From Hydrogenophaga sp. (lineage in GTDB: Bacteria > Pseudomonadota > Gammaproteobacteria > Burkholderiales > Burkholderiaceae_C): a DNA stretch of 64,000 nucleotides. The notes under the pieces are model-generated. The model did no database searches and had not been told where the DNA came from. It saw nothing but the letters and a program-made list of their open reading frames with translations. The stretch covers positions 186,001-250,000 of the forward strand of contig NZ_JAUSCF010000006.1 of assembly GCF_030651625.1 (NCBI RefSeq), read 5' to 3'. Of this stretch, positions 1 through 64,000 are shown piece by piece. A program made the position numbers and the translations under genes. Numbering within the stretch: the stretch's first letter is position 1; every line of letters starts with the position of its first letter.

Positions 1-28
1 CTGGGGCTCGGTCCTTCTTTCCTACTGA
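1..28 (+). CDS. fabH: 3-oxoacyl-ACP synthase III, C-terminal end only
   Basis: Only the last eight codons lie in the window. Reading from base 2 they give W-G-S-V-L-L-S-Y followed by TGA at 26-28. A C-terminus of the form TWGS-(A/V)-L-(V/L) is typical of FabH, the ketosynthase that starts fatty acid elongation from acetyl-CoA. The position directly upstream of fabD-fabG-acpP-fabF is where fabH normally sits. The call rests on eight residues plus synteny. Confidence 0.75.
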
Positions 29-69
29 GGTCCCGCGAAATCTCGCGCCTGGATCAACTTCCTGATTTC

Positions 70-1020
70 ATGATGAACTTTGCTTTTGTTTTTCCTGGTC
101 AAGGATCGCAATCCGTCGGCATGCTGGATGCCTGGGGCGACCATCCTGCTGTCGCTGAGGTGCTTCGCGAGGCATCTGACGCGCTGGGAGAGGACGTCGC
201 CCGTTTGATTCATGAAGGCCCGGCCGACGTTCTGGCGCTGACCACCAACACGCAGCCCGTGATGCTTGTGGCAGGCGTGGCCGCGTGGCGGGTCTGGCTG
301 GCTGAAGGGGGTGCGCTGCCTGCGGCCGTGGCAGGACATTCGCTGGGTGAATACAGCGCACTGGTGGCTTCCGGCGTCTTGTCGTTGTCTCAGGCCGCGC
401 CGCTGGTGAGGTTCCGGGCAACAGCGATGCAGGAAGCGGTGCCGGTGGGGGTGGGGGCCATGGCTGCAGTGCTGGGTCTGCCTGCTGACCAGGTCATGGC
501 GGTCTGCGCGAAGGTGCAGGCCTCTTATGGCGATGGGAGCATTGAGGTGGTGGAGGCTGTGAACTTCAATGACCCGGTGCAAACCGTGATCGCAGGGAGC
601 AAGGCTGCGGTGGAAAAGGCATGCGAAGCGGTCAAGAGTGCCGGGGCCAAGCGGGCGCTCCCACTCCCTGTGTCTGCACCATTCCATTCGTCGCTGATGC
701 GACCGGCCGCAGAACGTCTGAAAGTGAAGCTGGCTGAAACGGTCTTCGCTCCGCCGCAAATCCCTGTGATCAACAACATCGATGTGGCGGTGGAAAGCGA
801 GCCGGATCGCATTCGCGACGCGCTGTACAGGCAGGCCTTCGGGCCAGTTCGTTGGGTTGAGTGCATTGGCGCCATCAAGGCTCGTGGTATCCACACGCTG
901 GTCGAATGCGGACCCCGCAAGGTATTGACCTCGCTCACCAAGCGGATCGATCCGGACCTGACTGCGGCCGCCATTTTTGATCCGTCGACACTTGGCGAAG
1001 TCAAGTTGATGCTGGCGTGA
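70..1020 (+). CDS. fabD: Malonyl-CoA:ACP transacylase
   Basis: This 316-residue protein moves the malonyl group from CoA to acyl carrier protein, supplying the extender for type II fatty acid synthesis in the cytoplasm. The N-terminus has the family signature FVFPGQGSQ. The nucleophile lies in GHSLGEYSA (Ser91), and the catalytic His is in APFHSS (His206). Length matches the family (about 310). Two ATGs stand in tandem at 70 and 73; either could be used. It lies 41 nt after fabH and its TGA (1018-1020) is 20 nt before the preferred fabG start, so the genes are probably co-transcribed. Confidence 0.97.
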   Translation: MMNFAFVFPGQGSQSVGMLDAWGDHPAVAEVLREASDALGEDVARLIHEGPADVLALTTNTQPVMLVAGVAAWRVWLAEGGALPAAVAGHSLGEYSALVASGVLSLSQAAPLVRFRATAMQEAVPVGVGAMAAVLGLPADQVMAVCAKVQASYGDGSIEVVEAVNFNDPVQTVIAGSKAAVEKACEAVKSAGAKRALPLPVSAPFHSSLMRPAAERLKVKLAETVFAPPQIPVINNIDVAVESEPDRIRDALYRQAFGPVRWVECIGAIKARGIHTLVECGPRKVLTSLTKRIDPDLTAAAIFDPSTLGEVKLMLA

Positions 1021-1040
1021 ACCAAGACAGAAAGCTGACC

Positions 1041-2161
<1,121 letters not shown>

Positions 2162-2256
2162 TCCAGGTGCTGGCGGCCACGCGCTGTCTGAAATTGATCA
2201 TCGCTCCCTGCGGGGAGCGTTCTATTTTTACGCAGTCACCGGCGTGGGGGAAATGA

Positions 2257-3501
2257 ATGAATCGTCGACGCGTTGTCGTGACCGGCTTGGGATGTGTCAG
2301 CCCTGTCGGAAACACAGTGGCCGATGCCTGGTCCAACCTGATTGCCGGGCGCACTGGCATTGACCTGATCACCAAATTTGACGCGACCGCATTCGCGTGC
2401 AGGATCGCTGGTGAGGTCAAAGGCTTCGACCTCGATGCCTACATCGGGACCAAAGAAGCCAGAACGATGGACACGTTCATCCACTATGGCATTGCGGCCG
2501 CGCATCAGGCGGTTGTGGACTCTGGCCTGCCTGTAGGTGAATCGCTTGATGAAGAGCTTGCCAATCGCATTGGCTGCATCATCGGATCCGGCATCGGGGG
2601 CCTTCCCCTGATCGAAGAGACCCATGCAGAGCTGGTCGGGCGTGGTCCCCGGCGCATTTCGCCGTTCTTTGTTCCGGCCTCCATCATCAACATGATCGCC
2701 GGTCATGTTTCAATGCGATTCGGCTTCAAGGGCCCCAACCTGGCGGTTGTCACAGCCTGCACCACAGGGCTTCATTGCATAGGCGAAGCGGCTCGCAAGA
2801 TCGAGTATGGCGACGCCGATGTGATCGTGGCTGGTGGCGCAGAGGCCACGGTATCGCCGCTGGGTGTGGGTGGGTTTGCAGCCATGCGTGCACTTTCCAC
2901 CCGCAACGACGACCCTGCCACCGCATCACGTCCCTGGGACAAAGACAGGGATGGATTTGTGCTGGGTGAGGGCGCCGGTATCCTGGTGCTTGAAGAGTAC
3001 GAACATGCCAAAGCCCGTGGAGCGAAGATTTACGCCGAGCTTTCTGGCTACGGCATGAGCGCAGACGCCGGGCACATGACGGCTCCGAGCATGGATGGGC
3101 CGCGGCGAGCCATGATCAATGCCTTGCGCAACGCGGGAGTCAATGCCGATGAGGTGGACTACCTGAATGCACATGGCACATCCACTCCCCTGGGTGACGT
3201 GAACGAAACGCACGCCATCAAGGCCGCACTGGGAGAGCATGCGAAAAACACGGTTGTGAACTCCACGAAGTCCATGACAGGGCACTTGCTCGGTGGCGCC
3301 GGCGGGATAGAAAGTGTGTTCACCGTGTTGGCCGTTCATCATCAGAAGAGTCCTCCAACCATGAACATTTTCAATCAGGATCCGGAATGCGATCTTGATT
3401 ACTGTGCCAATGTGGCCAGGGACATGAAGATCGACGTCGCAATGAAAAACAACTTCGGTTTCGGCGGAACCAACGGCACGCTGGTATTCAAGCGCGTTTG
3501 A
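2257..3501 (+). CDS. fabF: 3-oxoacyl-ACP synthase II
   Basis: Condensing enzyme that elongates acyl-ACP with malonyl-ACP (414 residues, the usual length). The Cys-His-His triad is visible: Cys168 in [10 protein letters not shown], His306 in [11 protein letters not shown] and His343 in [11 protein letters not shown]. The [10 protein letters not shown] glycine loop is near the C-terminus. ATG 2257 follows a GTGGGGGAAA ribosome binding site. An ATG at 2253 is in another frame. It is the last gene of the fab cluster. Confidence 0.97.
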
Positions 3502-3534
3502 ATCTGACTCCGCACAGATCGCTCACTTCTGGTC

Positions 3535-4005
3535 ATGCGCAGCGCCCCATCGGTGGTCTACCCTGTGGGGCGTTGTGTTTTGTACGGGCGTTATCTGTTC
3601 GCGTTGAGCGCGCTCGTACTGACTGTCCTGATCGGGTGGGCACTGAGTTCATCAGGCCGATACTTCGTGGACGCGATCTGGGCGGGAGTCGCCTCGTGGG
3701 CGCTTTGGTCGATCTGGGTGTTCAAGTCCTGGTGGTACACGCCAAAGGGCGCACTCCATTGGGATTCGCTTGCGCCTTCCGCTGGCGACTCGCCGCGAGC
3801 CGGCGCATGGCGGTGGCTTGCCGACGAAGGGGGCGAAAATGTGTCGCTGCAGGCCATCGAGTGTGTCATCGACTGGCAAAGCTGGATGCTGCTCCGCTTG
3901 AAACAACCATCGCACTTGGCAACCTGGGTGTGGGTGGAGCGCCATTGCGGTCCCGCGCGTTGGGGCGATTTGAGGCGAGCCCTGATGGCGACCCGCCGCG
4001 TTTAG
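3535..4005 (+). CDS. Small two-helix membrane protein, possibly YgfX/CptA-like
   Basis: The 156-residue product has two hydrophobic segments (about 20-38 and 43-62), then a basic, Trp-rich cytoplasmic tail ending in WVWVERHCGPARWGDLRRAL. The layout (two N-terminal helices, a short beta-rich domain, and a terminal W..LRR element) resembles the YgfX/CptA family of small inner-membrane proteins. I cannot confirm membership. It lies 33 nt after fabF and just before rpoE. Another frame over the same bases (3498-4079) is less protein-like and was not called. The exact start is uncertain. Confidence 0.6.
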   Translation: MRSAPSVVYPVGRCVLYGRYLFALSALVLTVLIGWALSSSGRYFVDAIWAGVASWALWSIWVFKSWWYTPKGALHWDSLAPSAGDSPRAGAWRWLADEGGENVSLQAIECVIDWQSWMLLRLKQPSHLATWVWVERHCGPARWGDLRRALMATRRV

Positions 4006-4068
4006 CCTGCATGGTGAATGGCCGCGCACGGGGTTGTGTGCAAGCTTCTGGGTTATATTTCCGCGCGC

Positions 4069-4710
4069 ATGACACCTGAAGACCACAACGCTCCGCCACC
4101 GCCCGACAGCGATGTCATGTTGGTGCAACGCACCCTTGGGGGGGAGCCGCGGGCCTTTGAATTGCTGGTGATCAAATATCAGCGTCGAGTCGAACGCTTG
4201 ATCGGACGCATGGTCAGGGATTCTGATCTGGTTCAGGACATCGCTCAGGAAACTTTTATCCGCGCTTACCGCGCGTTGGGGCAGTTCCGGGGTGATGCGC
4301 AGTTTTATACCTGGCTCTACCGGATAGCCGTTAACACCGCCAAGAAGCAGCTCATGGAGCTCAAGCGCGACCCCCTGGTTTTTCAGTCCCAGATGAAATC
4401 TGGCGACGATGATGAAACTTCCGGCTCGGAACGCGAACTAAATCCCAGTGTGGCCGACACCGAAACGCCTGAGGCGGTGCTGGCCTCCAAGGAAATTGCG
4501 GAGGCGGTCAACGCTGCCATGGAAGCATTGCCTGAAGAGTTGCGCAATGCCATCGCGCTGCGCGAGATCGAGGGCTTGAGTTACGAAGAAATTGCGCAGG
4601 CGCTCGACTGCCCCATTGGCACGGTGCGCTCGAGGATTTTTCGGGCAAGGGAAGCGATTTCGAACCGCATCAAGCCCATGCTGGAACGTCAGACCGGCAA
4701 GCGCTGGTAG
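4069..4710 (+). CDS. rpoE: RNA polymerase ECF sigma factor, RpoE/AlgU type
   Basis: The 213-residue sigma factor directs RNA polymerase to envelope-stress promoters. Region 2 is clear (AFELLVIKYQRRVERLI, then QFRGDAQFYTWLYRIAVNTA). Region 4 has the helix-turn-helix LSYEEIAQALDCPIGTVRSR. rseA, rseB and mucD follow, which identifies the sigma-E group. I chose ATG 4069 (MTPEDHNAPPPP). A start at 4018 would add 17 residues not expected in the family. No Shine-Dalgarno precedes 4069, and a TATATT at 4054-4059 suggests the message might be leaderless. Confidence 0.93.
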   Translation: MTPEDHNAPPPPDSDVMLVQRTLGGEPRAFELLVIKYQRRVERLIGRMVRDSDLVQDIAQETFIRAYRALGQFRGDAQFYTWLYRIAVNTAKKQLMELKRDPLVFQSQMKSGDDDETSGSERELNPSVADTETPEAVLASKEIAEAVNAAMEALPEELRNAIALREIEGLSYEEIAQALDCPIGTVRSRIFRAREAISNRIKPMLERQTGKRW

Positions 4711-4761
4711 GAATTTCATAGGTGTCAGCGCCTGCTGTGTCGGGTGAACGGGATGTGAGAT

Positions 4762-5493
4762 ATGAAAGCTTCAAACGAACCAATGACCGATGCTGCCTTG
4801 GCGCAGCAGGCATTGCAGCGTGTCGAATCAAGCCAGGCAAGTCCTGACCATTGGGAAGACGCGAGTGCGTGTTCTGCATTGGTGGATGGGTCTGCCAGTG
4901 AACGCGACTGGAATGCGTTGTGGGAAAGCTCTCGCGCCTCGGCGCTCGAAGACTGGAATGCTTATCAAGTGGTGGGCGATGCTCTCAGGGGCGGAGTGCC
5001 GCTTGCTGCTGTCACCCCGGCGGCTACGTTCCTGGTGAATTTCCAGGCCCGCATACAGCAGGAGCTGTCAGCTGCAACTCGCAGGCCAGTGACTCAATCG
5101 GTCGCGGAATCCGTGCACTCTGTGGATGGACGCCACAAGACGCCTGCCAACGACGCTCTCTTTCGCTGGAAAATGCTGGCGACGGCGGCCTCGATTTCGG
5201 CCGTCATGGCCGTGAGCTGGGCGGTACTTGGAACGGTGACTGGTGATCCCGCATCGCAGAGGGGCACCGAGATGGCCATGACCGCGCCTCCTGCACCTCC
5301 GGCGGAGGGGGTTGTTGCAGAATCCGCCAATCCCGATTCGGCCGTTATCGTCAACACCGGGCAAGGGCCTTTGATACGGGATGCCCGACTTGAAGCGTTG
5401 CTGGCTGAGCATCGGCAATATGGTGGACTGTCGGCATTGCAGAAGCCAGCAGGTTTCCTGCGAAACGCCACCTATGACGCGCCAGCCCGCTGA
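4762..5493 (+). CDS. rseA: Anti-sigma-E factor (RseA/MucA-like)
   Basis: 243-residue single-pass inner-membrane protein predicted to hold RpoE inactive until regulated proteolysis releases it. The N-terminal cytoplasmic part has the anti-sigma pattern SALVDGSASERDWNAL...WNAYQVVGDALRG. One membrane segment spans about residues 135-158 (WKMLATAASISAVMAVSW). The remainder is periplasmic. It lies 51 nt after rpoE. Sequence conservation in this family is low, so the call leans on the N-terminal motif, the topology and the gene order. A second in-frame ATG at 4783 is possible. Confidence 0.88.
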   Translation: MKASNEPMTDAALAQQALQRVESSQASPDHWEDASACSALVDGSASERDWNALWESSRASALEDWNAYQVVGDALRGGVPLAAVTPAATFLVNFQARIQQELSAATRRPVTQSVAESVHSVDGRHKTPANDALFRWKMLATAASISAVMAVSWAVLGTVTGDPASQRGTEMAMTAPPAPPAEGVVAESANPDSAVIVNTGQGPLIRDARLEALLAEHRQYGGLSALQKPAGFLRNATYDAPAR

Positions 5494-5500
5494 ACCCGTT

Positions 5501-6577
5501 ATGTCAGCCATTTGCTCACACCAGGTTCGCGGTCCCGTTCTTCGCTCGACGCCCGGTCGCACCCAGCCATACTGCTGGATCAAGCGCGTGGGGGTTGGCT
5601 GCCTGGTTGCGCTAGGCCTGTCTGCGGCTGGCTGGTCGTCGGCTCAGTCCGCAACACCGATTGCAGGCAGCGAACGGTCAGTGACCGAATGGTTGACCCG
5701 CATGCACGACGCGTCCCGTCGAAGGGCCTACATCGGGACGCTGGTGGTTTCGGCCGGTTCGTCCATGTCTGCCTCGCGCGTATGGCATGTCTGCGATGGC
5801 GAGCAGCAAATGGAACGCGTGGATACGCTCACAGGCGCTCCGCGGACCACGATTCGTCACAACAACGATGTCATCACCTTTGCGCCAGAGTCCAAGACAG
5901 CATGGGTTGAAAAGCGCGAATCTTTGGGATTGTTCCCCGACCTATTGCGGACCCCTGACAATGTGATTCCGGACCACTACACCGTCCAGGCCACAGGTCA
6001 TGATCGGGTGGCCGGACACAAGGCGGATGTGCTGGAAATCCGCCCGCGAGACACCTTGCGGTTCGGCTACCGAATCTGGTCAGAGAAAGACTCCGGTCTG
6101 GTGGTCAAGCTGCAAACCCTGGATGGTCAAGGGCAGGTGCTGGAACAAGTGGCATTTACCGAACTCCAGCTGAATGCCCCTGTCAGCATGGACAAGCTCT
6201 CCAAGCTCATGAAGGGCACCCGTGGCTACGAGGTGCACCGGCCTGTGCTCAGGAAGACCACTGCGGCGGCTGAAGGGTGGCGATTGAAAGAGGTCGTTCC
6301 GGGTTTTCAGTCGATGAGTTGCCACACCCGGGAGAACGCCAGTGCTTCGGGAGCGACCAGTCATCCCATGCAGTGGGTGTTCTCGGACGGTCTGGCATCT
6401 GTTTCGTTGTTCGTAGAGCCCTACGACGAGCAGCAACATCTCGAAGAGAAAGCCGCCGTCATTGGGGCCACGCATTCGCTGACCCGCCGCTTGGGGCAGC
6501 ATTGGTTGACCGCCTTGGGCGAAGTGCCGCACGCCACTTTGCTTCTGTTTGCCAAATCGCTCGAGTACACCCGTTGA
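5501..6577 (+). CDS. rseB: Sigma-E regulatory protein RseB/MucB
   Basis: Periplasmic protein that binds the anti-sigma factor and shields it from proteolysis, and senses lipid or envelope damage. A hydrophobic signal segment (VGVGCLVALGLSAAG...SAQSA) precedes the MucB N-terminal domain (SVTEWLTRMHDASRRRAYIGTLVV...). The C-terminal domain ends with LGEVPHATLLLFAKSLEY. I used ATG 5501, 8 nt after the rseA stop (358 residues). ATG 5474, overlapping rseA by 20 nt, is an alternative. Either start leaves an unusually long n-region before the signal helix. Confidence 0.9.
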   Translation: MSAICSHQVRGPVLRSTPGRTQPYCWIKRVGVGCLVALGLSAAGWSSAQSATPIAGSERSVTEWLTRMHDASRRRAYIGTLVVSAGSSMSASRVWHVCDGEQQMERVDTLTGAPRTTIRHNNDVITFAPESKTAWVEKRESLGLFPDLLRTPDNVIPDHYTVQATGHDRVAGHKADVLEIRPRDTLRFGYRIWSEKDSGLVVKLQTLDGQGQVLEQVAFTELQLNAPVSMDKLSKLMKGTRGYEVHRPVLRKTTAAAEGWRLKEVVPGFQSMSCHTRENASASGATSHPMQWVFSDGLASVSLFVEPYDEQQHLEEKAAVIGATHSLTRRLGQHWLTALGEVPHATLLLFAKSLEYTR

Positions 6578-6677
6578 TTTGCGATTTGCCGTGGACCGAA
6601 GTGCGGCCAGTGTTGCTTGGTGGTTTGTGCCAGGGCCTGCACTGTTTTTCTTTTGCATCGATTGTGTGAGGTTACCG

Positions 6678-8183
6678 ATGAATATGATTTCCGCGAATGG
6701 ACACGCTTCTGTGCGCAAGCTGCTGCTGCTGCCTGCTGCGCTGTTGACGTTCTCCGCCGCCACGTTGCTTGCGCCCTCCCAAGCGCTGGCTCAATCTGCA
6801 CCCGCCGCCCCGGCCCTGGTTCAGGGTCTGCCCGACTTTACGGGTCTGGTTGATTTGGTGGGGCCTTCTGTGGTCAATATTCGCACGCTTGAACGGGCGG
6901 CGCCCAGAACAGGTACTGGTCCTGGCACCGATGAGCAGATGCTGGAGTTTTTCCGTCGATTCGGCATTCCTGTTCCTCCTGGCATCACGCCACGTGGACC
7001 GCAGCAGGAGCAACCGCCGAATGGTGAAGCACAACCACGGGGCGTGGGGTCCGGCTTCATTCTCAGCTCCGACGGTCTGATCATGACCAACGCCCACGTT
7101 GTGGAGGGGGCTGACGAATTGATGGTCACCTTGCCTGACAAACGAGAGTTCATGGGCAAGATCGTGGGCGCTGATCGTCGCACCGATGTGGCGGTGGTGA
7201 AGATCGAGGCCACCGGGCTGCCAGCCGTGAAGATCGGTGACATCAACCGCTTGCGTGTGGGCGAGTGGGTGATGGCGATCGGTTCACCCTTTGGTTTGGA
7301 GAACACGGTCACCGCAGGCATTGTGAGCGCGAAAAAGCGTGACACCGGCGATTTCCTTCCTTTCATTCAAACGGATGTGGCGATCAATCCGGGTAACTCG
7401 GGCGGCCCTTTGATCAACATGCGCGGCGAGGTGGTCGGCATCAACAGTCAGATCTACTCCCGCTCCGGTGGCTTCCAGGGCATCTCCTTTGCGATCCCCA
7501 TCGACGAGGCGGTCAGTGTCTCCGATCAGTTGCGCGCCACAGGAAGGGTCACTCGCGGCCGTATTGGTGTACGCATCGACCAGGTCAGCAAGGAAGTGGC
7601 GGAGTCGATCGGGCTGGGGCGGCCCCGAGGCGCGCTGGTGCGGGGCGTTGAACCCGACTCGCCCGCCTCGCAGGCCGGGTTGGAGCCAGGTGACATCGTG
7701 CTCAAATTTGATGGCAAGGAAATTGAACGTTCGGTGGATCTGCCACGCATGGTGGGTGCCACCAAGCCAGGCAACAGAAGCCGGATCACCGTGTTTCGCC
7801 GTGGCAGCCAGCAGGAGCTGACTGTGACGGTGGCGGAGCTTGAGCCCGAGCGTACACAACCGATTGCCGCGGTGCCTCAAACGCCAGCGCCTTCGGCCTC
7901 GGTGGCGGGGGAGTCCCTGGGATTGACCCTGGTGGAGCTCACCGACGCACAAAAGAAAGAATTGAAACTGCAGGGCGGTGTTCGTATTGCCAAGGCTGAG
8001 GGGCCTGCTGCGCGCGCGGGCCTGAGGGAGGATGATGTGATCCTCGCGATCGCCAACAAGGAAACGTCCAACCTGAAGGAGATGGAGGCTGCGATGGCAG
8101 GGTTGGACAAGTCCCGCCCTGTCAACGTGCTTTTCAGGCGTGGTGAGTGGGCGCAGTATGTGGTGATCCGCCCCCAGCGCTGA
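6678..8183 (+). CDS. mucD: Periplasmic serine protease, DegP/MucD type
   Basis: 501-residue HtrA-family protease/chaperone that degrades misfolded envelope proteins. A signal peptide spans about residues 1-34, ending ALAQSA. The catalytic triad is His140 (TNAHVVEG), Asp170 (RRTDVAVVK) and Ser241 (NPGNSGGP). Two PDZ domains follow (about 285-370, with GRIGVRIDQV; and about 405-495, with GLTLVELTD). ATG 6678 starts the signal peptide; longer readings begin inside rseB. It ends the rpoE-rseA-rseB-mucD unit, the usual position for MucD. Confidence 0.96.
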   Translation: MNMISANGHASVRKLLLLPAALLTFSAATLLAPSQALAQSAPAAPALVQGLPDFTGLVDLVGPSVVNIRTLERAAPRTGTGPGTDEQMLEFFRRFGIPVPPGITPRGPQQEQPPNGEAQPRGVGSGFILSSDGLIMTNAHVVEGADELMVTLPDKREFMGKIVGADRRTDVAVVKIEATGLPAVKIGDINRLRVGEWVMAIGSPFGLENTVTAGIVSAKKRDTGDFLPFIQTDVAINPGNSGGPLINMRGEVVGINSQIYSRSGGFQGISFAIPIDEAVSVSDQLRATGRVTRGRIGVRIDQVSKEVAESIGLGRPRGALVRGVEPDSPASQAGLEPGDIVLKFDGKEIERSVDLPRMVGATKPGNRSRITVFRRGSQQELTVTVAELEPERTQPIAAVPQTPAPSASVAGESLGLTLVELTDAQKKELKLQGGVRIAKAEGPAARAGLREDDVILAIANKETSNLKEMEAAMAGLDKSRPVNVLFRRGEWAQYVVIRPQR

Positions 8184-8426
8184 AAGACGAAGTTGGGGCT
8201 GCGTCAAGCCCCCTGATCGATTGGGGCTATCCGCACAGGCAGAGGTAGCGTGTGCGCCACAGGCTTGCCAACCTTCGATCAGCTTGCCAGCGGGCATAAA
8301 AGTTAGTCACTGCTGACATAGTTTGTCGCGCATTGACCGAATTCGATAAAATCCCAGGATTGACAAGCACATTCAGGTCAAATGAGAAGCCTGGAGTTCA
8401 CAATACGGAAAATTTATGGGTCGTGC

Positions 8427-8486
8427 TGTGGACATCCCCACGCTGTTCTGATTCGAATGAATATTCTGTTGATAAGTTGTTGATAA
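8427..8486. other. Cluster of DnaA-box-like 9-mers
   Basis: TGTTGATAA occurs at 8467-8475 and again at 8478-8486, an exact direct repeat with an 11-bp period. Its complement TTATCAACA differs at one position from the DnaA box TTATCCACA. A third, weaker match (TGTGGACAT) is at 8427-8435. The one-turn spacing puts the two good copies on the same helix face. Binding by DnaA is only a guess; AT-rich intergenic DNA yields such matches by chance. Confidence 0.3.
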
Positions 8487-8533
8487 AAACGCTGTTGTAG
8501 CCCTGCGACAGGCGTAGGCTGGCGGTTTGAGGG

Positions 8534-8561
8534 TTGGCTTTCCCGGCTTTTTGCCTACAAT
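8534..8561 (+). promoter_or_regulatory. Candidate sigma-70 promoter upstream of lepA
   Basis: TTGGCT (8534-8539) and TACAAT (8556-8561) are separated by 16 bp and match the -35/-10 consensus reasonably. Transcription would start near 8568. The next strong signal is the terminator at 8602-8632, so the product would be either a short RNA of about 65 nt or a terminated leader of lepA. Confidence 0.45.
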
Positions 8562-8567
8562 GAAACC

Positions 8568-8632
8568 CCAACTATCGCAGTTGCCATTGATTGTTGGTTA
8601 TGGGCGCGTCAGCAGTTGACGCGCCCTTTTTT
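8568..8632 (+). ncRNA. Possible short RNA or attenuated lepA leader
   Basis: This is the segment bounded by the candidate promoter (8534-8561) and the intrinsic terminator (8602-8632). I do not recognise it as a known RNA family. A 19-codon reading frame from 8560 overlaps the -10 box and so would not be translated from this promoter. It is listed only because start and stop signals bracket it. Confidence 0.25.
8602..8632 (+). terminator. Strong Rho-independent terminator before lepA
   Basis: GGGCGCGTCA (8602-8611) and TGACGCGCCC (8617-8626) form a perfect 10-bp stem with a 5-nt loop, followed by six T's (8627-8632). It should stop read-through from mucD. Only 58 nt remain before lepA and no clear promoter is seen there, so lepA may depend on partial read-through. 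Confidence 0.85.
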
Positions 8633-8690
8633 ATGGCTGTCCGTCCCTGTTCATGATGGCCATGTTCTCTGTGTCTGAGCTGATTTTTTG

Positions 8691-10499
8691 ATGAACCACA
8701 TCCGCAATTTTTCCATCATCGCGCACATCGATCACGGCAAGTCCACGCTCGCTGACCGGATCATTTCGTTGTGCGGCGGGCTCTCCGACCGCGAGATGAG
8801 CGAGCAGGTACTCGACTCCATGGACATCGAGAAGGAGCGTGGCATCACCATCAAGGCACAGACCGCTGCGCTGCGTTACCAGGCCCGCGATGGTCAGGTC
8901 TACAACCTCAATCTGATCGACACACCCGGGCACGTGGATTTCTCTTACGAGGTCAGCCGTTCGCTGTCGGCATGCGAAGGTGCTTTGCTGGTCGTCGATG
9001 CGAGTCAGGGTGTCGAAGCGCAGACCGTTGCCAACTGCTACACGGCGCTGGACCTTGGCGTGGAAGTGGTGCCCGTGTTGAACAAGATGGATCTGCCCAA
9101 CGCCGATCCCGAAAACGCCAAGACCGAAATTGAAGACGTGATCGGCATCGACGCCACCGATGCCATTCCATGCTCGGCCAAGACGGGCATGGGGGTCGAG
9201 GACATCCTGGAAGCGGTGGTCGCCCGCATCCCGCCTCCCAAAGGCGATCCGGCTGCGCCCTTGCGCGCCATGATCGTGGACAGCTGGTACGACGCGTACG
9301 TGGGTGTGGTCATGCTGGTCCGGGTCGTTGACGGGCGCCTCCTCAAGGGCGAGCGCTTCAAGATGATGGCGACCAACACGGTCTACAACGCGGACAACCT
9401 CGGAGTGTTCACGCCCGCCAATGCGCCACGGGACTCTTTGCAGGCGGGTGAGGTGGGCTACATCATCGCGGGCATCAAGGAGCTGCAGGCGGCCAAGGTC
9501 GGTGACACGATCACGCTGGAGAAAAAGCTGCCGAACAATGCCGGGCCCGCCACAAAAGCGTTGCCGGGCTTCAAGGAAGTCAAACCGCAGGTTTTTGCAG
9601 GCCTGTATCCAACTGAAGCCAATCAGTACGACGGCTTGCGCGACGCACTGGAGAAGCTCAAGCTCAATGACGCTGCCTTGCAATATGAGCCTGAGGTGTC
9701 CCAGGCGCTGGGCTTCGGGTTCCGGTGCGGATTCCTTGGACTGTTGCACATGGAGATCGTGCAGGAGCGCCTGGAGCGCGAGTTCGATCAGGACCTCATC
9801 ACCACCGCCCCGAGCGTGGTGTATCAGGTGGTCAAGCCCGACGGCGAAGTAATTCTGGTGGAGAACCCGTCCAAGATGCCGGAGCAGGGGCGCATAGAAG
9901 AAATACGCGAACCCATCGTGACCGTGCACCTGTACATGCCGCAGGACTATGTGGGCGCCGTGATGACGCTGGCCAACCAGAAGCGCGGCATGCAGCTCAA
10001 CATGGCCTACCACGGCAAGCAAGTCATGCTCACTTACGACATGCCACTGGGCGAGATCGTGCTGGACTTTTTCGACAAGTTGAAGTCAGTGAGCCGTGGC
10101 TACGCTTCCATGGATTACGAATTCAAGGAATACAGGCCGTCCGATGTGGTCAAGGTCGACATTTTGCTCAACGGCGAAAAGGTCGATGCCCTGTCAATCA
10201 TCGTGCACCGGTCACAGTCTCAATACCGGGGACGAGCGGTTGCTGCCAAGATGCGGGAAATCATCAGTCGCCAGATGTTCGATGTGGCCATCCAGGCGGC
10301 CATTGGCGGCAACGTGATCGCGCGCGAAACCATCAAGGCACTTCGCAAGAATGTGCTGGCAAAATGCTACGGCGGTGACATTACCCGCAAACGCAAACTC
10401 CTCGAAAAACAGAAGGCGGGCAAGAAGCGCATGAAGCAAATCGGATCTGTTGAAGTGCCTCAAGAGGCATTCCTGGCTATCTTGCAGGTGCAAGACTGA
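8691..10499 (+). CDS. lepA: Elongation factor 4 (LepA), back-translocating GTPase
   Basis: 602-residue ribosomal GTPase, exactly the family length. The P-loop motif AHIDHGKST covers residues 11-19, with DTPGH and NKMD as further GTPase motifs. The family-specific C-terminal domain has [15 protein letters not shown] and [21 protein letters not shown] 8691 gives the typical [16 protein letters not shown]; the TTG just before it is not needed. Its TGA overlaps the lepB ATG by one base (10497-10501), the classic lepA-lepB coupling. Confidence 0.98.
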
Positions 10500-11476
10500 T
10501 GGGGGCCGCAATGAGCGCACTGACTGCGCTGCTGCTCACCGCTTTCATAGGCTACACAGGCGCCTGGTATCTGGGCATGGTGCAAGGCAATTTCGCCTTG
10601 CTGTTGATGATGGCCACATTGGTCACAGGTGTTTACTGGATTGCCGAAAAGCTGGTATTCCTGCCTCAGCGAAAGAAGGCAGCTGAACAATTGCAGGTTG
10701 AACACAATGCCCGCAGGGCTGCATTGCAGCAGCAGGGCTTCAGCCAGATCGAAGGCGATGTCGATGCCGCTCGGCAGAAGCTGCTGGCTCAGCCATGGTG
10801 GCTGGACTGGACCGCCGGTTTGTTCCCGGTGATTCTTGCCGTGTTTGTCCTTCGGTCGTTTCTGTTCGAGCCGTTCAAAATTCCATCGGGATCCATGATC
10901 CCCACATTGCGTGTTGGCGATCTGATTCTGGTGAACAAATTTCACTATGGCATTCGGTTGCCAGTTTTCAATACGAAGCTGATAGCCAACAACGACCCGG
11001 AACGCGGTGATGTCATGGTGTTCCGTTACCCCCCTCAGCCCAGCCTCGACTACATCAAGCGCGTGGTGGGGCTGCCAGGAGATGAGGTTGCTTACCTGAA
11101 CAAGTCACTCACGGTGAACGGTCAGTCTGTGCCAAAGGCTGCCCAACCCGAGTTCTTTGACAGCGACAGCATGCGTTATACCAAGCAGTTTCGCGAGACG
11201 ATAGGGTCGCGTTCCTACAACACCCTCAACGACGATGAGCGACCTGCCTTCATTCCAGGTGCAACGGAGTTCCCTTTTAATGACAATTGCCGGTACTCCG
11301 TCGAAGGGGTGGTGTGCAAGGTACCTCAGGGGCACTATTTCCTGATGGGTGACAATCGGGACAATTCGCTCGACTCCCGTTACTGGGGGTTTGTACCTGA
11401 AGCCAATATCGTGGGCAGAGCCTTCTTCGTGTGGATGAATTTTGGTGATCTGGGGCGCATTGGCGCCTTCGAATAG
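10499..11476 (+). CDS. lepB: Signal peptidase I
   Basis: 325-residue inner-membrane protease that removes signal peptides from exported proteins. The N-terminus holds hydrophobic segments (about 5-28 and 32-50) and a further anchor (about 101-125). The catalytic Ser132 is in PSGSMIPTL and the general base Lys187 is in DYIKRVVGLPGD. The GDNRDNSLDSRYWG box is near the C-terminus. The start overlaps the lepA stop; an internal ATG at 10511 is a second possible start. Confidence 0.97.
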   Translation: MGAAMSALTALLLTAFIGYTGAWYLGMVQGNFALLLMMATLVTGVYWIAEKLVFLPQRKKAAEQLQVEHNARRAALQQQGFSQIEGDVDAARQKLLAQPWWLDWTAGLFPVILAVFVLRSFLFEPFKIPSGSMIPTLRVGDLILVNKFHYGIRLPVFNTKLIANNDPERGDVMVFRYPPQPSLDYIKRVVGLPGDEVAYLNKSLTVNGQSVPKAAQPEFFDSDSMRYTKQFRETIGSRSYNTLNDDERPAFIPGATEFPFNDNCRYSVEGVVCKVPQGHYFLMGDNRDNSLDSRYWGFVPEANIVGRAFFVWMNFGDLGRIGAFE

Positions 11477-11509
11477 ATCCGTTCGTTACGGTCAATCTGG
11501 AGATCAAGA

Positions 11510-11857
11510 ATGAAAACGAAAAAACGTCAGCAAGGACTCACTTTTTTTGGACTGCTGGTGGTCGGTATTCTGCTGGCGCTTGCAGGGGTGGTGGCCGCGC
11601 AAGTGGTCCCGACTTACATCGAATACCTCGCCGTGCAGAAGGCGGTCAAGCAAGCGTCTACCGGTACGACCGTCGCAGAGGTTCGCAGCATTTTTGACAA
11701 GGCCGCTCAGATTGACGACATTCGAACCATTTCAGGCAAGGATCTCGAAATCGGCAAAGAAGGTGATCGCGTGGTGGTCTCGTTTTCCTACGACCGCGAA
11801 ATTCATTTGACTGGGCCGGCCTATCTTGTCATGCGGTACGAGGGTCGCTCGCGATGA
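11510..11857 (+). CDS. DUF4845 family protein with pilin-like N-terminus
   Basis: 115-residue protein of unknown function, typical of the lepB-rnc interval in betaproteobacteria. The N-terminus ([20 protein letters not shown]) resembles a type IV prepilin: basic leader, Gly, then a hydrophobic helix. It lacks the Glu at +5 that mature pilins need. A small soluble domain follows (VQKAVKQAS...[19 protein letters not shown]). It is probably anchored in the inner membrane. A ribosome binding site (GGAGATCAAG) precedes ATG 11510. It is 33 nt after lepB and just upstream of rnc. Confidence 0.85.
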
Positions 11858-11873
11858 TCAGGTGGAACCGGAG

Positions 11874-12596
11874 ATGGCGCCCTGTGGGGTGCCCTGGCGC
11901 TTGAACGCAGACCTGGCAGCGCTGCAACAGCGCCTGAATCACAGCTTCAACAATGTGCGCCTGCTGGAGCGCGCGCTGACACATCGCAGTTTCTCGGCCG
12001 ACCACAACGAGCGCCTTGAGTTTCTGGGAGACTCCGTGCTGAATTTGGCCGTGTCCGGTCTCCTGTTTGAAAAGCTCAGCGATCTGCCTGAAGGCGATTT
12101 GTCCCGTGTGAGAGCCAATCTGGTCAAGCAGGACACCTTGTTTCAGATAGCGAGCACGCTGGGCCTCGCCACGGCGTTGCGACTGGGCGACGGTGAGAAA
12201 CGCTCGGGCGGTCACAAGCGACCATCCATACTGGCCGACGCACTTGAAGCGATCATCGGTGCCGTGTATCTGGATGCCGGATTCGATGTCGCTGCAGTTG
12301 TGGTGCGTCGCCTGTATGGTGATCTGGAACTGAACACGCAGATGAGCGCGATGGGCAAAGATCCCAAGACAGAATTGCAGGAGTGGTTGCAGGGGCGCAA
12401 AATGAAGCTGCCTGCCTATCGGGTGGTGGCCACGCTGGGTGAAGCGCACAAGCAGACTTTCGATGTGGAATGCACGGTCACCGAGTTCGCTCACAGCGAG
12501 CGGGGTATTGGCGCTTCCCGCCGTGCGGGCGAACAGGCCGCTGCCGCGGCCATGTTGCAGCACCTTGCTTTGCATGCAGGCGAGCGCAGCGCCTGA
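11874..12596 (+). CDS. rnc: Ribonuclease III
   Basis: 240-residue double-strand-specific endoribonuclease that processes rRNA and structured mRNA. The catalytic signature [17 protein letters not shown] is present, followed by [13 protein letters not shown] and the second acidic cluster [17 protein letters not shown]-terminal double-stranded RNA binding domain runs from about [12 protein letters not shown] to the end. I chose ATG 11874, 16 nt after the preceding stop and preceded by GGTGGAACCGGAG. A start at 11826 would overlap the DUF4845 gene. era follows after 62 nt, as expected. Confidence 0.95.
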
Positions 12597-12658
12597 GTGC
12601 TTCCTTGCAAATGGTGTGTCCTTGGCACATCCCAACCGAATCCAGCTGACCCGAACCC

Positions 12659-13705
12659 ATGCCCAAACATCCCGACCATTCTCCACAGTCGAACGCCGCT
12701 CCCGCTGATCCGGGCGCCAGCACCGAGCTCGATGCCATGCTGGCCCGTGCGCTGGGTAAACCCGGTGCGCCAGCGGATGGCGTTGATTCCCATGCGGGCG
12801 AGGTACCTGAGGCGGTAGATCCTGAAATGCAGCGGTGTGGTTACGTTGCCATCGTAGGCAAACCCAACGTCGGGAAATCCACGCTGCTCAACGCGCTTGT
12901 GGGCCAGAAGGTCAGCATCACGTCGCGCAAGGCCCAGACCACGCGCCACCGTATCACCGGCATGCGCACGCTAGGGGCTTCCCAGTTTGTTTTCGTTGAC
13001 ACACCCGGCTTCCAGACCCGGCACGGCAATGCCTTGAATCGGGCGCTCAACAAGACAGTGCTCGGTGCCGTCAGTGATGTGGATCTGATCCTGTTCGTGG
13101 TGGAAGCCGGGCAGTTCAATCTGGCGGACGCCAAGGTGCTGTCGCTGCTGCCCGCCAACGTGCCCGCCATTCTCGTGGCCAACAAGTTCGATCTGGTTCA
13201 CCGCCGAGGTGAACTTGCTCCCTGGCTGCGCGCCATGCAGGAACGCCATTCCTTTGCCGAGTTTGTTCCGATGTCGGCCAAAACGGCCAAGGACATCGAG
13301 CGGCTTTTCGGTATTTGCGAGAAATACCTTCCCCAGCAACCCTGGATGCACAGCCCCGACGACCTGACCGACCGGAGCGAGCGCTTCATGGCCAGCGAAA
13401 TGGTACGTGAGAAGCTGTTCCGGCTCACAGGTGATGAACTGCCCTACACCTCGACCGTGATCATCGACAAGTTCGAAGAAGAAGGACGACTCAAACGGAT
13501 CGCTGCCACCATCGTGGTGGAGCGCGAAGGTCACAAAGGCATGGTCATTGGTGACAAGGGCGAAAAGCTCAAGCGCATCGGAACCGAAGCCCGACAAGAG
13601 CTTGAGAAACTCTGGGACTGCAAGGTGTTCCTGGAGCTCTGGGTGAAGGTGCGGTCTGGCTGGGCTGATGACGACGCTCGCGTGCGTTCCTTTGGTTATG
13701 AATGA
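12659..13705 (+). CDS. era: GTPase Era
   Basis: Ribosome assembly GTPase that binds 16S rRNA through a C-terminal KH domain. The P-loop GKPNVGKST is at residues 67-75, with VDTPGF, ANKFDLV and the KH segment [22 protein letters not shown]. At 348 residues it is about 45 longer than E. coli Era. The surplus is a low-complexity, Ala/Pro-rich N-terminal stretch, so a downstream start (for example ATG 12737) cannot be excluded. It lies between rnc and recO in the conserved order. Confidence 0.95.
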
Positions 13706-13786
13706 GTGTCGAAGCGCATTCAGCGGTATCGAGAGCCAAATTCGCAGATCTCTGCGCGATTGATTTTTTGCTGATGAGCTCCTGAC

Positions 13787-14605
13787 ATGGCTTCGCGCCG
13801 TTTTGCCGACGAACCCGCTTTTGTCCTGCACCGGTACGACTGGAGCGAGTCGAGCCTTGTTCTGGAAGTCTTTGCCCGCCACCATGGGCGCGTCGCCTTG
13901 GTGGCGAAAGGGGTCAAGCGACCCACCTCTCAATTCCGCCCGGTGTTGTTGCCGCTGCAACCGCTGCTGCTGAGCTGGAGCGGAGATGCCGAGGTCAGAA
14001 CGCTCAAGGCCGCGCAATGGCAGGGTGGGCACGTCATGCCGACCGGTGAGGCGCTGCTGTCAGGCAGTTATCTCAATGAATTGCTGATGCGTCTTCTGGC
14101 CAGAGATGATGCGCACGAGCGCCTTTTTGACCACTACGCCATGGCAGTCCAGTTGCTGGCGGAGCGGGGCGACACGCAGGAACTTCTGCTGCGGGCTTTT
14201 GAGCTTTTGTTGTTGAAAGAGACTGGTCTGCTGCCAGATCTGTCTCGGGATGGGAGCTCCATGATCGCCGTGGATCCGGAAGCCTCTTACGTGCTTGCGC
14301 CCGAGAGCGGCCTGCGCATGGCGCAAGCTGGCGACAGCAGCCCATTGTCTGGTGAGCAGTGCCTGGGCCTGTACCGTGCAATGGAAGGGGACAGTCCCTT
14401 TCTGGCCACGCTGCGGGCTTGTGCTTCTTGCATGGCAGCACTGCGCATCCCTTTGCGTGGCCTGCTGCACTACCATTGCGGCGTCAGGGTGTTCAAGACC
14501 CGGCAATTGATGATCGATGTCCAGACCATGATGCGTGTGAGCGCGCCGTCCGTGCTCGACAAAGATCGGATCTCCGTTCACAACAAATCCTCCGCCCCAT
14601 CATGA
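13787..14605 (+). CDS. recO: DNA repair protein RecO
   Basis: 272-residue recombination mediator that, with RecF and RecR, loads RecA on gapped DNA. The N-terminal OB-fold carries the family pattern FVLHRYDWSESSLVLEVFARHHGR and VALVAKGVKRP. A helical C-terminal part follows with FELLLLKETGLLPDLS. The stop (TGA 14603-14605) overlaps the pdxJ start in ATGA, indicating translational coupling. It follows era by 81 nt. Confidence 0.95.
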   Translation: MASRRFADEPAFVLHRYDWSESSLVLEVFARHHGRVALVAKGVKRPTSQFRPVLLPLQPLLLSWSGDAEVRTLKAAQWQGGHVMPTGEALLSGSYLNELLMRLLARDDAHERLFDHYAMAVQLLAERGDTQELLLRAFELLLLKETGLLPDLSRDGSSMIAVDPEASYVLAPESGLRMAQAGDSSPLSGEQCLGLYRAMEGDSPFLATLRACASCMAALRIPLRGLLHYHCGVRVFKTRQLMIDVQTMMRVSAPSVLDKDRISVHNKSSAPS

Positions 14606-15390
14606 CTGCAGCCCTACCGCCCGGCGTCTCCGGCACGGCCTTGTCTGTCAACCTGAACAAGGTGGCCCTGGTTCGCAACACCCGCCATCTGGGTATTCCA
14701 TCTGTGGTCCGCGCGGCAATCCAGTGTCTGGAGGCCGGGGCACAAGGCATCACTGTGCACCCTCGACCGGACGAACGCCACGTGCGCCTGAGCGACGTGT
14801 TCGATCTGGGCGAACTGATGCGGTCATGGCCCGATCGGGAATTCAACATTGAAGGCAACCCACTTCACAACCTGATGAGCGTGGCGCACGAGGTCAAGGC
14901 AAGAGGACTGCCCCTGCACCAGTTGACTTTCGTGCCCGACAGCGAAGGCCAGTTCACGAGTGATCATGGTTGGTCATTCCCGCAGGACGCAGAAACCCTT
15001 CGCGAACTGATTGCAAAGGGGCATTCACTGGGCGCGCGGGTGAGCCTTTTCATGGATGCCGAGGCTGCATCCATGAACGCTGCGCGCGAGGTGGGCGCAG
15101 ACCGGGTGGAGCTTTACACCGAGCCGTATGCCGCCGCCTGGCATGTGCCTTCCGCGCGCGCGTTGCAGCTGGAACGGTTCCATGCCGCAGCGCGAGCCGC
15201 AGCGGCGGCTGGCCTGGGTGTGAACGCCGGTCACGATCTCAACCGGGAGAATCTGGCCGAGTTTCTTCGCCAGGTGCCAGGCGTGCAAGAGGTGTCCATC
15301 GGTCATGCATTGATCGCCGATGCCCTTGAAATGGGTTACGCCGCGACCATTCGAGCCTATCGTCGTGTCATGGACGAGTCCTCGAACTGA
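14602..15390 (+). CDS. pdxJ: Pyridoxine 5'-phosphate synthase
   Basis: Closes the pyridoxine ring in the DXP-dependent vitamin B6 pathway. The 262-residue TIM barrel starts with LSVNLNKVALVRNTR. It carries the phosphate and substrate motifs ITVHPRPDERH, FNIEGNP and GLGVNAGHDLNREN, ending with EVSIGHALIADAL. ATG 14602 overlaps the recO stop by 4 nt. PLP made here is the cofactor of TrpB, KynU and ArgD encoded elsewhere in the window. Confidence 0.97.
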   Translation: MTAALPPGVSGTALSVNLNKVALVRNTRHLGIPSVVRAAIQCLEAGAQGITVHPRPDERHVRLSDVFDLGELMRSWPDREFNIEGNPLHNLMSVAHEVKARGLPLHQLTFVPDSEGQFTSDHGWSFPQDAETLRELIAKGHSLGARVSLFMDAEAASMNAAREVGADRVELYTEPYAAAWHVPSARALQLERFHAAARAAAAAGLGVNAGHDLNRENLAEFLRQVPGVQEVSIGHALIADALEMGYAATIRAYRRVMDESSN

Positions 15391-15423
15391 GACAACGAAG
15401 CCCCATCCTTGAACAGGCACGAG

Positions 15424-15828
15424 ATGATTTACGGCATAGGTACCGACATTTGCGACATCCGGCGCATCGAGGCCACCTGGACACGCCAGGGCGAACGATT
15501 CGCTCGCCGGGTGCTGGCCGATGCCGAATTTGCAGTCTGGCAGCAGCGCAGCGTACGTTGGCCGCAACGAGGTCTTCGCTATCTCGCCACCCGGTTTTCG
15601 GCCAAGGAAGCCTTCTCAAAAGCGGTGGGCATGGGCATGCGCATGCCCATGACCTGGCGAAGCTGCGAAATTGCAAACCTGGCCAGCGGACAACCGGTGA
15701 TCGTCCTCCATGGCGACCTCAAGAGCTGGTTTGAAGGCAAAGGCCTTCGCGCCCACGTGACGGTCACCGACGAAACCGATTACGCCGCAAGCTTCGTGAT
15801 CGTGGAGCGGGACTCGATCACGCCTTGA
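15424..15828 (+). CDS. acpS: Holo-[acyl-carrier-protein] synthase
   Basis: 134-residue transferase that attaches 4'-phosphopantetheine to the acyl carrier protein. The magnesium-binding Asp8 is in [12 protein letters not shown] and the second conserved acid, Glu62, is in [14 protein letters not shown] 15424 gives the standard MIYGIGTD N-terminus. A TTG at 15409 is in frame but would add residues not found in the family. It lies 33 nt after pdxJ, the usual neighbour. Confidence 0.96.
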
Positions 15829-15850
15829 CAGTTCACTCAATACTTCAGCC

Positions 15851-16942
15851 ATGCACGCCCTAGCTCCTTTGATCATCGATGTGGCCGGCTTCGGGCTCAA
15901 CCCTGACGACCGCCGTCGACTTGCCCATCCGTTGGTGGGAGGGGTCACGCTGTTCGGACGCAACTGGCACGATCGCGCCCAGCTGACCGCGCTGTGCCAG
16001 GAAATCAAGGCTGTGCGAAGCGACCTCCTGATCGCGGTGGACCACGAGGGAGGGCGGGTGCAGCGATTCCGTACCGACGGTTTCACTCATCTGCCACCCA
16101 TGGCCGAGCTGGGTCGGCTGTGGATGGCACCAGCAGAAAAAAATGGGGAGGAAGGTGCAGCCGCATTGCGAGCATGCAATGCCGCCGTGGCTGTGGGCTA
16201 TGTGCTGGGTGCCGAGTTGCGCGCCTGCGGCGTGGACCTGAGTTTCACGCCTGTCCTCGATCTTGACCATGGCGGCAGCACCGTCATTGGCGACCGATCT
16301 TTTGCGCGAGACCCCCGGATCGTTTCTCTGTTGGCGCAAAGCCTGATGCACGGAATGCTGCAAAGCGGCATGGCCAATTGTGGCAAGCACTTTCCGGGGC
16401 ATGGTTTCGTTCGTGCCGACTCACACCAGGCCATCCCGGTCGACCCGAGAAGTCTCAAACGCATACTGGCCGAAGATGTCGCGCCCTACGGCTGGTTGTC
16501 TGCCAGTCTGCAGGCGGTCATGCCAGCCCACGTGGTTTACCCCAGGGTGGATTCGCGCCCGGCGGGATTTTCTGCACGCTGGTTGCAGGACGTGTTGAGG
16601 CGAAAGCTCGGGTTCACCGGAGCGATCTTCAGCGATGACCTGAGCATGGAAGCAGCGCGCCACATCGATGGGCAGCAGGTCGGCTTTGCAGAAGCCGCGT
16701 TGGCCGCACTCGCTGCGGGTGTTGACATGGTGGTGTTGTGCAATCAGTCGGTCGTCGACGGTGGCGCGCCCATCGATGATGCGATCGAGGCCCTTTCGCG
16801 AGCGATCTACATGGGCCGATGGGTGCCCAATTCGTCCAGTGAAGGAAGGCGCCTTGCATTGTTGCCCCGTTTCAAGGCACCGGAATGGGACGACTTGATG
16901 GTGAGCGAACCCTACATGCGGGCCATGAATCTGCTGCCTTGA
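15851..16942 (+). CDS. nagZ: Beta-N-acetylglucosaminidase (GH3)
   Basis: 363-residue cytoplasmic glycoside hydrolase that removes GlcNAc from anhydro-muropeptides in cell wall recycling. Family 3 motifs are present: DHEGGRVQRFR, the catalytic loop KHFPGHG with its His, and the nucleophile region AIFSDDLSMEAA. Length is normal. It is the last + strand gene of this block and converges with the LON-domain gene across 22 nt with no clear terminator. Confidence 0.96.
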   Translation: MHALAPLIIDVAGFGLNPDDRRRLAHPLVGGVTLFGRNWHDRAQLTALCQEIKAVRSDLLIAVDHEGGRVQRFRTDGFTHLPPMAELGRLWMAPAEKNGEEGAAALRACNAAVAVGYVLGAELRACGVDLSFTPVLDLDHGGSTVIGDRSFARDPRIVSLLAQSLMHGMLQSGMANCGKHFPGHGFVRADSHQAIPVDPRSLKRILAEDVAPYGWLSASLQAVMPAHVVYPRVDSRPAGFSARWLQDVLRRKLGFTGAIFSDDLSMEAARHIDGQQVGFAEAALAALAAGVDMVVLCNQSVVDGGAPIDDAIEALSRAIYMGRWVPNSSSEGRRLALLPRFKAPEWDDLMVSEPYMRAMNLLP

Positions 16943-16964
16943 TGCCTTGACAGGCGCCGTCTGT

Positions 16965-17645
16965 TCAGCCGTCGAGCCCCAACTTTTCTAGCAGATCGGA
17001 AACCAGCTCCAGGCGCAGCAACGGGTTGTCCAGCGCCATCAACCTTTGTTTGAGGTCGGTCGGTGCCGGCAGCAGCTCGGTCCAACGGTTGGCGACCCAA
17101 CCACTGTCGTCCCAATGGTAGGGGGGCTGGATGGGCAGCTCTTTCAGTTGCTCGGGGTCACGCTCTTGCAGGTTGTTCAACAGTCGCTGCAGCGCATCCC
17201 GGGTACTTGCAAGGTGGTCGGGCACCGCAACAGTCGCTTCATGCGCGTCCAGTCGCACGTCGGCCACCCACAGTCCGTGTTGCAGCTGCTGGCGGCGGTT
17301 GACATGAAAACGCTGCAAGCCTCGACACCGGATCAGCATCAACCCAGGCTGGGGTCGCTCCAACATTTCAATCTGCGCCAGGGTCCCGACGGAATGAAAC
17401 ACCTCCTTGGCAAAGCCGTCTCCGCTGGGAGGTGCCAGAGGATCGATCCGGCGCACTTCGCTGCCTTCGCTGAGTGCCACAATGCCAAACGGAGCCCCAG
17501 CCTTGTGGCAGCGGCCAATCATGTCGAGGTAGCGCACCTCAAAAATGCGCAAGGACATCCACCCGCCCGGAAACAGCACGGTCTGGAGTGGAAACAGGGG
17601 CAGCTGTGACAGCGTGAGCGGTTCAGCCTCGGGTCGCGAGGTCAA
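16965..17645 (-). CDS. LON peptidase substrate-binding domain protein
   Basis: 226-residue protein with only the N-terminal (LON) domain of Lon protease: [29 protein letters not shown] near the start, then [17 protein letters not shown]. It lacks the ATPase and protease domains. Stand-alone LON-domain proteins are common in proteobacteria but their role is not settled. The only usable start is TTG 17645, which overlaps the accD stop in the sequence TTGA (17645-17642). The next Met is inside the domain. Co-expression with accD is likely. Confidence 0.88.
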
Positions 17646-18520
17646 TCGACGACCACCGCATCAGCGCTTTGGCGCTGCAACATGGCCAGCGTGCTGGCGA
17701 TGGTGGCGCGCAGTTCGCGCCTGTCACAGATGAAATCGACAGCACCCTTTGTCTGCAGGAACTCGGCCCGCTGGAACCCTTCGGGAAGCTTCACCCGCAC
17801 GGTGTTTTCAATCACCCTGGGACCGGCGAAGCCGATCAATGCCTTGGGCTCTGCGATCACCACGTCACCCAGAAAGGCAAAGCCTGCCGAAACGCCGCCC
17901 ATGGTGGGATCTGTGAGCACGCTGATGTAGGGAAGGCCCTTCTTGGCCAGTCGCGTCAAAGCGGCATTGGTCTTGGCCATCTGCATCAGTGACAGCAATC
18001 CCTCCTGCATGCGCGCCCCACCGGTTGCGGTGAAGCAGACAAACGGCACTTTTTGTGCGATTGCTTCTTCCACACCGCGCACAAAACGCTCACCGACCAC
18101 CGAACCCATGGAGCCGCCCATGAAATCAAACTCGAAGCAGGCCGTGACCAGGCTGATGCCGTGCACGGCACCGCCCATGACGATGAGGGCGTCGGTTTCG
18201 CCTGTGGTGTCCAGTGCTTCATTCAGCCGCTCGGGGTATTTGCGACTGTCCTTGAATTTGAGTGCGTCAACCGGCAGCACCTCCTGGGCCAGTTCGTAGC
18301 GGCCTTCAGCGTCGAGAAAGGCATTCAGGCGCGCACGGGCGCCGATCCGATGGTGATGGCTGCAGTGAGGGCATACGTTCTGGTTTTTCTCAAGATCATT
18401 CTTGTAGAGCACAGCCTCGCAGCTGGGGCATTTGATCCAAAGGCCCTCTGGCACGCTGCGGCGTTCGGTGGGATCGGTGCGGGTGATTTTTGGGGGCAGC
18501 AGTTTTTCTAGCCAGGACAT
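17642..18520 (-). CDS. accD: Acetyl-CoA carboxylase, carboxyltransferase beta subunit
   Basis: 292-residue subunit of the enzyme that makes malonyl-CoA, the substrate of FabD above. An N-terminal four-Cys zinc ribbon (CPSCEAVLY...[13 protein letters not shown]) is followed by the carboxyltransferase fold with [29 protein letters not shown] and [11 protein letters not shown] chose ATG 18520 ([11 protein letters not shown]), the conserved start. A longer reading adds 12 unrelated residues. It follows trpA at 46 nt, the common betaproteobacterial order. Confidence 0.97.
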
Positions 18521-18566
18521 GGATTCTCCTTTGCGTGGGCGGCGTGTGCCGACCACGAATTGCGGA

Positions 18567-19376
18567 TTATGCGTCGAGCGCTTTTCGGATGGTGCGAAGG
18601 AAATTCGACGCCACGGCGATGACTTTTTCGTGTGGTTCGTTCTCGATCAACTGGATGATTTTGCTTCCGATCACCACCGCATCGGCCGATCGTCCGATGG
18701 CTCTGGCGGTTTCGGCATCCCGAATCCCGAAACCCACACCCACCGGAACGCTCACATGCGCACGAATGCGCGGCAACATGGCCTCAACCTGACCAATGTC
18801 CAGCGTGCCGGCACCCGTGACACCTTTGAGTGAAACATAGTAGACATAGCCACTGGCCACGCGCGCCACCTGTGACATGCGCTCGTCTGTGGAGGTGGGT
18901 GCAAGCAGAAAAATCAGGTCCATGCCGCGCGAGCGCAGGTCAGCCGCAAAGTCTTCACACTCTTCTGGTGGGTAGTCGACGATGAGCACACCGTCCACAC
19001 CTGCAGCGCTGGCGTCATTGACGAACGCCTTGGCGCCGTGCTTCTGGTCGTAGCGCTCAACCGGGTTGGCGTAGCCCATGAGCACCACGGGCGTGGTGGT
19101 ATCGCGCTCACGAAAGGTCTTGACCATGGCCAGCACCTGCACCAGGCCGATGCCCAGCGCGAGTGCGCGGTCGCCCGCCTTCTGTATGACCGGCCCGTCG
19201 GCCGAAGGATCAGAGAATGGCACTCCCAGCTCGATCACGTCGGCACCTGCTTCAACCATGCCGTGCATCAGGTCTGGCGTGATGTCTGCATAAGGAAACC
19301 CCGCGGTGACATAGGGTATGAGTGCCTTCCGGTGCTGGGCTTTCAATGCGCTCAAAGCGGTATCAATGCGGCTCAT
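18567..19376 (-). CDS. trpA: Tryptophan synthase alpha chain
   Basis: Cleaves indole-3-glycerol phosphate and channels indole to TrpB. The catalytic Glu49 and Asp60 fall in [19 protein letters not shown] at the same numbers as in E. coli. The phosphate-binding [11 protein letters not shown] and GSKIIQLIE are in place. 269 residues. The start overlaps the trpB stop by 4 nt (19373-19376), so the two subunits are coupled in translation. Confidence 0.98.
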
Positions 19377-20719
19377 TGGGGTGCCCCCGCTTTGTCACCC
19401 TTTGCTCGGGAAGTGCGTGCGGAGCCAAGCTTGGGCGCGACCTGTATGGGCGCAGCGTCCATGCCGCCTTTGACGGACTGCCCACGACAACTGGGCCTGC
19501 AATAGAAGTCGGCTTGCGAGAGGTCGGCCACGGTGCCGATGTCCTTGTCGCCCCGACCAGACAGGTTGACCAGAATCGACTGGTCGGGCCGCATGGTCTT
19601 GGCCAGCTTCATGGCGTAGGCAATGGCATGGCTCGACTCCAGGGCCGGAATGATGCCTTCGGTGCGGCACAGGTAGTGAAATGCTTCGAGCGCTTCGGCG
19701 TCGGTGATGCCCACATACTCGGCACGACCAATGTCCTTCAGGAAAGCGTGTTCTGGCCCTACCCCGGGGTAGTCCAGGCCGGCGCTCACGCTGTGTGTTT
19801 CGGTGACCTGACCGTTGTCGTCCTGCAGTACATAGGTGCGGTTGCCATGCAGCACGCCCGGACTACCCTTCTGCAACGAGGCAGAGTGTTTACCGCTGTC
19901 GATTCCCTCACCGGCCGCTTCAACGCCGATCAGGCGGGTCTGGGTGTGATCGATGTAAGGGTGAAAGATGCCCATGGCGTTGCTGCCGCCGCCCACACAG
20001 GCCACCACCGCGTCGGGCTGTTCGCCACTGCAACCGGCTTGCATGAGCATCTCGGGCATCTGCACCAGACACTCCTTGCCGATCACGCTCTGGAAATCGC
20101 GCACCATCATCGGGTAGGGGTGGGGACCAGCCACGGTACCGATGATGTAGAAGGTGTTGTCTACATTGGCGACCCAGTCGCGCATGGCTTCGTTGAGCGC
20201 GTCTTTCAAGGTCTTGCTGCCGCTTTCCACCGGCACCACAGTGGCGCCAAGCAGTTTCATGCGGTAGACGTTGGGGCTTTGTCGTTTGACGTCTTCGCTG
20301 CCCATGTAGACCACGCATTCCAGTCCATATCGGGCACAGATGGTGGCGGTGGCAACGCCATGCTGGCCTGCGCCGGTTTCGGCAATGATGCGTGGCTTGC
20401 CCATGCGCTTGGCGAGCATCGCCTGCCCTATGGTGTTGTTGACCTTGTGTGCGCCGGTGTGGTTGAGGTCTTCGCGCTTGAGGAAGATCTGCGCGCCACC
20501 CTGCTCGCGGCTCATGCGCGCGGCGTGGTAGACCGGGCTTGGCCTGCCCACGAAGTGGGCGAGCTCGCTGTTGAATTCGGCGAGGAATTCAGGGTCATTC
20601 TGGTACGTGGCGTACGCGGCCTTCAATTCGTTGATGGCGTGGGTGAGCGTTTCGCTCACGAAACTGCCGCCATATATGCCAAAGTGGCCTTTGGCATCGG
20701 GTTGCTGGTAAGTGGTCAT
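19373..20719 (-). CDS. trpB: Tryptophan synthase beta chain
   Basis: PLP enzyme that joins indole and serine to make tryptophan. The Schiff-base lysine is Lys92 in [18 protein letters not shown] binds the PLP phosphate, and [11 protein letters not shown] is near the end of the core. At 448 residues it is about 45 longer than standard TrpB. The surplus is a C-terminal tail containing [10 protein letters not shown] and a basic low-complexity end. The first half of the tail looks lineage-typical; the last 25 or so residues do not. It is preceded by trpF in the same operon. Confidence 0.97.
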
Positions 20720-20762
20720 GGGATGTCCCGAAGCGGAGGTCCGGGCCTACTCCCCAAGGAGA

Positions 20763-21440
20763 TCAGCCTGAACGGTCAATCAATGCATCGGCTGCGCGAA
20801 CGGCAGCCACGAAAGCGAACATTTTGGTGCGGTCCTTGATGCCCTTTGACATCTCCACACCCGAGCTCACGTCAACGGCCCAAGGCCGTACGAGAGTGAT
20901 GCCATCGATCACGTTTGCAGGCGTGAGTCCACCAGACAAAACGAGGCGAGAGCTGGCGCTTAGATGCGGATGTGACCAAGGGAAAGCCGTCCAGTCAAAA
21001 GTCTGCCCTCCGCCGCCATAACCTTCGACATGAGCGTCAAGAAGGATGGCCTGGGCATCGGAATGTTGGAGCGCGTATTTTAGGAGATCGAACCCGGCCC
21101 CGGCGGGGCCAGGTGGAATTCTGGCCGCTCTCAGGTAAGGCCGGGCAGCGGCTTTGCAGGTTTCGGGTGATTCGTCCCCATGGAACTGCAGCAAGGCGTT
21201 CGGGACTTCGCTGCATCCCTGATCAACGTGATCGCGTGTGGCATTGACGAACAGCAACACCGGCGTGACAAATGCAGGCAGGCGACGAGCCAGTTCGCCT
21301 GCCCGCGCTGGCGTGACAGCGCGGGGGCTGGACGGATAGAGAACGAATCCAATTGCATCAGCGCCTGCATGCACTGCCGCGTCCACGTCATCTTCTCGCG
21401 TGAGGCCGCAGATCTTGATTCGGGTTCGATGGATGGGCAT
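20763..21440 (-). CDS. trpF: Phosphoribosylanthranilate isomerase
   Basis: 225-residue TIM-barrel isomerase of tryptophan synthesis. The active-site Cys is in RIKICGLTREDDV, then GADAIGFVLYPSSPRAV. LLDAHVEGYGGGGQTFDW holds the catalytic Asp, and LSGGLTPANV and DVSSGVEMSKGIKD bind phosphate. I chose ATG 21440 (MPIHRTRIKICG). A longer frame adds a proline-rich 27-residue leader without family support. trpB follows after 43 nt. Confidence 0.96.
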   Translation of the reverse strand: MPIHRTRIKICGLTREDDVDAAVHAGADAIGFVLYPSSPRAVTPARAGELARRLPAFVTPVLLFVNATRDHVDQGCSEVPNALLQFHGDESPETCKAAARPYLRAARIPPGPAGAGFDLLKYALQHSDAQAILLDAHVEGYGGGGQTFDWTAFPWSHPHLSASSRLVLSGGLTPANVIDGITLVRPWAVDVSSGVEMSKGIKDRTKMFAFVAAVRAADALIDRSG

Positions 21441-21546
21441 GTTCTGCAGGTTGTCTGTCCGGAAAGGCCGCCGATTCTGTGCTTGGGCGGAAGCGCGCGC
21501 AGGTGGTGGAGGCGGTTGCAAGAGGATCCGGCCCGTGCCGGACGGT

Positions 21547-22413
21547 TCAGGGCAGCCAGTCGAAGGCAGCGGTGTGGACGGGAAGGTTCAAGGCTGGATC
21601 GTACCGTGGCCCCACGAAGTACAGACCATCCGGGGCGAACGTGGGCGCTGCCACCTCCCTGCATTTCGCCTCCAGCACCTCGTTCATCCAGCTTGCAGGC
21701 CGGCTGCCAGTCCCGATGGCCACAAGACAGCCCATGATGTTGCGGATCATGTGGTGCAGGAAGGCTGAGGCCTCGAATTCGAGACGCCAGTAGGCCCCTC
21801 GCCGCTGGATGTCGATGCGCAGCATGCGTTTGACGGGCGAGAGGGCCTGGCAGCGGGAGGCGCGAAACGATGAAAAGTCATGTTCCCCCAGCAGCATTTC
21901 CGACGCTTGGCGCATGGGCTCCAGTTGCATTGGCCGAAACACCCAGCCCACGCGCCGCGCTTCCACGCTGGGTCTGACGGGTGACTCCAGCAGCACGTAC
22001 GCGTAGCGGCGCGACTGTGCGCTGGCGCGCGCATGAAAGGAGGAGGGGACATGCCGAGCCCATTGGACTGCGATGTCTGATGGCAAAAAGCTGTTGGTGC
22101 CACGCACCCATGCGGCGTCTGAACGCTCGACCGGGCAATCAAAGTGAACCACCTGCATCAGGCCGTGCACAGCGGCATCGGTACGGCCGGCGCACAGTGT
22201 GCTCACCCTGTTCTGGGCGGTGAACTTTGACAAGGCCAGTTCGAGCTGATCCTGTATGGTTCGCCCGCTTGGCTGGCTTTGCCAGCCTTCGTAGCCGGCT
22301 CCGTTGTAGCTGACACCCAGTGCAATGCGGGCAGACTGCCCAGCTGAGACCAGATAGGGAGCAGCCCGGCTATCGTCGATGAGAGCCGGGGGAGAGGCCG
22401 CAGACTCAGGCAA
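21547..22413 (-). CDS. truA: tRNA pseudouridine(38-40) synthase
   Basis: Modifies the anticodon stem-loop of several tRNAs. The catalytic Asp is in CAGRTDAAVHG; ALGVSYNGAGYEGWQ is the N-terminal core, followed by FHARASAQSRRYAYVLL and FLHHMIRNIMG. No in-frame ATG or GTG occurs between the fimV stop and this core. The only candidate start there is TTG 22413, overlapping the fimV stop (TTGCCTGA), giving 288 residues. Upstream ATGs would lie deep inside fimV. Start confidence is low; identity is high. Confidence 0.93.
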   Translation of the reverse strand: MPESAASPPALIDDSRAAPYLVSAGQSARIALGVSYNGAGYEGWQSQPSGRTIQDQLELALSKFTAQNRVSTLCAGRTDAAVHGLMQVVHFDCPVERSDAAWVRGTNSFLPSDIAVQWARHVPSSFHARASAQSRRYAYVLLESPVRPSVEARRVGWVFRPMQLEPMRQASEMLLGEHDFSSFRASRCQALSPVKRMLRIDIQRRGAYWRLEFEASAFLHHMIRNIMGCLVAIGTGSRPASWMNEVLEAKCREVAAPTFAPDGLYFVGPRYDPALNLPVHTAAFDWLP

Positions 22414-25078
22414 GATCCGAAAGGAAAGTTCGTGCTTTGGTCTTGAGTGTGCCGGACGCTTCAGCAAGCACTTCTTCTGCCAGAGAGCGGGCGCCCTCCA
22501 TATCGCCAATTGCACGGAATTCCTCGGCCAGCGACAGTTTGGTATCCAGCGGGCTCTCTTCGGTGACCTGTTCGACATCGACCTGTGCAGCACTCGATCC
22601 ATCGTCAAGATCGAGATTGAGTTCGTTCAGGTCGAAGGCCATCAACTCGGCGGCATTTGCATCTGATTGCTCTTCAGTTTGAGGCGTATCCAGATTCATG
22701 AGCGGTACGTCACTTGCGCTGAAGTCGGGCAATACCTCGCTCTCATCGAAAGTGGGCGCCATTGCGTTGTCCTGAGGCGCTTCGGCGACCAGCTCTGCTT
22801 CATCCGATTTGGCCAAAGGCACTGGTTCAGAAGGAAAGTCAAGATCGAAATCCATGGACTTCGATGTTGGGCCGGCTGCGGGTTCGTCGGGCAGATCGGT
22901 CAGTGCTTCAGTGAATTTGAGATCGTCCAATGCGGAGACAGGCTCGCTCCCGCTCTGAGCTGGCATCGAATCGCCAAGTCCTGCTGGTTCGACAGGATCA
23001 TCGAACGAAAAATCGAGGTCCAGCCCGGAACCACCCTCGACATCCCCGCCTGCGGACTGCGTGCTGTTCATGAAGGGCTGGGTATTGAGCGCTCCACCTG
23101 CCACGCCCGCCGCAGCTGCCAGCTTGACCGCTGGACTGCCTCCGGGTTGGTACAAGGGGTTGGATGGGTCCAGTTCCTTGCCAATATCGCAGGCATGCTC
23201 CCACTCAGGACCCTGGCCCTGTGTGAGGTTGTAAGCCTCCGTTGCCACCACTTCAAATGCCTTGGCGTCCCGACGCTTGGCGTAGATCTCAAGCAGCTTG
23301 ACATGAATCGCCACACGGGTGGGGGTGCTGCGCATGGCCTCCTTGAGAATTTCCTCGGCTTGAAGGTCACGGCCGTAGGCGAGGTAGACGTCAGCTTCTG
23401 CCACGGGGTCCACATCACCTGCAGCATCCAGTTGGCTGGGTGAATACACCATGGAAGATCCGGACACGCTGGCGTCTGCGGTGTCGATGCGCTGACCTCC
23501 ACTCGATCCGAAGAAGGAGTCGGGTTGCAGTCGGCTCTCGAGGAACGAGCTGTCTACGCTGGCGCCTTTGTTGCGCTGCCGCAAGCGGTAGAAACCGAGT
23601 CCGGCCAGCAATGCCAGCAGACCGCCTGCCAGTGGAAGGATCAGCGGGTTGTCCTTGAGCTTGTCGATCAGGCTTGGCTCATCGGGGAGAGGCGCTGGAA
23701 CCGGCGCTGGCGCCAGAACAGGAGCTGGTGTGACTGGCGGAGCCGTTTCTTGTCCGGCCCCTGCTTCAGCAGGCCCGGCTGGCGCACTGTCGGCAGCTGC
23801 AACAGGTTCGGCGGCTGTGGCAGGCGCCCCAGGCACCACCAAGGCGGGACCGTCAGCAGATCCAGCCGGGGCACTTCCTTCTGCCGCGGGTGCCGACGGG
23901 GCTGCTGGCGTCGCTGGCTGCAACCGGGCCAGTTCTTCAATGTTCCGGGACAGTTCTGCCACGCGGGTGGATGCGTCTTCCGCCTGCCGCTGCTGAGCAA
24001 TCTGCGCTTCGGGCGCGACCTGTCCTGGTGTGGCCTCTTTGGAGAGTGTCAGACGATCTGGTGCAGTGACGGCGGGGCTGGCGTCCTGCACTTCGGTTTG
24101 CACACTGCCGGCTGCCTGTCGATCCGCCGGACCTACATCGGCCTCTGGTGCGGCCCCGGCAAGCCGGCGGCGGAATTCGTTGAAATCGCGGCTCTGGGCG
24201 GCGATGATCTGGCGTGCTTCGCCAGTTCCCACGGCAGAGGCTTCTTCGGCGCTTGGCAGGTCGAGAACCACGCCAGCGCGCAACCGATTGACGTTGTTTC
24301 CTATGAATGCGCGCGGGTTCGACCTCAGCATGGCGACCAGCATCTGATCGAGCGACACATTGGCTGGCCGGTTGGCTTCTGCAATGCGTCCTGCCGTGTC
24401 ACCCGATACCACGCTGACACGCGAACTGGGTCCTGAAGGCGCCTGGGCGGGTGGCAGGCTGGTTGCCGCAGGAGCCGATGGCGGTTGAACCTGCTGGGTG
24501 ATCGGAGCAGCGGGTGCTGACGGTGCGGTCGCGGCTGGGGCCGCCGGTCTGGCAGGTGCAGAAATGCCAGGTGCGACCGGGGCCACTGGCGTTGCTGCGC
24601 GCAGTCGGGGTGGATCAAACAGCAGCGTGTAATCGCGGACGATGCGGCCAGATGACCAGTTCGCTTCCACGATCAGGTCAACAAACGGTTCTGTGACCGG
24701 CCGGGTGCTAGAGAGCTGGAGGTAGGCGCGGCCATCTGGGCGGCGCTGCAGTGTGATCTGAAGGTTGCTCAACGCGGGGTTGAAGTCCATGCCCGCAGCG
24801 CTGAATGCGTCACCTGACGCCAGCCCCACCGTGAGGGTGGACGCTTCATCCGCATTGATTTCCGGAATGTCGATCTGCGCGCGCAGTGGCTCGCCCAGCG
24901 CGGATTGCACCACGATGCGCCCAAGTGCGAGCGCCTGAACGTCTGCGTGCTGTGCCAGGCCAGCACAAAGCAATGCCGCAATCGCAACCGAATGCATCCG
25001 CGTTAGACCGCGAGATTCGGTGCCCACTCTATGGGTTTTGACCGGGGAAGAATGGGTGTGACGGGAGTTGGATGGCAC
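22406..25078 (-). CDS. fimV: FimV-family polar/inner-membrane protein
   Basis: 890-residue protein related to FimV/TspA, needed in Pseudomonas for type IV pilus assembly and polar signalling. A signal peptide (ends around residue 50, QALA) precedes the conserved domain LGRIVVQSALGEPLRAQIDIPEINADEAS. A LysM-like peptidoglycan binding segment is at about 221-280. Then come long Ala/Pro-rich linkers, one membrane helix (about 477-497), an acidic cytoplasmic region and the FimV C-terminal motif (FRAIGDMEGARSLAEEVLAEA). ATG 24997 (MHSVAIAALL) is a plausible shorter start. It is downstream of asd and upstream of truA, as usual in this order. Confidence 0.92.
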   Translation of the reverse strand: MPSNSRHTHSSPVKTHRVGTESRGLTRMHSVAIAALLCAGLAQHADVQALALGRIVVQSALGEPLRAQIDIPEINADEASTLTVGLASGDAFSAAGMDFNPALSNLQITLQRRPDGRAYLQLSSTRPVTEPFVDLIVEANWSSGRIVRDYTLLFDPPRLRAATPVAPVAPGISAPARPAAPAATAPSAPAAPITQQVQPPSAPAATSLPPAQAPSGPSSRVSVVSGDTAGRIAEANRPANVSLDQMLVAMLRSNPRAFIGNNVNRLRAGVVLDLPSAEEASAVGTGEARQIIAAQSRDFNEFRRRLAGAAPEADVGPADRQAAGSVQTEVQDASPAVTAPDRLTLSKEATPGQVAPEAQIAQQRQAEDASTRVAELSRNIEELARLQPATPAAPSAPAAEGSAPAGSADGPALVVPGAPATAAEPVAAADSAPAGPAEAGAGQETAPPVTPAPVLAPAPVPAPLPDEPSLIDKLKDNPLILPLAGGLLALLAGLGFYRLRQRNKGASVDSSFLESRLQPDSFFGSSGGQRIDTADASVSGSSMVYSPSQLDAAGDVDPVAEADVYLAYGRDLQAEEILKEAMRSTPTRVAIHVKLLEIYAKRRDAKAFEVVATEAYNLTQGQGPEWEHACDIGKELDPSNPLYQPGGSPAVKLAAAAGVAGGALNTQPFMNSTQSAGGDVEGGSGLDLDFSFDDPVEPAGLGDSMPAQSGSEPVSALDDLKFTEALTDLPDEPAAGPTSKSMDFDLDFPSEPVPLAKSDEAELVAEAPQDNAMAPTFDESEVLPDFSASDVPLMNLDTPQTEEQSDANAAELMAFDLNELNLDLDDGSSAAQVDVEQVTEESPLDTKLSLAEEFRAIGDMEGARSLAEEVLAEASGTLKTKARTFLSDLA

Positions 25079-25108
25079 TTGAACCTCGACGTAAAAATCC
25101 GAGAAATG

Positions 25109-25137
25109 ACCTTAACATCAACGCATTACAGTGACAA
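25109..25137 (-). promoter_or_regulatory. Candidate promoter for fimV
   Basis: On the - strand, TTGTCA (25137-25132) and TAAGGT (25114-25109) are separated by 17 bp. This would start transcription about 25 nt upstream of the fimV ATG at 25078. The -35 is good and the -10 is weak. Confidence 0.35.
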
Positions 25138-25188
25138 GCTGAGAATCCGCTTGAGTTTCATTGCCTGCCTTCCGTCGCCTGCGACCCC

Positions 25189-25220
25189 CCATTCACGTTG
25201 CTACTTCGCAACGCGAATGG
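25189..25220 (-). repeat. Long hairpin between asd and fimV
   Basis: CCATTC-A-CGTTGC (25189-25201) pairs with GCAACG-C-GAATGG (25208-25220) around a 6-nt loop, giving a 13-bp stem with one mismatch. It begins about 40 nt after the asd stop on the - strand. No T-run follows, so it is not a standard terminator. It could be an mRNA 3'-end structure. Confidence 0.5.
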
Positions 25221-25260
25221 TGCGGGGGCGGGGCGTGTCGGCACTCTCATCTTGAAACAA

Positions 25261-26391
25261 TCAAGCGGCCAGCAGGATCCTGAGCATGCGCCGCAAGGGT
25301 TCGGCTGCACCCCAGAGCAGCTGGTCGCCTATGGTGAAGGCACCCACATATTCCGGGCCCATGGCAAGCTTGCGAATGCGTCCCACAGGGATGGTCATGG
25401 TGCCGGTCACGGCCACTGGCGTCAGATCACGAAGCGTGTCTTCACGGGTATTCGGTACGACCTTCACCCACGCGTTGTCTTCGGCAATCATGGCTTCAAG
25501 GTCGGCCACTGGCACGTCTTTTTTCAGTTTGAAGGTGAGCGCCTGGCTGTGGCAGCGCATGGCACCGACGCGCACGCAAAAGCCGTCCACAGGGATGACC
25601 GCGTCATCGGAACCCTCGCCTTTGCCCAGAATCTTGTTGGTTTCGGCCAAGCCCTTCCATTCCTCTTTGGACATGCCATTGCCGAGATCCTTGTCGATCC
25701 AGGGGATCAGTGATCCGCCCAGTGGCACGCCGAAATGGGCTGTCTCTGCGGTGCTGAGGGAACGCTGCTTGGCGATCACCTTGCGGTCGATCTCCAGAAT
25801 GGCGCTCTTGGGGTCGTCCAGCAGGGCTTTGACTTCCTGGTTGAGCGTACCGTACTGGGTGAGCAGTTCGCGCATGTGCTGAGCGCCACCACCGGAAGCC
25901 GCCTGATAGGTCTGGGTGCTCATCCATTCCACCAGACCAGCCTTGTACAGCGCTCCCACACCCATGAGCATGCAGCTGACCGTGCAATTCCCGCCGACCC
26001 AGTTCTTGCCGCCCTTGGCAAGGGCGTCCTTGATCACCGGCATGTTGACCGGGTCAAGAATGATGACGGCGTCCTTGTCCATCCGGAGGGTGGACGCAGC
26101 ATCGATCCAGTGGCCGGTCCAACCGGCAGCGCGCAGCTTGGGAAACACCGCGCTGGTGTAGTCGCCACCTTGGGCGGTGATGATGATGTCGCAGCGCTTC
26201 AGGGCGCCGATGTCGTGGGCGTCCTGCAGTCTGGTTTCGTTCTTTGCCATGGCCGGCGCTTGCCCGCCTGCATTCGACGTGGAGAAGAAGAGGGGTTCGA
26301 TGTGATCAAAGTCGTTCTCTTCGATCATGCGGTCCATCAACACCGATCCCACCATGCCGCGCCAGCCGACCAAGCCTACCAATTTGCTCAT
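25261..26391 (-). CDS. asd: Aspartate-semialdehyde dehydrogenase
   Basis: NADPH-dependent reductive dephosphorylation of aspartyl phosphate, the branch point to Lys, Met, Thr and diaminopimelate. The N-terminus [18 protein letters not shown] binds NADP. The catalytic Cys136 is in [11 protein letters not shown], with [14 protein letters not shown] and [10 protein letters not shown] further on. The 376-residue length matches the Gram-negative form. A ribosome binding site (GGGTGTTGGA) precedes ATG 26391. Confidence 0.98.
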
Positions 26392-26644
26392 TCCAACACC
26401 CTTTCAAAAGTTAAAAACAGTGTCGACCGACCTGTTCCGCCCGGCTCGTCTGGCCAGGGAGGGCGCACGACGAACCAGGCTGGATCAGCCCTTAATGGTC
26501 GTGGTTTTGATGGTGATTGCGCGCGACGCCACATCCACCAGGGCGGTGGATGCGATGTTCAATTGAAACGGGCGGGCGGCAAACATAGCCTCAAATTGTA
26601 GCTGATGCCTTCTTGAGCGAAGTTTTTACGCCCGATGTTCGGCC

Positions 26645-26679
26645 GCACAAAAGAGCAACTCAGGGTTGCCCTTTTGTGC
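26645..26679 (-). terminator. Hairpin ending the leu transcript
   Basis: GCACAAAAG-A-GCAAC (26645-26659) pairs with GTTGC-C-CTTTTGTGC (26665-26679) around a 5-nt loop, a 15-bp stem with one mismatch. The T-run is part of the stem, so it could work as a terminator in either direction. It lies 172 nt after leuB and 254 nt before asd, which suggests it separates the leu and asd transcripts. Confidence 0.5.
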
Positions 26680-26754
26680 CAACGCGATGGCCCGAAGCGA
26701 TCAGACCGGTTGCTACACCGCGCAGCGCGCGACCCACGACGAATGAAACGGTCC

Positions 26755-26848
26755 AGCCCAAGGGGCACCGCCGGGCCGGCTTTGCCGGACGGCCAGTGCT
26801 GCACCCTTGAGGGTGTGGCGCGAAGTGGCGCGAAGTGGCTCGGGGGTG
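26755..26848 (-). repeat. Interspersed modular repeat, copy after leuB
   Basis: Read on the - strand it starts 2 nt after the leuB TGA with CACCCCCGAGCC, then a duplicated CACTTCGCGC, a small CACCCTCAAGGGTG hairpin, and the CCGGCAAAGCCGG hairpin. The order and orientation match the other copies listed (27955, 38858, 47653, 48797, 56080, 60874). Confidence 0.75.
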
Positions 26849-26850
26849 TT

Positions 26851-27921
26851 TCAATTCAGCGCTTTGACCACCGCGTCGCCCATCTGGGAAGTGCCCACCT
26901 TGGTGGTGCCTTCACTGTGAATGTCTGGTGTGCGCAGCCCCAGGGCAAGCACTTTTTGCACGGCGGCTTCAATGCGTTGGGCTGCGGCTTCCTGGTTCAG
27001 ACTGAAGCGCAGCATCATGGCTGCGCTCAGGATGGTGGCCAAAGGGTTGGCAATGCCTTTGCCCGCGATATCAGGTGCACTGCCGTGGCTGGGTTCGTAG
27101 AGCCCCTGGTTGTTCGCGTTCAAGCTGGCGGAAGGCAACATGCCGATGGAGCCTGTCAGCATCGACGCTTCGTCTGACAGGATGTCGCCGAACATGTTGC
27201 CGGTGACCACCACGTCGAACGCCTTGGGCGCCTTGACCAGCTGCATCGCGGCGTTGTCCACGTACATGTGCTCAAGCGCCACGTCCGGGTATTCCTTGTG
27301 CACGTCGGTCACCACGTCTTTCCAGAGCTGGAAGGTTTCCAGTACGTTGGCCTTGTCCACGCTGGTGACTTTTTTGCTGCGCTTGCGGGCGGCCTCAAAG
27401 GCCACGCGGGCGATGCGTTCGATCTCGGGGCGGCTGTAGCGCATGGTGTCGAAGGCTTCTTCGGCACCTGGGAAGTGGCCATCGATGGCCACACGACGGC
27501 CACGCGGCTGGCCGAAATAGATGTCGCCCGTGAGTTCGCGGATGATGAGGATGTCGAGGCCGGAAATCAGTTCGGGCTTGAGGCTGGATGCCCCCACCAG
27601 CTGTTCGTAGCAGATCGCCGGGCGGAAATTGGCAAACAGACCCATGTGCTTGCGCAGGCCCAGGATGGCCTGCTCGGGGCGCAGCGGGCGGTCCAGCTTG
27701 TCGTATTTCCAGTCGCCCACCGCACCGAACAGGATGGCATCGGCCGACCTCGCGAGATCCAGGGTGGCGTCGGGCAGTGGATGACCGTGTGCCTCATAGG
27801 CGGCGCCACCCACGAGCGCGGACTCCATCTCGAAGGGCAGATCGAGCGCGTTGAGGACCTTGACAGCTTCGGCGACGATTTCGATGCCGATGCCGTCACC
27901 GGGGAGAACTGCGATTTTCAT
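26851..27921 (-). CDS. leuB: 3-isopropylmalate dehydrogenase
   Basis: Oxidative decarboxylation of 3-isopropylmalate in leucine synthesis. [16 protein letters not shown] opens the protein. [17 protein letters not shown], the NAD site [16 protein letters not shown] and [19 protein letters not shown] are typical. I used ATG 27921, giving 356 residues. A longer frame reads through the repeat element upstream and is not protein-like before the Met. Together with leuC and leuD it forms one - strand operon. Confidence 0.98.
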
Positions 27922-27954
27922 GGTGGTTTGGTGGAGATGAAGGGGTTCTTGTCG

Positions 27955-28033
27955 AGGTTGCCGTGGGACTGGCTTTGCCGGGTCACTGGCAACGCCCCCT
28001 TGAGGGGGAGACGCCGCAAGCGGCGCGGGGGTG
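27955..28033 (-). repeat. Interspersed modular repeat, copy after leuD
   Basis: On the - strand it starts directly after the leuD TAA with CACCCCCGCGCCGC, followed by a TTGCGGCG hairpin half, CCCCCTCAAGGGGG, and ACCCGGCAAAGCCAG. It fills nearly all of the 112-bp leuD-leuB gap, so it is transcribed within the leu operon. Confidence 0.8.
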
Positions 28034-28678
28034 TTACATGGTTTTGGCGAGCCAGGGCTTGGTGGCCAGACGCTCTTTTTCGAACGTGGCAATCTTGTCC
28101 TTGTGGCGCAAGGTCAAGCCGATGTCGTCCAGTCCGTTGAGCAGGCAGTATTTGCGGAAGGCCTGAACGTCGAACGGAATCTCTTCACCCTGTGTCTTGA
28201 CGATCACCTGGCGTTCCAGGTCGATGGTGAGTTGGTAACCAGGGAAGGCTGCCACCTCGTTGAACAGTTGGTCGACGGTGGCTTCGGGCAACTGGATTGG
28301 CAACAACCCGTTCTTGAAGCAGTTGTTGAAGAAGATGTCGGCGAAGCTGGGGGCGATTACGGCACGAAAGCCGTACTGGTCGATGGCCCAGGGCGCGTGT
28401 TCGCGGCTGGAGCCGCAACCGAAATTGCGGCGGGCCAGCAGAATGGAGGCGCCCTTGTAGCGCGGAAGGTTCAGCACGAAGTCGGGGTTGGGCTTGCGGC
28501 TGGCGGGATCCTGGCCGGGCTCGCCCTTGTCGAGGTAGCGCCATTCGTCGAACAGGTTGGGCCCGAAGCCGGTCTTGTGGATCGACTTGAGGAACTGCTT
28601 GGGGATGATGGCGTCGGTGTCGACGTTCTCGCGGTCCATGGGGGCCACAAGGCCTTGGTGAATGGTGAACTTTTGCAT
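28034..28678 (-). CDS. leuD: 3-isopropylmalate dehydratase, small subunit
   Basis: 214-residue swivel subunit of isopropylmalate isomerase, which pairs with LeuC. The signature [13 protein letters not shown] is present, with [12 protein letters not shown] near the N-terminus and [18 protein letters not shown] in the core. The stop TAA at 28036-28034 is followed at once by a repeat unit. Between it and leuC lies a small lipoprotein gene. Confidence 0.98.
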
Positions 28679-28691
28679 GATGTGAGGGGAG

Positions 28692-29018
28692 TTATTTGGT
28701 CACTTCTTCAATCTTCTCGCCAGCCCGCTCGAGCCCGCGCCCTGTGGCTTCACCGGCTCGCTCCAGGCCACGCCCGGTGGCATCTGCAGCCCGTCCGACA
28801 CCTCGCTCGGTAGCGCCCACGGCGCGCTCGATGCCACGGCCCGTGGCGCCCACGGCGCGGTCAACCCCGCGTCCGGTGGCCTCTGCGGCGCGCTCAATAC
28901 CGCGACCAGCTGCCTGACCGGCTTGGCTGGCGCCCTGCTCGACCCTGGACAGCGGTTGGCAAGCTGACAGCGAAATGAGCACGGGTACAACGGTGCAGAT
29001 GAGGGCAAGGTGCTTCAT
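28692..29018 (-). CDS. Entericidin-like lipoprotein with six 11-residue repeats
   Basis: 108-residue predicted lipoprotein between leuC and leuD. The signal peptide ends in the lipobox LSAC (Cys20). Residues 36-101 are six tandem 11-mers of the form [11 protein letters not shown], with G, R and A invariant or nearly so. The tail GEKIEEVTK resembles the end of entericidin A/B-type lipoproteins, which are often encoded at this place in relatives but are only about 45 residues long. The repeats predict a long amphipathic helix. ATG 29018 was chosen because it starts the signal peptide. Family membership is an inference. Confidence 0.75.
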
Positions 29019-29066
29019 GAGAGCCTCCAGCGACGGCAATGAATTTTTGAAGGGACAAAGCCGAAA

Positions 29067-30488
29067 TCAGGCGATGGTGCGGATGTCGATGAAATGACCG
29101 GTGACTGCGGCGGCCGCAGCCATGGCAGGCGACACCAGATGGGTGCGGCCGCCCGCACCTTGACGGCCTTCAAAGTTGCGGTTGCTGGTGGAAGCGCAGC
29201 GCTCCCCCGGCTCCAGCCGGTCGGCGTTCATGGCCAGGCACATGGAACAACCGGGTTCACGCCATTCGAAGCCGGCGGCCTTGAAGATTTCGTGAAGGCC
29301 CTCGCGTTCGGCCTGTTCCTTGACCAGTCCGGAGCCGGGCACGACCATCGCCAGTTTGATGTTCTTGGCCACCTTCTGCCCGAGCTTCTTGACCACCGCA
29401 GCGGCTTCGCGCATGTCTTCGATGCGGCTGTTGGTGCACGATCCGATGAAAACTTTGTCAACGAAGATGTCGGTCAGCGGTTTACCGGGTTCAAGTGCCA
29501 TGTAGCTCAATGCGCGCTCGATCGCTCCGCGTTTGTTGGCGTCCTTTTCCTTGTCGGGGTCGGGCACCTGGCCATCCACGCCGAGCACCATTTCAGGCGA
29601 GGTACCCCAGGTGATTTGCGGCACGATCTGGCTGGCGTCCAGTTCGACCACGGCATCGAACTTTGCATCCGGATCAGAGAACAGTGTTTTCCAGTAGACC
29701 ACGGCCTGGTCCCATTCCATGCCCGTGGGCGAGAGCGGACGACCACGCACGTATTCAATGGTTTTTTCGTCCACGGCCACCAGGCCGGCGCGGGCGCCTC
29801 CCTCGATGGCCATGTTGCAGACCGTCATACGGCCCTCCACGCTGAGTGAGCGGATGGCACTGCCACCGAATTCGATGGTGTAGCCTGTGCCGCCGGCCGT
29901 ACCGATCTTGCCGATGATGGCCAGCACGATGTCTTTGGCGGTGACCCCCTTGACCAGTTGGCCCTCCACCTTGACCAGCATGTTCTTGGCCTTTTTGGCC
30001 AGCAAGGTCTGGGTCGCCATGACGTGTTCGACTTCGCTGGTGCCGATGCCGTGGGCCAGCGCGCCGAAGGCGCCGTGTGTGGAAGTGTGCGAGTCGCCGC
30101 AGACCACCGTCATACCTGGCAGCGTGGCGCCGTTTTCCGGGCCGATCACATGCACGATGCCTTGCCGTTTGGACATGAAAGGGAAGAAAGCCGCCGCACC
30201 GTATTGTGCGATGTTGCTGTCCAGCGTGGTGATCTGCTCCTTGCTGATCGGATCGGTGATGCCGTCGTAGCCGAGCTCCCAGCCGGTGGTGGGGGTGTTG
30301 TGGTCGGCGGTGGCCACCACCGAACTCACGCGCCACATTTTGCGCCCTGCCTGACGCAGGCCTTCGAAGGCCTGTGGGCTGGTGACTTCGTGCACCAGAT
30401 GGCGGTCGATGTAGAGGACGGAGGTGCCGTCTTCTTCGGTGTGGACGACGTGTTCGTCCCAGATTTTGTCGTAGAGCGTGCGTGGCAT
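29067..30488 (-). CDS. leuC: 3-isopropylmalate dehydratase, large subunit
   Basis: 473-residue catalytic subunit of isopropylmalate isomerase, an aconitase-family iron-sulfur enzyme. Substrate and cluster motifs are present: [28 protein letters not shown] and [11 protein letters not shown] (the three cluster Cys). [12 protein letters not shown] is near the end. The start is 29 nt after the lysR stop, so lysR may share the transcript. Confidence 0.98.
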
Positions 30489-30517
30489 GGATCGGTATTC
30501 CTTCTGTTGGGGCGATT

Positions 30518-31468
30518 TTATGTGGGGGTGTTGGAAACAGGTGTGGTGTGGGAGCTCTGTGCCAGGTGGTTCACCAGCAGGCGGGCCGACGCTGGCAGCG
30601 TGGCAAAGTCGCGTGCCACGAGGTCGATCTGGCGGGTGGCCCAGTCATCGGTCAGCGCCACGCAGGTGAGGTCCCCCACACCGTGCATCAGCTCGAATGC
30701 CCTTTGCGGCATGAGACCAACGCCCAGGCCGTTGTGGATCATGCGACACATCGCGTCAAGGCCGGTCACGCGGATGCGCAGCCGGATGCTGCGGCCGGCG
30801 GTAGCGGCTGCCGCGTGCATTGCCAGATAGATGGAGCTGTTGGCATGCAGACCCACATGGTCCCACGCCAGGCTGTCGGCAAAAACTAGTGATTCGTGTT
30901 GTGCCAAAGGGTGGTGGATTGGCACCACGAGGGTGAGCTGGTCTTGCCGGTACCTGCGGGTCTGCAGGTTGTTCGGCTGGCCGGAAGAACGGGTGTGACA
31001 GATGCCCAGATCGGCCGCGCCTTCGTGCACGGCCCGAATCACTTCGGTGGACAGGTGTTCTTCCAGGTCGATCTTGATGCCTTCGTGGCGAGCGATGAAG
31101 GTGCCCAGATCCTCAGGCAGAAACTGCACGATGGCCGAGATGTTGGCGTGCACCCGCACGTGGCCACGCACCCCGTCGGCGTATTCAGAGAGTTCGCCCT
31201 GCATCTTGTCGAGGCTGAACAGGACCGACCGTGCATGGTGCAGCAGGCTCTGGCCTGCCGGAGTGGGGGTGGCTCCTCGGGCGTGGCGGTCGAGCAGCCT
31301 GCTGCCCACGGTGCTTTCCAGGTCAGACAACCGCTTGCTGACCGCCGATGTGGCCATGAACGCCAGCTCCGCTGCCTTGCCGATGCTGCCGCGCTCGCAC
31401 ACCGCCACATAGAGCTGGAGTGAGGTGAGGTCGATGCGGCGAACGAAGCTGCGGTCCGGGAAATTCAT
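30518..31468 (-). CDS. LysR-family transcriptional regulator
   Basis: 316-residue regulator with an N-terminal winged helix-turn-helix ([38 protein letters not shown]). A periplasmic-binding-like effector domain follows from about residue 95. It lies immediately upstream of leuC on the same strand rather than divergent from its likely target, which is less usual for LysR genes. The effector and regulon cannot be read from the sequence; control of the leu genes is a guess from position. Confidence 0.9.
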
Positions 31469-31557
31469 GCGTTAGCCATCGCGAATGACGATGAATTGGT
31501 GATTTTCCTCTCTTTTGTGCGGTCGTGCCATCGTATTTGGCGATGAGAGGCGCCGCC

Positions 31558-31597
31558 AAAAAGAAAACCCGCATGGCTTGCGCCAGGCGGGTTTTTT
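31558..31597 (-). terminator. Rho-independent terminator of gltA
   Basis: CCCGC-x-TGGC (31568-31577) pairs with GCCA-x-GCGGG (31582-31591) around a 4-nt loop. On the - strand the stem is followed by TTTTCTTTTT (31567-31558), and T's also flank it on the other side. It lies 37 nt after the gltA stop and separates gltA from lysR. Confidence 0.85.
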
Positions 31598-31627
31598 CTG
31601 CCGGACAGGGTCCGGGGCGGAATGGAC

Positions 31628-32932
<1,305 letters not shown>

Positions 32933-32945
32933 GCGAAATCCTTTT

Positions 32946-33245
32946 CTAGGCGTCTGAGACGGATGGCCGGGCAGTGCGAAGCATGCCCAGTACGTTCGTG
33001 ATGTCATCACGGGCGAGGTCGCCCTCGGGACTTTTGCGGGCCAGCAACAGATCAAGCAGATCGTTGTCTGAGAGGTCCATTAGAACTCCCAGAGCTTGAG
33101 CCTGCCTGACGGTCAAGTCACTTGCGTGCTTGGCAAAGAAGCGTTCAATGAAGAGATCGTTTTCGAGCAGTCCCCGCCGGCATCGCCACCTGAGCTTGCT
33201 CCAGGCACGCTCATCAAGCAGTTCGTCTGTGGGGGTGGCGTTCAT
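32946..33245 (-). CDS. sdhE: FAD assembly factor SdhE
   Basis: 99-residue small helical protein that helps attach FAD covalently to SdhA. The signature [18 protein letters not shown] (the RGxxE motif) is clear. The rest of the chain ([13 protein letters not shown]) also fits the family. It sits between sdhB and gltA in the succinate dehydrogenase operon. The gap to gltA is 13 nt. Confidence 0.94.
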
Positions 33246-33267
33246 GTGGATACAGGAGGGAAACCGC

Positions 33268-33972
33268 TCAGACCGAACGCATCACCATCATTTCCTTGAT
33301 CTTGCCGATGGCCTTGGTCGGGTTCAGATTTTTGGGGCAGACGTCGACACAGTTCATGATGGTGTGGCAGCGGAACAGGCGGTACGGATCTTCCAGGTTG
33401 TCAAGCCGTTCTGCGGTTCCTTCGTCGCGGCTGTCGGCGATGAAGCGATAGGCCTGCAACAGGCCGGCAGGGCCGACAAACTTGTCAGGATTCCACCAGA
33501 AGCTGGGGCAACTGGTGGAGCAGCTGGCGCAGAGAATGCATTCGTACAGGCCATTGAGCTCGTCCCGCTCTTCGGGGCTCTGCAGGCGTTCCTTCTCTGG
33601 GGCCACGCTATCGTTGATCAGGTAGGGCTTGATGCTGTTGTACTGCTTGAAGAACAGCGTCATGTCCACGATCAGGTCGCGCACCACAGGCAGACCGGGC
33701 AGGGGTTTGAGGGTGATCACGCCGGGCAGCGTGTTCATGTTGGTCAGGCAGGCCAGGCCGTTCTTGCCATTGATGTTCATTGCGTCCGAACCGCACACGC
33801 CTTCGCGGCAGGAGCGGCGGAACGAGATGGACGGGTCCACTGCCTTGAGCTTCATCAGCGCATCAAGCAGCATGCGCTCGTGTCCGTCGAGTTCAACTTC
33901 GATGGACTGCATGTAAGGCTTGGCATCCTTTTCGGGGTCGTAGCGGTAGATCTTGAATGTGCGTTTGGCCAT
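33268..33972 (-). CDS. sdhB: Succinate dehydrogenase iron-sulfur subunit
   Basis: 234-residue electron-transfer subunit of complex II. The 2Fe-2S site is SCREGVCGSDAMNINGKNG followed by LAC. The 4Fe-4S site is CILCASCSTSCPS, and the 3Fe-4S site is CHTIMNCVDVCP. It passes electrons from SdhA to quinone at the membrane anchor. It lies 40 nt after sdhA. Confidence 0.98.
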   Translation of the reverse strand: MAKRTFKIYRYDPEKDAKPYMQSIEVELDGHERMLLDALMKLKAVDPSISFRRSCREGVCGSDAMNINGKNGLACLTNMNTLPGVITLKPLPGLPVVRDLIVDMTLFFKQYNSIKPYLINDSVAPEKERLQSPEERDELNGLYECILCASCSTSCPSFWWNPDKFVGPAGLLQAYRFIADSRDEGTAERLDNLEDPYRLFRCHTIMNCVDVCPKNLNPTKAIGKIKEMMVMRSV

Positions 33973-34012
33973 GGTGTTTTCTCTGTGCGTCTTGGGAGCG
34001 AAGCGTCGGGCT

Positions 34013-35818
34013 TCAGAAAGTGCGAACTTTCGGCGGCACCGACTCCACGGTCAGGGGCTTGAGGTTGACTGGCTTGTAAGTCAGGCTGTTGTCGGCGCTG
34101 TGCCACAGGGTGTGCTTCATCCACTCGGCGTCGTTGCGGCCGAGCGGGAACTGGGCGTCGTCTGCCGGGCGTTCGTAGTCGTTGACTGTGTGCGCACCTC
34201 TGCACTCGTGACGTGCCGCAGCCGATGTCATCGTGGCTTGGGCGCTTTCGATCAGGTTTTCCACTTCCAGCGCTTCGATGCGGGCCGTGTTGAAGACCTT
34301 CGACTTGTCTTTGAGCGCTATGTCGTTCACGCGGGCACGCATGGCGTTGATCTTTTGCACACCCTCGTCCATGCTGGCCTGGGTACGGAAAACCCCTGCG
34401 TGCAGTTGCATGGCCGCGCGCAGGTCGTTCGCCACGTCTTGCGCGTACTCGCCGCCGGAGGTGCCGTCGAGCCGGGCCAGCCGCGCAAGCGTTTTGTCTG
34501 CTGCATCGGCTGGCAGCGGCTTGTGGATCTTGTTCTTGTCGTTGAACTGCACGATGTGGTTGCCCGCTGCACGGCCGAACACCAGCAGGTCCAGCAGCGA
34601 GTTGGTGCCCAGGCGGTTGGCGCCATGCACCGACACGCAAGAGCATTCGCCCACGGCGTACAGACCGTTCACCACGGCCTGACCACCATGACCGTCAGGG
34701 GTGACGACCTGACCGTTGATATTGGTGGGAATACCGCCCATCTGGTAGTGGATGGTGGGCACGACCGGAATCGGTTCGCGTGTGATGTCCACGTTGGCAA
34801 AGTTCACACCGATTTCGTACACCGAAGGCAGGCGTTTGTGAATGGTGTCAGCGCCCAGGTGGTCGAGCTTGAGCAGCACGTAGTCCTTGTTGGGTCCGCA
34901 GCCGCGGCCTTCCTTGATTTCCTGGTCCATGCAGCGGCTGACGAAGTCGCGTGGCGCCAGGTCTTTCAGCGTGGGCGCATAGCGCTCCATGAAGCGCTCG
35001 CCTTCGCTGTTGAGCAGGATCGCACCTTCGCCGCGGCACCCCTCCGTCAGCAACACGCCCGCACCGGCCACGCCGGTGGGGTGAAACTGCCAGAACTCCA
35101 TGTCCTGTAGTGGAATGCCGGCGCGTGCGGCCATGCCCAGACCGTCGCCGGTGTTGATGAAGGCGTTGGTGGAGGCCGCAAAAATACGACCTGCACCACC
35201 GGTGGCCAGCAGGGTGGTCTTGGCTTCCAGAATGTAGGTTTCGCCGGTTTCCATTTCCAGTGCGGTCACACCGACCACATCGCCGCTGGCGTCACGGATC
35301 AGGTCCAGCGCCATCCATTCGACGAAGAAAGTGGTGCGGGCCTGCACGTTCTGCTGGTAAAGGGTGTGCAGCATGGCATGGCCAGTGCGGTCGGCTGCGG
35401 CGCAGGCACGCTGCACCGGTTTTTCGCCGTAGTTGGCGGTGTGGCCGCCAAAGGGGCGCTGGTAGATGGTGCCGTCGGGATTGCGGTCGAACGGCATGCC
35501 GAAGTGTTCGAGTTCATAGACGACCTTGGGTGCTTCGCGGCACATGAACTCGATTGCGTCCTGGTCACCGAGCCAGTCGGAGCCCTTGATGGTGTCGTAG
35601 AAATGGTAATGCCAGTTGTCTTCGCTCATGTTGCCCAGCGAGGCGCCAATGCCGCCTTGCGCTGCCACGGTGTGCGAGCGGGTGGGAAACACCTTGGAAA
35701 GCACGGCCACCTTGAGGCCGGCACGGGCGAGCTGCAGCGAAGCACGCATGCCGGAGCCGCCGGCGCCGACGATGACCACGTCAAATTGACGCTTTGAAAG
35801 GGATGCGGTTGCGGTCAT
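34013..35818 (-). CDS. sdhA: Succinate dehydrogenase flavoprotein subunit
   Basis: 601-residue catalytic subunit of complex II that oxidises succinate to fumarate. The dinucleotide motif DVVIVGAGGSGMRAS is near residues 13-27. The FAD-linked histidine is His49 in TRSHTVAAQGG. HPTGVAGAGVLLTEGCRGEG and the active-site DRASRCMDQEI-like segment (FVSRCMDQEI) are present. ATG 35818 gives the usual start; longer frames enter sdhD. It lies 4 nt after sdhD. Confidence 0.98.
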   Translation of the reverse strand: MTATASLSKRQFDVVIVGAGGSGMRASLQLARAGLKVAVLSKVFPTRSHTVAAQGGIGASLGNMSEDNWHYHFYDTIKGSDWLGDQDAIEFMCREAPKVVYELEHFGMPFDRNPDGTIYQRPFGGHTANYGEKPVQRACAAADRTGHAMLHTLYQQNVQARTTFFVEWMALDLIRDASGDVVGVTALEMETGETYILEAKTTLLATGGAGRIFAASTNAFINTGDGLGMAARAGIPLQDMEFWQFHPTGVAGAGVLLTEGCRGEGAILLNSEGERFMERYAPTLKDLAPRDFVSRCMDQEIKEGRGCGPNKDYVLLKLDHLGADTIHKRLPSVYEIGVNFANVDITREPIPVVPTIHYQMGGIPTNINGQVVTPDGHGGQAVVNGLYAVGECSCVSVHGANRLGTNSLLDLLVFGRAAGNHIVQFNDKNKIHKPLPADAADKTLARLARLDGTSGGEYAQDVANDLRAAMQLHAGVFRTQASMDEGVQKINAMRARVNDIALKDKSKVFNTARIEALEVENLIESAQATMTSAAARHECRGAHTVNDYERPADDAQFPLGRNDAEWMKHTLWHSADNSLTYKPVNLKPLTVESVPPKVRTF

Positions 35819-35822
35819 GACT

Positions 35823-36188
35823 TCAGAGTCTCCAGAGAACTTGCACGCCCCAGCCCAGGCAGGACAGGAGCCAGACGATGGTGAAAACGTGCAGAACCAG
35901 TCGGATGCCGGCGGGCTTGACGTAGTCCATCCAGATGTCACGCATGCCTACCCAAACGTGGTAAGCCAGCGCCAGGAAAACCGCAAAGGTCAGCGCCTTC
36001 ATCCATTGCGCTGCGAAGATGCCGGCCCAGCTCTCGTAGCCGATCGGGCCAGTGGAGAAAAGCACCTGCGCCAGAACGATGAGGGTGAACAGCGCCATGA
36101 GCGCAGCGGTGATGCGCTGGGCCAGCCAGTCGCGCAAGCCGTAGTGAGCGCCGGTGACGACGCGTTTGGAACCGTAGTTGACAGACAT
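35823..36188 (-). CDS. sdhD: Succinate dehydrogenase membrane anchor SdhD
   Basis: 121-residue hydrophobic subunit with three membrane helices. GAHYGLRDWLAQRITAAL and AYHVWVGMRDIWMDYVKPAG are the conserved features, the latter with the likely heme-ligand His. With SdhC it binds heme b and ubiquinone. ATG 36188 (MSVNYGSKRVVTG) was chosen; the upstream extension falls in the sdhC gap. Confidence 0.95.
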   Translation of the reverse strand: MSVNYGSKRVVTGAHYGLRDWLAQRITAALMALFTLIVLAQVLFSTGPIGYESWAGIFAAQWMKALTFAVFLALAYHVWVGMRDIWMDYVKPAGIRLVLHVFTIVWLLSCLGWGVQVLWRL

Positions 36189-36219
36189 TTGGGGTAATCC
36201 AGTGGGTATCAGGGCGGAC

Positions 36220-36651
36220 TCAGTACAGACCGAACAGCTTGGCGCCGAGCACAACGGTCAGGCCAATGCTGAGCACCAGCGTGACGATGGCCGATGACTT
36301 GCCGAATCCCTTGGTAACGGCATGGGTGGCGTCCATGTAGAGATGGCGTACGCCGGCAATCAGGTGGTGCAGGTAGGCCCAGATGATGGACAGAACCACC
36401 AGCTTGAAAAACCAGCCAGGCACAAAGCCCAGCCCGACCGCGAATGCGGCAGTGAATCGTTCAAAGGAAAGCTCCGAGGAGACCGAGGTATCAAAGAGCC
36501 AGACGATCAGCGGCAACAGTACGAACATCAGGCCACCGCTGGCTCTGTGGAGGATCGATACCCACCCTGCCGGTGGCAGGCGGTAGGTGGTGAGGTCTTT
36601 GAATGCGTTGATGTTGCGGAACTCTGGCCGCTTTCGGGTCAACTCGGTCAT
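36220..36651 (-). CDS. sdhC: Succinate dehydrogenase cytochrome b556 subunit
   Basis: 143-residue anchor subunit with three membrane helices. WVSILHRASGGLMF carries the quinone-site Ser/Arg region. AYLHHLIAGVRHLYMDATH carries the heme-ligand His. ATG 36651 follows a GGAAGAAAG ribosome binding site. It is the first gene of sdhCDAB-sdhE-gltA. A promoter-like sequence lies about 80 nt upstream. Confidence 0.95.
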   Translation of the reverse strand: MTELTRKRPEFRNINAFKDLTTYRLPPAGWVSILHRASGGLMFVLLPLIVWLFDTSVSSELSFERFTAAFAVGLGFVPGWFFKLVVLSIIWAYLHHLIAGVRHLYMDATHAVTKGFGKSSAIVTLVLSIGLTVVLGAKLFGLY

Positions 36652-36694
36652 GGTGGGGCTTTCTTCCGGTGTGGATTGAAATTTGGAAGGCTTC

Positions 36695-36711
36695 GTAACT
36701 TGTTGGTAACT
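36695..36711. repeat. Direct repeat in the sdhC leader
   Basis: GTAACT occurs at 36695-36700 and 36706-36711, an exact 6-bp repeat with an 11-bp period. It lies between the candidate sdhC promoter and the sdhC start, so it would be in the 5' untranslated region. It could be a protein or small-RNA target; nothing more can be said. Confidence 0.35.
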
Positions 36712-36729
36712 CAAGCCACGTGCCCGTAA

Positions 36730-36757
36730 ATTCTATTGCAACGCAGCATACCGGCAA
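36730..36757 (-). promoter_or_regulatory. Candidate sdhC operon promoter
   Basis: On the - strand, TTGCCG (36757-36752), a 16-bp spacer and TAGAAT (36735-36730) make a plausible sigma-70 promoter. Transcription would start near 36723, about 72 nt before the sdhC ATG. Confidence 0.45.
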
Positions 36758-36805
36758 CTGACGAAGGGCTGTGTCCGCTGAAAGATGGACACAAAGACCT
36801 CACGC

Positions 36806-37648
36806 TCAGCTCAGTTCGTTGCGGTAATGTCGGCTTTCCGTTCGGTACAAGCCCCGGCGCAATTCCATCGGTTCGTCGTTGTATGTGTAGGCCACCCGCT
36901 CGACGCTCAGCAGTGGCGCACCGGGTTCCGAGCCGAGCAAGGATGCCACATCCGGGTCGGCGCTCACTGCCTTGAGCTTTTCTACCGCGCGAACCATGCG
37001 GACGCCGAACTGCGATTCAAACAGTGCGTACATGGGACCTTTGTCTTCGGCCAGCGTTTCCTGGGTGAGTCCCTTGAAGGCGGTGCCTGGCAACCAGATG
37101 TCTTCCAGGATGGCGGGCATACCGGAGAACGCGAGCACGCGTCGAACCTGAAGAACAGGGTCGCCCGTACGCAGACCCAGCTGGCGGGCCACCTCCGCCG
37201 ATGCCCGTTGGCGTTTGCATTCGATGATGCGCCGTTCGGCAGGCCCTTGGCCGTCCAGGTCACCCGTATCGGGCAGCAGGCGAAGAAATCGGTACTGAAT
37301 GTGTTGCTCGGCATGTGTGGCCACAAAAGTGCCTTTGCCCTGGCGTCGCACAAGCAGGTTGTCCGTGGCGAGCTCATCGATCGCCTTGCGCACGGTGCCC
37401 TGGCTCACCCTGAATCGCGCAGCGAGATCGAACTCGCTCGGAATCACATCGCCGGGTTTCCATTCCCCGGACTGAAGGCTGCGCAGGATCAGGCCCTTGA
37501 TCTGCTGGTAAAGAGGACTGAAGGCGGGCGTGCCATGTGCAGGCGCCGAAGCGGATGGGTTTTCGCCGCTCGCAGACACCCCTGTTCCGGGCGAAGTGCG
37601 CGTGTCCAGTGGGGTGGCTTCTGTGGCGTGAGAGAGTGGGGTGGCCAT
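36806..37648 (-). CDS. GntR/HutC-family transcriptional regulator
   Basis: 280-residue regulator. After a low-complexity N-terminal arm (about 1-43) comes the winged helix-turn-helix (LYQQIKGLILRSLQSGEWKPG, then RFRVSQGTVRKAIDELATDNLLVRRQGKGTFV). A UTRA ligand-binding domain covers the C-terminal half (RVLAFSGMPAILEDIWLPG...). It sits between sdhC (same strand) and mdh (divergent), at the centre of the TCA gene cluster. A palindrome at 37703-37714 in the divergent promoter is the likely operator. Its ligand is unknown; a TCA intermediate is a reasonable guess. Confidence 0.92.
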   Translation of the reverse strand: MATPLSHATEATPLDTRTSPGTGVSASGENPSASAPAHGTPAFSPLYQQIKGLILRSLQSGEWKPGDVIPSEFDLAARFRVSQGTVRKAIDELATDNLLVRRQGKGTFVATHAEQHIQYRFLRLLPDTGDLDGQGPAERRIIECKRQRASAEVARQLGLRTGDPVLQVRRVLAFSGMPAILEDIWLPGTAFKGLTQETLAEDKGPMYALFESQFGVRMVRAVEKLKAVSADPDVASLLGSEPGAPLLSVERVAYTYNDEPMELRRGLYRTESRHYRNELS

Positions 37649-37702
37649 GCTTTGGTGGCTTTCAGGCCTGCTGTCAGTGAGCAGTCAGTGAGCACAATCA
37701 TA

Positions 37703-37722
37703 TCTTATATAAGACATAAGAC
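37703..37722. promoter_or_regulatory. Palindromic operator between gntR and mdh
   Basis: TCTTATATAAGA (37703-37714) is a perfect 12-bp palindrome. It overlaps a direct repeat of ATAAGAC (37709-37715 and 37716-37722). It ends 4 bp before the -35 box of the mdh promoter. GntR-family proteins bind short TA-centred palindromes, so autoregulation and mdh control are likely. The same 12-mer recurs at 60459-60470. Confidence 0.6.
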
Positions 37723-37725
37723 AAA

Positions 37726-37755
37726 TTGACGTATCAGGGTTTGCGAGGGTACACT
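37726..37755 (+). promoter_or_regulatory. Candidate mdh promoter
   Basis: TTGACG (37726-37731) and TACACT (37750-37755) are 18 bp apart. Transcription would start near 37762, about 109 nt before the mdh ATG. The palindrome just upstream places a bound regulator against the -35 box. Confidence 0.5.
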
Positions 37756-37870
37756 TGAAAGCTGTCTCGCAAGCCAAAAATATCGGATTTGTGTCCGGGT
37801 TTGGGGTCGAGGTCTGGACACATTCGATTCGAATTTCACTTTCCTTCCGTCAATTTCTGGAGTTCTCAAC

Positions 37871-38857
37871 ATGAGCAAGAAGCCTGTTCGCGTGGCCGTC
37901 ACTGGTGCCGCTGGTCAGATTGGTTACGCCCTGCTGTTCCGCATTGCATCGGGCGAAATGCTCGGCAAAGACCAGCCCGTGATCCTGCAATTGCTCGAAA
38001 TCCCGGACGAGAAAGCCCAGAAGGCTCTGAAGGGCGTGATGATGGAAATCGACGACTGCGCCTTCCCGCTGCTGGCCGGCATGGAAGCCCACAGCGACCC
38101 GATGACCGCCTTCAAGGACACCGACTACGCACTGCTGGTGGGCTCGCGTCCACGCGGCCCCGGCATGGAGCGCGCCGAGTTGCTGGCCATCAACGGCGCC
38201 ATCTTTACGGCGCAAGGCAAGGCACTCAATGCCGTGGCCAGCCGCGACGTGAAGGTGCTGGTGGTGGGCAACCCCGCCAACACCAACGCCTACATTGCCA
38301 TGAAGAGCGCGCCGGATCTCAAGCCGGGCAACTTCACCGCCATGCTGCGCCTGGACCACAACCGCGCCGCATCGCAGATCGCTGCAAAAACCGGCAAGCC
38401 CGTGGCCAGCATCAAGCAACTGGCTGTGTGGGGCAACCATTCGCCCACCATGTACGCCGACTACCGTTTTGCCACCATCGACGGCGCTTCGGTCAAGGAC
38501 ATGATCAACGATCAGGTCTGGAACAAGGACGTGTTCCTGCCCACTGTGGGCAAGCGCGGCGCAGCCATCATCGAAGCGCGCGGTCTGTCTTCTGCCGCGT
38601 CTGCTGCCAATGCCGCGATCGACCACATGCGCGACTGGGCGCTGGGCACCAACGGCGAGTGGGTGACCATGGGCATTCCTTCCAAAGGCTGGTATGGCAT
38701 TCCCAAGGACACCATGTTCGGCTTCCCGGTCACCTGCGAAAACGGCGAGTACAAGGTCGTCGAAGGCCTGGAGATCGATGCTTTCTCGCAAGAGTGCATC
38801 GACAAGACCCTGGCCGAGTTGCAGGGTGAGCAGGACGGCGTAAAACATTTGCTGTGA
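37871..38857 (+). CDS. mdh: Malate dehydrogenase
   Basis: Interconverts malate and oxaloacetate with NAD. 328 residues of the group close to cytosolic [24 protein letters not shown] binds NAD, then [39 protein letters not shown] and the catalytic-His segment [26 protein letters not shown] ribosome binding site precedes ATG 37871. A repeat unit starts directly after the stop codon. Confidence 0.98.
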
Positions 38858-38935
38858 CCCCCCGCGCCGCTTCGCGTCGCCCCCCTGAAAGGGGGGCCAC
38901 ACCTACGGTCTGGCAAAGCCAGTTCCCTGGTGTGT
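38858..38935 (+). repeat. Interspersed modular repeat, copy after mdh
   Basis: It starts at the base after the mdh TGA: CCCCCCGCGCCGCTTCGCG, then CCCCCCTGAAAGGGGGG as a 6-bp hairpin, then GGTCTGGCAAAGCCAG. Same order and orientation relative to the preceding gene as the other copies. It occupies most of the gap to the CitE-like gene. Confidence 0.85.
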
Positions 38936-38987
38936 GCTGGAAGCATGCGGCGCGCGTTGGCATCCGTAACCACCTCGTAACTCACCA

Positions 38988-39989
38988 GTGAATATCCATC
39001 CACGTTCCATTCTTCTGGGTGCCCAGGCTGGCGCGTTGGCGCTGCCGGTCTGTGACCACTACAGCGGCGTGGAGGCGCGGATGAAGAAGAGCCTGCAATT
39101 GCAGGCCGAGATGACTGAAGAATTCGGCACCTGTGTTTTTGACGTCACGCTCGACTGCGAAGACGGTGCGCCTGTGGGTGGTGAGGCGGATCACGCCGCG
39201 CTGGTCACGTCTCTCGCGCTGGGCGCAGCGCCCGAAGCCCGTGTGGCGGTGCGCGTGCACCCGGTGGAACACCCGGCTTTTCAGGCCGACGTGGCCACCA
39301 TCGCAAGCCGGGCCGCTGCCCGACTCGTGCACCTGATGGTGCCCAAGGTGGAATCGCTGGCCGATGTGGAGGCGGCTGTGGCCGCGCTGGATGCCGCTGG
39401 TGCCGCGGCGTTGCCCCTGCATGTGCTGATCGAGTCGCCGGCTGCGGTGTACCATGCCTTTGACATCGCAGCCCACCCGCGTGTGCAGAGCCTGAGCTTT
39501 GGGCTGATGGATTTTGTGTCGTCTCACGGCGGCGCGATTCCAGCCGAGGGCATGGGTGTGGCGGGGCAGTTCAGTCACCCGCTGGTGCTGCGCGCCAAGA
39601 TTGAGATTGCGTCTGCCTGCCATGCGCACGGCAAGGTGCCGTCGCACAACGTGGTGACCGAATTCAAGGATCTGGCCGCGCTGCAGACCGCTGCACACAA
39701 GGCTGCCCGGGAACTGGGCTACACCCGCATGTGGAGCATTCACCCCGACCAGATACGTCCGATCATTGCGGCGTTCGCACCGTCCGAACGCGAGGTGGAC
39801 ACCGCCGCTGCCCTGATCGAACGCGCCATGGCCGCCGGCTGGGCGCCCGTGCAGTTCGAGGGGCGCCTGCACGACCGCGCGAGCTACCGCTATTTCTGGC
39901 AGGTGCTTGAACGCGCACACCAGACCGGCCTTCCGTTGCCCGAATTGATGCAGGGTCACTTTGTCGAACCCATGGCGGTTCGGCATTGA
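38988..39989 (+). CDS. HpcH/HpaI aldolase / citrate lyase beta-like protein
   Basis: 333-residue CitE-type protein. The fold motifs are visible: [25 protein letters not shown] (metal ligands), [25 protein letters not shown] and [13 protein letters not shown]. Members cleave or form C-C bonds of malyl-, citramalyl- or citryl-CoA type substrates; which one applies here is not visible. The start is GTG 38988, since no ATG precedes the conserved region. It lies between mdh and acnB, which suggests a role linked to TCA intermediates. Confidence 0.85.
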
Positions 39990-40056
39990 GCTTGCTTCAC
40001 CTTCCTGACCACATATTTTTCTGACCCCGCGTATTCCCTTTCTTCTGGAGAACAAG

Positions 40057-42660
40057 ATGTCCAACACCTTCCTCACCGACTACCGCGCCCACGCCGCTGA
40101 ACGCGCCGCGCTGGGCATTCCACCGCTGGCGCTGGAAGCAAAGCAGGTGGCTGCCCTGATCGAACTGATCAAGGCACCGCCGGCTGGTGAAGACGCCTTC
40201 CTGCTGGACCTGCTGACCCACCGCGTGCCCCCGGGCGTGGACGACGCGGCCAAGGTCAAGGCCAGTTTCCTGGCGGCTGTGGCGCATGGTGAGCTGAAGG
40301 TGGACCTGATTTCAAAGGCGAAGGCGACCGAGCTGCTGGGCACCATGGTGGGTGGCTACAACGTGCATCCGCTGATCGAGCTGCTGGACGACGCCGACGT
40401 GGCTGGCGTGGCCGCAGAGGCGCTGAAGAAAACCCTGCTGATGTTTGACTTCTTCAACGACGTGGCCGAGAAAGCCAAGGCTGGCAATGCCAAGGCCCAG
40501 GAAGTGATGCAGAGCTGGGCGAATGCCGAGTGGTTCACCAGCCGTCCCGAAGTCGAGAAAAAGATCACCGTCACCGTGTTCAAGGTGCCAGGCGAAACCA
40601 ACACCGACGACCTCTCGCCCGCACCCGACGCGACCACGCGCCCGGACATTCCATTGCACTACCTTGCGATGCTGAAGAACACCCGTCCCGATGCGGCCTT
40701 CAGGCCAGAAGAGGACGGCAAGCGCGGCCCGATGCAATTCATCGAAGACTTGAAGAAAAAGGGCAATCTCGTGGCCTACGTGGGCGACGTGGTTGGCACC
40801 GGTTCTTCGCGCAAGTCGGCCACCAACAGCGTGATCTGGGCCACGGGCCAGGACATTCCCTTTGTTCCGAACAAGCGCTTTGGCGGTGTGACCCTGGGTG
40901 GCAAGATTGCCCCCATCTTCTTCAACACGCAGGAAGACTCCGGTTCGCTGCCGATTGAAGTGGACGTGAGCAAGCTGGAGATGGGTGACGTCGTTGATGT
41001 GATGCCCTATGACGGCAAGATCGTGCGCAATGGTGAGACCGTGGTGGAGTTCAAGCTCAAGAGCGATGTGCTGTTCGACGAAGTTCGCGCTGGGGGCCGC
41101 ATCAACCTGATCATCGGCCGTTCACTCACTGCCAAGGCGCGCGAGTTTCTGGGCCTGCCAGCGTCCACTTTGTTCCGCCTGCCCAGCGTGCCGGCTGAGA
41201 CCAAGGCCGGCTTTACGCTGGCCCAGAAGATGGTGGGCCGCGCGGTGGGTCTGCCGGAAGGCCAGGGCGTACGCCCCGGTACCTACTGCGAGCCCAAGAT
41301 GACCACTGTGGGTTCGCAAGACACCACCGGCCCCATGACCCGTGACGAACTGAAAGACCTGGCCTGCCTGGGCTTCAGCGCCGACTTGGTGATGCAATCC
41401 TTCTGCCACACGGCGGCCTACCCGAAACCGGTGGACGTGAAGACCCACCGCGAACTGCCTGCCTTCATCAGCAGCCGTGGCGGCGTGTCGCTGCGCCCCG
41501 GCGATGGCGTGATCCACAGCTGGCTCAACCGCCTGTTGCTGCCCGACACCGTGGGCACCGGCGGTGACTCGCACACCCGTTTCCCCATCGGCATTTCCTT
41601 CCCTGCCGGCTCCGGCCTGGTGGCATTTGGCGCCGCGACCGGCGTGATGCCGCTGGACATGCCCGAGTCCGTTCTGGTGCGCTTCAAGGGCAGCATGCAG
41701 CCCGGCATCACCCTGCGCGATCTGGTGCACGCCATTCCGCTGTACGCCATCAAGGCCGGTCTGCTCACGGTGGCCAAAGCTGGCAAGACGAACATCTTTT
41801 CCGGCCGAATTCTGGAGATCGAAGGCTTGCCTGACCTGAAGGTGGAGCAAGCCTTCGAATTGTCAGACGCGTCGGCTGAGCGCTCCGCCGCAGGCTGCAC
41901 CGTGAAGCTCAACCCGGAGCCGATCAAGGAATACCTCACCAGCAACATCGTGCTGATGAAGAACATGATTGCCAACGGCTACCAGGATGCACGCACCCTG
42001 CAGCGCCGCATCGAAAAAGTTGAAGCCTGGCTGGCCAGCCCCAACTTGCTCGAAGCCGACAAGGACGCCGAATACGCCGCCGTCATCGAGATCGATCTGG
42101 CCGACATCCACGAGCCCATCCTGTGCTGCCCGAACGATCCGGACGATGCCAAGACCTTGTCGGAGGTGGCTGGCACCAAGATCGACGAAGCTTTCATCGG
42201 CTCGTGCATGACCAACATCGGACACTTCCGTGCAGCCGCCAAGCTGCTCGGCGGCAGCCGTGACATCCCGGTCAAGTTGTGGGTGGCGCCGCCCACCAAG
42301 ATGGACGAGAGCGAGCTGATCAAGGAAGGCCATTACGCCAACTTCGGCGCGGCCGGTGCACGCACCGAAATGCCCGGCTGCTCGCTGTGCATGGGCAACC
42401 AGGCCCAGGTGCGCGAAGGCGCGACCGTGGTGTCCACCTCCACCCGCAACTTCCCGAACCGCCTGGGCAAAAACACCAACGTGTTCCTCGCTTCTGCCGA
42501 GTTGGCTGCGATTGCTTCCAAACTGGGCAAGATCCCCACGGTGGCGGAGTATCACGCCGCCATGGGTGTGGTGAACAAGGACGGCGCGTCGATATACAAG
42601 TACATGAACTTCGACCAGATCGAGGAGTATGCGGAGACCGCAAAGGGTGTGGCAGCCTGA
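40057..42660 (+). CDS. acnB: Aconitate hydratase B
   Basis: 867-residue aconitase of the B type, isomerising citrate and isocitrate. A HEAT-like N-terminal domain (about 1-160) precedes the swivel domain ([30 protein letters not shown]). The cluster domains follow, with [25 protein letters not shown] and PGCSLCMGN carrying the cluster cysteines. The ribosome binding site CTGGAGAAC precedes ATG 40057. A terminator lies 84 nt after the stop. B-type aconitases also act as post-transcriptional regulators when the cluster is lost. Confidence 0.98.
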
Positions 42661-43085
42661 GCAGATTGCACCGCGTTACCCTTTTCCGACTTCCATAAAG
42701 CGGCGCTGAACCACCGGAACAGCGACCCCGGCACCCTGGCCTGAAAAGCCGCTGCGATTGCAGCGGCTTTTTCACGTCTGTGCTTGTGCGCGCAGCAGGT
42801 CCAGGGCACTGCCAAAGGGTCTGCCTGGGGAATGACCTGACTGATTTGGCAGGAGGTATGGGTCGCGGTGCTGACCGAATGGTGGGGGTTGGGTCTGTCA
42901 GGTGACCGCTCGTTGATGGTTGGGTGGAGCCAGGCTGGAACGAAGGCCTGATAGTCATGTGTGACAGCGAACAGACGGCGTCTCACGGGAGGTCTACGCT
43001 GCGATCCATCAGGTCATGTAGACCTGTTGAACCTGTTGCGGGCAAAGGCCTGAGGCAGGTTCCGTGAACCCAACCTGGAACTTTG
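42661..43085. other. 425-bp region after acnB
   Basis: Contains the acnB terminator (42744-42772). I see no supported gene or clear element in the remaining 310 bp, which lead into the collagen-like lipoprotein gene. The frames present are mirror readings without start sites or family features. Confidence 0.65.
42744..42772 (+). terminator. Rho-independent terminator of acnB
   Basis: GCCGCTGC (42748-42755) and GCAGCGGC (42760-42767) form a perfect 8-bp stem with loop GATT, followed by five T's (42768-42772). AAAA precedes the stem, so it can also work on the other strand. Confidence 0.9.
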
Positions 43086-43466
43086 ATGAAAAACGCACTT
43101 TTGCTGACAGCCGTGCTGTCGACCCTCGCACTGGCCGCCTGCGACCGTGAACCTGTGGTGGTCAACAACCCACCACCAGCCACCGTGGTGGTTCCCGGCC
43201 CTGCCGGCCCTGCCGGCGCCGATGGCGCGCAAGGCAGCACCGGGAACACGGGTAGCACGGGCATGACCGGCAGCACCGGCAGCACCGGCAGCACCGGAAG
43301 CACCGGCGATACGGGCGCACAAGGCAACACCGGCAACACCGGCTATACAGGAAGCACTGGCGCAACCGGTAGCGCGGGTGCACAGGGTGAAACTGGTGAA
43401 AAAGGCCGCACCGGCGGCGACACCAGCGTGATCGTCGTCCCGGCTCCACCCGCCACCACCAACTGA
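43086..43466 (+). CDS. Collagen-like lipoprotein
   Basis: 126-residue predicted lipoprotein with a signal peptide ending in the lipobox LAAC (Cys19). After a proline-rich linker ([14 protein letters not shown]) come 24 uninterrupted G-X-Y triplets (residues 38-109). The first two are GPA; most of the rest are GST or GNT with Thr in the Y position. The end ([13 protein letters not shown]) is short. A lipid-anchored collagen-like stalk facing the periplasm or cell surface is predicted. No partner is apparent apart from the DUF3309 gene 31 nt downstream. ATG 43086 is preferred over the overlapping TTG. Confidence 0.8.
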
Positions 43467-43497
43467 TCCGGTTGATCAACCTTTTGAGGAAAACATC

Positions 43498-43656
43498 ATG
43501 AGCGTGGGAACCATTCTTTTGATCGTATTGGTGCTGTTGCTGTTGGGCGTTGTCCCAAGCTGGCCGCACAGCAAGTCATGGGGCTACGGGCCCAGCGGCA
43601 TCCTGGGCCTGGTGCTCGTGGTGGTGGTGGTACTGTTGCTCATGGGGCGCATATGA
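43498..43656 (+). CDS. DUF3309 family small membrane protein
   Basis: 52-residue protein: a hydrophobic helix (TILLIVLVLLLLGVVPSW), a short polar turn (PHSKSWGYGPSG) and a second helix (ILGLVLVVVVVLLLMG). This hairpin with the central SWGYGPSG motif matches the DUF3309 family as I know it. The ribosome binding site GAGGAAAA precedes ATG 43498. The function of the family is unknown. It probably shares a transcript with the collagen-like lipoprotein upstream. Confidence 0.85.
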   Translation: MSVGTILLIVLVLLLLGVVPSWPHSKSWGYGPSGILGLVLVVVVVLLLMGRI

Positions 43657-43777
43657 CCTGAGGCCGGGCGGGGCGCCGGGCCATGCGCCCGAACCGTGTC
43701 AAACCATGCTGACAGCGCGGTGATGGATGCTACTGACAGAATGGGTGTGCGATCTTCCGAACATTGCAGGAACCCCC

Positions 43778-46666
43778 ATGGCACACAGCGCCCCGTTTTC
43801 CCATCCCTTCGCCGCCACACTGAAATCGTTCAAGACCGCTTCGGGCAAGAGCGGTCGCTTCTATTCGCTTCCTGAACTCGCGAAGCAGTTCCCTTCTGTC
43901 AAGCGTCTACCGGTTTCGCTGCGCATCGTGCTGGAAAGTGTGCTGCGCCATTGCGATGGCGAACGCGTGACCGACGCGCATGTGGCCCAGCTCGCCCAAT
44001 GGCAGCCGCACGCATCGCGCACCGACGAGATTCCGTTCACCGTGTCCCGAGTGGTGCTGCAGGACTTCACCGGCGTGCCACTGCTGGCCGATCTGGCTGC
44101 CATGCGCAGCGTGGCCGCACGACTGGGCAAGGATCCCAAGCGCATCGAGCCTCTGGTGCCGGTGGACCTGGTGGTGGATCACTCGATCATGATCGACCAT
44201 TACGGCAGCAAAAACGCACTCGATCTGAACATGAAGCTGGAGTTCCAGCGCAATCGCGAGCGCTACGAGTTCATGAAATGGGGGATGCAGGCGTTCGACA
44301 CCTTTGGTGTGGTGCCGCCGGGCTTCGGCATCGTGCACCAGGTGAATCTGGAGCACCTGGCGCGCGGGGTGCACATGAAAGGTGGCCTGTACTACCCCGA
44401 TACGCTGGTGGGCACCGACAGCCACACCACCATGATCAACGGCATAGGTGTGGTGGGATGGGGCGTGGGGGGCATCGAGGCGGAGGCGGCCATGCTGGGT
44501 CAACCGGTGTACCTGCTGACGCCCGACGTGGTGGGTTTCGAGATGACGGGTCGCTTGCGCGAAGGCGTGACGGCGACCGATCTGGTGCTCACCGTGACCG
44601 AGATCTTGCGCAGCCACAAGGTGGTGGGCAAGTTCGTGGAATTTTTTGGTGACGGCACGGCTTCGCTCACGCTGCCCGACCGCGCCACCATTGCCAACAT
44701 GGCGCCCGAATACGGCGCCACCATGGGCTTTTTCCCCGTGGACGACAAGACGCTGGACTACTTCCGTGGCACGGGCCGCAACAAGGCGGAAATTGAAGCC
44801 TTTGAGGCTTACTTCCGCGCGCAGGGCCTGTTCGGTGTGCCTGGCGCCGTGGGCGCATCTCAAAAAGCGGGAGAGATCGACTACTCGCAAGTGATCCGGC
44901 TCGATCTGGGCAAGGTCACGCCCAGTCTCGCCGGGCCGAAGCGCCCGCAGGACCGCATCGAGCTGGGCCAGGTGGCACGCCAGTTCGCCGAACTGTTCAG
45001 TCTGCCCAATGCACAAAACGGCTTCAATCGGCCGGCAGAGTTGCTTCATGTGCGATACCAGCCAGAGGGACGATCGGATGTGCCTGGCACCGTACGGCAA
45101 ACCCCGACACCACCCGGTGCGCCGCGCTTCGTGGCCGAAATGGAAGCGAACAAGCCGGCCCGCACCAGCGCCAAGACCGCTGCTCCCGCATCCAGCCCCG
45201 CCCTGACCGTGGGCAATGGCGACGTGCTGATCGCTGCCATCACCAGTTGCACCAACACCTCGAACCCCGGCGTGCTGCTGGCCGCGGGACTGCTGGCCAA
45301 GAAGGCGGTGGAGGCTGGGTTGAAAGTCAAGCCGCACATCAAGACGTCGCTTGCGCCCGGCTCGCGCATCGTTACCGAATACCTGACCGAAACGGGGCTG
45401 CTGCCCTACCTGGAGAAACTGGGCTTCTCCCTGGCCGGATACGGCTGCACAACCTGCATTGGCAACGCGGGTGATCTGGCGCCTGAACTCAACGAAGTCA
45501 TCACCCGCCACGAACTGGTGTGCGCAGCGGTGCTGTCTGGCAACCGCAACTTTGAAGCCCGCATCCACCCCAACCTCAAGGCCAATTTCCTCGCCAGCCC
45601 GCCGCTGGTGGTGGCCTATGCCATTGCCGGCAATGTGATGAAGGACCTGATGACCGAGCCGCTGGGCAAGGGGAAGGGCGGTCAGCCGGTTTACCTGGGC
45701 GACGTGTGGCCGACCAGTGACGAAATCCATGCGCTGATGAAGTACGCCATGAAAGGAAAGGCCTACCGCGACAACTATGCCCGCGTCGCCAGCGAACCCG
45801 GCAAGCTGTGGGAACGCATTCGCGGCGTGGACGGCACCGCCTACACCTGGCCAAAGAGCACCTACATCGCTGAGCCACCCTTCTTCGAAACCTTCGAGCT
45901 GGCGCCCCCGGTCGCCACCGAGCCCCCGTCGGTGAAGGGCGCGCGCATCATGGCGCTGTTCGGCGACTCCATCACCACGGACCACATTTCACCAGCCGGC
46001 AACATCGCAGAGCGTTCGCCTGCCGGTCAGTGGCTGCTGGACAACGGCGTGCTCAAGGCGGACTTCAACAGCTATGGTGCACGGCGCGGAAACCACGACG
46101 TGATGATGCGTGGCACCTTTGCCAACGTGCGCATCAAGAACCTCATGCTGGCCCCTGACCCGAGCGGCTCGCGCGAGGAGGGTGGGTGGACCATTTACCA
46201 GGCAGAAGGTACAGGCCATGGGCAGAAGATGAGCATCTTCGACGCCGCCATGCGCTACCAGGCCGCCGGGGTGCCCACCGTGGTGTTTGCCGGTGAAGAA
46301 TACGGCACCGGCTCCAGCCGCGACTGGGCGGCCAAGGGCACGCAGTTGCTGGGCATCAAGGCGGTGGTCGCGCGCAGCTTCGAGCGCATCCACCGCTCCA
46401 ACCTGGTGGGCATGGGTGTGCTGCCACTGCAGTTCAAAGCCGGTGACTCGTGGGAAAGTCTGGGCCTGACGGGCGAAGAAACCGTCGACGTGCTTCCGCA
46501 TCCCGACCTGACCCCCCAGAGCGATGCGCAACTGGTGATCACCCGCCCGGATGGGCAGACGCGCCAGTTGTCGGTGACGCTGCGCATCGATACACCCGTG
46601 GAGGTGAACTATTACCGTGACGGGGGAATCCTCCCCTTTGTGCTCAGGCAATTGTTGACCGCTTGA
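43778..46666 (+). CDS. acnA: Aconitate hydratase A
   Basis: 962-residue aconitase of the A/IRP type. Motifs in order: [43 protein letters not shown] (first cluster Cys), YGCTTCIGN (the other two), [15 protein letters not shown], and swivel-domain [15 protein letters not shown]. It is longer than E. coli AcnA because of an Ala/Pro/Thr-rich insertion near residues 445-490. ATG 43778 follows AGGAA and gives the conserved start. The window thus has both aconitases within 4 kb. Confidence 0.96.
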
Positions 46667-46720
46667 GCCGGCTGCCGCAAAGCGGCATGATGTGTTTCCG
46701 TCAGCCCCCAAGGAGTTGCC

Positions 46721-47641
46721 ATGCGAAAGCCTGCTCTTTACAGCCGAACGGCCCGTGCAAGGCCTGGGGTGGACGGTGCTCCCGCGCCGGCGGCCATGGG
46801 TGGCGAGACGCCCGCACGCCATGGTCGCATCCAGCGATTGCGCGCCAGTCTGGGCCGCGCAGCCATCAACCCCCGTTTGATGTGGGCGGCGCTGGCATTG
46901 CTGGCGAGCTTGCTCCTGGCGAGCAACCTGCAGCAAGGAGCGACGGGCAACAATGCACTGACCCAGAAAGACATAGACGCGGCTGTTTTGCGCACCCTGA
47001 GCACCCAGGTTCTGCCATCTGCGCCTGCCCGCGCGGCCGAGGTCATCCGCCCGGCCGTCGTTCGGGTGATGTCGTTCGGCAAGAACGCCAAGGGCGAAGA
47101 GGAAGAGCAAGGGGTTGGCACCGGTGTGGTGATCGTGGACAAAGGCATCATCCTGACCAATCTGCATGTGGTGCAAGGCGCTGCAACCCTGAAACTGACT
47201 TTTTTTGATGGCTCCGAGTCCGCCGCCAGTGTGGTGGGTGCGCAGCCCGAGAACGACCTCGCGGTGCTGCAGGCCCACACGATCCCGGACGACCTGATCG
47301 CAGCCACCATGCGCTCCACCGCCGATTTGCTGCCCGGTGAGCAGGTGGTGGCGGTGGGCTTTCCCTTCGGCATTGGTCCGTCGGTGTCGTCGGGCGTGGT
47401 GTCTGGTCTTGGACGGTCCTTTCGTTCACCCGAAGGTGAGCAGGAAATTTCCAACCTGATCCAGTTCGATGCGGCGGCGAACCCCGGCAACTCGGGTGGT
47501 CCACTGGTCACCATGAGTGGTGAGGTGGTGGGCGTGGTCACCGGCATTCTGAATCCCACCAGTCACCGGACCTTTGTTGGCATTGGTTTTGCTGTGCCGA
47601 TCGAAAGCGCGGCGAGCGCGGCTGGCCTGCCACCGTTCTGA
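46721..47641 (+). CDS. Membrane-anchored trypsin-like serine protease without PDZ
   Basis: 306 residues. A basic cytoplasmic arm (1-52) is followed by one membrane helix (about 53-69, LMWAALALLASLLLASN) and a periplasmic HtrA-type protease domain. The triad is His149 (LTNLHVVQG), Asp179 (ENDLAVLQ) and Ser258 (NPGNSGGP). The chain ends at residue 306 just after the protease fold, so there is no PDZ domain, unlike DegS or MucD. The substrate is unknown. It is 54 nt after acnA. Confidence 0.88.
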   Translation: MRKPALYSRTARARPGVDGAPAPAAMGGETPARHGRIQRLRASLGRAAINPRLMWAALALLASLLLASNLQQGATGNNALTQKDIDAAVLRTLSTQVLPSAPARAAEVIRPAVVRVMSFGKNAKGEEEEQGVGTGVVIVDKGIILTNLHVVQGAATLKLTFFDGSESAASVVGAQPENDLAVLQAHTIPDDLIAATMRSTADLLPGEQVVAVGFPFGIGPSVSSGVVSGLGRSFRSPEGEQEISNLIQFDAAANPGNSGGPLVTMSGEVVGVVTGILNPTSHRTFVGIGFAVPIESAASAAGLPPF

Positions 47642-47652
47642 TTGGATATGAG

Positions 47653-47745
47653 CACCCCCGCAGCGCTTCGCGCCACCCCCTCAGGTAGGCGGCACTGGCC
47701 GTCCGGCAAAGCCGGCCCGGCGGTGCCCTTGTTCGAAGCACCCTT
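47653..47745 (+). repeat. Interspersed modular repeat, copy after the protease gene
   Basis: It begins 11 nt after the stop codon with CACCCCCGCAGCGCTTCGCG. Then come ACCCCCTCAGGTAGG (this box is degenerate) and GTCCGGCAAAGCCGGCCC. Same strand as the preceding gene. It lies in the 146-bp gap before moxR. Confidence 0.8.
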
Positions 47746-47787
47746 GCCCTCGCTGTAAAGCGGTGGCTGAAATTCTCAGGAGCACCT

Positions 47788-48789
<1,002 letters not shown>

Positions 48790-48796
48790 AATGAAT

Positions 48797-49035
48797 CACC
48801 CCCTGCGCCGCTTCGCGTCATCCCCCTCTCTCGCCTTTGGCGGGAGGGGGACGCACCCTGTGGCCCGGCAAAGCCGGTTCCACGGGAGCCCTGGTCTCGG
48901 GACACGCGCTCCGGAAAGGTGGTGCCACTGTCTGCGCCGCTTCGCGTCTTCCCCCTCGCTCGCCTTTGGCGGGAGGGGGACGCACCCTGTGGCCCGGCAA
49001 AGCCGGTTCCACGCGAGCCCTGGAAGGGGCGCTTC
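48797..49035 (+). repeat. Two tandem units of the interspersed repeat
   Basis: Two units with a 129-bp period (TGCGCCGCTTCGCGTC at 48804 and 48933). Each has the C-rich box, a CGCCTTTGGCG hairpin inside a long CCCCCT...AGGGGG stem, and TGGCCCGGCAAAGCCGG. The first starts 7 nt after the moxR stop. The array fills the space between moxR and the DUF58 gene. Nothing else is visible in the 301 bp. Confidence 0.9.
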
Positions 49036-49090
49036 ACGCGTTGCGGATCGTGTTCCGGCGTGGTGGAGAACTGAAATGCGAGGGTGAGGC

Positions 49091-50122
49091 ATGTTCTTCG
49101 GTCTCTTCAAGTCCCACCCGCCCGAAGCGTCGGCTGTGCCTGCTCCGGTGGTGCCTGCCGAGGTTCCCGAACGCGCAGATGCCTTGATGCGCCGCCTGGA
49201 GTGGACAGTGATCCGCCGGCTCGATGGCTTGTTGCAGGGCGACTACCGCACCCTCATGCGCGGCACAGGGCTGGACCTGGCCGACCTGCGCGAGTACCAG
49301 CACCACGACGACGTGCGCCACATTGACTGGAATGTGACCGCGCGTCAGCAGATGCCCTTTGTTCGGGTCTTCACTGAAGACCGTGAAATGGCCGCCTGGT
49401 TTTTGCTTGACCTCAGCCCGTCGGTGGATTTCGGCTCCGGGGACCAGCACAAGAGCCAGGTGCTGCGCGATTTTGTGGCGGTGCTGGCACGGCTCATCAG
49501 CCGCCATGGCAACCGGGTGGGTGCTGTGCTCTATGGCTCGCGCGGACGGGCGGCGGTGGACGCTGTGTTGCCGGCGCGTGGCGGCCGTACCCAGGTATTG
49601 CGTCTGATGCAATTGATCCAGAAGCCTGCCGAACCATTGGCCAAGTCCGGAAAAAAGGGAGCGCCCGCTGGCGCCACCCGTCTGTCGGATCTGCTGAACG
49701 CGGCCACCCACACCGTGCGCCAGCGCAGCACCGTGTTCGTGGTGTCCGACTTCATCAGTGAGCCCGACTGGGAGAAGCCACTGGGCGAATTGGCGCGACG
49801 CCACGATGTGGTTGCGGTGCGCTTGCTAGACCCGCTGGAACGGGACCTGCCCGACCTGGGCCTTCTCACCATGCGCGATGCCGAAACCGGTGAACAGCTG
49901 TTGGTGGACACCCACGACGCCGGCTTTCGTCAGCGGTTTGCCCGCATCGCCGCCGAACGCGAAGCGGTGCTGCGCACCAGCCTGGCCCGCGCTGGCGTGG
50001 ACACGCTGGAGCTGGCCACCGACGACGATCTGGCCGACGCCATCCTGCGTTTTGTGGACCTACGCAAGCGCCGCAGCGGCCTGCGTGCCGGTCTGCCTGC
50101 CCATCTGGGAGTCCGTGCATGA
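49091..50122 (+). CDS. DUF58 domain protein
   Basis: 343-residue protein of the DUF58 family: YRTLMRGTGLDLADLREYQHHDDVRHIDWN is the signature. A vWA-like fold follows with WFLLDLSPSVDFG and TVFVVSDFIS. Such proteins work with MoxR ATPases and vWA proteins in uncharacterised surface or complex-assembly functions. The stop overlaps the next start by 4 nt (ATGA, 50119-50122). Confidence 0.92.
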   Translation: MFFGLFKSHPPEASAVPAPVVPAEVPERADALMRRLEWTVIRRLDGLLQGDYRTLMRGTGLDLADLREYQHHDDVRHIDWNVTARQQMPFVRVFTEDREMAAWFLLDLSPSVDFGSGDQHKSQVLRDFVAVLARLISRHGNRVGAVLYGSRGRAAVDAVLPARGGRTQVLRLMQLIQKPAEPLAKSGKKGAPAGATRLSDLLNAATHTVRQRSTVFVVSDFISEPDWEKPLGELARRHDVVAVRLLDPLERDLPDLGLLTMRDAETGEQLLVDTHDAGFRQRFARIAAEREAVLRTSLARAGVDTLELATDDDLADAILRFVDLRKRRSGLRAGLPAHLGVRA

Positions 50123-51186
50123 ACAACCTGCCCATCACCTTCATCTGGCCGCAGTTCCTGTGGTTGCTGCTCGCCTTGCCCCTGCTGGTGCTGATCTACT
50201 GGTGGATATTGCGCCGCCGCCGGCACACCGCCTTGCGTTACGCGAGCCTGTCCATCGTGCGTGAGGCCATGGGCAAAGGCCCCGGCTGGCGGCGGCACAT
50301 ACCGCCGGTGCTGCTGCTGTTTGCGTTCGCCGCGATGTTGCTGGCCTCGGCCCGGCCCATGGCGTCCATTGCATTGCCGTCGCAGGAGCAGACCATCATT
50401 CTGGCCATGGACGTGTCGGGGAGCATGCGCGCCGAAGATGTACAGCCCAACCGGCTGGTCGCATCACAGAACGCAGCCAAGGCTTTTCTGGCCGAGCTGC
50501 CACGTCATGTGAAGGTGGGCATCGTTGCGTTCGCCGGTACCGCCCAGGTGGTGCAGCCGGTCACGCTGAGTCGCGAGGACCTGGTGACCGCCATCGACAA
50601 GTTCCAGCTGCAGCGTGCCACGGCCATCGGCAGCGCCATCGTGGTGTCGCTCTCGGAGCTCTTTCCCGAGCAGCGCATCAACCTTGGCGACATGACTTAC
50701 AGCCGTAACACCGATCCATTTGCTCCCAAAGGCCGCTCCCTGGACCAGCCCAGAGCCGACGAAACGCCCTTCACGCCTGTGGCACCCGGCTCCTACTCTT
50801 CGGCCGCAATCATCCTGCTCACCGACGGGCAGCGGACCACCGGCGTGGATACGGCAGAAGCAGCCAAGATGGCGGCCGATCGCGGTGTGCGCGTCTACAC
50901 CGTGGGCGTGGGGACGGTCGATGGCGAGATCATCGGATTCGAAGGCTGGTCCATGCGGGTGCGTCTGGACGAAGAAAGCCTCAAGGAAGTCGCCACCACC
51001 ACGCAGGGCGAGTATTTTTATGCGGGCACGGCAGAAAACCTCAAGCAGGTGTACGAATCGCTGAGTACCCGCCTGACGGTGGAAAAGAAGGAAACCGAGA
51101 TCGCCGGCCTGCTCGCCCTGCTCGCCTCACTGCTGGTGATGGTGTCTGCGGGGCTGTCTTTGCTCTGGTTCAACCGCGTGGCCTGA
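50119..51186 (+). CDS. vWA-domain membrane protein (BatA-like)
   Basis: 355 residues: two N-terminal membrane helices (about 12-33 and 62-84) and a vWA domain. The metal-ion site is D98-x-S100-x-S102 in AMDVSGSMRAED, with ILLTDGQRTTG later. A C-terminal membrane helix (LLALLASLLVMVSAGLSLLWF) ends the protein. The domain would face the periplasm. The following genes of a full Bat operon (BatB to BatE) are absent. Confidence 0.92.
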   Translation: MNNLPITFIWPQFLWLLLALPLLVLIYWWILRRRRHTALRYASLSIVREAMGKGPGWRRHIPPVLLLFAFAAMLLASARPMASIALPSQEQTIILAMDVSGSMRAEDVQPNRLVASQNAAKAFLAELPRHVKVGIVAFAGTAQVVQPVTLSREDLVTAIDKFQLQRATAIGSAIVVSLSELFPEQRINLGDMTYSRNTDPFAPKGRSLDQPRADETPFTPVAPGSYSSAAIILLTDGQRTTGVDTAEAAKMAADRGVRVYTVGVGTVDGEIIGFEGWSMRVRLDEESLKEVATTTQGEYFYAGTAENLKQVYESLSTRLTVEKKETEIAGLLALLASLLVMVSAGLSLLWFNRVA

Positions 51187-51313
51187 AAACGCATACCCAC
51201 TCCGGAGGCGGTGCGCCCTTCGTGGCCGGTCTCGAGGTGATTTCTGCGGTGAAGCTGCGCTGGGTTGCCCTTTGTCAAGGCCCGGAAAGCTTGCCGGGGG
51301 ACAATTCGAGCAG

Positions 51314-52528
51314 ATGAACAAGAACGTATTGGTGGCCGGGGGCGGCATCGGTGGTCTGGCCTGCGCACTGGCCATGGCACGCGCAGGTGCTTCGGTGAAC
51401 GTGATGGAGCAGTCCGGCGCGTTTGGCGAAGTAGGTGCGGGCCTGCAGTTGGGACCCAACGCGGTGCGGGTGCTGCACGAATGGGGTCTGACCGATACCC
51501 TGCGCGCCTGCGCCGCCTTTCCTGAGAGCCTGCGCGTGTGCGATGCCCGCTCTGCAAGATCACTCGGTCGCCTGAAGCTGGGTGCGGTTGTGCTCGCGCG
51601 CTACGGCCAACCCTACGCCACCTTGCACCGGGCCGATCTGCACAAACTGCTGCTGGAGGCGGTGCAGCACCAGCCCAAGGTGGCCCTTTCGCTCAATACC
51701 CGGATCGCGAGTTTCGAGACCACCGCCGATGGCGTGTGTGTGCACACCGAAGACGGTCGTGACGTGAACGGCGACACGCTGATAGGCTGCGATGGTCTTT
51801 GGAGCCAGGTGCGCACCAGTTTGCTGGGCGCCCAGCCGGTGCGCTCCAGCGGTCATCTGGCTTACCGCGGCATGGTGCCTTCGCACGATATGCCGATCGG
51901 GTGTCGGGGCAATGTCGTGACAGCCTGGCTGGGCCCGCGACTGCATGTGGTGCACTACCCGGTGCGCAGCGGCGACTGGTTCAACGTGGTGGCCGTGGTG
52001 CATGGTGTATTGGGCAAGGGCCATGGCGAGCCTGCTGAAAGCTGGAACCATGAGGCGCATGCGGTCGACTTGAAACGGGCGATGGGATCGGTCTGCGAAA
52101 GCCTCGCCGGTGTGATTGATGCTGTACCGGAATGGAAGCTCTGGGCACTGAACGATCGCCCTCCCATGCGTGGCCCCGGCGAACACGCCCAGGGGCGTGT
52201 GGCGCTGCTGGGCGACGCAGCACACCCGCTGCGGCCGTACCTGGCGCAGGGCGCCGCCATGGCCATTGAAGACGCATGGACACTGGGCCGTTTGCTGCAG
52301 GAAGCCATCGAACAAGGGCCGGTGGACTGGCCGCCCCTGCTGACCCGCTATGCCCGCACACGCTGGCAGCGCAACGCACGCGTACAAGCCCGCTCACAAC
52401 GCAATGGCACCATCTTTCATGCCACGGGCCTGCTCAGAGTTGGGCGCAACCTCGGCCTGGGTTTGATGGGTGAATGGCTCATGGACAACCCCTGGCTGTA
52501 CAGCGGCCCACCCCATCCGATACGATGA
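51314..52528 (+). CDS. FAD-dependent aromatic-ring monooxygenase
   Basis: 404-residue group A flavoprotein hydroxylase, similar in layout to salicylate and 3-hydroxybenzoate 6-hydroxylases. FAD motifs: VLVAGGGIGGLACALAMARAG (glycine loop at 9-14), DTLIGCDGLWSQVR (DG motif) and RVALLGDAAHPLRPYLAQGA (GD motif). ATG 51314 was preferred; an upstream start at 51272 adds 14 residues without support. The substrate is unknown. The Bug-type binding protein 37 nt downstream may deliver a related carboxylate. Confidence 0.9.
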   Translation: MNKNVLVAGGGIGGLACALAMARAGASVNVMEQSGAFGEVGAGLQLGPNAVRVLHEWGLTDTLRACAAFPESLRVCDARSARSLGRLKLGAVVLARYGQPYATLHRADLHKLLLEAVQHQPKVALSLNTRIASFETTADGVCVHTEDGRDVNGDTLIGCDGLWSQVRTSLLGAQPVRSSGHLAYRGMVPSHDMPIGCRGNVVTAWLGPRLHVVHYPVRSGDWFNVVAVVHGVLGKGHGEPAESWNHEAHAVDLKRAMGSVCESLAGVIDAVPEWKLWALNDRPPMRGPGEHAQGRVALLGDAAHPLRPYLAQGAAMAIEDAWTLGRLLQEAIEQGPVDWPPLLTRYARTRWQRNARVQARSQRNGTIFHATGLLRVGRNLGLGLMGEWLMDNPWLYSGPPHPIR

Positions 52529-52565
52529 AACATCTTTCGCCTTTTCCCACCCAAAAGAGACAACC

Positions 52566-53570
52566 ATGAAAAGAACCTCCACCCTCGATACCCCCCCGAA
52601 CCGCCGCGAAGCATTGGTCGTGGCTGCGGCCATGGCGTCTTCCCTGGTGCTGCCCTCGGCGCAGGCTCAGTCCTCTGCATGGCCGAACCGGCCATTGAAG
52701 ATCATGGTGGGCTTCCCGGGGGGCTCGTCGCCCGACCTCATGGCCCGCCTTCTGGCTGAGCCACTTTCTCAAGCGCTGGGCCAGCCCGTGGTGATCGAGA
52801 ATCGCCCTGGTGCAGGTGGCAATATCGCGGCCGACCTGGTCGCGCGCGCCACCGACGACCACACCATCGGCCTGATGATCAACGGGAACATGACCATCGC
52901 CAAGATCCTCAACCCGGCCACGCCCTACGACCCGCTCAAGGACCTTACTCCGGTGTCGCTGATTGCCGTGGCGCCGCTCGTGCTCTGTGTGCCGGCCGAA
53001 ACCACCACCACCGGCGCGGCCTTTTTTGCCGCCGCCCGCGAGGGCGGCGACCGCTGGAACTACGGCACCCCTGGCGTGGGCACGGTGGCCCACCTGGGCA
53101 TGGAACTGCTCAAGCCCAAGGCCGGCATCGCACCCGTGCATGTGCCCTACCCGGGCAACCCGCAGGTGATCGCCGCCATGCTCAGCAACCAGATCCAGAT
53201 GTCTTTGCTGCCACCGGGCCTGGCCATGGCCCAGGTGCGCGCGGGCAAGCTGCGCGCGATTGGCGTCACCTCTGCCGGGCGCAGCAGCGTGGTACCCGAG
53301 GTGCCCAGTCTGTCTGAAGCCGGCGTGCGCGACTTCCAGCTGGAAATCTGGAACGCCGTGGCCGCACCCAACAGCATGCCCAAGGCGCACGTGCAGAAGC
53401 TTGCCGGCCTGTTGTCCGAATTCGTGCGCCGCGAAGACATCCGCCAAAAGATTTTTGTGCAGGGCTGGCAGGTGGCCGGCACCGGGCCAGAAGGCCTGGC
53501 ACGCCGCATTCAGAGCGACACCAAGGCCATGACGGAAGTGATCCAGCGCAACAACATCCGGCCGGGCTGA
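52566..53570 (+). CDS. Bug/TctC-type tripartite tricarboxylate binding protein
   Basis: 334-residue periplasmic solute receptor. A signal with NRREALVVAAAMASSLVLPS, whose twin Arg suggests possible Tat export, precedes the mature fold. WPNRPLKIMVGFPGGSSPDLMARLLAEPL, VVIENRPGAGGNIAADLVA and MAQVRAGKLRAIGVTSAGRSS are standard. No TctA or TctB transporter genes are near; such orphan receptors are very common in Burkholderiales. The substrate is not predictable. Confidence 0.93.
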   Translation: MKRTSTLDTPPNRREALVVAAAMASSLVLPSAQAQSSAWPNRPLKIMVGFPGGSSPDLMARLLAEPLSQALGQPVVIENRPGAGGNIAADLVARATDDHTIGLMINGNMTIAKILNPATPYDPLKDLTPVSLIAVAPLVLCVPAETTTTGAAFFAAAREGGDRWNYGTPGVGTVAHLGMELLKPKAGIAPVHVPYPGNPQVIAAMLSNQIQMSLLPPGLAMAQVRAGKLRAIGVTSAGRSSVVPEVPSLSEAGVRDFQLEIWNAVAAPNSMPKAHVQKLAGLLSEFVRREDIRQKIFVQGWQVAGTGPEGLARRIQSDTKAMTEVIQRNNIRPG

Positions 53571-53696
53571 ACGGGCCTTTGTTGCCGCTTGCACGCCCGT
53601 CGGTTCTGGAATGTCCTTCTGTTCCGGTGGTCGAAGGGTGGCGGTTCGCTGGGGCCCCATTGCATGGGCTCCCGCTCCAACTCACAAAAGGCACCC

Positions 53697-53855
53697 ATGA
53701 AAAAACTCATCGCTCTGCTGTTCGTGGCAGCGTCGTTCACCGGTTGCGCCGTCTACACCCCCTCGGGCGCCGTGGTGGTGGACCCGGGTCATTCTCACGG
53801 CAAGAGCGGTGGCAAATTCTGTCCACCTGGGCAGGCGAAAAAGGGCAACTGCTGA
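53697..53855 (+). CDS. Very small lipoprotein
   Basis: 52-residue predicted lipoprotein: MKKLIALLFVAASFTGC has a basic start, a hydrophobic core and a lipobox Cys17. The mature part is 36 residues, rich in Gly, Lys and His (GHSHGKSGGKFCPPGQAKKG), with two further Cys. I do not know a function. A start at 53589 in the same frame would add residues that spoil the signal peptide. It is convergent with kynA across 43 nt. Confidence 0.65.
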   Translation: MKKLIALLFVAASFTGCAVYTPSGAVVVDPGHSHGKSGGKFCPPGQAKKGNC

Positions 53856-53898
53856 CCTACCGTCGCACCGGTGCGCGCCCGACGGCTTCGCGTCCGGT

Positions 53899-54759
53899 TC
53901 AGAGATCGGTGCGCAAGCGCCAGATTTCCGGAAACAGCACCACATCTAGCATCTTGCGCAGGTAGCTCACGCCACCCGTGCCGCCGGTACCTCGCTTGAA
54001 GCCGATCACGCGTTCCACCGTGGTCACGTGGCGGAAGCGCCAGAGGCGGAATGCGTCCTCCAGGTCGGTGAGTTCTTCGCCCAGTTGGTAGAGGTCCCAA
54101 TGGTCCTTGGGGTTCCGATAGACCGCTAGCCAGGCCTGCTCCACTGCGTCGCTGGCCTCATACGGTTTCGTCCAGTCGCGCAGCGTATGGCTCTCTGGCA
54201 CGTCCAGCCCACGGCGTGCCAGCAGGCGCAAGGCTTCGTCGTAGAGGGAGGGCGCTTCATATGAGGCCTGCACAACGGCCAGCCGCTCCGGGCTGTGGGC
54301 ATGGGGCTTGAGCATGGCGGCATTCTTGTTGCCCATGGCGAATTCGATGCAGCGGTACTGGTGGCTCTGGAAGCCGCTGGACTGCGCAAGGTAGGGGCGC
54401 AACGCGCTGTATTCGGGCGGTGTCATGGTGGCGAGCACGTCCCAGGCGTGCACCAGCTGCTCCATGATCTTGGAGACGCGCGCCAGCATCTTGAACGCGG
54501 GCTGCAGTTCGTCCGAAGCGATGTGTGCGATGGCGGCTTTGAGTTCGTGCAGCATGAGCTTCATCCAGAGTTCGCTGGTCTGGTGCTGGATGATGAACAG
54601 CATCTCGTCGTGCGCGGGGGAGAGCGGTTTTTGTGCACCCAGGATGGCGTCGAGCTGCAGGTAGTCGCCGTAGCTCATGTCGCGGCTGAAGTCGAGCTGT
54701 GCGCCTTCTTCGCGCACGATGTCTTCGGGCTTGTTGGGGGCGGGCTGGTGAGGGCACAT
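53899..54759 (-). CDS. kynA: Tryptophan 2,3-dioxygenase
   Basis: 286-residue heme enzyme, first step of the kynurenine pathway (tryptophan to N-formylkynurenine). [35 protein letters not shown] and [17 protein letters not shown] are characteristic. [19 protein letters not shown] holds the heme-ligand His, with [11 protein letters not shown] at the substrate loop. ATG 54759 is 2 nt after the kynU stop. It is the last gene of kynB-kynU-kynA. Confidence 0.97.
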
Positions 54760-54761
54760 GA

Positions 54762-56036
54762 TCAAGTCACCGCATGTTTGGTGTTGAATTCCGGGCGCTG
54801 CCACTCGCCGCTTTCAAGCACCTGGCACAGGTGTTCCACAGCATTCCACACGTCTTCGAAGCCGATGTAAAGCGGCGTGAAGCCGAATCGCAGGATGTCC
54901 TTGTGACGACCGCCGTCGCCGGCACGGTAGTCGCCAATCACGCCGCGTGCGATGAGGGCTTGCACGATGGCGTAGGCGCCTTCTTCCCTGGTCAAGCACA
55001 CCTGAGACCCGCGTTGCGCGTGGTCGCGTGGCGTAGCCAGTCCAAGGCCTCGTGCTTCGCAGCGCTCTTCGACCAATGAGATGAACAGGTCGGTCAGTGC
55101 AAGCGATTTGGTGCGCAGCGCAGCCATGCCACCGTGAATTTCGGCCGCCAGCAGCGTGTCCACGCCGCAGTCCAGCGCGGCCAGGCTGATGATGGGTTGC
55201 GTGCCGCACTGGTAGCGCGTGATGCCCGGGGCGGGGCGGTAGTCGGGTGTGAATTCAAAGGGTGTGGCGTGGCCCCACCAACCGGCCAGGGGTTGCCAGA
55301 AGCGGTCGGTGTGCAGCGGGTTCACCCACACGAAAGCGGGTGCGCCCGGGCCGCCGTTGAGGTACTTGTAGCCGCAGCCCACGGCGAAGTCGGCCTTGGC
55401 GGCTGTGAGGTTCACCGGCACGGCGCCCGCGCTGTGCGCCAGGTCCCACACGGTCAGGATGCCTTCGGCGTGGGCAGCGGCGGTCACGGCGGCCATGTCG
55501 TGCATGGCGCCGGTGCGGTAGTTGACATGCGTGAGCATGAGGATGGCCACGTTCGCGGTGAGCGAGGCGGCAATGTCCTCCGGTTCCACCAGCACCAGTT
55601 CCATGCCGTTCTGTTGGCACAGGGCTTCGGCGATGTAGAGGTCGGTCGGGAAGTTGCTGCGCTCGCTCACGATCTGCTTGCGCTGCGGCGCGTCGGCGGC
55701 AGCGATGTTCATGGCTGCGCTCAGCACCTTGAACAGGTTGATCGAGGTGCTGTCGGTGGCCACCACTTCCTTTGCACCGGCGCCAATCAGGCGGGCGATC
55801 TTGTCGCCCACCTGCTGAGGCATACCGAACCAGCCGTTCTTGTTCCAGCTCTGGATCAGGTCGGTGCCCCATTCGCGGGCCACGGTGTCGGCCACACGGG
55901 CCGGCGTGGCGGTGGGCATCACGCCCAGCGAATTGCCGTCAAGGTAGATGGTGCCGGCTGGAATGTTGAAAAGATCGCGCAGGGCGCGCAGCGGGTCCTT
56001 CGCGTCGAGGGCGATGCAGTCTTGGAGGGTGGTCAT
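54762..56036 (-). CDS. kynU: Kynureninase
   Basis: 424-residue PLP enzyme that cleaves kynurenine to anthranilate and alanine. [12 protein letters not shown] opens the fold. Then come [31 protein letters not shown] and the PLP-lysine segment [20 protein letters not shown] 56036 is the conserved start ([16 protein letters not shown]). The upstream gap to kynB holds a repeat unit. Confidence 0.97.
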
Positions 56037-56079
56037 GTCACTGTGGTTACGTTTTAGAACGGGTTCTGCTCTTTCCGGG

Positions 56080-56153
56080 CACACCGCGGAACCGGTTTTG
56101 CCGGGCCGCTGGTGTGGCCCCCTGGGCGGAGGCGCCGAAGGCGCATCGGTGGG
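56080..56153 (-). repeat. Interspersed modular repeat, copy after kynB
   Basis: On the - strand it starts directly after the kynB TGA: CCCACCGATGCGCCTTCGGC (first box diverged), then CCGCCCAGGGGGCC, then GGCCCGGCAAAACCGGTTCC. It fills most of the kynB-kynU gap, so it is inside the operon transcript. Confidence 0.75.
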
Positions 56154-56783
56154 TCACTCCAACTCCCTAAGGACCGCGCGCACCGGGCTGGCATCGGCGG
56201 TGATCAGCTTCAGGGGGAGGGCAATCAGTTCATAGTCGCCTTCGGGCACGTCGTCGAGCAACAGGTTCTCCAGCACGCGCAGACCGCGCTGGCGAATGGT
56301 CTGGTGGCTGTCCAGGGTCTTGCTGTCGGCGGGGTCGATGCTGGCGCTGTCGATGCCGATCAGCTTCACGCCCAGGTCGGCCAGCAGCGCGACGGTCTCT
56401 GGCGCAAAGGCGGGCAGGGCGTGGTCGAACCGGTCTTGCGGCATGTGGTGGTAGACGCGCACCAGCACCCTTTCAGGGAGTCCGTCCATCGCATGTGCCA
56501 GATGAACCGGCAAAACCAGTGGTCCGCAATGGATGGCGTGGATCACGCGACAGTGACCGATGAAGGCGTGTAAATCCACCGCGCCAATGGCCGCACCATT
56601 CGGGTCGTAGTGCAGGGGCGCGTCGGCGTGGGCACCCACGTGCGGCGAGAGTGTGATCGCGCTCACGTTGACCGGGCAGCCGGGGCCGATGCTGGCCACC
56701 CACTGCTGGTTGTATGCGGTGTCTCCCGGAAAAACCGGCGATGTCGCTTGAACGGGGGGTGAGATGTCCCAGATCTTTTTCAT
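56154..56783 (-). CDS. kynB: Kynurenine formamidase
   Basis: 209-residue metal-dependent cyclase-type hydrolase that converts N-formylkynurenine to kynurenine. The metal site is SPHVGAHADAPLHY, a variant of the usual HxGTHxDAPxH with Ala in place of Thr. FPGDTAYNQQW and LIGIDSASIDPADSKTLDSH also fit KynB. It is the first gene of kynBUA. An inverted repeat lies 56 nt upstream. Confidence 0.95.
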   Translation of the reverse strand: MKKIWDISPPVQATSPVFPGDTAYNQQWVASIGPGCPVNVSAITLSPHVGAHADAPLHYDPNGAAIGAVDLHAFIGHCRVIHAIHCGPLVLPVHLAHAMDGLPERVLVRVYHHMPQDRFDHALPAFAPETVALLADLGVKLIGIDSASIDPADSKTLDSHQTIRQRGLRVLENLLLDDVPEGDYELIALPLKLITADASPVRAVLRELE

Positions 56784-56838
56784 GGTGCTTTGAAGGTAGC
56801 ACCAGCAAAAAAACCATGGTGTCGGTATTTTCCAACGG

Positions 56839-56857
56839 CCTGAAAAAATACTTCAGG
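56839..56857. promoter_or_regulatory. Inverted repeat upstream of kynB
   Basis: CCTGAA (56839-56844) and TTCAGG (56852-56857) are perfect inverted copies around an AT-only core of 6 bp plus C. It lies 56 to 74 nt before the kynB start in the 90-bp gap. Lrp-type regulators such as KynR bind sites of this general form, but the match is only in style. Confidence 0.4.
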
Positions 56858-56873
56858 TCTAAACGAATTTCCT

Positions 56874-57791
56874 CTATGCCAGAGGCGGCAGGCGCACCAC
56901 CAGCACTTTCAAGGCCCGGTCGCTGGACACATCGGCAAAAACCCCCGGGTTGGGCAGGCGCTGCAACACCGCCAGCGCGGGCGCTTCTTGGGCAAGCAGG
57001 TCGCGCAGATACTGCTCGGGAATTTCTGGCGCGTTCAGGCAGAGCAGGGCATGGCCGCCGGGGCGAAGCAGGTCGGGCAGGCGGCGGATCAACCGGGCGT
57101 AGTCCTTGGTCGCCACGAAACTGCCCTTCTGATAGCTGGGCGGGTCCATGATCACCAGGCCGTAGGGCCCCATGCGGTTGACTTTGCCCCAGGTGCTGAA
57201 CAGATCGTGCGCGAGGAACTTGGCGCCGCTGAGGATGCCGTTGAGCTGGTGATTCTGCTGACCGGTGGTCAGCGCGGGCTGCGCCATGTCAAGGTTGATC
57301 ACCTCCCTGGCACCACCTTGCAGCGCCGCCACCGAAAACGCACAGGTGTAGGCAAACAGGTTGAGCACCTTGTGGCCCTGCGCGTGCGCACGCACCCAGC
57401 GCCGGCCTTCGGCCATGTCCAGGAAAAGGCCGTGGTTCTGGCCGCGCTGCAGGTTGACTCGGTATTTCGCACCGTCCTCCGTGACCACGTGCGAATCGGG
57501 CACCTTGCCCGCCAGCACCACAGTCTCGCTGCACCCTTCGTGCCGGGTTTGTAGCACGGCATTCAGCGCGTCATAGGGCGCGATCTGTGCATGACGTGCC
57601 TGCAGCGCCGCAGTGAGTACGGCCTGTTCTTCGAGCGTTGCTTCGCCGAACTTGGTGATCAGCCAGACGGGTGGAAAGGCGTCCAGCGTCCAGGCTTCAC
57701 AGCCGGGGTGCAGGCCGCCTCGGCCATGGAAGATGCGCTGGGCATCGGTGGGCATGGCCATGGTGGCGATGGCGTTGAGCAGGGCTTGCAT
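56874..57791 (-). CDS. Class I SAM-dependent methyltransferase, RlmI/RlmK-like
   Basis: 305-residue protein with the layout of 23S rRNA cytosine methyltransferases. AKYRVNLQRGQNHGLFLDMAEGRRWV is the pre-domain. KVLNLFAYTCAFSVAALQGGA is SAM motif I, INLDMAQPAL follows, and VIMDPPSYQKGSF is motif IV (DPPS). The N-terminal PUA domain of RlmI is missing, so RNA target and position are uncertain. It lies 90 nt upstream of kynB and 15 nt after the YkgJ-like gene. Confidence 0.88.
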   Translation of the reverse strand: MQALLNAIATMAMPTDAQRIFHGRGGLHPGCEAWTLDAFPPVWLITKFGEATLEEQAVLTAALQARHAQIAPYDALNAVLQTRHEGCSETVVLAGKVPDSHVVTEDGAKYRVNLQRGQNHGLFLDMAEGRRWVRAHAQGHKVLNLFAYTCAFSVAALQGGAREVINLDMAQPALTTGQQNHQLNGILSGAKFLAHDLFSTWGKVNRMGPYGLVIMDPPSYQKGSFVATKDYARLIRRLPDLLRPGGHALLCLNAPEIPEQYLRDLLAQEAPALAVLQRLPNPGVFADVSSDRALKVLVVRLPPLA

Positions 57792-57806
57792 GAGCTGGAG
57801 GTTTGC

Positions 57807-58115
57807 TCAGTGCGCCAGCGGTGGCAGCCCATGGCGGCGGCGTGCCTGATCGCAGGCATCGCTACCTTCTTCAAACTCGCGGCAGGGGTTCGGCCGCCAC
57901 TCGTAGATGCCACAGGTGGCTTTTTCACCGACATTGCCGCTGAGTGCCGAACAGCGCGGCTTGCCATGGTCGGTGCCGCGCATTCGCGCGATGTGGTCGG
58001 TCACGGGCACCCACAGCCCGTCTGGCACGTTGCCGCCTTCAGACTGGGTTTCGAACACCGAGAAGTCCACCCGGAAGCAAGCGCAGCAGGCACCGCAAGA
58101 CGTACAGCTGCTCAC
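57807..58115 (-). CDS. YkgJ family cysteine-cluster protein
   Basis: 102-residue protein with the CxxCxxCC motif at the start (SSCTSCGACCACFRVDF), and CSALSG, CGIYEWRPNPCREF and SDAC further on, so eight or more Cys able to bind zinc or iron-sulfur. Members are of unknown function. I chose GTG 58115, 8 nt after the argF stop. Longer readings overlap argF. Confidence 0.87.
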   Translation of the reverse strand: MSSCTSCGACCACFRVDFSVFETQSEGGNVPDGLWVPVTDHIARMRGTDHGKPRCSALSGNVGEKATCGIYEWRPNPCREFEEGSDACDQARRRHGLPPLAH

Positions 58116-58123
58116 AATCCGAA

Positions 58124-59071
58124 TCAGCCCAGCTGGCCCAGCAACAGGTACTCCATCAGTGCTTTCTGCGCATGCATGCGGTTCTCGGCCTCGTCCCACA
58201 CCACACTCTGGGGGCCGTCGATGACTTCAGCGCTCACCTCTTCACCGCGGTGCGCGGGCAGGCAGTGCATGAAGATCGCGTCGGGTTTGGCCACGGCCAT
58301 CATGGCTTCGTCCACGCACCATTGTGAGAAGGCGGCACGGCGCACTTCGTTTTCGGCTTCAAAGCCCATGCTGGTCCACACGTCGGTGGTGACCAGATCG
58401 GCGCCCTTGCAGGCTTCTTTCGGGTCCTTGAATACCTTGTAGCAGCCGGCGTTGCTGATACCGGCCAGCCTCGGATCGACCTCGTAGCCGCTGGGCGTGC
58501 TCACGTGCACGGTGAAGCCCAGCAGTTCGGCCGCCTGCAGCCAGGTGTTGGCCATGTTGTTGCCATCGCCCACCCACGCCACGACCTTGCCCTTGAGCGC
58601 ATCCAGCGGGTTGCCACTGGCGGCCGGGCGGTGTTCGACCAAGGTGAACAGGTCGGCCAGGATCTGGCAGGGGTGGAATTCGTTGGTCAGACCATTGATC
58701 ACCGGCACGCGCGAGTGCGCCGCAAATGCCTCGATCTTGCTTTGTTCGTAGGTGCGAATCATCACCATATCAACCATGCGGCTGATGACCTTGGCGCTGT
58801 CTTCAATCGGCTCGGCGCGGCCCAGTTGGCTGTCGCCGGTGGTGAGGTGCACCACCGAGCCGCCCAGTTGGTACATGCCGGCCTCGAAGCTCACGCGGGT
58901 GCGGGTGCTGGCCTTCTCAAAAATCAGGGCCAGCGTCCGGTCGGGGTCGGCGAACGGCTGGTGTTTCTCGAACGCCTTGAACTTGGCCTTGATGAAGGCC
59001 GCGCGCGTGAGCAGGTAGGCGTACTCGTCGGCGTTCAGGTCGTTGAACTGCAGATAATGCTTGAGCTTCAT
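58124..59071 (-). CDS. argF: Ornithine carbamoyltransferase
   Basis: 315-residue enzyme making citrulline from ornithine and carbamoyl phosphate in arginine synthesis. The carbamoyl-phosphate loop STRTR covers residues 55-59. HPCQILADLFTLVEH, WVGDGNNMANTWLQAA and MHCLPAHRGEEVSAEV (the active-site Cys) are present. ATG 59071 is 7 nt after the argD stop, so the two are co-transcribed. Confidence 0.98.
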   Translation of the reverse strand: MKLKHYLQFNDLNADEYAYLLTRAAFIKAKFKAFEKHQPFADPDRTLALIFEKASTRTRVSFEAGMYQLGGSVVHLTTGDSQLGRAEPIEDSAKVISRMVDMVMIRTYEQSKIEAFAAHSRVPVINGLTNEFHPCQILADLFTLVEHRPAASGNPLDALKGKVVAWVGDGNNMANTWLQAAELLGFTVHVSTPSGYEVDPRLAGISNAGCYKVFKDPKEACKGADLVTTDVWTSMGFEAENEVRRAAFSQWCVDEAMMAVAKPDAIFMHCLPAHRGEEVSAEVIDGPQSVVWDEAENRMHAQKALMEYLLLGQLG

Positions 59072-59078
59072 GGCGTGT

Positions 59079-60281
59079 TCATTCTGCGAGGAAGGCGTGG
59101 ATGAGCGGCAGCAGGATGGCAGCAATTTCGTCGGCCTCGGCGGTGGTCAGGATCAGCGGCGGCACGATGCGGATCACGCTGTCGGCGGTCACGCTGATCA
59201 GCAGGCCGGCGTCGGCTGAGCGCTGCGTGAGCACGCCACAGGGCTTGTCCAGTTCCACGCCGATCATCAGCCCCTGGCCGCGAATGTCCTTCACGCCCGG
59301 CTTGCCGGCCAGGCTCGCGTCCAGCAAACCGCGCAGGTGGGCGCCTACCCGCTCGGCGTTGGCCAGCAGGCCGTCTTCTTCCATGATGCGGATGGTTTCC
59401 ACCCCTGCGCGCATGGCCAGGGGATTGCCGCCAAAGGTGGTGCCGTGGTTGCCGGGGGCAAAGATGTTCGCCGCCTTGGGGCCGGCCACCACCGCGCCGA
59501 TGGGCACGCCCGAGCCAAGTCCCTTGGCCAGCGGCATCACGTCGGGCTTGATGCCCGCCCACTGGTGGGCGAACCACTTGCCGGTGCGGCCCATGCCGCA
59601 CTGCACTTCGTCGATCATCAGCAGCCAGTCTTGCGCGTCGCACAGGGCGCGCACGTCTTGCAGGTACTGCGCACGCATGGGGTTCACGCCGCCTTCACCC
59701 TGGATGGTTTCAAAAAACACGGCCACCACGTTGGGATTGCCGGCTGTCGCCTTCTTGAGGGCTTCTATGTCGTTCACCGGTACACGGATGAAACCTTCAA
59801 CCAGCGGGCCGAAGCCCGCCTGGATCTTGGGGTTGCCGGTGGCAGAAAGCGTGGCGATGCTGCGTCCGTGGAAGGCTTTTTCGTACACCACGATCTCCGG
59901 GCGCTCAATGCCTTTGTCGTGCCCGTACTTGCGCGCCAGCTTCAGCGCCGCCTCGTTGGCTTCCAGCCCGGTGCTGCAGAAAAACACGTTGGTCAGGCCG
60001 GAGCGCTCCACCAGCATTTGCGCCAGCCGCTCCTGATCGGGCACGTGGTAATAGTTGCAGCAGTGGATCATCTTGGCCAGCTGGTCCTGCAGTGCGGGCA
60101 CCAGTTTGGGGTGGCCGTGACCCAGCGTGTTGACCGCAATGCCGGCCAGCGCGTCCAGGTATTCCTTGCCGTTCACGTCCCACACGCGGCAGCCTCGCCC
60201 GTGCGACATCGCAATCGGCAGGCGGCCGTAGGTGTTCATCACGTGGGGCGAAGAGGCCAGGACTGTGGCGGCGGCATTCAT
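59079..60281 (-). CDS. argD: Acetylornithine aminotransferase
   Basis: 400-residue class III aminotransferase of arginine synthesis, also able to act in lysine synthesis. GIAVNTLGHGHPKLVPAL, STGLEANEAALKLARKYG, LLMIDEVQCGMGRTG and the PLP-lysine segment MPLAKGLGSGVPIGA are present, with NHGTTFGGNPLA near the active site. A terminator-like hairpin lies 27 nt upstream of its ATG (60308-60339). Confidence 0.97.
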   Translation of the reverse strand: MNAAATVLASSPHVMNTYGRLPIAMSHGRGCRVWDVNGKEYLDALAGIAVNTLGHGHPKLVPALQDQLAKMIHCCNYYHVPDQERLAQMLVERSGLTNVFFCSTGLEANEAALKLARKYGHDKGIERPEIVVYEKAFHGRSIATLSATGNPKIQAGFGPLVEGFIRVPVNDIEALKKATAGNPNVVAVFFETIQGEGGVNPMRAQYLQDVRALCDAQDWLLMIDEVQCGMGRTGKWFAHQWAGIKPDVMPLAKGLGSGVPIGAVVAGPKAANIFAPGNHGTTFGGNPLAMRAGVETIRIMEEDGLLANAERVGAHLRGLLDASLAGKPGVKDIRGQGLMIGVELDKPCGVLTQRSADAGLLISVTADSVIRIVPPLILTTAEADEIAAILLPLIHAFLAE

Positions 60282-60307
60282 GCTTGAGACTCCGAAGGGA
60301 AAGGGCC

Positions 60308-60339
60308 AAAAAGAAAGCGGCTCAACGCAGGTTGAGCCG
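60308..60339 (-). terminator. Terminator-like hairpin in the argD leader
   Basis: CGGCTCAAC (60318-60326) and GTTGAGCCG (60331-60339) form a perfect 9-bp stem with a 4-nt loop. On the - strand it is followed by CTTTCTTTTT (60317-60308). It lies between any argD promoter and the argD start, 27 nt upstream, so it is either an attenuator or the end of a short upstream transcript. Confidence 0.65.
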
Positions 60340-60448
60340 TTGAAAAGTGATTCTAGGCGCAGCGACGGGCATCATCGTTGCTTGTTTTGCATTGCAGTCA
60401 TGCCGCACAACGTGGCTTCAGAGCACCGTACGGTGGGCGGGTTATCCC

Positions 60449-60476
60449 TTAGATCAAGTCTTATATAAGATAGAAT
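60449..60476 (+). promoter_or_regulatory. Promoter candidate with embedded palindrome
   Basis: TTAGAT (60449-60454) and TAGAAT (60471-60476) are 16 bp apart and point toward the DUF3579 gene. The perfect palindrome TCTTATATAAGA (60459-60470) fills the spacer next to the -10 box, where a bound repressor would block polymerase. The identical 12-mer is in the gntR/mdh region at 37703. The -35 match is weak. Confidence 0.45.
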
Positions 60477-60561
60477 ACCTGGCGGCCAACGTGGCGAGCG
60501 ATCCTCGCGCTGGTGCCGGCCATTTCCCCCTTTCTGGGCCCTCCACCCGCAGGCTTCCCCG

Positions 60562-60870
60562 ATGGTTACTCCCTCCGCCAAGCAAGTGTTCATACAGGGC
60601 GTCACCCAGAGTGGTCGCACCTTTCGCCCGAGCGACTGGGCCGAACGGCTGGCGGGCGTGATGAGTTCTTTTCGACCAGGTGGTGCACAGCCGGGCAGCC
60701 ACCTGAGCTATTCCCCCTGGTGCGTGCCCAACACCATCAACGGGGTGAAATGCGTGGTGGTGCACACCGATCTGCGCGACGCAGAGCCCATGGCATGGGA
60801 CTTCGTGATGCACTTCGCCCGCGACAACGACCTGCAGGTGGCCGAGGGGTGTTTGCTCCCGGACAGATAG
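60562..60870 (+). CDS. DUF3579 family protein
   Basis: 102-residue protein: IQGVTQSGRTFRPSDWAERLAGVMSSF and EPMAWDFVMHFARDNDL match the DUF3579 family as I know it in betaproteobacteria, where it neighbours argD/argF and rpsT. The function is unknown. No transmembrane or signal segment is visible. The TAG stop is followed 3 nt later by a tandem repeat array. Confidence 0.85.
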   Translation: MVTPSAKQVFIQGVTQSGRTFRPSDWAERLAGVMSSFRPGGAQPGSHLSYSPWCVPNTINGVKCVVVHTDLRDAEPMAWDFVMHFARDNDLQVAEGCLLPDR

Positions 60871-60873
60871 GTC

Positions 60874-61207
60874 CACCCCCGCCGCGCTGCGCGCGACCCC
60901 CTCAAGGGGGCGATACCAGTGGCCCGGCAAAGCCGGTTCCACGGTATCTCTGGATGGGGCACTTCGCTCCGGAAAAGCTCAGAAGCACCCCCGCGCCGAC
61001 TTCGTCGTCACCCCCTCAAGGGGGCGATACCAGTGGCCCGGCAAAGCCGGTTCCACGGTATCTCTGGATGGGGCACTTCGCTCCGGAAAAGCTCAGAAGC
61101 ACCCCCGCGCCGACTTCGTCGTCACCCCCTCAAAAGGGGGCGATACCAGTGGCCCGGCAAAGCCGGTTCCACGGTATCTCTGGATGGGGCACTTCGCTCT
61201 GGAGGGG
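60874..61207 (+). repeat. Three tandem units of the interspersed repeat
   Basis: Units start at 60874, 60986 and 61100, with periods of 112 and 114 bp. The second and third are almost identical; the third has two extra A's in its CCCCCTCAAAAGGGGG hairpin and ends early. Each has CACCCCCGCGCCGACTTCGT (the first diverged), the C5/G5 hairpin, TGGCCCGGCAAAGCCGG, and a tail with GGATGGGGCACTTCGCTC. The array starts 3 nt after the DUF3579 stop. Confidence 0.95.
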
Positions 61208-61276
61208 GTGTGCATATCCAGCTGCTTGGTGTTTCTGGATGCCCGCGCTCCGTGTGATGGTTGTCCTTCCAGACGC

Positions 61277-61299
61277 AAAAAAGCCGTCTGGCGACGGCT
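61277..61299 (-). terminator. Rho-independent terminator of rpsT
   Basis: AGCCGTC (61282-61288) and GACGGCT (61293-61299) form a 7-bp stem with loop TGGC. On the - strand it is followed by a run of T's (61281-61277). It lies about 90 nt after the rpsT stop. Confidence 0.85.
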
Positions 61300-61387
61300 T
61301 CTTTGCTTTTGCTGGCAGCGCACCGTTTCAAACGGCAGACCCCTGGAAGGGTCCGGGCTGGTGGTCTGCCGGGGCAGACCGTGGGTG

Positions 61388-61690
61388 TCAGGCGGCGACG
61401 GTGGTGGCCAGCGTCTTGACTTTGGAAGACAGGCGGCTCTTGTCACGAGCGGCCTTGTTCTTGTGGAAGATGCCCTTGTCTGCCACGATGTCCACCACTT
61501 TTTGCATCTTCGCAAACAGTTCGGTGGCCTTTTCCTTGTCGCTAGCCAGAACGGCTTTTTCCACGTTCTTCACGGCGGTGCGGTATTTGGAGCGCAGCGA
61601 GGTGTTCGCGGCGTTGATCTTGACGTCCTGGCGGACGCGCTTGCGGCCTGAGGCCAGGCGGGGGTTCTTTTTCTTTGGCTTGGTTGCCAT
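61388..61690 (-). CDS. rpsT: 30S ribosomal protein S20
   Basis: 100-residue basic protein of the small ribosomal subunit. [18 protein letters not shown] at the start, [19 protein letters not shown] and [20 protein letters not shown] are standard S20 features. It is slightly longer than E. coli S20 (87). It is monocistronic, with its own terminator, and divergent from murJ. Confidence 0.98.
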
Positions 61691-61769
61691 GGTGAGTTTC
61701 CTTTACGTGTTTGGGATGATGCCAGCAAAGCCCGCGATTTTAGCATGAGCCACCATTCGCGCCGGGGGA

Positions 61770-61886
61770 GAGCTCTGCCTTGGTCCAGGGCAGCCAGGGA
61801 TCGAGCTTCGCCCGGCCACAGGCTGCGTCCCCCCTTCAAGCCGAAGGCGCCAGAAAGGGGGGAAGACGCCGCAGGCGGCGCAGGTG
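61770..61886 (-). repeat. Degenerate copy of the interspersed repeat before murJ
   Basis: On the - strand: GCGCCGCCTGCGGCGTCTTC, then CCCCCCTTTCTGGCGCCTTC, AAGGGGGG, and TGTGGCCGGGCGAAGCTCG. The order of boxes is kept but the last hairpin is broken. Unlike the other copies it does not follow a stop codon on its own strand. Confidence 0.6.
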
Positions 61887-61907
61887 GGTTCTCTTACACT
61901 CCCTGCG

Positions 61908-63473
61908 GTGACGCTGTTCAAATCCGCCTCCCTGATCTCCCTGCTGACGCTGGCGTCGCGCATCACCGGGTTGGTGCGCGAGTTGTTGATGGCATCGACC
62001 TTCGGTGCCAGCGCCCTGACCGACGCCTTCAACGTCGCCTTCCGCATTCCGAACTTTTTCCGGCGTCTGTTCGCTGAAGGCGCTTTCAGTCAGGCCTTTG
62101 TGCCGGTACTGGCTGCCGTGCGGGAGAAGGATGGTGATGCGTCCACCAAGGAGTTGGTGAACCAGATTGCCACGGTGCTTGCCTGGGCGCTGACCTTCAC
62201 CTGCATTCTGGGTGTGTTGGGTGCACCGGTGCTGGTCTGGGCCATGGCCAGCGGACTTAAACAGTCCCCCGAAGGCTTTGAGGCCGCCATTTTCATGACC
62301 CGCTGGATGTTTCCCTACATCGCCTTCATGTCACTGGTGGCGTTCTCCGCAGGCATTCTGAACACCTGGAAGCGCTTCGCGGTGCCGGCCGCCACGCCGG
62401 TGCTGCTCAATGTGGCCTTGATCGCCGCCGCCGGCTGGGGTGCGCCCTGGTTCGGCAGCATGGGCATCGAGCCCATTTACGCCATGGCCGCAGGGGTACT
62501 GCTGGGTGGGGCGCTGCAGTTGTCGGTGCAAATACCCGCCTTGCGTCGGTTGGGCATGCTGCCCCAGGTGAGTTTGCGCTGGTCGGCGCTGAGCACGGCG
62601 TGGCAGCACCCTGGCACGCGCCGCGTCACCACGCTGATGCTGCCAGCGTTGCTGGGCGTGAGCGTGGCGCAGATATCGCTGCTGATCAACACCCAGATTG
62701 CGTCGCATTTGACGGTGGGCAGCGTGAGCTGGCTCACCTATGCCGACCGGTTGATGGAGTTTCCCACCGCCATGTTGGGCGTGGCGTTGGGCGTGGTGCT
62801 GCTGCCCCAGTTGGCGGCGGCCCGGGCTGCGGACGATGCCGATCGCTACAGCGGCCTGCTGGACTGGGGTCTGCGCCTGGTGGTGCTGCTGGCGGTGCCC
62901 AGTGCGGTGGCCTTGCTGACCTTTGCCCGTCCGCTGGTCGCGGTGCTGTACCACTATGGCGCTTTCACCGATGCCGATGTGCAGCAAACGGCGCTGGCCT
63001 TGATGGGCTATGGTGCGGGCCTGATCGGGCTGATCGCCATCAAGGTGCTGGCACCCGGTTTCTATGCTCGCCAGGACATTCGCACACCCGTGAAAATCGC
63101 CATCGTGGTGCTGGTGCTGACCCAGTGCATGAATCTGGTGCTGGTCCCGTACTTTGCACACGCCGGGCTGGCGCTGGCCATCGGCATTGGCGCCATGGTC
63201 AATGCCTTGTGGCTGTTGCTGGGTCTGATCAAGCGAGGTGCCTACTCACCGTCACCCGGCTGGGGTCGCTTTGGTTTGCAGGTGGTGGCTGCCAGCGCGT
63301 TGTTGGCGGTTTTCTTGATGGCGATGACCACCCAGGTGAACTGGCTGGGTTTTGAAGGGCGCGCTCTTGGTCGCGTGGGGTTGTTGACCCTCTGTATCCT
63401 GGGGGCCGTTCTGGTGTATTTTGTGACTTTGCTGCTGTCGGGTTTGAACCTGCGCCAATTCGTCCGAAAATAG
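61908..63473 (+). CDS. murJ: Lipid II flippase MurJ
   Basis: 521-residue polytopic membrane protein (about 14 helices) that flips lipid II for peptidoglycan synthesis. SLLTLASRITGLVRELLMASTFGASALTDAF and FRIPNFFRRLFAEGAFSQAFVPV are the family hallmarks with the conserved Arg residues. I chose GTG 61908 (VTLFKSASLISLL). GTG 61884 lies at the edge of a repeat element. No Shine-Dalgarno is visible before either. A TACACT at 61895-61900 would start transcription right at the GTG, so the message might be leaderless. Confidence 0.95.
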   Translation: MTLFKSASLISLLTLASRITGLVRELLMASTFGASALTDAFNVAFRIPNFFRRLFAEGAFSQAFVPVLAAVREKDGDASTKELVNQIATVLAWALTFTCILGVLGAPVLVWAMASGLKQSPEGFEAAIFMTRWMFPYIAFMSLVAFSAGILNTWKRFAVPAATPVLLNVALIAAAGWGAPWFGSMGIEPIYAMAAGVLLGGALQLSVQIPALRRLGMLPQVSLRWSALSTAWQHPGTRRVTTLMLPALLGVSVAQISLLINTQIASHLTVGSVSWLTYADRLMEFPTAMLGVALGVVLLPQLAAARAADDADRYSGLLDWGLRLVVLLAVPSAVALLTFARPLVAVLYHYGAFTDADVQQTALALMGYGAGLIGLIAIKVLAPGFYARQDIRTPVKIAIVVLVLTQCMNLVLVPYFAHAGLALAIGIGAMVNALWLLLGLIKRGAYSPSPGWGRFGLQVVAASALLAVFLMAMTTQVNWLGFEGRALGRVGLLTLCILGAVLVYFVTLLLSGLNLRQFVRK

Positions 63474-63500
63474 CCGAACCGCTTCCACCTCCCTTCCACC

Positions 63501-64000
63501 ATGTCTGACGCCTACGACTATCTGGCGCCCACGCCTCTGGGGTACTTCGCTGCCTTGGTGGGGGATGACGAAACCTTGCCTCTGCTGGAAGCAGCCACCG
63601 CTGTGGCGCAGGACGAATACCCCGATCTTGATGTGCAGGCCGTGCTGGGTGATGTGGATCAACTGCTGGCCCGCGTGCGTCGGCGCTGTGCGTCAGAGAC
63701 CGAACAGTTGCCACGTCTGCGGCTACTGAACCAGTTTTTCTTTCATGACATGGGGTTTGGCGGCAACGTCAACAACTACTACGACCCGGACAACAGCTAT
63801 CTGAATGCTGTGTTGCGCACGCGCCGGGGAATCCCCATCACGCTGGCGGTGCTCTGGCTGGAGCTGGCCCAGGGGCTGGGGCTCAAGGCGCGTGGCGTCA
63901 ACTTCCCCGGACATTTCATGGTCAAGGTCAACTTGCCGAACGGGCAAGTGGTGATCGATCCTTTCAGTGGGCAGTCGCTCAGCCGAGAAGACCTGTCGGA
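63501..64000 (+). CDS. SirB1-type transglutaminase-like protein, 5' part
   Basis: Starts at ATG 63501, 27 nt after murJ, and runs off the window with 166 codons visible. LPRLRLLNQFFFHDMGFGGNVNNYYDPDNSYLNAVL and RRGIPITLAVLWLELAQGLGL match the SirB1 N-terminal transglutaminase-like family. VNFPGHFMVKV and VIDPFSGQSLSREDL also fit. The function of the family is not established. The C-terminus lies outside the window. Confidence 0.88.
   Translation, partial: MSDAYDYLAPTPLGYFAALVGDDETLPLLEAATAVAQDEYPDLDVQAVLGDVDQLLARVRRRCASETEQLPRLRLLNQFFFHDMGFGGNVNNYYDPDNSYLNAVLRTRRGIPITLAVLWLELAQGLGLKARGVNFPGHFMVKVNLPNGQVVIDPFSGQSLSREDLS

Follow-up and report, generated by a model that had tools for sequence, protein, structure and literature searches.

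A family of hairpin repeats of about 100 nucleotides in Hydrogenophaga sp., mostly located directly 3′ of stop codons in gene orientation

Introduction

A preference of bacterial repeats for the 3′ ends of coding sequences was reported by Petrillo et al. (2006; PMC1590033). The REP/BIME sequences of E. coli are described as dispersed intergenic palindromes, many of them near stop codons, with proposed roles in stability, termination or translation, and a rule is cited by which they lie under 16 nt from the stop (PMC12306157). REPs are given a length of 20–40 bp (PMC3733652), and they are described as alternating in orientation within BIMEs and as linked to RAYTs (PMC2817692). YPAL / RU-2 of Yersinia, a 168 bp repeat with internal inverted repeats, lies preferentially near 3′ ends and is thought to affect upstream transcripts; target duplications of 3–26 bp are described for YPAL (PMC2229807, PMC1590033, PMC2267715). 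The Bor repeats of Bordetella are betaproteobacterial stem-loops of 26–30 bp near coding regions (PMC1590033), and the CGTC-tagged REPs, mostly alphaproteobacterial, are short hairpins tagged with CGTC and CCA, with no dedicated transposase (PMC3733652). Other intergenic motif pairs were named in Acidovorax and Polaromonas (PMC5217627).

The element reported here resembles REPs in being dispersed and intergenic, with many copies close behind stop codons (within about 15 nt), and the REP likeness proposed in a sequence-only reading of this DNA was apt. It differs from them in that it is a three-hairpin composite rather than a palindrome of REP length, has one orientation relative to the gene, is anchored more tightly and shows no RAYT link. 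With YPAL it shares the 3′-end preference and the occurrence of both empty and filled sites; it shows no general target duplication, and it is likened to YPAL / RU-2 by description, not by sequence. The Bor repeats, set apart on the same descriptive basis and not by sequence, are shorter, and the CGTC-tagged REPs, whose hairpins are short, share with it the state of a palindromic repeat without a dedicated transposase. ERIC and the NEMIS/Correia elements of Neisseria, of similar length (about 100–155 bp), are MITE-like, with terminal inverted repeats. ERIC is described as cotranscribed with its neighbours, with an orientation-dependent effect on mRNA stability, and the account of ERIC and NEMIS/Correia in the same source describes no tie to stop codons (PMC2229807). 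Among the openly licensed papers listed we found no description of our element family and no match to its 14-base core string. Stop-proximal hairpin repeats are already known, so that the earlier claim of an undescribed stop anchoring holds for the element family and for the tightness of its anchoring, which are new, and not for the 3′-end preference as such.

Results

Copies in the window

The window, the whole stretch of 64,000 nt that was analysed, had been reported to carry the element at seven loci. These hold ten units, tandem at two of the loci (two units at moxR, three at the DUF3579 gene), and an eleventh unit was detected elsewhere (Table 1). The distances between stop codon and element had been read correctly at all seven loci, where the element has the orientation of the preceding gene on both strands, and the stop-anchoring rule fits seven of the eight window loci, the exception being the unit in the rpsT/murJ gap. 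Pfam agreed with the assigned gene names in 10 of 10 cases (Iso_dh, Aconitase_C, Ldh_1, HpcH_HpaI, Trypsin_2, AAA_3/MoxR, DUF58, Cyclase, KYNU_C and DUF3579). No Rfam match was obtained across the window, and a search of positions 60850–61340 returned two matches (E 0.97 and 3.4), both far below their cut-offs. Near 61280–61310, 3′ of the third DUF3579 unit, an inverted repeat resembling a terminator, its 3′ side rich in T, was seen by eye.

Table 1. Units of the repeat in the window.
Unit	Coordinates	Strand	Remarks
Behind leuB	26757..26848	-	Stop + 2 nt; 5′ module degenerate, box 1 partly repeated
Between leuD and leuB	27950..28033	-	Adjoins TAA (0 nt)
Between mdh and CitE-like gene	38858..38945	+	Adjoins TGA (0 nt)
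Behind trypsin-like protease gene	47653..47734	+	Stop + 11 nt
moxR unit 1	48797..48896	+	Stop + 7 nt; hairpin 2 is the long-arm variant
moxR unit 2, tandem	48928..49025	+	92% identity to moxR unit 1
Between kynB and kynU	56071..56153	-	Adjoins TGA (0 nt)
DUF3579-gene unit 1, tandem	60874..60986	+	Stop TAG + 3 nt; first of three, unit spacing 114 nt
DUF3579-gene unit 2, tandem	60987..61100	+	Second of three
DUF3579-gene unit 3, tandem	61101..61219	+	Third of three
Weaker unit (28 bits)	61783..61887	-	Divergent rpsT/murJ gap; no called stop codon before unit

Architecture and pairing

The element is a dispersed non-coding composite of hairpins with a core of ~80 nt, or ~105–115 nt including the 3′ tail; the core model comprises 84 positions and three helices. 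Box 1 (up to 3 mismatches) gave 6 matches against 0.04 in shuffles and box 3 gave 8 against 0.01, and the box-3 pattern with at most one mismatch matched 175 times genome-wide, compared with one match of the reversed control. Compensatory change was strong in the 3′ hairpin; 95.4% of 1168 cells were paired. Changes on both sides of paired positions numbered 131 against 30.9 in shuffled data (no shuffle of 500 reached this number; slid versions gave 10–30), in a test whose structure model was built from the very copies tested. Paralogues would covary in this way under selection on a DNA hairpin as well. At the mdh site an outer pair is A-T in the Hydrogenophaga sp. copy and G-C in genome G020, and an apical pair is T-A in the former and C-G in G059 and G030; in a fixed register the non-standard pairs among 15 were one in the Hydrogenophaga sp. 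copy, three in G059 and one in G030. The minimum free energies of five single units were modestly below those of shuffles (z -1.1 to -3.75).

A fourth hairpin, which CTGGA and TCCGG would form in the 3′ tail, was not supported: all five pairs were present in 27 of 88 copies, compared with 22.4 ± 2.7 (maximum 30) for swapped partners and 15.5 ± 3.5 (maximum 26) for shuffles. Free folding of 63 copies was uninformative as to where pairing begins behind the stop, since G-runs further along pair with the C-run.

Stop codon anchoring and orientation

The profile search proposed by the sequence-only reading, with stop distance and strand compared with random positions, revealed a preference for stops and for gene orientation. 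In a sample of 864 kb (a fifth of the genome) 88 copies were kept, 77 of them lead copies, which would amount to ~435 copies, i.e., a few hundred, in the genome if the sampled density holds. Seventy-two of the 77 leads point the same way as the gene upstream. Of these 72, 64 started at most 20 nt from its stop codon (one of the 64 starts 16 nt inside the called gene), compared with 19.4 ± 3.4 (maximum 32) in 10,000 trials of random placement in the same gaps. Within 15 nt there were still 61 of the 72, and where a gap of at least 200 nt left room elsewhere, 27 of 33 leads stayed within 20 nt of the stop. The exceptions were five leads without a co-oriented gene before them and eight co-oriented ones beyond 20 nt. 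In alignment A2 (41 copies) the element starts at a median of 5 nt from the stop, and hairpin 1 has its first pair at a median of 14 nt. Among gaps of at least 90 nt, an element was present in 17 of the 50 convergent, 50 of the 231 codirectional and 5 of the 94 divergent ones, and each gene of a convergent pair may bear its own copy in its own direction (e.g., C18 306991+/307184-; C30 128131+/128298-). The observation at the seven loci is confirmed and holds well beyond the window; a lack of stop or orientation preference, named beforehand as its refutation, was found neither in this fifth of the genome nor in the samples from relatives.

Carrier genes numbered 66 of the 771 called in the sample. 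Their codon use was more native than that of other genes (p 3e-7 in the own genome, 5e-4 in four relatives). With longer genes that have gaps of at least 60 nt as controls, UGA stops were rarer in carriers both in the own genome (0.64 vs 0.79, p 0.009) and in the four relatives (0.53 vs 0.74, p 0.013). In the genus set (29 loci; 0.72 vs 0.84, p 0.26) and the family set (0.73 vs 0.77) the deficit did not reach significance, and in G339 it was reversed (0.78 vs 0.66). It was strong at 20 mdh loci (1/13 vs 0.73), which are sites common to several genomes. Measured against all genes the deficit is partly confounded by genes that overlap or lie close together, which at gaps below 10 nt end in TGA in 96% of cases; gap-selected controls left it weaker, still present in the own genome and the four relatives. 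Three other sets do not show it.

Distribution and occupancy in relatives

All 67 genomes of the genus Hydrogenophaga matched; copy number is patchy within the family, and outside it the core pattern is at background. Copy counts here are lower bounds (67, 150 and 150 candidates scored), the loci are best or first matches rather than a random sample, and the orientation counts exclude four copies at locus ends and two within gene calls. So counted, copies were co-oriented in 33/34 cases in the genus sample, 24/26 in the family sample and 32/33 in four other genera, and lay within 20 nt of the stop in 29/33, 20/24 and 29/32, respectively. G339 was weaker as counted, with 7 of 19 co-oriented copies within 20 nt measured from the profile start (null 3.9 ± 1.7, maximum 11) and 15 of 19 within 30; the low 20-nt count arises because the aligned part starts inside what appears to be a longer 5′ module. 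Six plasmid records matched, three of them annotated, and the element was 3′ of and along the upstream CDS in 3 of these 3.

Occupancy varies among species, yet copies recur at the same stops (mdh, leuD, gltA). The leuD-leuB site was filled in 3 of 17 scorable relatives and the mdh site in 3 of 20 (G020, G030 and G059), the mdh spacer measuring 15–26 nt if empty and 123–140 nt if filled. Empty and filled orthologous sites were both found, in pairs that are 82–84% identical and so not recent; as G004/G024 and G016/G048 show this identity over aligned DNA, timing of insertion between close strains failed. G048 and G016 have five sites in common, and at only two of these were the orthologues closer to each other than to either copy's best paralogue.

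Mobility and termination

Six of 11 tandem pairs were 90–98% identical. For non-tandem copies in the sample the nearest paralogue reached at most 94% identity (median 84%), and no near-identical dispersed copies were found there. Some of the spread of copies can be put down to tandem duplication in place and to inheritance of shared sites. In 95 copies the mean target-duplication match was 5.02 against 4.91 ± 0.09 permuted, which is no general signal; three copies scored at least 9, compared with 0.5 expected (maximum 2). At mdh of G020 and G059 the stop region is repeated after the element, by eye resembling a target duplication.

A RAYT-type mobiliser, also suggested by the sequence-only reading, received no support. 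The genome has a single gene for a Y1 (PF01797) protein, which scored 55.4 bits with NF047646, below the cut-off of 80, and its 3285-bp locus contains no element. A Y1 match occurred in 7 of 9 genomes lacking an exact box-3 match and in 19 of the 21 that have pattern or model matches; G339 has no Y1 match despite at least 149 model matches among 150 scored.

No T-run was conserved in the 3′ flank of 66 copies, although single copies may have one. Terminator-like sites occurred in 2/17 convergent element-holding gaps vs 21/55 others and in 3/50 vs 49/261 codirectional ones; adding four relatives gave 4/26 (7.8 expected) and 6/81 (9.4 expected). Replacement of terminators by the element was rejected, as the deficit was not significant on length-matched draws (109 and 265 of 2000 as low). 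Intrinsic termination is accordingly not supported. As to Rho, rut sites are not expected to resemble a short C-run before GC hairpins. The element often lies within a probable operon, as in leuD-leuB, kynB-kynU and, in CP099606.1, a pair of TRAP permease genes. Behind gltA of G016, G048, G001, G066 and G021 it was seen by eye to precede an intrinsic terminator.

Discussion

The stop-side, sense placement of the copies suggests a mark that would act at mRNA ends. We tentatively favour, at a little short of an even chance, the reading that the element is kept in sense behind stop codons and may act as RNA, as a putative barrier at mRNA 3′ ends where ORFs end. It would be transcribed together with the upstream gene, and its hairpin stack would start near the point where the last ribosome halts, leaving little free RNA between. 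The hairpins could block 3′-to-5′ exonucleases and shield from endonucleases, and decay blocked in this way would fix the 3′ end to which the upstream cistron is processed and give this cistron a stability of its own within the operon. The tightness of anchoring is not fully explained by such a barrier, because a protective 3′ hairpin need not lie a few nucleotides from the stop. From the 3′-end element first proposed, the strand-oriented sequence that would be transcribed as stacked hairpins is retained; intrinsic termination and a RAYT are not supported.

By analogy with E. coli REPs, the near-stop hairpin may instead stall the ribosome, lower upstream output and call trans-translation. The distances fit the under-16-nt rule (61 of the 72 leads; PMC12306157), as do the A2 medians, and the rarity of UGA in carriers of the own genome and four relatives looks as if termination were specially demanding there. 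We consider this rather unlikely, however, as carriers with native codon use are an odd set to repress and the UGA effect is not significant in genus or family loci and reversed in G339; the 10-nt minimum to hairpin 1 is trivial, because the element brings its own leader. Somewhat less probable still is a selfish element whose insertion is targeted to transcribed 3′ ends, e.g., to R-loops or single-stranded DNA in the wake of the last ribosome, with no host function. The differing occupancy with recurring stops, the empty and filled mdh spacers, the near-identical tandem pairs and the stop region seen by eye to be duplicated at mdh of G020 and G059 speak for it, whereas the lack of a general target duplication, of near-identical dispersed copies and of a linked transposase speaks against it, and the reading frame is invisible to DNA-level targeting. 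That a mobile non-coding element is copied in sense behind translated stops, its insertion itself guided by RNA- or ribosome-level information, seems quite improbable to us.

We give a similarly low probability to a role in transcription termination or in connection with Rho: gaps that hold an element have fewer terminator-like sites, but not significantly so with length matching, no T-run is conserved after the element, and the element is often inside probable operons and, by eye, precedes an intrinsic terminator behind gltA. Chance similarity or an artefact of assembly or gene calling, in favour of which nothing was found, is refuted by the shuffles, the reversed controls, the 67 matching genomes and the public annotations, and its probability is negligible.

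With an estimated few hundred copies in one genome, the family provides a natural series of mRNA 3′ ends across a large bacterial family. As one species may carry a copy at a stop where the next has none, orthologous operons can reveal the effects of stop-proximal hairpins, a comparison that bears on stability, termination and operon balance. Such a comparison would also help to tell whether selection or insertion is the source of stop anchoring in repeats.

Anchoring of the element behind stop codons

The sequence-only reading had placed the element at seven loci in the window. Read base by base, its distances between stop codon and element are correct at 7/7 loci, and its gene names agree with Pfam. 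All seven loci do carry the element, with 10 units in total, two standing in tandem behind moxR and three behind the DUF3579 gene. With at most three mismatches, box 1 has 6 matches in the window and box 3 has 8, against 0.04 and 0.01, respectively, in shuffles. An eleventh, weaker unit, missing from that reading (Table), is an exception to the stop-codon rule; it might follow an uncalled short ORF or be a relic of a rearrangement.

The box-3 pattern matches 175 times in the 4.27-Mb assembly, and its reversed control once. A profile seeded with the 10 window units was iterated over 864 kb of this genome (800 kb as 20-kb stretches, plus the window), where 771 genes were called with a hexamer model. 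There were 93 matches at E < 1, of which the 88 at E < 1e-3 were kept and 5 dropped; scaling by length from 88 in 864 kb, we infer about 435 copies per genome. Two of the 88 copies lie inside called genes, and 80 of the remaining 86 have a co-oriented upstream gene. With tandem arrays counted once, by their first unit, 72 of 77 lead copies are co-oriented with the upstream gene, versus 46.5 ± 3.6 (maximum 60) when position and strand are random in the same gaps. Of these 72, 64 begin no more than 20 nt from the stop codon, counting one whose start falls 16 nt inside the called gene; the same null gives 11.8 ± 3.0 co-oriented copies in that range (maximum 24) and a null with strand kept and position random gives 19.4 ± 3.4 (maximum 32, 10,000 trials). 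In gaps of at least 200 nt, 27 of 33 co-oriented leads lie within 20 nt. The preference for stop-proximal, gene-oriented sites was thus borne out against random placement in this sample. Among gaps of at least 90 nt, the element is held by 17/50 convergent, 50/231 codirectional and 5/94 divergent ones, and in convergent gaps each gene can have its own copy, pointing its own way.

Loci from relatives, searched with the same profile and gene caller, were chosen via best or first matches and are hence a non-random sample; within it, the same orientation and stop proximity recur. In other species of the genus (29 loci, 37 copies), 33 copies are co-oriented, 1 is not and 3 are at locus ends, with 29 of the 33 within 20 nt of the stop. 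In other genera of the family (30 loci, 29 copies), 24 are co-oriented, 2 are not, 2 are inside calls and 1 is at an end; 20 of the 24 lie within 20 nt, three of them at negative distances. Thirty loci of four genera hold 33 copies, 32 co-oriented and 29 of these within 20 nt. Over 400 kb of G339, a genome of another genus, 19/20 copies are co-oriented; from the profile start, 7/19 are within 20 nt (null 3.9 ± 1.7, maximum 11) and 15/19 within 30 nt, and we think that the 20-nt count is weaker because G339 copies have a longer 5′ module that the profile fails to cover. Matches were found in six public plasmid records, each over at most 67% of the query, and in the three that are annotated the element lies behind and along a CDS (Table). 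The phage records searched gave no match.

Coordinates and context of individual features (L, extracted loci; C, contigs of the genome under study; G numbers, genomes of relatives)
Feature	Location	Strand	Remark
Eleventh unit, weaker	window 61783-61887	-	divergent rpsT/murJ gap; no called stop codon before it
Conserved stretch	window 37692-37757		gap upstream of mdh
GTCCTGAGCTTGNCGAAGG	L069:8187-8205 (C30 near 128187)		inside element copy, hairpin-3 tip
GTCCTGAGCTTGNCGAAGG	L350:2139-2157 (G048)		inside element copy, hairpin-3 tip
GTCCTGAGCTTGNCGAAGG	L354:10067-10085 (G016)		inside element copy, hairpin-3 tip
GTCCTGAGCTTGNCGAAGG	L363:648-666 (G339)
Y1 transposase-like gene	L241:1420-2142 (C34 near 30239)		241 aa
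Plasmid copy, Diaphorobacter		sense with CDS	behind protocatechuate dioxygenase gene
Plasmid copy, Comamonadaceae bacterium		sense with CDS	behind TRAP small permease gene, large permease gene next
Plasmid copy, Mitsuaria		sense with CDS	behind ahpF

Structure of the element

The element has C-rich leader bases in its 5′ part, a variable hairpin 1 of the GCGCCGC-TTCG type, a C5-6/G5-6 hairpin 2 with a long extra arm in some copies, and a hairpin 3 of 15 pairs with the tip GGCAAAGCC, 3′ of which stand a well-conserved CTGGAY and a less conserved tail. Pairing was assessed in 51 copies of at least 40 bits and at most 95 nt, with weak and long-arm copies excluded; 95.4% of cells are paired, and 14/23 pairs have both-sided changes. 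Cells with such changes number 131 versus 30.9 in shuffles (0/500 as high), a test inflated by relatedness because the copies are paralogues, and 10–30 in slid controls, over which the structure has an advantage because these copies were used to derive it. Hairpin 3 holds almost the entire signal (11/15 pairs; hairpin 1, 1/3; hairpin 2, 2/5). Orthologous copies at mdh show exchanged pairs in hairpin 3: the outer one is A-T in our genome and G-C in G020, the apical one T-A in our genome and C-G in both G059 and G030. In fixed register, 1, 3 and 1 of 15 pairs are non-standard in our genome, G059 and G030, respectively. One copy each in our genome, in G016 and, judged by coordinates, in G048 has the hairpin-3 tip swapped for another palindrome, GTCCTGAGCTTGNCGAAGG, and parts of the element look exchangeable provided that pairing holds. 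With one exact match each in 4/386 loci, GTCCTGAGCTTGNCGAAGG itself looks like a second repeat family serving as a module.

Distribution and turnover

A covariance model matches in 67/67 genomes of the genus, just once in two of these. In the family, 182/292 good genomes, from 94/126 genera, have between 1 and 164 exact box-3 matches, those with a single one being near background. Elsewhere in the order, 16/194 genomes have 1–3 matches versus 11/194 for the reversed control, and therefore, at the sensitivity of one box-3 pattern, the repeats do not extend beyond this family.

A RAYT-type mobiliser, which had been suggested, was not found in our genome by a Y1 search and inspection of the neighbourhood of the sole Y1 gene. 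The encoded protein matches NCBIfam REP_Tyr_transpos under the cut-off, and no element adjoins the gene; it is perhaps a stable, domesticated transposase relative. By eye, its neighbour looks like a glutamate synthase gene. Y1 presence is unlinked to the repeat in 30 genomes, 26 of which have a Y1 match (19/21 with pattern or model matches, 7/9 without the exact pattern).

Among 20 relatives, occupancy around mdh varies by species, although particular stop codons are filled repeatedly. The mdh stop is filled in our genome and 3/20 relatives (G020, G030, G059), the leuD stop in ours and 3/17 scored (G016, G030, G059), and the gltA (citrate synthase) stop, empty in ours, in 5/19 scored (G016, G048, G001, G066, G021). 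The mdh spacer measures 15–26 nt when empty and 123–140 nt when filled. Of 80 named mdh loci, 75 lack any element (reversed decoy, 0) and five carry one, which in four of them (two Rubrivivax MAGs, a Hydrogenophaga MAG and a further MAG) stands at the mdh stop. Upstream of mdh, the gap holds an intergenic site under strong conservation, a 60-66-base stretch 100% identical in locus L073 and 94% in L072, with 81–87% and 76–85% identity over longer aligned stretches around it.

Among sites with conserved neighbours, G016 and G048 have 5/8 in common and 3 not, and G004 and G024 have 1/2. Identities at the five are 65, 76, 93, 93 and 93%, and only 2/5 beat the best paralogue on both sides; these copies were likely inherited, which is unproven copy by copy. 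In our sample, no dispersed pair exceeds 94% identity, and of 11 tandem pairs six have 90–98% and five 50–83%. Judging by these identities and the differences in occupancy, the copies look old, with gains and losses on the scale of species and with local duplication.

Relation to known repeats and possible function

Stop-proximal repeats as such are already known: in E. coli, RepRanger predicted 4,072 REPs, 446 of them no more than 15 nt from a stop codon, and cites an earlier study in which 260/496 were proposed to act in translational regulation (PMC12306157), and YPAL and other repeats are located near 3′ ends (PMC1590033, PMC2229807). The present family differs from these in its size, composite build, single orientation, tighter anchoring and absence of a RAYT link. 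Rfam 15 gave no match over the window at gathering scores, and no description of the family was found in the parts of the openly licensed literature searched.

Codon use is more native in carrier genes than in controls (other genes >600 nt with gaps of at least 60 nt; p = 3e-7 in our genome, 5e-4 in four relatives). UGA stops are rarer in carriers (0.64 vs 0.79, p = 0.009; in four relatives of the genus, 0.53 vs 0.74, p = 0.013), a difference that is non-significant in 29 genus loci, absent in the wider family and reversed in G339. Terminator-like sites are slightly rarer in element-holding gaps, non-significantly so once length-matched. No conserved T-run was found 3′ of the element, and the evidence as a whole speaks against an intrinsic terminator.

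Being strand-specific, stop-anchored and structured, the element most likely works at the RNA level, where the upstream ORF ends. There it could affect the ribosome during termination, an effect reported for E. coli REPs, or it could be useless to the host, and we regard either as less likely than a barrier to exonucleases. Such a barrier, which would set the 3′ ends of transcripts, is the likeliest single role, one that we put forward tentatively.
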